Shown here: positions 1 through 29,327 of the stretch, in pieces
How positions within the stretch are numbered: position 1 is the first letter of the stretch
Layout: the number at the start of each line of letters is the position of its first letter
Virus record (IMG/VR): IMGVR_UViG_3300028394_000246
Location: 1-29,327 of that record
Reading direction: 5' to 3' (one strand)
DNA from: a virus
Length of the DNA stretch: 29,327 bases
Translations under genes and position numbers: made by a program
Notes under the pieces: generated by a model
Told to the model about the DNA's origin: nothing
Database searches by the model: none
The model's input: the letters and a program-made list of their open reading frames with translations, nothing else

Positions 1-1994
1 AGCAAGGAAGTATTCTTGCCAAACAATTCCATGGAAAGAAGATCTGCCGCATCAATATTATCTTGGAGCTTAGTATTAGCTAGTTCAGCAGATGCTTTTA
101 ACTGAGCATCTTTCTCAGCCTTCGTCATCTCTTTAACACGATCACGCATTAATTCAGCAATCGCAGGGATGTCAGCGTTTTTCAGCCTGCTCTTTAACCC
201 AAGCCCAGAGATGATTTCTTTGTATAAAGGTCCATTGCCATTAATGTAATCTCGATCAAAGGCTAACCTCTGAGCGTCCTGAGCCTTGCGATCTCTTTCA
301 GCTTGCTTCTGATTTTGCGCCTCGTCTATAGCAAACTGCTGCTGTTCTCGTTCCTTGATCTTAGTGGGAAGGATTGTTGTGTCTAGATCGAAGTCAACTT
401 TACGATCAACAATATCAGACTCAGGTTCACTTAGCTCTGCGTATGTTTTTTTGTAAGTATTCCTAGCATACCTCTCCTGGAACTCTGGCACTCTACTGTC
501 TTTGGATGTGTCTTCCTCGACAGGAGTTGATTCAACAACTGGTAGCTCTTTACCATCAAAAGGTTTACCGTCAACCATTTCAACCAACTGTCTTCCGTCG
601 TAGATCTGATATCGACCTACTTTACCTTCAACAGGTTTGACATCAACCATGTCAACAGAACCAGGAGCTTCACTCTCCCTTGCTTGAATACCAATCTCAA
701 GAGACTCTGGACTTGATTCTCCTTCAAAGTAACTTTGCGCTAATTTGTTTGCTGCAATAATATCTTTACCGCGCAGTTCTCCAAACGTCTTCCCAGAATT
801 ATACTGTGCAGCAAACTCTCTATAAGCATTGAGCTTATCTAATGGAGATGACTCTTCATTGTTGATCGCAAGGCTTGCGGCTGTGAGGGTATCATTAAGT
901 CTTTTATTGATTGCCTTTGTAAAAGTTCCAGCGGCGACACCTTGCTGTAGCTGCCCTTCTTTCTCTCTGCCTATAACACTATCTTCACGTTGATCGGGAA
1001 CGTATTCGCTTTCATCTTGAACTTGACGAATCTTAGACTTTGCTTGGTTTATCTTGTGGCGTACATATAGATCCTGACCACCTTGTAAAGCACCGCCAAA
1101 CAAAGCGCCAACGGCCATGGATTCACCAACGCCTTCCGTCAGATCTCTTTGTGTGTCATAGCCAGGACCAAATACACCAGACAAATCACCACGAGCAATT
1201 ACGTTTTGAGAACCTTGTTGCAGCCCTTCGGTTACGCTCTCAGCCGCTGCCTGCTTGAGTGCTCTCGCACCATAGCCAGCGCCAAGGATAGGCTTATTAG
1301 CCATGGTAAGGAGCTTTGCTACTTCCTCTGCTTCTTCTCCTACTCCACTAGCAATAGCTTTACTTCCAAGTCGGCCAAGTCCAATAAGTTTTCCAGCTTT
1401 ATGAAATGGGATAGCTTCAAGAATGCCAGTGATAGTACCTTGCGCGAAGGCTTGTTTTTGCTCCTGCTCAGGAGTAACTTCAACGCCTCTCTTCCTAGCT
1501 TGGTCAATGTCTTCTGATATTTCTCCAGCGCCTTGAGCTAGACCCATAAGCCCACTAACACCAGCAGTTATTGCAGCAACACCAGCAGCGGGAACTGAAG
1601 CTGGAGCACTCGCGGCTGCAAGAAAAGCAGCAAGAGCAGCCGGGGCCATTGCACCTGCTGTCTGACCAAGTTGTGCTCCAGTAGTGTATCTGCGATAAGG
1701 CTCAAGGCCCATGTAGTTTTCAGAAACAGTATCGCCAAAATCCCTCACTCCTCTTCCAGTCTCTTTAGTACCTTCAGATTGAATAAGTGAGCCAATGCCT
1801 TGGATAGCAGATCCAGTGCCTCTAATAGCACCAGGAATTATAGACTTGAGAAAAGCACCAGCATCAAAGAAGCTCTCTTCTTTTTGTGCTCTTGCTACAC
1901 GAGAGGCCTCTAACGCAGCTTCAGCTTGCCTTGCGGTTTCCTCATCAGGGAAAACCCAAGTCTTACCATTAATAACTCTAGAAACTTCTGCCAT
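1..1994 (-). CDS. Very large virion-core/ejection-type protein, C-terminus cut by window edge
   Basis: The frame is open without a stop from the ATG at 1994 to position 1, giving at least 664 residues; the rest lies outside the window. A ribosome binding site (AAGGA, 6 bases upstream) supports the start, and the gene follows the 476-aa gene by 16 bases. The first 30 residues read as a short capping module (GKTWVFPDEE). Residues about 102-150 are a long Ala/Gly-rich hydrophobic stretch, compatible with one or two membrane segments. A Glu-rich, helix-prone region and a segment containing EGLQQGSQNVIARGD and GVGESMAVGALFGGALQG follow. The last visible third is charged and Q-rich (coiled-coil-like). 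Size, place after the other virion-core genes and the hydrophobic block fit an internal virion or ejection protein, as in T7 gp15/gp16 or phage polyvalent proteins. That role is inferred. No catalytic motif was identified in the visible part. Confidence 0.75.
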   Translation of the reverse strand, partial: MAEVSRVINGKTWVFPDEETARQAEAALEASRVARAQKEESFFDAGAFLKSIIPGAIRGTGSAIQGIGSLIQSEGTKETGRGVRDFGDTVSENYMGLEPYRRYTTGAQLGQTAGAMAPAALAAFLAAASAPASVPAAGVAAITAGVSGLMGLAQGAGEISEDIDQARKRGVEVTPEQEQKQAFAQGTITGILEAIPFHKAGKLIGLGRLGSKAIASGVGEEAEEVAKLLTMANKPILGAGYGARALKQAAAESVTEGLQQGSQNVIARGDLSGVFGPGYDTQRDLTEGVGESMAVGALFGGALQGGQDLYVRHKINQAKSKIRQVQDESEYVPDQREDSVIGREKEGQLQQGVAAGTFTKAINKRLNDTLTAASLAINNEESSPLDKLNAYREFAAQYNSGKTFGELRGKDIIAANKLAQSYFEGESSPESLEIGIQARESEAPGSVDMVDVKPVEGKVGRYQIYDGRQLVEMVDGKPFDGKELPVVESTPVEEDTSKDSRVPEFQERYARNTYKKTYAELSEPESDIVDRKVDFDLDTTILPTKIKEREQQQFAIDEAQNQKQAERDRKAQDAQRLAFDRDYINGNGPLYKEIISGLGLKSRLKNADIPAIAELMRDRVKEMTKAEKDAQLKASAELANTKLQDNIDAADLLSMELFGKNTSL

Positions 1995-2010
1995 GTTATA
2001 TCCTTACCGA

Positions 2011-3441
2011 TTACTTTAGAGAGCCATATTGACTAAGTACACTATCGTCTGGATTAATCTGAGTACCTAAACTGCCAAATGGGTTGCCTTTGTTTTTGTC
2101 TTTATCAATAGCTGCCTGAATCTTATCGTCCTTGAGATTTTGGGTAACCAAGTCTCGGATAACTTGCCCTGCTCTCATCCTCTGTTCTGGTTTGTATCCT
2201 TCAAAGAATGCTAGCGTTTCTTTACCCTTAGGTCCTTTCATTGCAAACAAATTATCAATTGCCAGTTCAGCTGTACTAGACTTATATCCTGGATTTTGCC
2301 GCTTATGTTCAGCTGCGTACATTAGGGCCTTTGCGGCTAACTCCTGCGCCGTCTGAGCGTCAAGCTGATTCTGTGTAGGCCTGGGTTGATTACGCGCATA
2401 GCCATTCATTGAAGCAGCCATTAGCTGCGTTCGATCGTGGTGCTCCGCAATAATCACAGCTCTAGCAGATTCAAGAGCGGACAATTGAGCTTGATATGCC
2501 TGTTGATCTCTTAGATTATCAGCCCTACTCAGTGCCTCACTGGTCGAGCGAATGTTCGCCTCAATCGTTTGTAGCTTGCCAAGATTTACACCAATATCAG
2601 ATCTCTTGGACTCCATGGCCTTGCCGATCATATCGTCAGAGTCTTTTTGCTGCTGCCTTTGCATAGCGACCTGACCCATCATCGCTAGGTTTCTGAGTTT
2701 GTTTTGATTCTCTTTTGCTGCGTCGTATGATTGAGATCCAACGCCAATAGCCTGCGCCAATAGATTAGCCAGACCAACTTTGTTATCTCGATTAGAAGCC
2801 ATCGCTGCGCCAGCAGCAATCAAGGCATCGCCCAGACGAGGCTTCTTGCTTTCAGCCATCTGGGTTTGATAATCTACGAGCTTCTTCTCTGCGCTGTAAT
2901 CCCGTGGCCCATACGCAGACCTCATCTCATCAATGTATCCAGCGAGAGGCTTGTCTGGATATCGTTTAGCAATATCCTCATTAGACATTGCTAGTGAAGG
3001 AGGTGCTTGAGTAGGAGCCTTGGACGTTGGAGCCAGCGCCTTGATCTGATCGTTAAAGAATTTGAGAGTATCTGAATAGTTAGTAGTACCTGCCGCATAC
3101 CTAGGAACATACCCCCCACCTGCCATAGCCACAACCTGCTGTGGCGCTCCCTGCATGATCCCTTGAGCCTGAGGCTGCTGTGGCATCCCCTGTTGAGGCA
3201 TACCCTGCTGTGGCTGACCCTGTTGCTGCTGAGACTGTGCAAGGTTCTGCGCTGTCTGTTGTATCACAGTAGGAGGTTGCTGCTGTTGTTGTGACTTAGC
3301 AAACTCAGCTCTCATTTGCTCACGGCGCTTCATCTCAGCAAGGACCAAGTAAGGCGGTAGCATCACAGGGTTCTCGCCAGCAGAGAGTAGCTGCTGGTCT
3401 GAGAAGTTCTTGATATCGTCTGCTGCTTTTAATATATTCAT
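2011..3441 (-). CDS. Q-rich virion-core protein with GG motif
   Basis: 476 aa, starting 6 bases after the stop of the 1496-aa gene. Residues 1-50 contain NPVMLPPYLVLAEMKRREQM, a helical N-terminal module I recall as recurrent in podovirus-like phage proteins next to internal virion genes. Residues 50-103 are low-complexity, dominated by Gln with repeated GMPQQ units. Residues 104-118 carry MAGGGYVPRYAAG, an aromatic/GG motif shared with neighbouring virion proteins. Residues 200-470 are Ala/Gln/Lys-rich and helix-prone, with a hydrophobic patch near 205-235 (LGDALIAAGAAMASN). The gene sits between two very large virion-core genes, so an internal or ejection protein is likely by context. No enzyme motif was found. 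The upstream ribosome binding site is weak, which suggests reinitiation after the preceding gene. Confidence 0.8.
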   Translation of the reverse strand: MNILKAADDIKNFSDQQLLSAGENPVMLPPYLVLAEMKRREQMRAEFAKSQQQQQPPTVIQQTAQNLAQSQQQQGQPQQGMPQQGMPQQPQAQGIMQGAPQQVVAMAGGGYVPRYAAGTTNYSDTLKFFNDQIKALAPTSKAPTQAPPSLAMSNEDIAKRYPDKPLAGYIDEMRSAYGPRDYSAEKKLVDYQTQMAESKKPRLGDALIAAGAAMASNRDNKVGLANLLAQAIGVGSQSYDAAKENQNKLRNLAMMGQVAMQRQQQKDSDDMIGKAMESKRSDIGVNLGKLQTIEANIRSTSEALSRADNLRDQQAYQAQLSALESARAVIIAEHHDRTQLMAASMNGYARNQPRPTQNQLDAQTAQELAAKALMYAAEHKRQNPGYKSSTAELAIDNLFAMKGPKGKETLAFFEGYKPEQRMRAGQVIRDLVTQNLKDDKIQAAIDKDKNKGNPFGSLGTQINPDDSVLSQYGSLK

Positions 3442-3446
3442 CTTAC

Positions 3447-6400
3447 TTATGTTTTTTGGTTTGCGTAGTAGTTAGAAGCCAACCCAGCACCAGCAGTCAA
3501 CAGACCACTCAAGCCACCAGAAGCAGGTCGAGCGAACTGTACATTCTCTGTCTGCATACCAGTGGGTATACCAGACATAATACCTTGCAAGAAGTTCATC
3601 TGCTGATAAGGAGCGTTTTGCTGATTGATGAAGTCTTGATACTGAAGGTTCATCGCTTCTTGAGTACGAGCGTCAACGGCACCACCTGCCTGCTGCATGG
3701 CGGCAAGACGTTGAAGCTCAAGCTGTTGTGCCGCAGGATTGATGCTCATCATTTGACCACCCATCCCAGCTAGTGCGCCAGCAGATGCTGACCCCTGCTG
3801 AATTGCAGCCAACCTATTATTGAACTGGCGCTGTCTAGCCGCTTCCTGTTCTGCCGAAGCCTGCTTCGCAGCATCCAACTGCATCTGCGTCATTGATATG
3901 TCGCCGTACTGAGTAGCCTTAGCTGCCTCTAAACCAGACTGAACGCCAAGCTGTTGTGTGGCAAGAGAAGACTGTAGGTTAGCCTGACCAGCGGTAAGAC
4001 CTGCTTGCTGATTAGCAAGCTGTGCCTGTAGGGCTTGTTGAGCACCCTGTTGCTGAAGGCCCAAACGAGCGCCAAGATTCTCTCTGCCAGCGGTAAGGCC
4101 AGCCTGCTGGTTAGCAAGATCTGCCTGTAAGTTTTGTGCAGATTGAGAACGAAGGACATCCGCTCTGGTCCCGTACCCAGTGAGAGCAGCTTGTTGTGCC
4201 GATTGCTGATTAGCAAGAGCGGCCTGCAACGCTTGTTGAGCACCTAGTTGCTGAGTATTAAGGTTAGCGCCTAAGTTCTCTCTACCTGTAGCAAGTCCAG
4301 CTTGTTGATTTGCCAGAGATGCCTGAAGGTCTTGTGCAGATTGAGAGCGAAGAATATCAGCTCTCGTGCCATATCCAGTTAGAGCTGACTGTTGTTCTGC
4401 TTGTTGATTAGCGAGAGCGGCTTGTAATGCAGATTGATTACCTAGCTGTTGAGTGCTGAGTTGCGCTCCTAGATTCTCTCTTCCAGTGGCAAGTCCAGCT
4501 TGTTGATTGGCAAGTGCGGCTTGCAGGTCTTGTGCAGATTGAGAACGTAGAATGTCTGCCCTCGTTCCATATCCAGTAAGCGCAGCCTGCTGTGCTGATT
4601 GTTGATTAGCTAGAGCAGCCTGCAATGCAGTTTGAGCGCCAAGTTGTTGCGTGGAAAGGTTAGCACCAAGGTTCTCTCGACCAGCAGTGAGGCCAGATTG
4701 TTGATTAGCAAGAGCAGCCTGCAATGCAGATTGCACATTAGTCTGTTGAGAAGCAAGCGAAGCAGCACGATCACGATCAAACTGAGACTGAGCATTCTCA
4801 AATGCTCTCTGACGGCCAACCGTATCAATGTCACCTAGCTGGCGCTGTAACGCCTCTTCAGCCATTCCTTCCTGAATAGCCTGACGAGAACCACCGAATG
4901 CACCAGCACGAACAGCAGCAGCACCACGACCAGCCTTCTGCATTCCAGCAGTACGAGAAGCATCACGCTTCTGCATCTCAGTAACTGCATCCATATAAGG
5001 AGACATATACTGTTGTGCTTGCTGTTGTCCAAACTGATCTACCTGAGTTTGACCAGATCCCACTCTCTCAGGGCCTTGCATCTGAAACTGCTGTACTTGA
5101 GGAACACCTTGAACAGTTGCGCCAGATAGACCACCTAAAGTTGAAAGAATATCTCTCGTCTGACCAGTAACTCTCTCAGGCCCCTGCATTTGAAACTGCT
5201 GTACTTGAGGTACGCCTTGAACTTTCGAACTAGACAAACCACCTAAGGTAGAAAGAATATCTCTTGTCTGACCAGTGACTTTCTCTGGACCTTGCATCTG
5301 GAACTGCTGTAGTTGAGGGACTCCCTGAACTGTTGTTCCAGATAAACCACCTAACTGACCAAGAACGTCAATGTTCTGACCACTCACGCCCATAGGCTGT
5401 GCCATCTGGAAAGTACCCAACTGCTGTGGGGTCATCTGAGTGACCATATCCTGGGCAGCAGTTACGCCCATTGGATTAATCATGTTGGGCGCTTGGATAG
5501 GATTCACCTTAATGGCGTCCTTGAATCCCATCCCCTGAATCCCCGGCATGAGACTCATCAGGTAGCTTTGCTCTGGAGGAAGCCTAGATGCGCCGATTAG
5601 ATTAGAACCTTCTTCAGCAGCATTACCGGACAAATCAGTCGCAGAGTTAATGGCGCTAACTCCCTTGCTAAAGTCAGTTCCTTGACGGATCTGCCCATTA
5701 TTGTCGTATATACTCTGAAGCCCACCAACACCGGACAACGCATTCCTGGTTAGATTACTAGACGTATACCCAGTAGCCTCATTACCTTGTCCAAAGTCCT
5801 GTCCAAACAACATCGTCCGCTGTCCACCATACACAGGAGGCGCGTTGAATAGGTTCTGAACCTCACCTTCGACTTTTGGATTAGCAGTCTTGAACAGAGA
5901 AGCAGCGCCATTAGGACCACCAAATCCACCAGCAACAGGAGTTTGTGGCGCACCAAATCCACCCAAGCTAAACGGGGGAGTATAAGGAGGAGTGACAGCA
6001 GCAACAGGCCCACCCTCATCAAACCTACGGACAGACCCACCCTTACGATAGTTATTCACCCTGCCATCGTCGCCAATATCAAAACTAGCAAGAGATTGAT
6101 CCGACCCATAATCAGGGGTGTACGATTCAGGAGCAGATGCTTCAGGAGCATAGTACTCAGGCGTGTACGATTCAGGAGCGTAGGACTCAGGAGCAGATAC
6201 TTCAGGAGTATAAGACTCAGGAGTATAGGAGTCAGGGGTATACGCTTCTGGCGTATAGGACTCAGGAGTGTAAGAGTCAGGCGTATAAGATTCAGGAGTA
6301 TTCGACTCAGGAGTATTCGACTGATTTGAACCTAAGAGAGAAGCAATACCACCACCATCAGGCTCAGGCACAGATGTCTCTGGCGAGTACGTTTCAGGAT

Positions 6401-7937
6401 TGTATACTTCAGGCTCAGGAATATAAGACTCAGGTTCAGGATTATAAGGCTCAGGAATATAAGGCTCAGGTATATCAGGATCAGGATTAACTGGTGGAGG
6501 AACATCTGGCTCAGGGATACGATCATATATTACGTCAGGTAGAGTCGGAGCCAAACCGGGAACACCACTCCTTGGAAGTGGCGTAGTGCCACGATCAGGA
6601 GGCGGTTCAGTCGCAGGAGGAGTAGTTGTCGCAGGAGGCTTACTAGTCGCAGGAGGAGCAGTAGTTGCAGGAGGTTGCCCAACAGGAGACACTCTAGCGC
6701 CAGAAGCATAAGCCTGATTGTTCTGTTGAATCAATCTGTCGATTGAAGAAGTGTCGCCTCCAGAACCAGAAACCTCAGCTCTCAGTCGAGCTAGAGATGA
6801 AGTCATCTCACTAGGAGTCTGACCAGGACGAAGCTGCTGCTGGATTAACCCAGCATTGAAAGTGTCACTGCCACCAAAGCCAAGCTGATTCTGTGAGGGA
6901 ACATTAAGTGGACCAGATGTATTCGTACTCTGGTTAGTCCCACCAAGCAACGAGGCAAGTCCTCTAGCCTGATCGTCAGTAGCATACTGAAGTGGGTTAT
7001 ACCCACCAGCGCCTTGATTAGCAGTAGTGGTCCCAGCAAGACCACTAGAAACAATCTGAGCAAGATTACCAATACCACCTCCACCACCAGTGCCGACACC
7101 TGTACCAGGAGTTCCTGGCGGTCTAACGGGAGTTCCAGGAGTTCCTGGCGGTGTGCTAGGAGTAACTCTTCTATCTAAACTAGGATCGCGTGGGCCAGGA
7201 CCACCTGTCTGTGGACCACCGATTGTTCCAACGCCTCCACCACCTGGAGGAGTAGTAACACCAGTGCCAACCGGAGGAACAACCCCAGGAGCAATAACAG
7301 GACGAGGATTAAAGCGAGTTATGTCTGGGCTGATGTTATCTCCAATTGTGTAGCTAGAGGTTTGAGAAGGGCCTCTAGTGACATTAAAGGGATTCTTGAA
7401 CTCAGGATAGGTAACGCCACCGGTAAGACTTTTAGCATCAGCAGCAGGGATAGCAGCTTGCATCAAGCCAACGGGCATCTTCTCTCGAAGACCTTGATAC
7501 TCATCCAGGATCTTCTGGATAGGATCCTCTTTAGGATTCAGCTCACCGCCCTTAGCAGACTTAATCGTCTTGTACGCTTCTGGCACATAGGTGCGAGTAT
7601 TAGTATCCCAAACTAATCCAGGCAACTTAGGCATCTTGCCAGAAACCATATTCAACGCATTGAAGATGGCGTTCTTATTGCTCTCTTCATTACTAGCCGC
7701 ATCATTCCTCTCGTTGCCAGTTGTGCCAGTGTCTCCAGTATTGCCAGAAGTATTCTGCTGCTGGTTAGGCTGATTCTGAGTATACGCATTGAAGTAAGTG
7801 GCATTAGGCAAGAAGTTCTTCATTGCCTCTGGAGTGTATACACTGCTGAATGCAGAAGACAGTAGAGCGTTCCTGAATGGTCTAAGGTATTCGGGAATGT
7901 CCTGCGTCTGAAATGTTGAGCTAAGTGGATCTGCCAT
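3447..7937 (-). CDS. 1496-aa repeat-rich virion-core (internal/tape-measure-like) protein
   Basis: The largest complete gene in the window, with AGGA 8 bases before the ATG. Domain order: a short N-terminal module (IPEYLRPFRNALLSSAF, residues 14-30); a Pro/Gly/Thr-rich disordered region (about 190-480); a Pro/Glu region ending in fourteen tandem pentapeptides (541-610); two GG motifs (NYRKGG and RRFDEGG, about 630-645); three 36-aa repeats (844-951); a conserved block with YMSPYMDAVTEMQKRD and RAGAFGGSRQAIQEG (about 970-1030) that I recall from marine phage proteins; four 66-aa Ala/Gln repeats (about 1068-1331); and a C-terminal Gln-rich tail. It also contains GLASLLGG (about 326) and GIASLLGS (about 530), shared with the 391-aa protein. 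The long predicted coiled coil and the location suggest an internal virion protein or a structural equivalent of a tape measure. This is inference; no enzyme domain was recognised. Confidence 0.85.
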   Translation of the reverse strand: MADPLSSTFQTQDIPEYLRPFRNALLSSAFSSVYTPEAMKNFLPNATYFNAYTQNQPNQQQNTSGNTGDTGTTGNERNDAASNEESNKNAIFNALNMVSGKMPKLPGLVWDTNTRTYVPEAYKTIKSAKGGELNPKEDPIQKILDEYQGLREKMPVGLMQAAIPAADAKSLTGGVTYPEFKNPFNVTRGPSQTSSYTIGDNISPDITRFNPRPVIAPGVVPPVGTGVTTPPGGGGVGTIGGPQTGGPGPRDPSLDRRVTPSTPPGTPGTPVRPPGTPGTGVGTGGGGGIGNLAQIVSSGLAGTTTANQGAGGYNPLQYATDDQARGLASLLGGTNQSTNTSGPLNVPSQNQLGFGGSDTFNAGLIQQQLRPGQTPSEMTSSLARLRAEVSGSGGDTSSIDRLIQQNNQAYASGARVSPVGQPPATTAPPATSKPPATTTPPATEPPPDRGTTPLPRSGVPGLAPTLPDVIYDRIPEPDVPPPVNPDPDIPEPYIPEPYNPEPESYIPEPEVYNPETYSPETSVPEPDGGGIASLLGSNQSNTPESNTPESYTPDSYTPESYTPEAYTPDSYTPESYTPEVSAPESYAPESYTPEYYAPEASAPESYTPDYGSDQSLASFDIGDDGRVNNYRKGGSVRRFDEGGPVAAVTPPYTPPFSLGGFGAPQTPVAGGFGGPNGAASLFKTANPKVEGEVQNLFNAPPVYGGQRTMLFGQDFGQGNEATGYTSSNLTRNALSGVGGLQSIYDNNGQIRQGTDFSKGVSAINSATDLSGNAAEEGSNLIGASRLPPEQSYLMSLMPGIQGMGFKDAIKVNPIQAPNMINPMGVTAAQDMVTQMTPQQLGTFQMAQPMGVSGQNIDVLGQLGGLSGTTVQGVPQLQQFQMQGPEKVTGQTRDILSTLGGLSSSKVQGVPQVQQFQMQGPERVTGQTRDILSTLGGLSGATVQGVPQVQQFQMQGPERVGSGQTQVDQFGQQQAQQYMSPYMDAVTEMQKRDASRTAGMQKAGRGAAAVRAGAFGGSRQAIQEGMAEEALQRQLGDIDTVGRQRAFENAQSQFDRDRAASLASQQTNVQSALQAALANQQSGLTAGRENLGANLSTQQLGAQTALQAALANQQSAQQAALTGYGTRADILRSQSAQDLQAALANQQAGLATGRENLGAQLSTQQLGNQSALQAALANQQAEQQSALTGYGTRADILRSQSAQDLQASLANQQAGLATGRENLGANLNTQQLGAQQALQAALANQQSAQQAALTGYGTRADVLRSQSAQNLQADLANQQAGLTAGRENLGARLGLQQQGAQQALQAQLANQQAGLTAGQANLQSSLATQQLGVQSGLEAAKATQYGDISMTQMQLDAAKQASAEQEAARQRQFNNRLAAIQQGSASAGALAGMGGQMMSINPAAQQLELQRLAAMQQAGGAVDARTQEAMNLQYQDFINQQNAPYQQMNFLQGIMSGIPTGMQTENVQFARPASGGLSGLLTAGAGLASNYYANQKT
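3945..4736 (-). repeat. Four 198-bp (66-aa) tandem repeats, last copy diverged
   Basis: Copies begin at about 4736, 4538, 4340 and 4142 on the minus strand. The recurring forward-strand word gattgaga lies at 4141, 4339 and 4537, exactly 198 bases apart. The encoded unit begins SAQDLQAALANQQAGLATGR and ends ALTGYGTRADILRSQ. The unit divides into six blocks of eleven residues, several starting with Leu (LQAALANQQAG, LATGRENLGAQ and so on), which is the hendecad pattern of right-handed coiled coils. The copies differ at scattered bases, so they are not very recent. Confidence 0.9.
5085..5408 (-). repeat. Three 108-bp (36-aa) tandem repeats
   Basis: Units begin at 5408, 5300 and 5192, with a partial fourth from 5084. 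The core is TGQTRDILSTLGGLS followed by VQGVPQVQQFQMQGPE. The first unit is the most diverged (QNIDVLGQLGGLSGTTVQGV). The alternation of a short polar helix, LGGLS and a Gln-rich strand suggests a small repeated fold preceding the long Ala/Gln coiled coil of the 1496-aa protein. Confidence 0.9.
6108..6317 (-). repeat. Fourteen 15-bp (PES-Y-T pentapeptide) tandem repeats
   Basis: Residues 541-610 of the 1496-aa protein are fourteen uninterrupted pentads of the form Y-T/A-P-E/D-S/A. Less regular Pro-Glu repeats (YIPEPYNPEPESYIPEPE) precede them from about residue 470. The composition predicts an extended, acidic, proline-rich linker without fixed fold. Confidence 0.92.
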
Positions 7938-7945
7938 ATTAATTC

Positions 7946-9121
7946 CTAAGCGGGTAGAACCCGAACGTCTTTAACCTTTCCAGGTTGCTTCTTGTTGCCA
8001 GTCCTGTCCATGCGAACTCTGTCCATCATGGCGTACAGCTTTCTGGCACCTGACTCACTACTGCCATCACCCAAACCGCTTACGACATCAGCAGGGATAA
8101 TGAACTCATCGTTGGATAGAAGAACCTTCTGACCACCATGAGCCATACGAGCCGTAGCCATGTCGTCCATGCCATTGCCGGGGCCTTTAATCATCCCCTC
8201 AGGCGGTTCGTAGTTGTCTTCTTCTTCAACCTCTTCCTTGCCAGACATACGCTTGTACAAGTCTTTCAAAGCGTCTTTGCCGTAATAAGCAAGGTAGGTA
8301 TTGAGGGAACCCTCAGGGTCGTCTCCTACGCCACGAATCGCTTCCATGGCATCCTGCACGATCTGACGGGCCTTCTTTTCTTCAGGTTCAAGAGAACCAC
8401 CTTCGGCATAGCCAGACACATCTTCTTCTTCTTCCTCAGTAACGACAGGGGCTGAAGCAACGGAAGGTTGGAAGACAGAGGCTATCCCTTTCTGCTGTAC
8501 TGTCGCAGGCTGTGATTTAGGCGTAGCGCCCATTGCAAGAACAGAGCCTATCCCAGTAGGTTGTGCCGTAGTAGTGCTAGTGGATATAGGAGCAGGTTGC
8601 GCTGTTGCCGGTTGTGAGATCGTAGGTGCAGTATTTGCTGACCTCAATAGAGGAATTCTAATGTTCTTCTCTTGTTGCGCTAGGCTAGCTGCCTTGTATT
8701 TATCTAACTCAGTAAGGGCTTGCTGGCTTTCCTTCTTTTGATCTGGCTTAAATGCACTAACAGCAGTTGCCGCTGTACCAGAAATAAGGGCTGGTATAGC
8801 TATACCCTTAAGCGCAGCCATGCCAGTCGTGCCAACAGCATGAACTAAACCAGGGGCAGCGGCAGCACCAAGGCCACCAGTGAAAAAGATCAATCCAGCA
8901 GCAGCAGCACCAAGTCCAATCGCAGCTAGAGTCTTCTTCCAACTCCACGCCTCATACATCCCAGTCTCAGGATTAAGAGTGATCTCGATATTAGGATCAA
9001 CTTTATGCAGAACCTTACGCATCCCCTCTAATTCACTGGGATGAATATGTAAAAGGGTGGAATCCCCACCCCTGCCTTTAGAAGCAACCTGTCTAGCGAG
9101 AGATGCAATACCTTTACTCAT
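7946..9121 (-). CDS. Membrane-segment virion-core protein with GG motifs and EFIIPADVVS module
   Basis: 391 aa. Its ATG overlaps the stop of the preceding 98-aa gene (ATGA at 9121-9118). Residues 20-58 hold GGDSTLLHIHPSELEGMRKV and NPETGMYEAW, a pattern I recall from phage structural proteins. Residues 64-123 contain two Ala/Gly-rich hydrophobic segments that could cross or enter a membrane. Residues 160-230 are a Pro/Thr/Ala/Gln linker with GIGSVLAMG and GIASVFQPS. GYAEGG (238-242) and ARMAHGG (324-330) are GG motifs. Residues 330-370 form a conserved C-terminal module (LLSNDEFIIPADVVSGLGDG, then GARKLYAMMDRVR) that I recall as recurring in marine phage virion proteins. Hydrophobic segments and neighbours suggest a protein ejected into or through the host membrane; this is not proven by the sequence. 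Confidence 0.85.
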   Translation of the reverse strand: MSKGIASLARQVASKGRGGDSTLLHIHPSELEGMRKVLHKVDPNIEITLNPETGMYEAWSWKKTLAAIGLGAAAAGLIFFTGGLGAAAAPGLVHAVGTTGMAALKGIAIPALISGTAATAVSAFKPDQKKESQQALTELDKYKAASLAQQEKNIRIPLLRSANTAPTISQPATAQPAPISTSTTTAQPTGIGSVLAMGATPKSQPATVQQKGIASVFQPSVASAPVVTEEEEEDVSGYAEGGSLEPEEKKARQIVQDAMEAIRGVGDDPEGSLNTYLAYYGKDALKDLYKRMSGKEEVEEEDNYEPPEGMIKGPGNGMDDMATARMAHGGQKVLLSNDEFIIPADVVSGLGDGSSESGARKLYAMMDRVRMDRTGNKKQPGKVKDVRVLPA

Positions 9122-9414
9122 GTAGTAACCGTTACAGTACCTAGTTTAATCTTGATTTTATTACTTGGCGCAAATACTTGGTCTGGTAGTACAACTCTTA
9201 GCACACCACTTCCATCTGCCCAAGTCATGCCATCACGCAAGCCATACCCACTGCTAGGGCATTGCAGCAGCATTAGAGAACTTCCAACAAGTTCACCAGG
9301 AACACGTTGATTGAATATATGAATGCCGATATTACGAACCAACGAGTCAAAGTACAATTGATTGTACTCAGCAGGTGGCTTAGGAAGATTCTGTATTGGG
9401 GTATTACGGTTCAT
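9118..9414 (-). CDS. Small conserved phage structural-module protein
   Basis: 98 aa, coupled to both neighbours by ATGA overlaps at 9414 and 9121. The N-terminal NLPKPPAEYNQLYFDSLVRN is followed by a helix and a beta-rich half (SSLMLLQCPSSGYGLRDG, then VFAPSNKIKIKLGTVTV). The combination of an LPxPPxEY start and a predicted beta C-terminus is, from memory, a recurrent unknown family placed after nozzle-like genes in uncultured aquatic phages. It may be a small tail or interface protein. No function can be assigned from motifs. Confidence 0.85.
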   Translation of the reverse strand: MNRNTPIQNLPKPPAEYNQLYFDSLVRNIGIHIFNQRVPGELVGSSLMLLQCPSSGYGLRDGMTWADGSGVLRVVLPDQVFAPSNKIKIKLGTVTVTT

Positions 9415-11321
9415 CGCATACCATCCGGTTGGATCTGGATTCGATTAGAACCAAGACGCCACTTGTACACAGGATCTCCACCTTGGAACGACTCAACCTT
9501 CAATGCAAGCTGACGTGATCGAATCCTAAGGTTGTTCTGTGTAGTAATAGGCGCTTCGCCTTGAACCAATACAGTGTTTGTCTGATACCCAGCCTGACTC
9601 ATGGGATAGTTCACACCAGAGACATGAACATTGACCTTCTTGATAATCCCAGTAGAGCTAACCCTAGGGTCAGTCACGAACTGAACGTCAGGGATGATTC
9701 GACTAACGAAGGAGAACTGCTCCCCGTCTTCAATATCAATTGCGCCAGAAGTCACATAGGCTTCAATGTTAGATCCATCTGCCGTATAGCCATACTCGTG
9801 CTGATATAGATACGTCTCAGTATTAGAGGTTTCCAGATCAGCCCCTTCTGGCATAGCACCAATTGGGAATCCACCAGTAGCTAGATCCAACCAAGCCGTG
9901 CGCTCCATTGTGCCAATCGTCCACAGGTCTTCAACGTAGTTGTAGGCCACGTACCTGCTGTTCTCTCCGGTGTCGTCGGTAACGCTTGGGTACCACCAGT
10001 AAATCTCATTGAACTGAGCATTCACCCCGGCACATACCTTTGTCTTCTGATCCCAATTCAAATCAGAGAACACATAGCTCAAGACCGTACAGTTCATCTT
10101 TACTACGTTGCCGTTGTATTGATAGAAGTTGTTGTTGTCCATCCAGTACACTGTGCCTCTAGCATCTACTCCAGCATTAGGCCCAATGATCGACACAGAC
10201 TCGCCAATACGAGTAAAGCTAAAGGTGTAAGGAGGCCCAGTGTAGGCCATCGCAAACAGAGACTTATCCGTGAACACAAGTATCTGCTGCTGCGTAGGTA
10301 TTGCGGCTACAATCTCAGACCCGCTCGATATGGTAAACCCACCAGCGGTATTGTCTGTTCTTGGTTCCCAGTCTAAAAGGTCTTCCTGAGAAGACCAACG
10401 GACAAGCAATAAGTTCTGCGAGGAAGATCCTATTTCATTACAACCAAAAGCAATAACGTGCCTATCGTTATCAGAGACTAATATCTCAGACGCAACCGTA
10501 GGAACACCATTTGCTCCACTCACAGAAGACAACGTGACAGCCCTAGTATTAGTAGGATCAAGCCCAGAAGCCGACCAATAATAGATATTGCCATACCTAA
10601 TATTGATTAGTAGGTCTTGCCCATAGTTAGAGTTCGACCATATCCTGAGATTATCTGTAGGGCTAAGAGGAGAGAACGAACTCCCCCAAGGGCCTCTTCC
10701 CCAAGGACCAGAACCCCATCCAGTAGCGTACACCTGACTATTCAGTCCAACATTCAATTGAAAAGCAGCGCTTATAGAAGCACCACCACCAGAGGTAGAC
10801 GCCGTAACCGTTGCGCCAGAAGGGAATACCACATAGAAACTTGTAGCATCAATCACTTCTGTGACTTGAACCTCTACGTTCAACTGAGCAGTAGTGAAGC
10901 CATCAAATCCAACGGCACCAGAGAAGGTAACCCAGTCGCACTGAAGTGCATCGTGACCAGATGGCGTCGTAACCTTCATCTGACCAGTGCCTATTACTTG
11001 CGTCTGAAAAGGATTGTTGCCTAACGCAATCGTAGTGCGAATAGGGGTGATGTCGTTAATGAACTGACCGGACTCAATGTAATACTTTTGATTTGTCCCT
11101 ATCCCAATGAATCGTTCAAGGGATAGGGAGGTCCACTGAATCAACGCCCTGCAAGTTCCATAAATGGTTTCAGCATCAGCGTAAGCCTGCCAACCACCAA
11201 TCACTTCAGGGTATCCAAGTCGAAACCTGATCTTGTCAGAGTCGTACCATAACCCTTCAGCAGAGTACTCTGTTACGTCCTTAACAATCCCAGGCTTGAA
11301 TTGGAGTTTAACTAATGGCAT
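9411..11321 (-). CDS. Large tail nozzle/gp10-like structural protein
   Basis: 636 aa, starting inside the last codons of the preceding 73-aa gene (14-base overlap) and ending in an ATGA overlap with the next. The N-terminus MPLVKLQFKPGIVKDVTEYS followed by WYDSDKIRFRLGYPEVIGGW is typical of a large beta-rich structural family common in marine podovirus-like phages. The body has many repeated beta strands and Trp/Tyr motifs (FIGIGTNQKYYIE, GRGPWGSSFSPLSPTDNL, GTVYWMDNNNFYQYNG), compatible with a beta-propeller. Proteins of this type correspond in role to the tail hub/nozzle of T7 gp12 or the P22 gp10 stabilisation protein. The nozzle role is inferred from size, fold impression and position with adaptor genes. 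An alternative is another tail-associated beta-propeller. Confidence 0.85.
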   Translation of the reverse strand: MPLVKLQFKPGIVKDVTEYSAEGLWYDSDKIRFRLGYPEVIGGWQAYADAETIYGTCRALIQWTSLSLERFIGIGTNQKYYIESGQFINDITPIRTTIALGNNPFQTQVIGTGQMKVTTPSGHDALQCDWVTFSGAVGFDGFTTAQLNVEVQVTEVIDATSFYVVFPSGATVTASTSGGGASISAAFQLNVGLNSQVYATGWGSGPWGRGPWGSSFSPLSPTDNLRIWSNSNYGQDLLINIRYGNIYYWSASGLDPTNTRAVTLSSVSGANGVPTVASEILVSDNDRHVIAFGCNEIGSSSQNLLLVRWSSQEDLLDWEPRTDNTAGGFTISSGSEIVAAIPTQQQILVFTDKSLFAMAYTGPPYTFSFTRIGESVSIIGPNAGVDARGTVYWMDNNNFYQYNGNVVKMNCTVLSYVFSDLNWDQKTKVCAGVNAQFNEIYWWYPSVTDDTGENSRYVAYNYVEDLWTIGTMERTAWLDLATGGFPIGAMPEGADLETSNTETYLYQHEYGYTADGSNIEAYVTSGAIDIEDGEQFSFVSRIIPDVQFVTDPRVSSTGIIKKVNVHVSGVNYPMSQAGYQTNTVLVQGEAPITTQNNLRIRSRQLALKVESFQGGDPVYKWRLGSNRIQIQPDGMR

Positions 11322-11529
11322 CGGGTACGATATCGTCCTTGGCGCGACTACGCAATAGCTCTTGGCTAAACGAGGTCAAAGCAATATTCAATTGATCGGC
11401 GCTCAATTGCAACTGATAAATCTTTGCGTTGATATCAGTAACTTGAGACACCAGATACTTCTGTCTGTCACTAAGGTCACTGATTGCCACTTTGTCATTG
11501 TCAATGTAGATGTATTGTTCTTGAGTCAT
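11308..11529 (-). CDS. Small coiled-coil protein, DUF6447-like
   Basis: 73 aa. A short beta start (YIYIDNDKVAISDLSDRQKY) is followed by a helix with regular hydrophobic residues (INAKIYQLQLSADQLNIALT). This arrangement, a one-strand 'ID...I.DLSD' module plus a coiled coil, matches my memory of the DUF6447 phage family; a profile search would decide. Its 3' end overlaps the start of the nozzle gene by 14 bases, so it probably controls translation of that gene by coupling. Function unknown. Confidence 0.75.
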   Translation of the reverse strand: MTQEQYIYIDNDKVAISDLSDRQKYLVSQVTDINAKIYQLQLSADQLNIALTSFSQELLRSRAKDDIVPDAIS

Positions 11530-11546
11530 ACTCTACTATCTTACTG

Positions 11547-11867
11547 CTACTGGACCTTTTCTGCCATCATTTGCTGATATGCTACTTCAACGGCGCGTGT
11601 TACGAGTTCTTTCGGCACGTTTGGTAGATTACGATGAGCAGCTAAAACAGCGATGTTCTTAAGAACCTCACCCTTTGTAGCAGCCCCATCAAGCATAGAC
11701 TTAACGCCAAGCCTATCACTTAAATCGAGGATTTCATCATCCATCTTATTAGGCGTATACAGTGCCACGATCTTAACGATTGGGTACGCCACAGAAACAC
11801 ATTTCATGAAGCGAGAAGAGAACGTAGGCGAGAACAGATTCTTGAAGAAAGACTTCAGCTTTTTCAT
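11547..11867 (-). CDS. Small unknown protein with one hydrophobic segment
   Basis: 106 aa, with AAAGGA about 11 bases before the ATG. The N-terminus is basic (MKKLKSFFKNLFSP), followed by a hydrophobic stretch CVSVAYPIVKIVALY (23-37), then a soluble helical domain (DDEILDLSDRLGV, NLPNVPKELVTRAVEVAYQ). It lies between the tail-fibre cluster and the nozzle cluster, with 40 bases before it. A single N-terminal hydrophobic helix and about 100 residues could fit a holin-type membrane protein. The embedded Lys and lack of a second segment make this weak, so it is left as unknown. Confidence 0.75.
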   Translation of the reverse strand: MKKLKSFFKNLFSPTFSSRFMKCVSVAYPIVKIVALYTPNKMDDEILDLSDRLGVKSMLDGAATKGEVLKNIAVLAAHRNLPNVPKELVTRAVEVAYQQMMAEKVQ

Positions 11868-11907
11868 ATCAGAAAAGATCCTTTAACTTACACACTGTGA
11901 AAGTTGG

Positions 11908-12234
11908 TTAGTTCCAAGGAGGAGGAAGTGAAGTGGTGGGAGGATTCTTTTGATTTTCAATCTGTTGCGCCAGAGAAAGATCATAAGCATCAACCTGATC
12001 CTGACTGAGTACACTCACTACCCAACCTTGAACTTGATCTTTAGTCAACTCAAAGTAAGGAGTAAAGTCGCTAGGAGCAGGAGGCCCTAAGGATACCTGA
12101 CCGTAGCAAGACGCACTGTACTGACCGTCAACGGCAGTACGCCGCCAATCAACAGTGATAACAACGTCTGTAAGAGAACCCTCTGCGGGTTTTACCGTCA
12201 AAGGGTTGAAGATCCAATCGTAAGTAATTGCCAT
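11908..12234 (-). CDS. Small protein following the tail fibre, DUF7936-like
   Basis: 108 aa. The ribosome binding site (AAGGA, 7 bases before ATG) lies inside the last codons of the tail-fibre gene. MAITYDWIFNPLTVKPAEGS, then DVVITVDWRRTAVDGQYSASCYG, gives an immunoglobulin-like beta start; the second half is helical (LTKDQVQGWVVSVL) with a Pro-rich tail. From memory this resembles the DUF7936 family found next to tail-fibre genes in many phages, possibly a fibre-associated protein or assembly helper. The name is tentative. Confidence 0.75.
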   Translation of the reverse strand: MAITYDWIFNPLTVKPAEGSLTDVVITVDWRRTAVDGQYSASCYGQVSLGPPAPSDFTPYFELTKDQVQGWVVSVLSQDQVDAYDLSLAQQIENQKNPPTTSLPPPWN

Positions 12235-12235
12235 A

Positions 12236-15200
12236 TTAGTTCCTTGCCTTAAGAAGGTTAATCTCAGTTGTCAAACTTTCTACTTGCAGCATCAGAGCCT
12301 GCACTGCGCCATACAATGCCGCGATCATCTGCCCACCGTTCAGATCAAGGCAGTCTTCAATCACGTCATGTCGAACTTTATTGCGCGTCTTCGTGACCAT
12401 GCGTGGCATTTGATAGGTCAATGGCTTGTCGCCATCCATCACTGCAACGCCAGCTTCGTCCACTACATCAACGCTATCGAATAGCAGAACCTTGTTCTCA
12501 GACGTAACGACTTTCGATACCTGAACAGGCTTACCGTCGATGACCTGAATGCTTGTCTCTGTCTTCTCTACTGTTTCCAGCTTAAAGTCTTGCTCGGTGT
12601 ATTCTTCAGTGCCGTCAGGGATCTCAGTGTTAAGAGTGAAAGGCTTAACAGATACTGCCTTTGAGAAGACCTTCTGCACGTCTTGAGCAATCCAGCCCAA
12701 GCTATGCTTGTCGTTGATCTGATCGTCAGTGTAGACACCAGGAGCAAAGCCAAAGTGTTTCAGCGGGACTGATTTAACAATCTCGTAGCAACGATCAAGG
12801 TCAGCAGGAGTGATGTCAGTCTTGATGCGCTCGTCTGAAACAACTGTCCATAATCCGCCTACGCCTGGTTTGCCTGCGGAATCGGTAGATATTTCAAGTT
12901 TGTACGCAGGACTCGCCGTCCCGATGCCCACGTTGCCAGTAGAAGCGATTCGCATCACCTCATTGTCGGCGTTACCCGTCGTTCGCACTTTGAAGGCAAG
13001 ATAACCAGCCTGATCGCCGGAGGTGCCGTTTTCCTTACGACCGTGTATGGAGGAAAAATAGCTGCTATTAGTGCTGGCGGTCGTATTGCGCCCGTAGAAT
13101 CCAATGGACCCGCCTATGTTAGCGGCCATAGCATCATTGGATTCGACCACAAGCATACCAGCATAACCACCAGCGGTCGGCCCAGTAAATACAGCCGGAC
13201 CTAGCGAATCAGCGGTCGTGTTGGCCGTGCCACTCTGCAACACGGAAAGCGTTGCACGTGGCGCCGTCGTCCCGATGCCCACGTTATTGCCATTTGGATT
13301 TAGAGACAATGGCAACCACGCTCCACCGGTCCCAGTTCTGACCGCTTGCACGTATCCAACTAATAGCGTTGGGTCATATCCAACATTGAGGAATTCCGGG
13401 CTTGTTGCATTAGTCGCGGTTCCGTATATCTTTAGTCCAGCGTTTCCAGGATTGTTTGTTGCGGATTGAGCTGTGTCGACAATGGTTAACTTTGATGTGG
13501 GTACGGTCGTCCCGATGCCCACGTTGCCGGAGGAGTCGATACGCATTCTTTCGGCGATAGGTGCACCGTTTGCACGAGTACCAAATGCCAAATAGGTTGC
13601 GTAGTTACCATCCGTAGCATTTTCTTTTGCGCCCTTGATGATGGCAAATTGACCAAAGGTTGTTCCGGTGTATCTACCGCCCATCCCAATCGTGGCTCCA
13701 ACGTCTGCGCCCAGAGTGGAGTTGGAATGCACGTTCAAATTTGCAGCATTACCGCCAATTCCAAAAGCATAATTTGGACCCACCACAGTGGCTCCCACGT
13801 CAATGGTGTCGCCTCCGGTGTTGAGAGTTCCACTGTCCAACACTGTAAATATGTTAGGCGGGGCAGACGTATTGATACCTACTCTTCCATTGCTTAAAAT
13901 CCGCATCCTCTCAGACTGCGATGCAGTCTTAAAGATAATGGCATCTGACGTACCAGCCCCGCTGGTCGATTGTAATGTCAGCGTAGACGATACCGCAGTG
14001 CCGCCGTTGACTAATGGGATCACAGCGCTGGTAGTGATCGTAGGCGTGGCAATGGTAGGCGAGGTGGCAAATACATTTGCACCTGTACCTGTCTCGTCAG
14101 TCAATGCAGCCGCTAGATTCGCAGACGAAGGCGTAGCCAAGAATGTCGCTACGCTAGTACCTAATCCACTCACTCCAGTAGATATAGGGAGGCCCGTGCA
14201 GTTCGTCAGAACGCCAGAAGAAGGCGTACCAATATCAGATGTAGTAAGAGATGCACTTACTAAAACTGGACCAGTAGCAAACACCAACGCCCCAGTCCCA
14301 GTTTCTCCTGTGACAGCAGCCGCAAGATTAGCTGAACTAGGTGTAGCGAGGAATGTAGCTACTCCAGTTCCAAGACCATTTACTCCAGTAGAGACTGGTA
14401 AGCCAGTACAGTTAGTCAGAGTGCCAGAGGTAGGGGTGCCTAATAGTGGAGTGGCTAAGGTCGGGCTGGTAGCAAATACCAAAGCTCCACTACCCGTCTC
14501 ATCCGTTACGGCAGATGCTAAGTTGGCACTAGAAGGGGTAGCAAGGAATGTCGCTACCCCAGTTCCAAGACCACTCACTCCAGTAGAGACAGGCAGGCCA
14601 GTGCAATTCGTCAACGTACCAGAAGTAGGAGTTCCTAAAAGAGGAGTTACCAGAGTAGGGCTAGTGGCAAATACATTGGATCCTGTCCCCGTTTCATCTG
14701 TCAAAGCAGAAGCAAGGTTAGCCGAAGAAGGGGTAGCAAGGAATGTCGCTACCCCACTGCCAAGCCCAGATACCCCGGTAGAGATAGGTAGACCAGTGCA
14801 GCTTGTCAGTGTACCTGACGTTGGAGTCCCAATAGCAGGAGTGACCAGAGTAGGCGACGTTGCCAGCACAACAGATCCAGTGCCTGTTACGGCACTAACC
14901 TGAGTCCCATTAATACGAAGGACATTACCTGTGCCAGCAGTATCCAGAGTCTTGTTCGTGAACGTATCAGTAGTCGCTTTACCAACAAGAGTATCTGTAG
15001 CGGCAGGCATCGTAAGCGTACCAGAGGCAGTAGCTGTTGCCTGTAAGGTCGTCGAGCCTGAGGTGGATCCAACAAAGACCACACCAGTAGACTCAAGTAA
15101 TGCAGTCAGCTTCAGGCTAGTAAGCACCTCTTTAGCAGATGCACTACCACCAGCGCCATCAAGATAAACAACAGAAGAGTACCCAGGCTTGATCGTTACA

Positions 15201-15535
15201 GTAGAACCAGACCCCTGATAGATGATTATGTTCTGCGAACCAGTCGTGTTGTTCTGTACGAAGTAATGTTTCTTGACAGTGTTAGGCGTGACACTAATAG
15301 TGTTCGTAGCAGAGAGTGTGCCAGTAAACGACAAGACCTTATTACGCCCATCTGCTGCTGATCCATCAGGGATGTTCAACGTGTGCGTTGTGCCAGTAAT
15401 TGCAACGGCAACGAATCCATCTATCGCCGTGTCGAACAAATCAAAGTTGGTATTGGTAGTGCTTCCCCAAGTACCGGACTGTTCTCCAGTTGCAATCTTC
15501 TGAATCTTATTATTTGAAGTATATGTAGAAGGCAT
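12236..15535 (-). CDS. Tail fibre with C-terminal peptidase S74 intramolecular chaperone
   Basis: 1099 aa, starting at a TAATG junction with the preceding gene. No ribosome binding site is visible before the start, so translation probably depends on coupling. Residues 10-40 (KIATGEQSGTWGSTTNTNFD) form a conserved fibre N-terminus, probably for attachment to the tail. Residues 236-500 hold four 65-aa repeats. Residues about 550-890 are Gly-rich with four V/I-G-I-x-T motifs (VGINTSAP, VGIGTTVP, VGIGTTAP, VGIGTASP), typical of trimeric beta fibres. The final 200 residues are an S74 self-cleaving chaperone: SDERIK at 900-905 keeps the known Ser/Lys dyad (S900, K905), and GWIAQDVQKVF (48 residues on) is the second family hallmark. 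In this family the chaperone trimerises the fibre and cuts itself off. The receptor target is not visible. Confidence 0.93.
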   Translation of the reverse strand: MPSTYTSNNKIQKIATGEQSGTWGSTTNTNFDLFDTAIDGFVAVAITGTTHTLNIPDGSAADGRNKVLSFTGTLSATNTISVTPNTVKKHYFVQNNTTGSQNIIIYQGSGSTVTIKPGYSSVVYLDGAGGSASAKEVLTSLKLTALLESTGVVFVGSTSGSTTLQATATASGTLTMPAATDTLVGKATTDTFTNKTLDTAGTGNVLRINGTQVSAVTGTGSVVLATSPTLVTPAIGTPTSGTLTSCTGLPISTGVSGLGSGVATFLATPSSANLASALTDETGTGSNVFATSPTLVTPLLGTPTSGTLTNCTGLPVSTGVSGLGTGVATFLATPSSANLASAVTDETGSGALVFATSPTLATPLLGTPTSGTLTNCTGLPVSTGVNGLGTGVATFLATPSSANLAAAVTGETGTGALVFATGPVLVSASLTTSDIGTPSSGVLTNCTGLPISTGVSGLGTSVATFLATPSSANLAAALTDETGTGANVFATSPTIATPTITTSAVIPLVNGGTAVSSTLTLQSTSGAGTSDAIIFKTASQSERMRILSNGRVGINTSAPPNIFTVLDSGTLNTGGDTIDVGATVVGPNYAFGIGGNAANLNVHSNSTLGADVGATIGMGGRYTGTTFGQFAIIKGAKENATDGNYATYLAFGTRANGAPIAERMRIDSSGNVGIGTTVPTSKLTIVDTAQSATNNPGNAGLKIYGTATNATSPEFLNVGYDPTLLVGYVQAVRTGTGGAWLPLSLNPNGNNVGIGTTAPRATLSVLQSGTANTTADSLGPAVFTGPTAGGYAGMLVVESNDAMAANIGGSIGFYGRNTTASTNSSYFSSIHGRKENGTSGDQAGYLAFKVRTTGNADNEVMRIASTGNVGIGTASPAYKLEISTDSAGKPGVGGLWTVVSDERIKTDITPADLDRCYEIVKSVPLKHFGFAPGVYTDDQINDKHSLGWIAQDVQKVFSKAVSVKPFTLNTEIPDGTEEYTEQDFKLETVEKTETSIQVIDGKPVQVSKVVTSENKVLLFDSVDVVDEAGVAVMDGDKPLTYQMPRMVTKTRNKVRHDVIEDCLDLNGGQMIAALYGAVQALMLQVESLTTEINLLKARN
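12239..12838 (-). other. S74 chaperone domain, predicted to be released by cleavage before Ser900
   Basis: This codes for residues 900-1099 of the tail fibre. The dyad S900/K905 in SDERIK agrees with the Ser-Lys pair of endosialidase-type intramolecular chaperones. An insertion of about 70 residues (from about 963, TLNTEIPDGTEEY, to about 1045, PLTYQMPRMV) lies between the hallmark GWIAQDV and the terminal helix (GGQMIAALYGAVQALMLQ). Cleavage itself is inferred from the family. Confidence 0.8.
14036..14830 (-). repeat. Four 195-bp (65-aa) tandem repeats in the tail fibre
   Basis: Units begin at 14830, 14635, 14440 and 14230. The fourth is displaced by 15 bases (five extra residues, TTSDI). 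Each reads GTPTSGTLTNCTGLPVSTGV, then SGLGTGVATFLATPSSANLA and a D/G-ETGTG block. The repetition produces a long antisense open frame at 13788-14903, which is an artefact. Repeats of this kind lengthen the fibre shaft. Confidence 0.92.
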
Positions 15536-15966
15536 TAATTGGTCACAGAGCTAATGACGGCAATGGCGTTGTTCACATCAGCAGTTGGGAATTGAATAGT
15601 CAGAGTGCCAGCAGTGACAGTCTTGTTCGTCCCAAAGTCCAGGACAAATATCGACTTGTTAGATTTCGACGAGTTGTATACCAACGCACCACGACAGGTA
15701 AACGTAGCAGCAGTCCAGCTAGTGTCTGCAAAATCCAGCACAGCATAGTTCCCTATCTGAGTAACAGTAGGCGCAAGAGTGTTACCTCCAGCAGTGTATC
15801 CAGTGCCAGAGACTTCGTTGGTGGCGCTATACACAGTAGTAGAGTTGTCGATAGTGGCGCTGCTCGTGTACAGTGCAACCTTGATTACATCAGTAGTAAA
15901 GTCGTGAACCGCAAGGAACAACTGATTCTCGAATGAGTTTGTTACAGAACTTCCAGTAAAGGCCAT
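15535..15966 (-). CDS. Small beta-rich structural protein
   Basis: 143 aa, joined to both neighbours by TAATG junctions (15966 and 15535). It begins with a short helix (NSFENQLFLAVHDF), followed by strands (VIKVALYTSSATIDNST, TVYSATNEVSGTGYTAGG, TFTCRGALVYNSSKSNKSI). From memory this is a very common family in aquatic phage structural modules, usually just upstream of fibre or adaptor genes. It may be a virion-surface or fibre-attachment protein. No specific role can be assigned. Confidence 0.87.
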   Translation of the reverse strand: MAFTGSSVTNSFENQLFLAVHDFTTDVIKVALYTSSATIDNSTTVYSATNEVSGTGYTAGGNTLAPTVTQIGNYAVLDFADTSWTAATFTCRGALVYNSSKSNKSIFVLDFGTNKTVTAGTLTIQFPTADVNNAIAVISSVTN

Positions 15967-16622
15967 TATCCAACGTTCCTCTTGATGTCAGTATTGCGGT
16001 AGTTATCCATGTGCTGATCGCCCTCAGAAAATTTCTTGAGTTCAATCATGCCAAGCTGATATAGCTTCTCGTACTGCTGTTGCATCTGTGGCTCTCCCTT
16101 CAAGAACGAATAAGCCTCAACCAGACAACCATACAACAGTGTTTGCGGGAAGTATGTGCTCAACCAAGTAGTATTATTGCTAGCCCCAACAATACTGATC
16201 GGGGTTCTCGAATAATACAAAGTATAAGCGTATGACTGATTTGCCGATGGAGCAATAAGCAGAATAGTAGAAGCGTTGCTGGAAGATTGAATCGCATAAT
16301 ACGCAGGCGCTCCAGTCAATCCAACAGAGGCAGAAGTAACACTATACGCCTCAGTAAGATAAGAAGGGTCTTTAAGAAGCAAGCCAGTCTGAATACCTGA
16401 TATATTTACGAACAAGCTCAAGGTCGTTTCAAAATCACTAGGAGTTGTGATCGTTTGAGTTGTTACGGTTCCAGTAGCAGTAGCTCTGGAGTCAGGAGAC
16501 TTTACGTCACTATTAATACGAAATTCAGCTAGCTCAATAATCCCGTCCAGATTAGAAAGAAAGGTTGTTTCATTTGACTGGACGTAATCTTGTATTTGCT
16601 GTTTAAGTTCAGCGTATGTCAT
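15966..16622 (-). CDS. Phage adaptor protein, SU10-like
   Basis: 218 aa. The start MTYAELKQQIQDYVQSNETT, then IIELAEFRINSDVKSPDSR, matches my memory of the SU10 adaptor family (a ring protein below the portal in short-tailed phages). The middle is beta-rich (TTPSDFETTLSLFV, APAYYAIQSSS, AYTLYYSRTP). The C-terminal helix has LLYGCLVEAYSFLKGEPQM followed by YEKLYQLGMIELKKF. The gene is TAATG-coupled to the 143-aa gene. The 230-aa protein encoded at 18749-19441 has a similar overall plan. Confidence 0.85.
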   Translation of the reverse strand: MTYAELKQQIQDYVQSNETTFLSNLDGIIELAEFRINSDVKSPDSRATATGTVTTQTITTPSDFETTLSLFVNISGIQTGLLLKDPSYLTEAYSVTSASVGLTGAPAYYAIQSSSNASTILLIAPSANQSYAYTLYYSRTPISIVGASNNTTWLSTYFPQTLLYGCLVEAYSFLKGEPQMQQQYEKLYQLGMIELKKFSEGDQHMDNYRNTDIKRNVG

Positions 16623-16648
16623 AATGGCTTGCTCTCAAGTGTAGCTGA

Positions 16649-18430
16649 TTAATTCATTACTCCGGTAGAACGAATTTTCTTCGCAATACCGTAGCCCTTA
16701 CACATACCGCCGCTAGCATACTTGGCGGTCCCACCCTTAGCAAACTTCTGATCCATGCTCGAAGTCTTAGGCTTCGCCATGTCAATCTTCTTGGAACCTG
16801 GAACCATCTTTTTAATCAAAGCCATATCCATAGCCATGTCTTCGTGCTTAGACATACCTCCAGCGGCTTTGCCCTTTTTGCCCATCATGTCCATCATGCC
16901 CTTAGACATTTCACCACCCTTCTTATACTTCTTGCCCATCATAGCCATCATTTCTTTAGGCATACCCTTAGGCATGTTGCCGCCCTTCTTGTACTGAGGG
17001 ACGAGATTTTCTTTCATTGTGTTCATAGAACCTCCTTTAAATTTGCGAACAGTGCCGCCTACCATTTTCTTTGAAGTTTTATCCCCAGAAACTTTTACGC
17101 TAGGGTTGATTTGCCGCGCTTGTCTTGCCTTGAATGATGGACTATCATATGGCACTCCCCCGGTCCCGCGATATTTTTTATCATAAATTTCAGATACAAT
17201 TGGACGTTCATATTCTTTTGAATCGAACATTTTGTATTCATCAAGAAGACCTCCTTTGGCTGGCATCCTATTCTTCGCATTGTACATCTCATCAATAATT
17301 GAAGCCAAAGCCGCCTTCATATCCTTATCATTCGTTTCTTCTTTTGAATCAGAAAACGGGCGATAGCGGGTATCTTCTTCTTTGAGCAATTTTTCAGATA
17401 TACTATCTTTGCGTAATGGGGTCGCTGTCCCTAATGCAGCAAAACCAGCTCCATACTGAGGCGTTAGCCGATTAAACGCACTTTCACGTTTATCAGACTT
17501 ACTCTCTCCTCCCTCAGCAAACTTCTTAGTTACTTTCTTCATAACCCCACCACTAAACTTACGAATAGCACCGCCTGCCATTTTCTTCTTAGGATGAGCA
17601 GCGGATTTGTTTCCCAATAAACCACCATGTGCGACGTTGAGAGTATCAACAGGGGGAACAACAGGAGTGCCAGAAGGAGCGCCAGGAGTCTTCTTCCCGC
17701 GATTCTGAAGCATCTTAAGGATCCCAGGAAGCGCTGCCATAATAGGAGCAGCAATCGCTCCACCCTTACCACCAAACCCAGATAACGCACCAAGAGCAAT
17801 GAACTTGCCGTACTCGTCCATGAACTTCTTCATCCCAGATTTAGTCTTAGGAAGTTCGCCAGCAGCCTTTGCCATATCAGGTGCCGCAGAAGATTTGGTG
17901 CTTTGCGTAATAGACTTGACGATATCAGGGATAGTAGGAGTTGTCGGTTTCCCGTAAGCTGACATCGCATTTGTTAAGTCAGCAGGAGAGTTATCCATCC
18001 CTTGCAAAAACTCTGAATTTGAATTCGTTACGGATTTCGAGATATCAGCAGGAGACACATTCGCTACTGGAGCAACGGGGTTTTTCTTGCTAGGAATAGG
18101 TGGCTTTGAGGGTTTAGTTGGAGCAACAGCAGAAACAGGTTTAGCTATTAACGATGGAGAATTATTCTGAGCAGTTTTATTCTCTTTATCCATCTTCTGT
18201 TGCAATAACTTCACAGCAGCTTGAGGGTCGTATTCAGCACCAATACCTAAAGGCATAGACGATTGCCCAGAATCCCCCAATGCTTTGGTTATTTGTTGGC
18301 CTGGAGTAAACAAGTCTTTAATAAACTGGGGAACTTCCTCTGGCTTAGAGTAAGGATCTGCTCCCTTTGCTCCTGGCTGATTAAACCCCCCATCATATTT
18401 TCTGATTACTTTATCTTTAAACTTGGGCAT
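16649..18430 (-). CDS. Lys/Met-rich GG-motif repeat protein
   Basis: 593 aa from the ATG at 18430, chosen over an upstream in-frame start (18469) because AAGGA lies 7 bases before it and the upstream start would overlap the previous gene. At least eight copies of an aromatic-x(1,2)-GG motif occur: IRKYDGG (N-terminal), then RKFSGG, KKFAEGG, RKFKGG, PQYKKGG, KKYKKGG, QKFAKGG and AKYASGG. The C-terminal 150 residues are extremely Lys/Met/Gly-rich (MPKEMMAMMGKKYKKGG, MMDMMGKKGKAAGG). Residues about 60-290 are Pro/Ser/Lys linkers with a small hydrophobic block (LGALSGFGGKGGAIAAPIMA). The protein is strongly basic. I do not recognise a characterised family. By context it is virion-associated, perhaps a DNA- or membrane-contacting internal protein. 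Confidence 0.8.
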   Translation of the reverse strand: MPKFKDKVIRKYDGGFNQPGAKGADPYSKPEEVPQFIKDLFTPGQQITKALGDSGQSSMPLGIGAEYDPQAAVKLLQQKMDKENKTAQNNSPSLIAKPVSAVAPTKPSKPPIPSKKNPVAPVANVSPADISKSVTNSNSEFLQGMDNSPADLTNAMSAYGKPTTPTIPDIVKSITQSTKSSAAPDMAKAAGELPKTKSGMKKFMDEYGKFIALGALSGFGGKGGAIAAPIMAALPGILKMLQNRGKKTPGAPSGTPVVPPVDTLNVAHGGLLGNKSAAHPKKKMAGGAIRKFSGGVMKKVTKKFAEGGESKSDKRESAFNRLTPQYGAGFAALGTATPLRKDSISEKLLKEEDTRYRPFSDSKEETNDKDMKAALASIIDEMYNAKNRMPAKGGLLDEYKMFDSKEYERPIVSEIYDKKYRGTGGVPYDSPSFKARQARQINPSVKVSGDKTSKKMVGGTVRKFKGGSMNTMKENLVPQYKKGGNMPKGMPKEMMAMMGKKYKKGGEMSKGMMDMMGKKGKAAGGMSKHEDMAMDMALIKKMVPGSKKIDMAKPKTSSMDQKFAKGGTAKYASGGMCKGYGIAKKIRSTGVMN

Positions 18431-18440
18431 GTGTTTCCTT

Positions 18441-18749
18441 TTAACTGATAGAGATACTAACCTTCCCAATGATTATGTATATCTTGTTAGGCAAAACAGG
18501 GTTCCAACCAAAGTACTCACGAGTAGGAGGGTTTTGCGTTGAATCCGTTCGCGGGTTGGATAGTGCAATCGACTCACCGCGCACATACTTACCGATCTTA
18601 AGTTGTGGGTTGTCGATATCAAAACATTCATCACATACAAGCAAGCCATTCCATTGCTCGTTGTATATGTATTTCTTTAGCGTAGTGTACTTCACCTGCC
18701 TAGCGCAGATGTCGCACATTGCGATTGCGTGTTTGCCAGCAGCAAACAT
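18441..18749 (-). CDS. Zinc ribbon protein
   Basis: 102 aa, coupled to the 230-aa gene by a TAATG at 18749. Cysteine pairs at 12/15 (CDIC) and 39/42 (CDEC) are spaced as in a zinc ribbon, with KKYIYNEQWNGLLVC between them. A central ALSNPRTDSTQNPP and an aromatic C-terminus (REYFGWNPVLPNKIYIII) follow. From memory, similar zinc-ribbon proteins sit in connector regions of many aquatic phages. Zinc binding is predicted by the cysteines; the partner is unknown. Confidence 0.87.
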   Translation of the reverse strand: MFAAGKHAIAMCDICARQVKYTTLKKYIYNEQWNGLLVCDECFDIDNPQLKIGKYVRGESIALSNPRTDSTQNPPTREYFGWNPVLPNKIYIIIGKVSISIS

Positions 18750-19441
18750 TAGAAACCATACCCCCCAGGAATCAATCTTACAGAAGTCCTTTGACGATCT
18801 TCATCTGCTGCACGTTGGAAGTCTTCCTCGTACATAGCTTTCAATTCAGGGATTCGAGCAAATGATTCTGGGCGCTTGTTGGCTAACTGATACGCTAACC
18901 CAGATATGAGTGCAGGGATAAACCGAAACGGTACATCCATGTTGTTGTCTGAATTAGTTCCAACATCCTGCTGACGACGCAAACGATAGTATACAAACTG
19001 GCGAGAGATCGTATTGTCTGGCACCTGCCAGAACGTGATCTCAGGGTTGGCTTGATCCCTAGCAACGTAGTACTGAATCGGTGTACCAAGGATCAGCTTA
19101 TTAGGCAACGTGTTGTAGGTAACAAAAGAGATAGGAGTAATTGCAATGTCTGTCTGCTGATTCGTCTGTCCAGCATAAGTACGAATCACACCCTCCAGCA
19201 CGTCAATCGTATCGCTGGCAAGTGCATAGGTAGCAGTGCCTGCGACTAGGGTAAGGGTCTCTTGGTCAACACACCAAAGGTTTAACCCACGATTAGCCCA
19301 CTCCATCGACAAGAGATTGAGACTGCGACGAGCAGTACGAATCTCGTAGCCACCCTTTATCTCAACACCAATTCGTTCGTAAGCCTCTTCGATTATGTCG
19401 AGGATGTTGATGTTGAAATTTGCAGTTCCAGAAGTAGCCAT
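18749..19441 (-). CDS. Adaptor/packaged-DNA stabilisation protein, P22 gp4-like
   Basis: 230 aa, TAATG-coupled at both ends. The N-terminal helices (NILDIIEEAYERIGVEIKGG and YEIRTARRSLNLLSMEWANR) precede a beta block (LWCVDQETLTLVAGTATYAL), then YYVARDQANPEITFWQVP and a C-terminal helix with FIPALISGLAYQLANKRPES. This plan fits the P22 gp4-type adaptor, which seals the portal after packaging and is the first tail ring. The assignment rests on position and general architecture, not on a specific active motif. Another adaptor-like gene follows two genes downstream. Confidence 0.8.
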   Translation of the reverse strand: MATSGTANFNINILDIIEEAYERIGVEIKGGYEIRTARRSLNLLSMEWANRGLNLWCVDQETLTLVAGTATYALASDTIDVLEGVIRTYAGQTNQQTDIAITPISFVTYNTLPNKLILGTPIQYYVARDQANPEITFWQVPDNTISRQFVYYRLRRQQDVGTNSDNNMDVPFRFIPALISGLAYQLANKRPESFARIPELKAMYEEDFQRAADEDRQRTSVRLIPGGYGF

Positions 19442-19836
19442 TACATGAACCTCTTTGAGATCTTCTTCGCAGATTCTGGCTGACTAGAAAACTGCTTACC
19501 TGCTTTTGTGTCTTCTCGCTTGGCCTTAGTCGAAGCAGCATACACACTAGAAGGCATGGACTGAATCGCCTTCTTGGGGAGATACCGCTCACCAGTAGCC
19601 TTAGGACCTTGTGTAGAAGGCTTGCCACTCTTAGTGGTCCAGTCTTCCTTGCCCCATTTCGACAAGCTACTCTGTGCGCTAGACTTCTTACCGGAGTACC
19701 CACCACCAGCAGACTCATACTTCTGAGCTACTAGTTGCGCCTTACGAGCAGACCACTGCCCAGGATCTCCTCCCTTACTGGAGGCCATGACCTGAGACTT
19801 GATGCGTTCTCTAAGCTCTGGCTTGGTATAGCCCAT
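19441..19836 (-). CDS. Small basic protein, DUF5872-like
   Basis: 131 aa, TAATG-coupled at both ends. The conserved core GGDPGQWSARKAQLVAQKYE, then GGGYSGKKSSAQSSLSKWGK and EDWTTKSGK, matches my memory of the DUF5872 family found in phages and large viruses. Very rich in Lys, Ser and Gly. Its C-terminal half is variable (ATGERYLPKKAIQSMP). Function unknown; basic character and the cluster context allow a nucleic-acid-associated role, which is inference. Confidence 0.82.
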   Translation of the reverse strand: MGYTKPELRERIKSQVMASSKGGDPGQWSARKAQLVAQKYESAGGGYSGKKSSAQSSLSKWGKEDWTTKSGKPSTQGPKATGERYLPKKAIQSMPSSVYAASTKAKREDTKAGKQFSSQPESAKKISKRFM

Positions 19837-20039
19837 TAGAACCCTTTCTTAAGTTTAGGCGCTTGCATCTTGGACATCTTTACCTTAGGCGCTTTGATAC
19901 TAGGGGTTTTGATGCTTGGAGTTTTGATACTAGAGAACTTGCTAGAGACAACGGCTGGAGGATAAGCGCCAGTGCTGGACTTCTTCTTAGACATAGAAGG
20001 AGTTCCAACTTCCTTGCCCATGTTGAATCTTCCAATCAT
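19836..20039 (-). CDS. Small SIKTP-repeat basic protein
   Basis: 67 aa, starting in an ATGA overlap with the preceding gene and ending in a TAATG overlap with the next. Residues about 36-67 contain repeated [S/A]-I-K-T-P and K-[A/S]-P units (SIKTPSIKTPSIKAPKVK), ending in KLKKGF. The composition resembles lysine/proline-rich tails of linker histones and small nucleic-acid-binding proteins. Probably disordered. I do not recognise a named family. Confidence 0.78.
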   Translation of the reverse strand: MIGRFNMGKEVGTPSMSKKKSSTGAYPPAVVSSKFSSIKTPSIKTPSIKAPKVKMSKMQAPKLKKGF

Positions 20040-20200
20040 CGCTTAAGCCTCCGAGACTCAGACAATGCAATAGCAATACCCTGTTTGGGATCGGTAACCT
20101 TGGCACCAGAAGATGACTTTAGCTTTCCAGACTTAAACTCGTGCATTACCTTTTCAACTTTGTTCTGTTGCCGCTTGGCTGAAGTGATCTTTCCTTTCAT
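20036..20200 (-). CDS. Small DUF6496-like protein
   Basis: 54 aa. It occupies the gap between the 89-aa gene and the 67-aa gene and overlaps the latter by ATGA. The sequence KRQQNKVEKVMHEFKSGKLK, then SSSGAKVTDPKQGIAIALSE, matches my memory of the DUF6496 phage family. Strongly basic, with one helix, a Gly/Ser turn and a second helix. The first codon follows the 89-aa stop by three bases. Function unknown; the cluster of small basic genes suggests a nucleic-acid-related or virion role. Confidence 0.85.
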   Translation of the reverse strand: MKGKITSAKRQQNKVEKVMHEFKSGKLKSSSGAKVTDPKQGIAIALSESRRLKR

Positions 20201-20203
20201 GAA

Positions 20204-20473
20204 TCAACCCCAGCAAATAGTAGCTGAAGTAACATTGGAAACAGTCAAATAAATGTTAGTTGAAAACCTAACACCATTACCGCCCAAGAAAAAACTATTC
20301 GTAGTGCTAGCTGGAAAATCAATGTCTACTAGGATAGTTCCACTAGCCCCACCATCTCTTAGCTGCAATGAACCAGCTAGACCAGTATAAGAAACTATAC
20401 TGACGACACGCCCCGGCCCATTAAATACAGTGCCAGATGCGGTCAACTTCTTACATTGTAAATCGCTATTCAT
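20204..20473 (-). CDS. Small beta-rich unknown protein
   Basis: 89 aa from the ATG at 20473. A longer frame extends upstream, but it is antiparallel to nothing conserved and runs through the coding part of the 112-aa gene, so the internal ATG, which overlaps that gene by 8 bases, is preferred. The upstream bases include AGAGGAA (about 4 bases before the start), a usable binding site. The sequence (MNSDLQCKKLTASGTVFNGP, then RVVSIVSYTGLAGSLQLRDG) is beta-rich and resembles small capsid-surface or decoration-type proteins. Function not established. Confidence 0.78.
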   Translation of the reverse strand: MNSDLQCKKLTASGTVFNGPGRVVSIVSYTGLAGSLQLRDGGASGTILVDIDFPASTTNSFFLGGNGVRFSTNIYLTVSNVTSATICWG

Positions 20474-20804
20474 ATAATTTCCTCTTCTGGCTAGCTGGAG
20501 GAGGTTTCTTAATCCCGCCAGGACCAGACCACAATACTTTTCGTGACCAATAGTTTGCCGACAACTTAGAATCGGCTCCCTTGATACCAGCAGAACGTGC
20601 CATGTAACTCTTTCGTGCAGCAGCAGAATAGTTATGGCCCATACTAGAATCGCCAAAGTGAATCAACTTCACCTTGTCGCCTTCCTTGGCGAGTACCATC
20701 TTCTTCTTTTCCGGTTTGCTCGACTCTATTGGCTTGTTGAAGCCAGGGAACGTATGTCCCCTGTATTCAATACCACCACCAGAAGTTTTCTTAAAACTCC
20801 GCAT
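20466..20804 (-). CDS. Small basic protein, DUF5754-like
   Basis: 112 aa, overlapping the next gene by 8 bases. It contains FPGFNKPIESSKPEKKKMVL, then KVKLIHFGDSSMGHNYSAAA, RKSYMARSAG and SANYWSRKVLW. The order 'V-K-FG ... Y-R ... WSR-LW' resembles the DUF5754 family of viruses and phages; this is from memory and needs a profile search. Lys-rich, Trp-containing C-terminus. It opens the series of five small proteins between capsid accessory genes and adaptors. Confidence 0.82.
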   Translation of the reverse strand: MRSFKKTSGGGIEYRGHTFPGFNKPIESSKPEKKKMVLAKEGDKVKLIHFGDSSMGHNYSAAARKSYMARSAGIKGADSKLSANYWSRKVLWSGPGGIKKPPPASQKRKLYE

Positions 20805-20811
20805 TGGAGAC

Positions 20812-21309
20812 TTAGAACGTAGTGCTGCCCATGCTGTAGATCGTTACAGCAGCAGTGGTTACGTTGGTAAAGTTAACGAAGAAGTCTTTCTGCGCGTTCT
20901 GAGCAATCGTCATCGTACCGCTCAAAGTCAAGCCAGTGTTGGTCGTCATCGTAATCGTCTCAGCAGCATCAGCCGTGTTGCGAATGGTAACGATGAAAGA
21001 GGTACCAATAATGGCACTAGGAACAGCGGTCAGAAGATCAGCCGCCGTAGGGAACAAATCGGCACGACCAGCACCATTAGGATCACGAAGGATGAATCCA
21101 AGTTTCAACTGAGCAGGCGTGTAAGTAACCGCTCCAACAGTCGTTACCGCAGTGGGGATTGACTGAAAGAAATCAACGCTATAAGTGTTGAGTACAACAC
21201 CAGTGCCTTGGGCAGAAAGCGTAAGCGAAGCATTATTCGCATCAGTCGGGCTGTAACCCGCGAAACCATTTTGGCTTCGTACAGGCCCAGTAAATGAAGT
21301 GTTAGCCAT
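20812..21309 (-). CDS. Probable capsid-associated structural protein
   Basis: 165 aa, preceded by AAGGAG seven bases before the ATG, the best ribosome binding site in the window, in a leader of 120 bases. The protein is Ala/Thr/Val-rich with predicted strands (LNTYSVDFFQSIPTAVTTV, SFIVTIRNTADAAETITM, TLSGTMTIAQNAQKDFFVN) and no Cys. Position just after the capsid gene, the strong initiation signal and the beta-rich content fit an abundant head-accessory or decoration protein. This is inferred; I do not recognise a characterised family. Confidence 0.83.
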   Translation of the reverse strand: MANTSFTGPVRSQNGFAGYSPTDANNASLTLSAQGTGVVLNTYSVDFFQSIPTAVTTVGAVTYTPAQLKLGFILRDPNGAGRADLFPTAADLLTAVPSAIIGTSFIVTIRNTADAAETITMTTNTGLTLSGTMTIAQNAQKDFFVNFTNVTTAAVTIYSMGSTTF

Positions 21310-21316
21310 TAAAATA

Positions 21317-21322
21317 CTCCTT
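21317..21322 (-). promoter_or_regulatory. Strong ribosome binding site (AAGGAG) for the 165-aa gene
   Basis: The forward bases ctcctt are AAGGAG on the message, with 7 bases to the ATG at 21309. It supports high expression independent of the upstream capsid gene. Confidence 0.85.
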
Positions 21323-21335
21323 CAAGAAAGGTTAA

Positions 21336-21376
21336 CTCATTTGTCTCTTGAACGTCTGTGTAGCCAGTCAAATGAG
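21336..21376 (-). other. Inverted repeat in the leader of the 165-aa gene
   Basis: The 8-base arms ctcatttg (21336-21343) and caaatgag (21369-21376) are perfect complements, separated by 25 bases. On the message this could form a stem-loop 13 bases upstream of the ribosome binding site. It may be an RNA-stability or expression element. Chance cannot be excluded at this length. Confidence 0.4.
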
Positions 21377-21393
21377 ATGTTTCGCTACAAGGA

Positions 21394-21419
21394 ACAAGGG
21401 GAAGTTTCCTTCCCCCTGT
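21394..21419 (-). terminator. Terminator-like hairpin after the major capsid gene
   Basis: On the message the arms ACAGGGGGAAG and CTTCCCCTTGT form an 11-pair stem (one G-U) closed by a GAAA tetraloop. It starts 11 bases after the capsid stop codon. The bases after it (UUGUUCCUUGUAG) are U-rich but not a full U tract, so it may be a partial terminator or an RNA end-stabilising hairpin rather than a full stop. Confidence 0.75.
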
Positions 21420-21429
21420 GTTAAGTTGA

Positions 21430-22341
21430 CTACGAACCGCCGGGGCTACCGAAGATCGCAAGCGGATCGCTCCAGCCTACGGAGTAACGCTCACGTCCTT
21501 TGTACCGCATGTTGCCAGTTTCAAAGTCGCCTTCAGCCGAAGTCTTGAGCTTGACGCGCTCAAACATCTTCAAGCCATTGGGTATGTCAGTCTTGAGGAA
21601 CCAACCATTGGCGTCCGTCAAGTAGTGGTTAACTCGATAGCCGTCAGGCACCGACGACATGTTGTACATGGCGTTGATGTCGTTGTCCGCAGTTCCAGTG
21701 CGCAAAAGAGACTTCAGGAGCCGCTCAGAAACGAACTGGAGAGACGGGGGAACGATCAGCTTACGAGCCTTTGCGGCAATGAGCAAACCACGCTCATCCG
21801 TCCACGCAGCAATTTGAATGATAGCCGCCTCAAGCGAAGTCTCATTGAGGTCAGCACCAGTCGCGGGGCGATTGGAGTTGCTACCGCCAGTGACAAGCGG
21901 ATGGTCCGTAGCGCAAAGCCGTTTGCCGTCGCCGCCAGTGTAGCTGGCATTGAAAGCATTGTTAAGCACGTTCGCACCTTTAACCTGCTTGGTGTTGGCA
22001 AAAGCACGAGCCAACGCCTTGGTGTACCGCTCAGAGACGGAGACATACAGATTGTCTTCCATCGCTTCTTCGGTAACTGCAAAGCCAAGAGCAATCGTCT
22101 CATGCGTGTAGCGCGAGGTGTATGCTTCCTGAGCGTTGTCGTAGGCGATAACTCCACCGTCCGACTTAACAGGAGCAGTGCCAAAGCCCGAGAGCTTGAC
22201 TTCCTCTTCAAACGCACGTTCCGAGCTGGTGATCTCAAAGATTTCTTTGTGTTCCTCACCATAACGAGCATATTCCAAGCCGAACAAAGCGTTCAAACCG
22301 GGAACAAGCTCCTTCAACATTTGTGAACGAGTAATAGCCAT
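21430..22341 (-). CDS. Major capsid protein, Mu gpT-like (HK97 fold)
   Basis: 303 aa, with AAGGA about 9 bases upstream. The N-terminal helix (LKELVPGLNALFGLEYARYG) and the E-loop-like region (FEITSSERAFEEEVKLSGFG) precede the block VIAYDNAQEAYTSRYTHETI, GFAVTEEAMEDNLYVSVSER, and a later ATDHPLVTGGS typical of Mu gpT-type capsids. The C-terminal strand region (RYKGRERYSVGWSDPLAIFG) is also characteristic. It forms the icosahedral shell together with the scaffold encoded upstream. A hairpin terminator follows it directly, allowing higher message levels than for the genes beyond. Confidence 0.92.
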   Translation of the reverse strand: MAITRSQMLKELVPGLNALFGLEYARYGEEHKEIFEITSSERAFEEEVKLSGFGTAPVKSDGGVIAYDNAQEAYTSRYTHETIALGFAVTEEAMEDNLYVSVSERYTKALARAFANTKQVKGANVLNNAFNASYTGGDGKRLCATDHPLVTGGSNSNRPATGADLNETSLEAAIIQIAAWTDERGLLIAAKARKLIVPPSLQFVSERLLKSLLRTGTADNDINAMYNMSSVPDGYRVNHYLTDANGWFLKTDIPNGLKMFERVKLKTSAEGDFETGNMRYKGRERYSVGWSDPLAIFGSPGGS

Positions 22342-22368
22342 GGTATTTGTTCCTTAACCTGTTCCTAG

Positions 22369-22965
22369 TTATGCGCCAGTTGCGTTGGTGTAGGCATGAA
22401 CGCCAATATTCCAAACGCAGAGACAGTCAGTATAGGCATCGCCGGCAGTCGAGTAAACCGAGTCAACGAAGCCAATGATTTTTACAGCCAACGTGTTGGT
22501 CGTGGTAACGCCAGAAGCACTAAGAACAGTGCTGGAGTTTCCACTGGTCGTAGAACCAGAGGTCACGTTAGCCAGAGGAGCATTATTACCAACAGCAGTG
22601 GCCGCAACCGAACCATTCGCTTGAACCTTGAAGACGACACTAGGATCATCAACAACGTACACATAAATGTTCGTGTAACCAGCGGTCGTAGCTCCAGCCG
22701 GGAGATACTGCGCCCAGTTAGGACGGCCAGTAGGATCGACATACTCACAGCCGACAAAGATGCCAGTCGGAGTATTCGTATTGCGAGTCGTGGTAGGCGT
22801 TGCACCGATAACGGTAACGACACCGGAGTTAACGCTGACGGCGGATCCGAAGTAAATGGCATTGGTGTTGTTCGCACCAATCGGGAATTTCCGAGCAGCA
22901 CCGCGAAGAGCGGCACCCGCCAATTCATACGGGATCAGGCCATAAGGAGTAGCTGTAGCAGCCAT
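22369..22965 (-). CDS. Putative capsid decoration or minor capsid protein
   Basis: 198 aa, with GAGGA 8 bases before the ATG. The sequence begins MAATATPYGLIPYELAGAA; beta strands follow (AIYFGSAVSVNSGVVTVIGA, TGIFVGCEYVDPTGRPNWAQ, YIYVVDD-type segments). The layout 'PFGL.P ... YxxG.PV ... GvfvGv.YtD..GrP' is recalled from phage proteins encoded next to the major capsid gene. A decoration or head-stabilisation role is likely but not proven. Confidence 0.83.
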   Translation of the reverse strand: MAATATPYGLIPYELAGAALRGAARKFPIGANNTNAIYFGSAVSVNSGVVTVIGATPTTTRNTNTPTGIFVGCEYVDPTGRPNWAQYLPAGATTAGYTNIYVYVVDDPSVVFKVQANGSVAATAVGNNAPLANVTSGSTTSGNSSTVLSASGVTTTNTLAVKIIGFVDSVYSTAGDAYTDCLCVWNIGVHAYTNATGA

Positions 22966-22977
22966 ATAGAGTTCCTC

Positions 22978-23418
22978 TTAAGTTCCTGTTCCGAAGGAGA
23001 CTTTAGTCCTGTTCTCTTGAAAGAGAGGCATACGACTATCGTTTTCCTTCATTAGATTATTGTTTACGGCATCGGTCTGCTTACTGGTCATCGTCTCGTA
23101 ATAACGATTACGACTCTCCATTGCTCGACGATCCGCTTTACATAGAATCAAACCGCCCATCTCAATCGTTCCATTTCGGGATTCGTTAAATGCGACTTCC
23201 AAAACGACATCGGGGTGGTCTTCCGCTCTCACAATTACCCATCCTTCGCGCATTCGGATGGAAACATTTGAGGGGTCAGACTCGCCACGAACAGATTTGC
23301 GAACCCAACGATATACCCAGTCTTCACTGGGAGTCGGATCCGGTAACAACGAGGGAGGCTTCCATGACTCTACACGAGATTCAGCTTCACGGGTTTCCAA
23401 TTCACGGTCTGGCTTCAT
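22978..23418 (-). CDS. Conserved unknown protein between scaffold and capsid genes
   Basis: 146 aa, TAATG-coupled to the scaffold gene at 23418. The N-terminus is charged with SWKPPSLLPDPTPSEDWVYR, followed by WVRKSVRGESDPSNVSIRMR, EGWVIVRAEDHPD and EMGGLILCKADRRAMESRNR. The C-terminal VNNNLMKENDSRMPLFQENR, TKVSFG resembles a family I recall beside capsid genes of aquatic phages. It might help head assembly. No enzymatic motif was recognised; it does not look like a prohead protease. Confidence 0.83.
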   Translation of the reverse strand: MKPDRELETREAESRVESWKPPSLLPDPTPSEDWVYRWVRKSVRGESDPSNVSIRMREGWVIVRAEDHPDVVLEVAFNESRNGTIEMGGLILCKADRRAMESRNRYYETMTSKQTDAVNNNLMKENDSRMPLFQENRTKVSFGTGT

Positions 23419-24401
23419 TACTGATTTTCCTTTTGCTGCTTAAGTAATTCCTTAGCATACTGTTGTGGGGTGATCCCTAAGCGTTTGGCAACAGCAAGAG
23501 CTGATTCCGTTAGTTGGACTTTTGTGCGGGTTTGGCCGTTAGGAGTTCGAGAAGAACTAACGACTACTCCGTTTTTTTGTTTGTTTTGTGCAGGCTCTTG
23601 GGCGTTGCCCCGATTACCAGAAATAGTTTGATGAAACTTGTATACAGCACTATCAATGGCATTGTAGTACTGCTCACTTTCAGCATCCACACCGGCATCA
23701 ACCAGTTTATTGTGAATGTCTATCGCATGGCCGGTAAGAGCCATGTCTTTTCCGAACCACTTGTTTTTATCTTTCCAGAGGACAGCTTTGGCAGACACCT
23801 GAGGTTGTGCAGGTTGGTAAGCTACTGGCTGTATGTTTTCCTGTTGTTGCTGATAGTTTACGCTTTCAGGTGCAGGTGGTGTATATGAGTCAAGTGCTCG
23901 CTTTTCATTAGCAAGAATTGCGATTTGCTCTTGAGCAGTCGCCATCTTGTCCGTATCGCCAACTTCGTATGCTTCTTTCAGCATCCGCTTGGCGTCTTTT
24001 AGCTCAGAACCCTTCTGGATCGCCGAAGTATAGATGAGCGCCCGATTACTGCTGTCGGTTTGCTGACGATATACCTCAACTTGTTTTTGCAGAGCAGAGG
24101 CGTAGTTAAATGCCTCCTGGGCCTGTCTAGTTACCTTCTCTTTTTCACGACGCTCCTCATGAAACTCGTACTTAAGACGTTTAATGCGCTTCTGTACGCC
24201 TTCAGAGTAGTTCTTCAGCTCGTCATCGTCGTCTTCTGGGGTAGCTCTTACTGATTCATCGCGGGGAGCGCGACGATCTGCTGGCGGGGTGTCGTCAACG
24301 ATCTCAATATCTACATCAGAGTCCTTATCGTCATCATAAGACTGTTCCGAGTCCCCACCCTTCGGTACGATTAGCTCTGATTCCATGTATTCTTCTGGCA
24401 C
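23418..24401 (-). CDS. Scaffold-like head assembly protein
   Basis: 327 aa. The reading frame starts at GTG (24401, sharing a base with the preceding TAG) or at an ATG five codons later (24386); the GTG has AGAGGG six bases upstream. Residues 1-65 are strongly acidic (DSDVDIEIVDDTPPADRR). Residues 65-170 are charged helices with coiled-coil character (KNYSEGVQKRIKRLKYEFHE). Residues 175-225 are a Pro/Gln linker. The C-terminal helix (QLTESALAVAKRLGITPQQY, AKELLKQQKE) could bind the capsid protein. Acidic N-terminus, coiled coil and location between portal and capsid are typical for scaffolds. Confidence 0.85.
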   Translation of the reverse strand: MPEEYMESELIVPKGGDSEQSYDDDKDSDVDIEIVDDTPPADRRAPRDESVRATPEDDDDELKNYSEGVQKRIKRLKYEFHEERREKEKVTRQAQEAFNYASALQKQVEVYRQQTDSSNRALIYTSAIQKGSELKDAKRMLKEAYEVGDTDKMATAQEQIAILANEKRALDSYTPPAPESVNYQQQQENIQPVAYQPAQPQVSAKAVLWKDKNKWFGKDMALTGHAIDIHNKLVDAGVDAESEQYYNAIDSAVYKFHQTISGNRGNAQEPAQNKQKNGVVVSSSRTPNGQTRTKVQLTESALAVAKRLGITPQQYAKELLKQQKENQ

Positions 24402-24736
24402 TAGACCCTCTCCACGCTATCTGGATCAGAAACAACAGCTTCAGGAGTGTCATCGTTGATAAAACGGTATTCATCGCCTTCAATCTTGAAGCGAGTACCG
24501 CTATAACTACGAACCATGATGTAATCCCCTACTGAGCACCAAGGCCCACTAGAGAATTTGGACATATCCTTATATGCATCTGGTCCAATTGCCAAAACTT
24601 TAGCAATTAGGGAAGCCGTGTTCTCATCCTGCTTGATTTGGTCAGGAATATAGATACCGCCCTTGGTCTTTTCGTCAATAGCCTTACGCATCTTGACGAG
24701 GATTTTATACCCTACAGGCATTGGTAGGTTTAACAT
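24401..24736 (-). CDS. GroES-like co-chaperonin
   Basis: 111 aa, close to the 95-100 aa of bacterial GroES. The N-terminal strand (PVGYKILVKMRKAI) is followed by the mobile-loop hallmark KGGIYIP (25-31), then IAKVLAIGPDAYKD (44-57) and VGDYIMVRSYSGTRFKIEGD (69-88), EYRFIND. These match the Cpn10 order: loop, 'VvavGpG', 'vGD.V......G', 'EY.i'. It would cap the host GroEL ring or change it to fit phage substrates, as T4 gp31 does for the capsid protein. The place between portal and scaffold genes supports a head-assembly role. The IVL of the classical loop is here IYI. Confidence 0.87.
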   Translation of the reverse strand: MLNLPMPVGYKILVKMRKAIDEKTKGGIYIPDQIKQDENTASLIAKVLAIGPDAYKDMSKFSSGPWCSVGDYIMVRSYSGTRFKIEGDEYRFINDDTPEAVVSDPDSVERV

Positions 24737-24756
24737 TTATGTTTTCTTCATCCTTG

Positions 24757-24769
24757 CGCTAATTTAGCG
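24757..24769. other. 13-bp perfect palindrome in a short intergenic gap
   Basis: cgctaa-t-ttagcg lies 7 bases after the stop of the 66-aa gene and 20 bases before the GroES-like gene. It could be a DNA-binding site or a small hairpin. The loop is too short for a strong RNA hairpin, and chance is possible. Confidence 0.3.
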
Positions 24770-24775
24770 TTTGCT

Positions 24776-24976
24776 TCAGTCTTCTTCGGCGTCTTGCGAC
24801 AGTTTGCCCCAGATTTCCTGGAACTCTTGACGTGCTTGTTGAAGTCCTGATAGTTTTCCCACTATGTTTTTGTATTCTGCGTAGTCTACGCAAAAACCAG
24901 AGACGACATAAGTGGAGCTTGTCTCTGAAAGATCGTCAAGTCGAGCAAAGAACTTAGATCGTAGGTCCAATGGCAC
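24776..24976 (-). CDS. Small unknown protein overlapping the portal gene end
   Basis: 66 aa, overlapping the portal 3' end by 23 bases. Two helical segments (LRSKFFARLDDLSETSSTYV and LSGLQQARQEFQEIWGKLSQ) surround GFCVDYAEYKNIVGK. Similar small genes behind portals are frequent in aquatic phages, from memory, without known function. Codon overlap suggests coupling to the portal. Confidence 0.72.
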   Translation of the reverse strand: MPLDLRSKFFARLDDLSETSSTYVVSGFCVDYAEYKNIVGKLSGLQQARQEFQEIWGKLSQDAEED

Positions 24977-27527
24977 CTCCCATGGTGTCCATCTTCGCTA
25001 ATATCTCTGCGATTTTAGCCTTTGCCATGTCGTTATCGGTCTGGATCCGTTGCATTTCTGCTTGGGTACGAGCATCCGACTCAATCTTGTCATTTTGCAG
25101 GCGTTGAATATCCAACTGTAGACGTTGGTTCTCAATCGCCAGTTCGCTTTGGGACTGCTGTGCCTTCTGTGCAGAGGATTGTTGCGCCATTTGAGTCTGC
25201 GAAGCGATTCGCGTAGCCTCTAATTGGTTCCTCTGGTTGCTTTTTACCAGCTCAAGCTGCGATTTCTGCTGGGCTTCTTGGGCCTTTTGCTGTAATTCGG
25301 CTTGCTTCAACTGCAACTCTGCCTGCTGGAGTTGCAATACTGGATCTTGTGCCTGCTGCTGGGATTGCTGTGCTGCCTGTTGACCCTGCGCCTGCTGTAA
25401 AAGCATACGAGAAGCATCGGCAATCGCCTTGGATAGATTGGATTCCACGTCTGCTGGCATCGGTTCTCCCGGCAAAGGGAGAGGAATGCCCAACTGTTTC
25501 TCCATCTGTGAGCGATACGCAAAGCCAACATGCTCTGCGATATGAGCCATGAAAGCAGCAAAGATTACGTTTGCCTGAGGATTCTGTCCCAACTGCTGTT
25601 GGACCGTAGGATTCTGCACATACGACATGTGAGCGGTTATATGAGAATCATGGTCCTGCGTTAAGTACGCTTTAGCAGGTTTCATATTTGTGATGTTTTG
25701 ATTTTCCGAAAGAGGATCAAGTAGAGGGGCATCTACTTTATCAGGGATAATCTTCTTAACATCCTTTATACCAAGGACTTCCAGCATCTTTCGATGCAAC
25801 TCAGGCAGATCGTAGAATTGCGGTGCTTGTGCGGCGAGTTGAATAGCAGCTTGATACTGCATCACTCGCTGCGACATAGTGGCCGCATTGGGGTCAGATA
25901 CAGGAACAACGTCGATACGGTTATCGAAGTCGGAGCGTTTGCTCCCTCCCATACTGCCAAAATCAATCTTGTATCGATCAGACCCGCTATCACGGATCAC
26001 TCGTACCAGGATGGAAAACTCTTCCTGCAAAGACGAATGCAGTCTAGCTTGAATAGCACTCATCACTTTGAGCGCACGTTCCATCAAGGCTAGAGTGGTC
26101 CCTACAGGGGCCTGAGCACTAGCATTACCAATCTCAGTATCTGCGATAGAAGCCAATCGACGACCATCTTCAACCACAGTTCCTAGTAGTGACAGGAGAG
26201 TTTGCGAAGGCTCTTTATAGGGGAGGGGATACAACGACCGTGCAATGTCTCCATTAGCGACATCAACGTCGCGCCACTCTCCAGGCTGAATAGGACTGTC
26301 GTCCCCAGCCACACGCATACCCTTGGCCTTTAACCCACCAGGAAGGTTGGCTAAGGTTCCAGCATCAATCAACTGGCGCAGGATAGCAGTCGAAGCCTTG
26401 GCGTTTGAGCCAATGAGATGGATTAGACCATACCCATACGCGCCCATGCCAGGAACATAGTTATAGGACGAGAACCAAATCAGCTTTGTTTTCTTAGGGT
26501 TGTCTTCGTCCCAATTCCTATAGATCGACAAGACATCACCAGTGGACTTCTCCACCGTCACAACATACGGAAGAGCAATACCAGTAGGCTCACCATCCTC
26601 GTCTACATGCTCAAGACCAGCAATGTCCAAGTCAATATGAGCCTCAAGCAAGGTGACAGAGTCTTCGTCGTTCTGCTTGTACTCATAGCTGATCTTGTCT
26701 ATCTTCTCTTTCAACTGAGAACTAGAATCAAAGTCAGGGCGTATTTCAATGTCTCGATAGAAGTTATTGAACTGTAGCTTTTTGACTTCGTTAATGTTCT
26801 TCGTTATGACGTGGATGTATCGGCTTGCCGTCTTGAGACTAGTAGCCCCATACGGCATGATGAAGTCTTGTGCCGGGACATACTTGATATCCGGTGAATC
26901 AGTCAACGGATCAAAGCAGATCTTCTTGAAGGCGCTGCCACACAACGCTAGCCCAAACAACATCCGCTCAGTTTCAGGACGATAATCCTTCAAGTCTTGG
27001 GTGAGCAAATAGTTCATATCTGCTTGAATACGAAGGGCTTGATCCTCTTTCTCTTCGGTAACTTCACCAATGATCTGAGTCTTTACTGGACCAGTAGCCG
27101 GGAAGATCTCCATGATTGCGTTTGACTGGAACCGCACAGCAGCTTCCATAATCATGTTGTGGAACAAGCCACAGGCCCCAGCCCAAGGCTTATTCCGATC
27201 TTCCGTCTTTACGCCAAGGTAATCGAGACCTTCTTTATAGGCGCGTTCCCAATCCTGCCTAGAGTCCAAGTCCTCCTGATATACATCCAGGATCTTACTC
27301 CCAATGGTTGACAACTCTGAGTCTTCAATATGCTCTGCCAAGTTCACAGAGTGAGGAAGATCAGCTAAACCACCTTCTTCGTCTTCAGGAGGACCGAACT
27401 CAATAATCATCCCACCGTCTTCGGTTTCAATTGATACAGCCTCTGGATCCGATATCTCGATCTCAATTTCAGTTTCTACCCTGTTGCCGGGGTAAAAGTT
27501 TGTTTCTTCCAAAGGCTTATCAATCAT
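24954..27527 (-). CDS. Portal protein
   Basis: 857 aa, long for a portal. The N-terminus is acidic (ETEIEIEISDPEAVSIETED). The core has DYLGVKTEDRNKPWAGACGL, FHNMIMEAAVRFQSNAIMEI, FGLALCGSAFKKICFDPLTD and a long YKEPSQTLLSLLGTVVEDGR, typical for portals of short-tailed marine phages. Residues about 545-620 carry the clip/stem-like region (DVVPVSDPNAATMSQRVMQY). The C-terminal 150 residues are Gln-rich coiled coil (QQAELQLKQAELQQKAQEAQ), compatible with a barrel. It forms the ring through which terminase pumps DNA and to which the adaptors attach. It is preceded by the 96-aa gene (3-base gap) and the terminase. Confidence 0.92.
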   Translation of the reverse strand: MIDKPLEETNFYPGNRVETEIEIEISDPEAVSIETEDGGMIIEFGPPEDEEGGLADLPHSVNLAEHIEDSELSTIGSKILDVYQEDLDSRQDWERAYKEGLDYLGVKTEDRNKPWAGACGLFHNMIMEAAVRFQSNAIMEIFPATGPVKTQIIGEVTEEKEDQALRIQADMNYLLTQDLKDYRPETERMLFGLALCGSAFKKICFDPLTDSPDIKYVPAQDFIMPYGATSLKTASRYIHVITKNINEVKKLQFNNFYRDIEIRPDFDSSSQLKEKIDKISYEYKQNDEDSVTLLEAHIDLDIAGLEHVDEDGEPTGIALPYVVTVEKSTGDVLSIYRNWDEDNPKKTKLIWFSSYNYVPGMGAYGYGLIHLIGSNAKASTAILRQLIDAGTLANLPGGLKAKGMRVAGDDSPIQPGEWRDVDVANGDIARSLYPLPYKEPSQTLLSLLGTVVEDGRRLASIADTEIGNASAQAPVGTTLALMERALKVMSAIQARLHSSLQEEFSILVRVIRDSGSDRYKIDFGSMGGSKRSDFDNRIDVVPVSDPNAATMSQRVMQYQAAIQLAAQAPQFYDLPELHRKMLEVLGIKDVKKIIPDKVDAPLLDPLSENQNITNMKPAKAYLTQDHDSHITAHMSYVQNPTVQQQLGQNPQANVIFAAFMAHIAEHVGFAYRSQMEKQLGIPLPLPGEPMPADVESNLSKAIADASRMLLQQAQGQQAAQQSQQQAQDPVLQLQQAELQLKQAELQQKAQEAQQKSQLELVKSNQRNQLEATRIASQTQMAQQSSAQKAQQSQSELAIENQRLQLDIQRLQNDKIESDARTQAEMQRIQTDNDMAKAKIAEILAKMDTMGGAIGPTI

Positions 27528-27530
27528 AAG

Positions 27531-27821
27531 TTAATCTTCTTTCTTCGCGCCCTGAGACGCATCGTCTTGAAGCATCTGCTGCCAACCTTGAGGGTTGTTT
27601 TCAATTGTAATGCGAATCAGGCCAACATTGTGACCAGTCGATCCGTTTGAATAAGTGACACAATACTGACGCGAAGCGCCATCACTAGGTTCAGGAAAAG
27701 GTCCAGACCACTCAGGAAGGTAGATAGAAGATACTCCACCTCCAATCCCGGCAGCATTTAGTTTAGCAACAACTTGATCTACCTGTTCCATCGTCGTAAG
27801 TTGATTAGGGTTAAAAGACAT
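27531..27821 (-). CDS. Small unknown protein between terminase and portal
   Basis: 96 aa, starting 8 bases after the terminase stop and ending 3 bases before the portal ATG. A helical start (LTTMEQVDQVVAKLNAAGIG) is followed by a beta part (SRQYCVTYSNGSTGHNVGLI, RITIENNPQGWQQML). Charged C-terminus. It is not recognised as a known family. Position would fit a packaging or portal-assembly accessory. Confidence 0.78.
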   Translation of the reverse strand: MSFNPNQLTTMEQVDQVVAKLNAAGIGGGVSSIYLPEWSGPFPEPSDGASRQYCVTYSNGSTGHNVGLIRITIENNPQGWQQMLQDDASQGAKKED

Positions 27822-27829
27822 AGTTGACC

Positions 27830-29327
27830 TTAGTAGTAATCTGCTTTCTTGTTGGGAACGTACTCTTCGTCTTCATCGCTCTGTGTTGATATAAACCCGC
27901 CCTGCCTGAATCGCAACAGGGCCTGCGTTGAACTGTCAACAAGGTCATCATGGTCAGAGTTAGGAAACGAAGCGAACTGTTCAATAAGCTCCTCTGCCCA
28001 GCGCAAAGGAGGTGCGTAAACAAAACCTGAAGCGAATATGTCACTAACAGCGTTTACACGAACAATCTTATCATTACCACGAGATGGAGTGTAATCTTGA
28101 ATTGGTATGCCCATCTTGCGTAACTCAAACACAAGTGGTCCACCAGCAGCCTTTGCTTCAATGATGCAACAGTCTGGCTTCCAATAACGATACTCCTCTA
28201 GCGCCTTTTGCTTAAGTTCAGGGAACTCTAGCTTATCTTGATACGCATTCAAGAGTATAATCTTAGCTACCCTTTTACCATCATTGTCTTTCTCGTAGAA
28301 TATTCCCCATGTCGTACAGGCTGAATAATCTGATCGAGTGCCTTTGGTTAGTGCGGTGTCCCAGGACTGAATGATGTACTCACAGACTGGCGGCTCGTCC
28401 TTTTCCCATATCTTCCACCACTCTCTTTTTACAAGAGCACCCTCTTCAGAGGTAGGATTCTGCTGATACTGTGCATTCCACTTGGCGACAGGAAGTTCAG
28501 CCTTGATCTTTTCCAGTTCTTCCAGAGGCCAGAATTCAGGCCATAACGGATTGCCAGACGGCATGATAGCGGGGAACTCAATCACTTCCCATTCATCTAA
28601 GCCATCTTTCTGAGACGATGCCTTTAGGATTTGACCGCATAGATCTCGCTTGCTCCAGCGAGTCATGACGATAACAATGGCCCCTCCAGGTTGCAAACGC
28701 TGACGAGGACCAGACGTATACCACTCGTACACGCCGTCGTAAATGCTAGGGTTTGCAGCAGCTATAGCGGCCTCTTGCTCACTGTGCGGGTCGTCAATGA
28801 TGAGGCAATCTGCCCCTTTTCCAGTTACGGCTCCTCCGACGCCTATGGCAAAGTAATCTCCTCCCTTATTCGTATTCCATCGACCAGCGGCCTTGGAGTC
28901 TGACGAAAGAGACACGTTAGGGAAGATCTTTTGGTAGTGCGGGTTGCCGACTAGGTTCCTTACCTTTCGACCAAACCCTACAGCAAGTTCTGCTGTGTGT
29001 GCCGTTTGGATAATCTTCTTGTCTGGATACTTGCCAAGGAACCAAGCTGGGAGCAGGTACGAACTGAATTCCGATTTTGTATGGCGAGGTGCCATGTTGA
29101 TAATCAGGCGCTTACAGGTTCCGTTTGCCACTCGTTCAAAGGCGTCGGCCATGATATCATGATGCCTACCGGGAATAAAGGCAGGCCACATCTCTTTGAC
29201 GAAATCAATAAAGTTCTTCTGGCACTTCTGCACCTTGAGAATGTTCTCGTACTGCCCAAGCAAGTTCGCCAGCTCAACCTGTTCATCATAAGGGAGCTGC
29301 TTTGCCTTGGCTATTATCTTAGTGATC
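27830..29327 (-). CDS. terL: Terminase large subunit, N-terminus cut by window edge
   Basis: The frame stays open to the right edge; no ATG occurs upstream within the window, and 21 further in-frame codons (including AKAKQLPYDEQVELANLLGQ) extend beyond the TTG at 29263. So a few more residues lie outside. Counting from that TTG: Walker A-type APRHTKS (58-64); Walker B CLIIDDP (153-159); coupling motif VMTRWSKRD (199-207); nuclease residues D302 in SWDTAL, E369 in IIEAK, and D437/D439/D440 in SDHDDLVDS. This is the ATPase plus RNase H-like nuclease that drives DNA into the head and cuts it. It docks on the portal encoded two genes further. The small subunit is not in the window. Confidence 0.95.
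   Translation of the reverse strand, partial: ITKIIAKAKQLPYDEQVELANLLGQYENILKVQKCQKNFIDFVKEMWPAFIPGRHHDIMADAFERVANGTCKRLIINMAPRHTKSEFSSYLLPAWFLGKYPDKKIIQTAHTAELAVGFGRKVRNLVGNPHYQKIFPNVSLSSDSKAAGRWNTNKGGDYFAIGVGGAVTGKGADCLIIDDPHSEQEAAIAAANPSIYDGVYEWYTSGPRQRLQPGGAIVIVMTRWSKRDLCGQILKASSQKDGLDEWEVIEFPAIMPSGNPLWPEFWPLEELEKIKAELPVAKWNAQYQQNPTSEEGALVKREWWKIWEKDEPPVCEYIIQSWDTALTKGTRSDYSACTTWGIFYEKDNDGKRVAKIILLNAYQDKLEFPELKQKALEEYRYWKPDCCIIEAKAAGGPLVFELRKMGIPIQDYTPSRGNDKIVRVNAVSDIFASGFVYAPPLRWAEELIEQFASFPNSDHDDLVDSSTQALLRFRQGGFISTQSDEDEEYVPNKKADYY

Follow-up and report, generated by a model that had tools for sequence, protein, structure and literature searches.

Why should several otherwise unrelated proteins of one virus carry the same short motif of an aromatic residue and two glycines? 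The question is raised by a 29.3-kb IMG/VR virus record (the window, i.e., the whole stretch of DNA that was analysed), whose minus strand carries late genes that point to a phage of short-tail morphology. These genes encode a terminase (PF17289), an 857-aa portal, GroES and a Phage_capsid_4 capsid, as well as M (593 aa), an S74 tail fibre and F, followed by D, C, B and A, the last of them truncated (Table 1). The phage is labelled as freshwater-type. Searches of Pfam, PHROGs and NCBIfam with the window proteins were uninformative on M, B, C and D, which, judging from gene position and relatives, would be virion proteins. According to the original prediction, the pattern [FY]-x(1,2)-GG, usually after a basic residue, recurs in M, C and D and in a related form in B, and could be a short linear motif for a common partner, a processing site or a co-packaging tag. 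All strings listed for the four proteins are indeed present, the related form in B being the Met form only.

Table 1. Proteins and motif sites in the window (residue numbers refer to the respective protein)
Feature	Coordinates	Strand	Observation
A, N-terminal 664 aa of another ejection-module protein, cut by window end	3..1994	-	weak match to phrog_2206 (virion RNA polymerase); weak gene +3 match
B, 476-aa ejection-module protein	2011..3441	-	only the motif common to gene +2 of distant relatives (hhalign probability 95.3, 19 columns)
B motif MAGGGYVPRYAAG, Met form, 106-118	3088..3126	-	
C, 1496-aa ejection-module protein, ANQQ-type repeats	3447..7937	-	C-terminal part is a homologue of gene +1 in distant relatives (hhalign probability 99.0, 279 columns)
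C FSLGG, 656-660	5958..5972	-	partly conserved
C tandem YRKGGSVRRFDEGG, 630-643 (NYRKGG 630, RRFDEGG 639)	6009..6050	-	YRKGGAIRK or close forms in relatives
D, 391-aa ejection-module protein, two hydrophobic segments, tape-measure-type C-terminal hook	7946..9121	-	
D hook module, 312-376	7994..8188	-	KGPGNGMDD...LLSNDEFIIPADVVSGLGDGSS..., as in tape measure proteins
D MAHGG, 326-330 (RMAHGG 326), within hook-module insertion	8132..8146	-	invariant
D motif YAEGG, 238-242 (GYAEGG 238)	8396..8410	-	GG invariant
F, nozzle/stabilisation-like protein before ejection module	9411..11321	-	motif not enriched; phrog_3287; hhalign probability 100
L	15966-16622		SU10-type adaptor
M, 593-aa, Lys-rich, net charge +47, motif-dense	16649..18430	-	no Pfam or PHROG family
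M C-terminal signature GGMCKGYGIAKK.R.TG	16652..16711	-	recurs as CKGMGKA.RGG or ADGIAKKGKTRG in relatives' small basic proteins
M YASGG, 571-575 (KYASGG 571)	16706..16720	-	invariant; YAGGG in two relatives
M FAKGG, 563-567 (KFAKGG 563), first half of tandem FAKGGTAKYASGG	16730..16744	-	invariant
M YKKGG, 502-506 (KYKKGG 502)	16913..16927	-	close relatives only
M YKKGG, 480-484 (QYKKGG 480)	16979..16993	-	aromatic and GG invariant
M FKGG, 464-467 (KFKGG 464)	17030..17041	-	invariant in 15 M-family sequences
M MVGG, 456-459 (KKMVGG 456)	17054..17065	-	GG invariant
M FAEGG, 304-308 (KFAEGG 304)	17507..17521	-	
M FSGG, 292-295 (KFSGG 292)	17546..17557	-	not conserved in alignment
M MAGG, 284-287 (KKMAGG 284)	17570..17581	-	not conserved in alignment; similar strings in L002, L087
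M YDGG, 12-15 (KYDGG 12)	18386..18397	-	aromatic not conserved
O	18749-19441		SU10-type adaptor

When each protein was shuffled 1000 times with its composition preserved, M stood out with eight motifs against 0.79 expected (P<0.001). D contains three against 0.28 (P 0.004), two of which make up an FFTGG segment (residues 79-84) in a hydrophobic helix that is probably unrelated to the motif. C has three against 2.04, which is not significant, and two against 0.23 (P 0.023) in the form preceded by a basic residue; B has none in the strict aromatic form. The anticipated excess over shuffled sequences is therefore clear in M, borderline in C and D and absent from B: counts alone back M only, and the case for C, D and B rests on conservation and on other protein classes. 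The basic residue before the aromatic is a trait of M, not of the general motif. BLAST comparisons among A, B, C, D and M returned low-complexity Q/A/G matches, and a match of M to C at the motif. RFRQGG in the terminase, SYTGG in the capsid, GYTAGG in K and MPAGGPV in the portal were left out as single folded sites.

Conservation separates the copies in M: across 15 sequences of its family (mean column conservation 0.38), FKGG, YKKGG, FAKGG and YASGG never vary; the other copies, several of the original eight among them, are not conserved. The motif recurs in relatives of M in distant phages, which are small and basic and also carry a signature at the C-terminus, for example CKGMGKAVRGG or ADGIAKKGKTRG. 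Neither M nor its last 32 residues alone gave a tblastn match in 50,697 phage records. For the ejection module, 80 further loci were fetched starting from the cultured relative DSL-LC04. The gene order F-E-D-C-B-A, an ejection block after a nozzle, is found there as well: by hhalign, F, D, C and B correspond to genes -3, 0, +1 and +2 of the 80 loci, and A corresponds weakly; profile comparison aligned F with gene -3 along the full length and D with gene 0 at the C-terminus. Counted gene by gene in these loci, motifs exceed expectation in genes 0 and +2 and fall short of it in genes -3, -2 and +1. A strong YPxGGAT signal in gene -1, one conserved site in a 110-aa protein, was set aside as a different folded motif. 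Positions in C, D and B are conserved, each orthologue with its own variant, i.e., YRKGG in C, YAEGGSLEPEE in D and MxxGGxV in B: relatives of D keep [YFM]AEGGxLEPEE (AQGG in one), and those of B keep MAxGGxVxRYAxG. Since the alignment of B with gene +2 covers only the motif columns, the motif is the one part of B that can still be recognised in both groups. The count of one homologue of C is inflated by the glycine repeats of L101.

A second element accompanies the motif in D. The C-terminus of D follows the hook sequence GPGTxTSDSIPAxLSxGEFVxxAxAVxxxG, both in its conserved columns and in a profile built with relatives (hhalign probability 99.1), which establishes, at the level of sequence, homology with the tape-measure hook. 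Direct tblastn of D hit few phage records, weakly, some of them annotated as tape measure (E 0.08-0.2 to tape measures). The DSL-LC04 counterpart of the module matched 519 phage records; the matches listed are mostly annotated as tape measure, from Gordonia, Mycobacterium, Pseudomonas and Vibrio phages. The C-terminal 65 residues of D align with the hook module of the tape measures JBD30 gp46, Douge gp16 and lambda gpH; among solved virions, a profile of the module found tape measures with E 1e-25 for 8zdo and 1e-16 for 8rk3, and the virions matched are those of Douge, JBD30 and, not significantly, lambda. The JBD30 stretch matched (1018-1068) coincides with residues 1022-1066, two helices and a short hairpin predicted to be the hook (PMC11445458), which would hold the tape measure in the baseplate once the C-terminus is released, as in T5 (PMC11445458; PMC10038345). 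An AF2 model of the D hook comprises a hairpin (45-51) and helices (55-61, 66-85) with a local pLDDT of 74-80 and a mean of 58. In a fold search with this model no PDB match was significant, and the only other hits, near E 1e-3, were to viral proteins of no known character; the hook is not represented in Pfam, and the AF2 model of whole D was unusable (confidence 44).

As a whole, D does not fit a tape measure protein, whose length would match a long tail and whose gene would adjoin those for tail tube, hub and distal tail: it differs from those of siphophages by its 391 aa, by a short-tail-type gene cluster with SU10-type adaptors and a nozzle-like protein as neighbours, and by the insertion ARMAHGGQKV inside the hook; no tail-tube gene was recognised in the window. 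In prophage tape measures, FAxGGxV flanks the hook. [FY]AxGGxV lies at exactly -8 residues from it in 57 of 80, a figure partly favoured by the query used, and a second copy, FA[AED]GGLV, follows downstream in 55 of 80 (5.8 expected), which the query did not favour. In D, no copy stands immediately before the hook; the YAEGG copy lies about 70 residues upstream.

The motif is broader than originally seen, with Met forms, further protein classes and a longer consensus, [FYM]-A-[KED]-G-G-x-[VAI]-x-[RK]. It is often found in tandem, the copies being 8-9 residues apart (MAGGAIRKFSGG, FAKGGTAKYASGG, YRKGGSVRRFDEGG, MAQGGHVARYADGG), and most classes also prefer Ala next to the aromatic and Val or Ala at the second position behind GG. 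In 1802 unique proteins, the bipartite pattern occurs 114 times against 23.9 expected (maximum 38 in 100 shuffles), although this count is inflated by homologues; these are not independent, and the shuffles take no account of descent. In Puniceispirillum phage HMO-2011, which differs from the window phage in capsid type and gene order, gp25 carries a tandem MAKGGMIRKMQTGG before Gln/Asn-rich repeats, as in C, and gp49 contains a segment resembling the hook, with FDEGG and MQVGG on either side. No earlier description of the motif was found in the literature searched, including under 'SDSIPA' with 'tape measure', though one may still exist.

Ten relatives of 48-61 kb were read, with gene classes set after a first whole-genome tally. 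Large portal-side proteins hold 21 motifs against 1.8 expected, M-like proteins 16 against 1.8 and the ejection module 38 against 14.5, whereas all 564 other genes together hold 20 against 25.3, i.e., fewer than expected; an apparent enrichment in the rest of the genome in the first tally was due to portal-side proteins, the M family and conserved folded sites. At 80 more portal loci, 53 upstream neighbours of up to 2048 aa contain 137 motifs against 16.1 expected, in 19 site clusters that are not joined by homology; 13 of the 137 sites counted are FTGGGPASGKS, which looks like a nucleotide-binding loop, not the motif. The domains recognised in the relatives' portal-side proteins of 800-2000 aa are Zeta_toxin, ART-PolyVal (weak, below cut-off), PcfJ-like, DUF6973 and SLT/transglycosylase. 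Besides their dense motifs, these proteins have domain types like those of polyvalent proteins (Iyer et al., 2017), which are predicted to be packaged and injected (PMC5512222); the text searched there does not mention a glycine motif. Polyvalent proteins have at least two disparate domains and lie beside late or portal genes, and the portal-side proteins show a single recognised domain each; in the window, no such large protein stands beside the portal, and M has no domain. Because enrichment is limited to tape measure, ejection, polyvalent and M-like classes, the motif marks proteins known or predicted to be delivered by the virion. Shuffle controls, orthologue conservation and wider searches agree with the original idea of a short linear motif common to otherwise unrelated virion-associated proteins.

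What these classes most simply have in common is that they reside on the portal-tail axis and are released together with the DNA, which favours, tentatively, the hypothesis that the motif is a docking peptide in linkers, holding virion-delivered proteins on this axis until ejection. The copies would lie in flexible linkers of proteins that are carried by the particle and released with DNA (tape measures, podophage ejection proteins, large polyvalent proteins), and they might dock by contributing a strand to a protein of the hub, portal or nozzle. The C-terminal hook module that the motif accompanies in D and tape measures is predicted to fix the chain in the tail end, and lysine-rich M, with 8-10 copies, would be a multivalent member. 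B, C, D and M would accordingly be present in this virion, be delivered with the DNA and dock onto a partner. The co-packaging tag or common partner suggested originally fits the enriched tape measure, ejection and polyvalent classes; no structure was found with the motif bound to anything, tape-measure density beyond the last 30-45 residues being unresolved. Several observations speak against docking: a single identical docking site would not demand orthologue-specific variants, the ejection proteins of T7, P22 and HTVC010P do without the motif, AF2 confidence is low for D and its hook, with no significant fold match, and M sits outside the ejection cluster. The role of M is the most uncertain point: it may be one more protein delivered by the virion, or else a multivalent partner. 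A mimic of the GroES mobile loop (GG, then hydrophobic residues; the phage has its own GroES) was also considered, and nothing beyond the resemblance was found.

Instead of docking, the aromatic-x-x-Gly-Gly turns could act mechanically, as hinges for unfolding and threading through a narrow channel, with no specific partner. This is unlikely: GG in low-complexity linkers fits flexibility, and passage through the tail channel is presumably common to the classes, but a hinge needs neither Ala after the aromatic nor Val after GG, which are invariant in several places, nor would it explain why the motif is the only segment common to B and gene +2. Moreover, the ejection proteins of T7 and P22 lack it. 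Overall, T7, P22 and HTVC010P contain motifs at chance level only. SU10 contains 16 against 7.9, none of consensus form in its ejection proteins. The window module resembles the T7 gp14/gp15/gp16 type in its place after a nozzle-like gene, its long repeat-rich proteins and its hydrophobic segments (D, A), whereas its sequences gave no match to the ejection proteins of T7 or P22. Also doubtful is a wider version of docking, in which [FYM]AxGGxV would be a portable delivery tag across tailed phages, loading unrelated proteins onto one conserved receptor surface of portal and tail. T4-type capsid targeting sequences are a short tag for internal head proteins; they are N-terminal and removed by the prohead protease, whereas the copies described here are internal, multiple and also C-terminal.

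The processing site of the original prediction, at which a phage or host protease would cut at or next to GG between domains and free parts of the protein, is weakly disfavoured and appears rather improbable. Motifs do lie in inter-domain linkers of large proteins, and polyvalent proteins are proposed to be processed by metallopeptidases (PMC5512222). The T5 tape measure is cut near its C-terminus, and the hook-match region of lambda gpH (751-790) contains GYATGG; the exact cleavage residue of gpH was not found in the literature. Yet the T5 cut was mapped after R1127 (PMC10038345), and the JBD30 site, which is predicted only, is at an Arg after the hook (PMC11445458). The motif keeps a fixed distance from the hook, the last 31 residues of M contain two invariant copies, and a scan of window proteins recognised no protease.

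Comparably improbable is a contact on the host side, in which the motif would work after ejection, binding a membrane or periplasmic component of the host or self-associating into a channel. It would account for a motif common to ejected classes of otherwise different virion architecture, and the basic, aromatic copies of M could touch membranes or nucleic acid, but acidic contexts (YAEGGSLEPEEEKA) are ill-suited to membrane or DNA, and the hosts span Actinobacteria to Proteobacteria. That the motif has no function, and is a by-product of glycine-rich composition and shared descent, is very improbable: loose counts in C are near chance and some matches come from glycine repeats (L101) or from folded sites of terminase and capsid, but it is already disfavoured by the shuffles that preserve composition, by the conservation of sites and by the lack of the motif in other genes.

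The motif bears on the way in which most tailed phages select ejection and polyvalent proteins for packaging. A sequence mark common to tape measures, podophage ejection proteins and effector-like proteins beside the portal would make this selection testable by mutating one short motif. In addition, the motif would allow the prediction of virion-delivered proteins in unannotated phages, where PHROGs and Pfam are of no help, as with M, B, C and D.

The 1496-aa ejection-module protein C contains tandem Pro-Glu-Ser-Tyr-Thr repeats (PESYTPDSYTPES), beyond which lie ANQQ-type repeats like those of HMO-2011 gp25. One of its homologues, an outlier within the family, carries a long repeat rich in Gly-Phe/Met (FGGGFGGGYGGG). 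A_664, which has one hydrophobic segment, weakly matches the N4-type virion RNA polymerase (phrog_2206, E 7e-7). Its gene is truncated at the window end, and a delivered protein of very large size may start with these 664 N-terminal residues.

In relatives, gene -1, next to the hook-protein gene, encodes, e.g., in L107, a 110-aa product with a conserved Y-P-x-G-G-A-T at residue 51, which is a folded aromatic-GG site, distinct from the motif [FYM]-A-x-G-G-x-[VAI]-x-[RK]. Between its portal and capsid genes the phage encodes a GroES-like co-chaperonin; relatives conserve it, as does Planktothrix phage Pra-JY27. Between capsid and adaptor, the window has an unusual run of small basic genes, including a DUF5872 member (E 5e-6) and its very basic neighbours.

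Locations of the features discussed
Feature	Coordinates	Property
Repeat region of C	window 6137-6500	
C homologue	L101:3322-8004	
A_664	window 3-1994	
GroES-like co-chaperonin	window 24401-24736	
DUF5872 protein	window 19441-19836	131 aa, basic
Its neighbours	window 19836-20039, 20466-20804	net +14, +16
Portal-side large genes, relatives	L302:8175-12689, L312:787-5829, L327:2153-6988, L348:3-6146, plus others	800-2000 aa

Some large portal-side proteins of relatives contain Zeta-toxin, ART-PolyVal (weak), PcfJ or transglycosylase domains. FAxGG motifs are numerous in them, and these proteins are candidate virion-delivered effectors.
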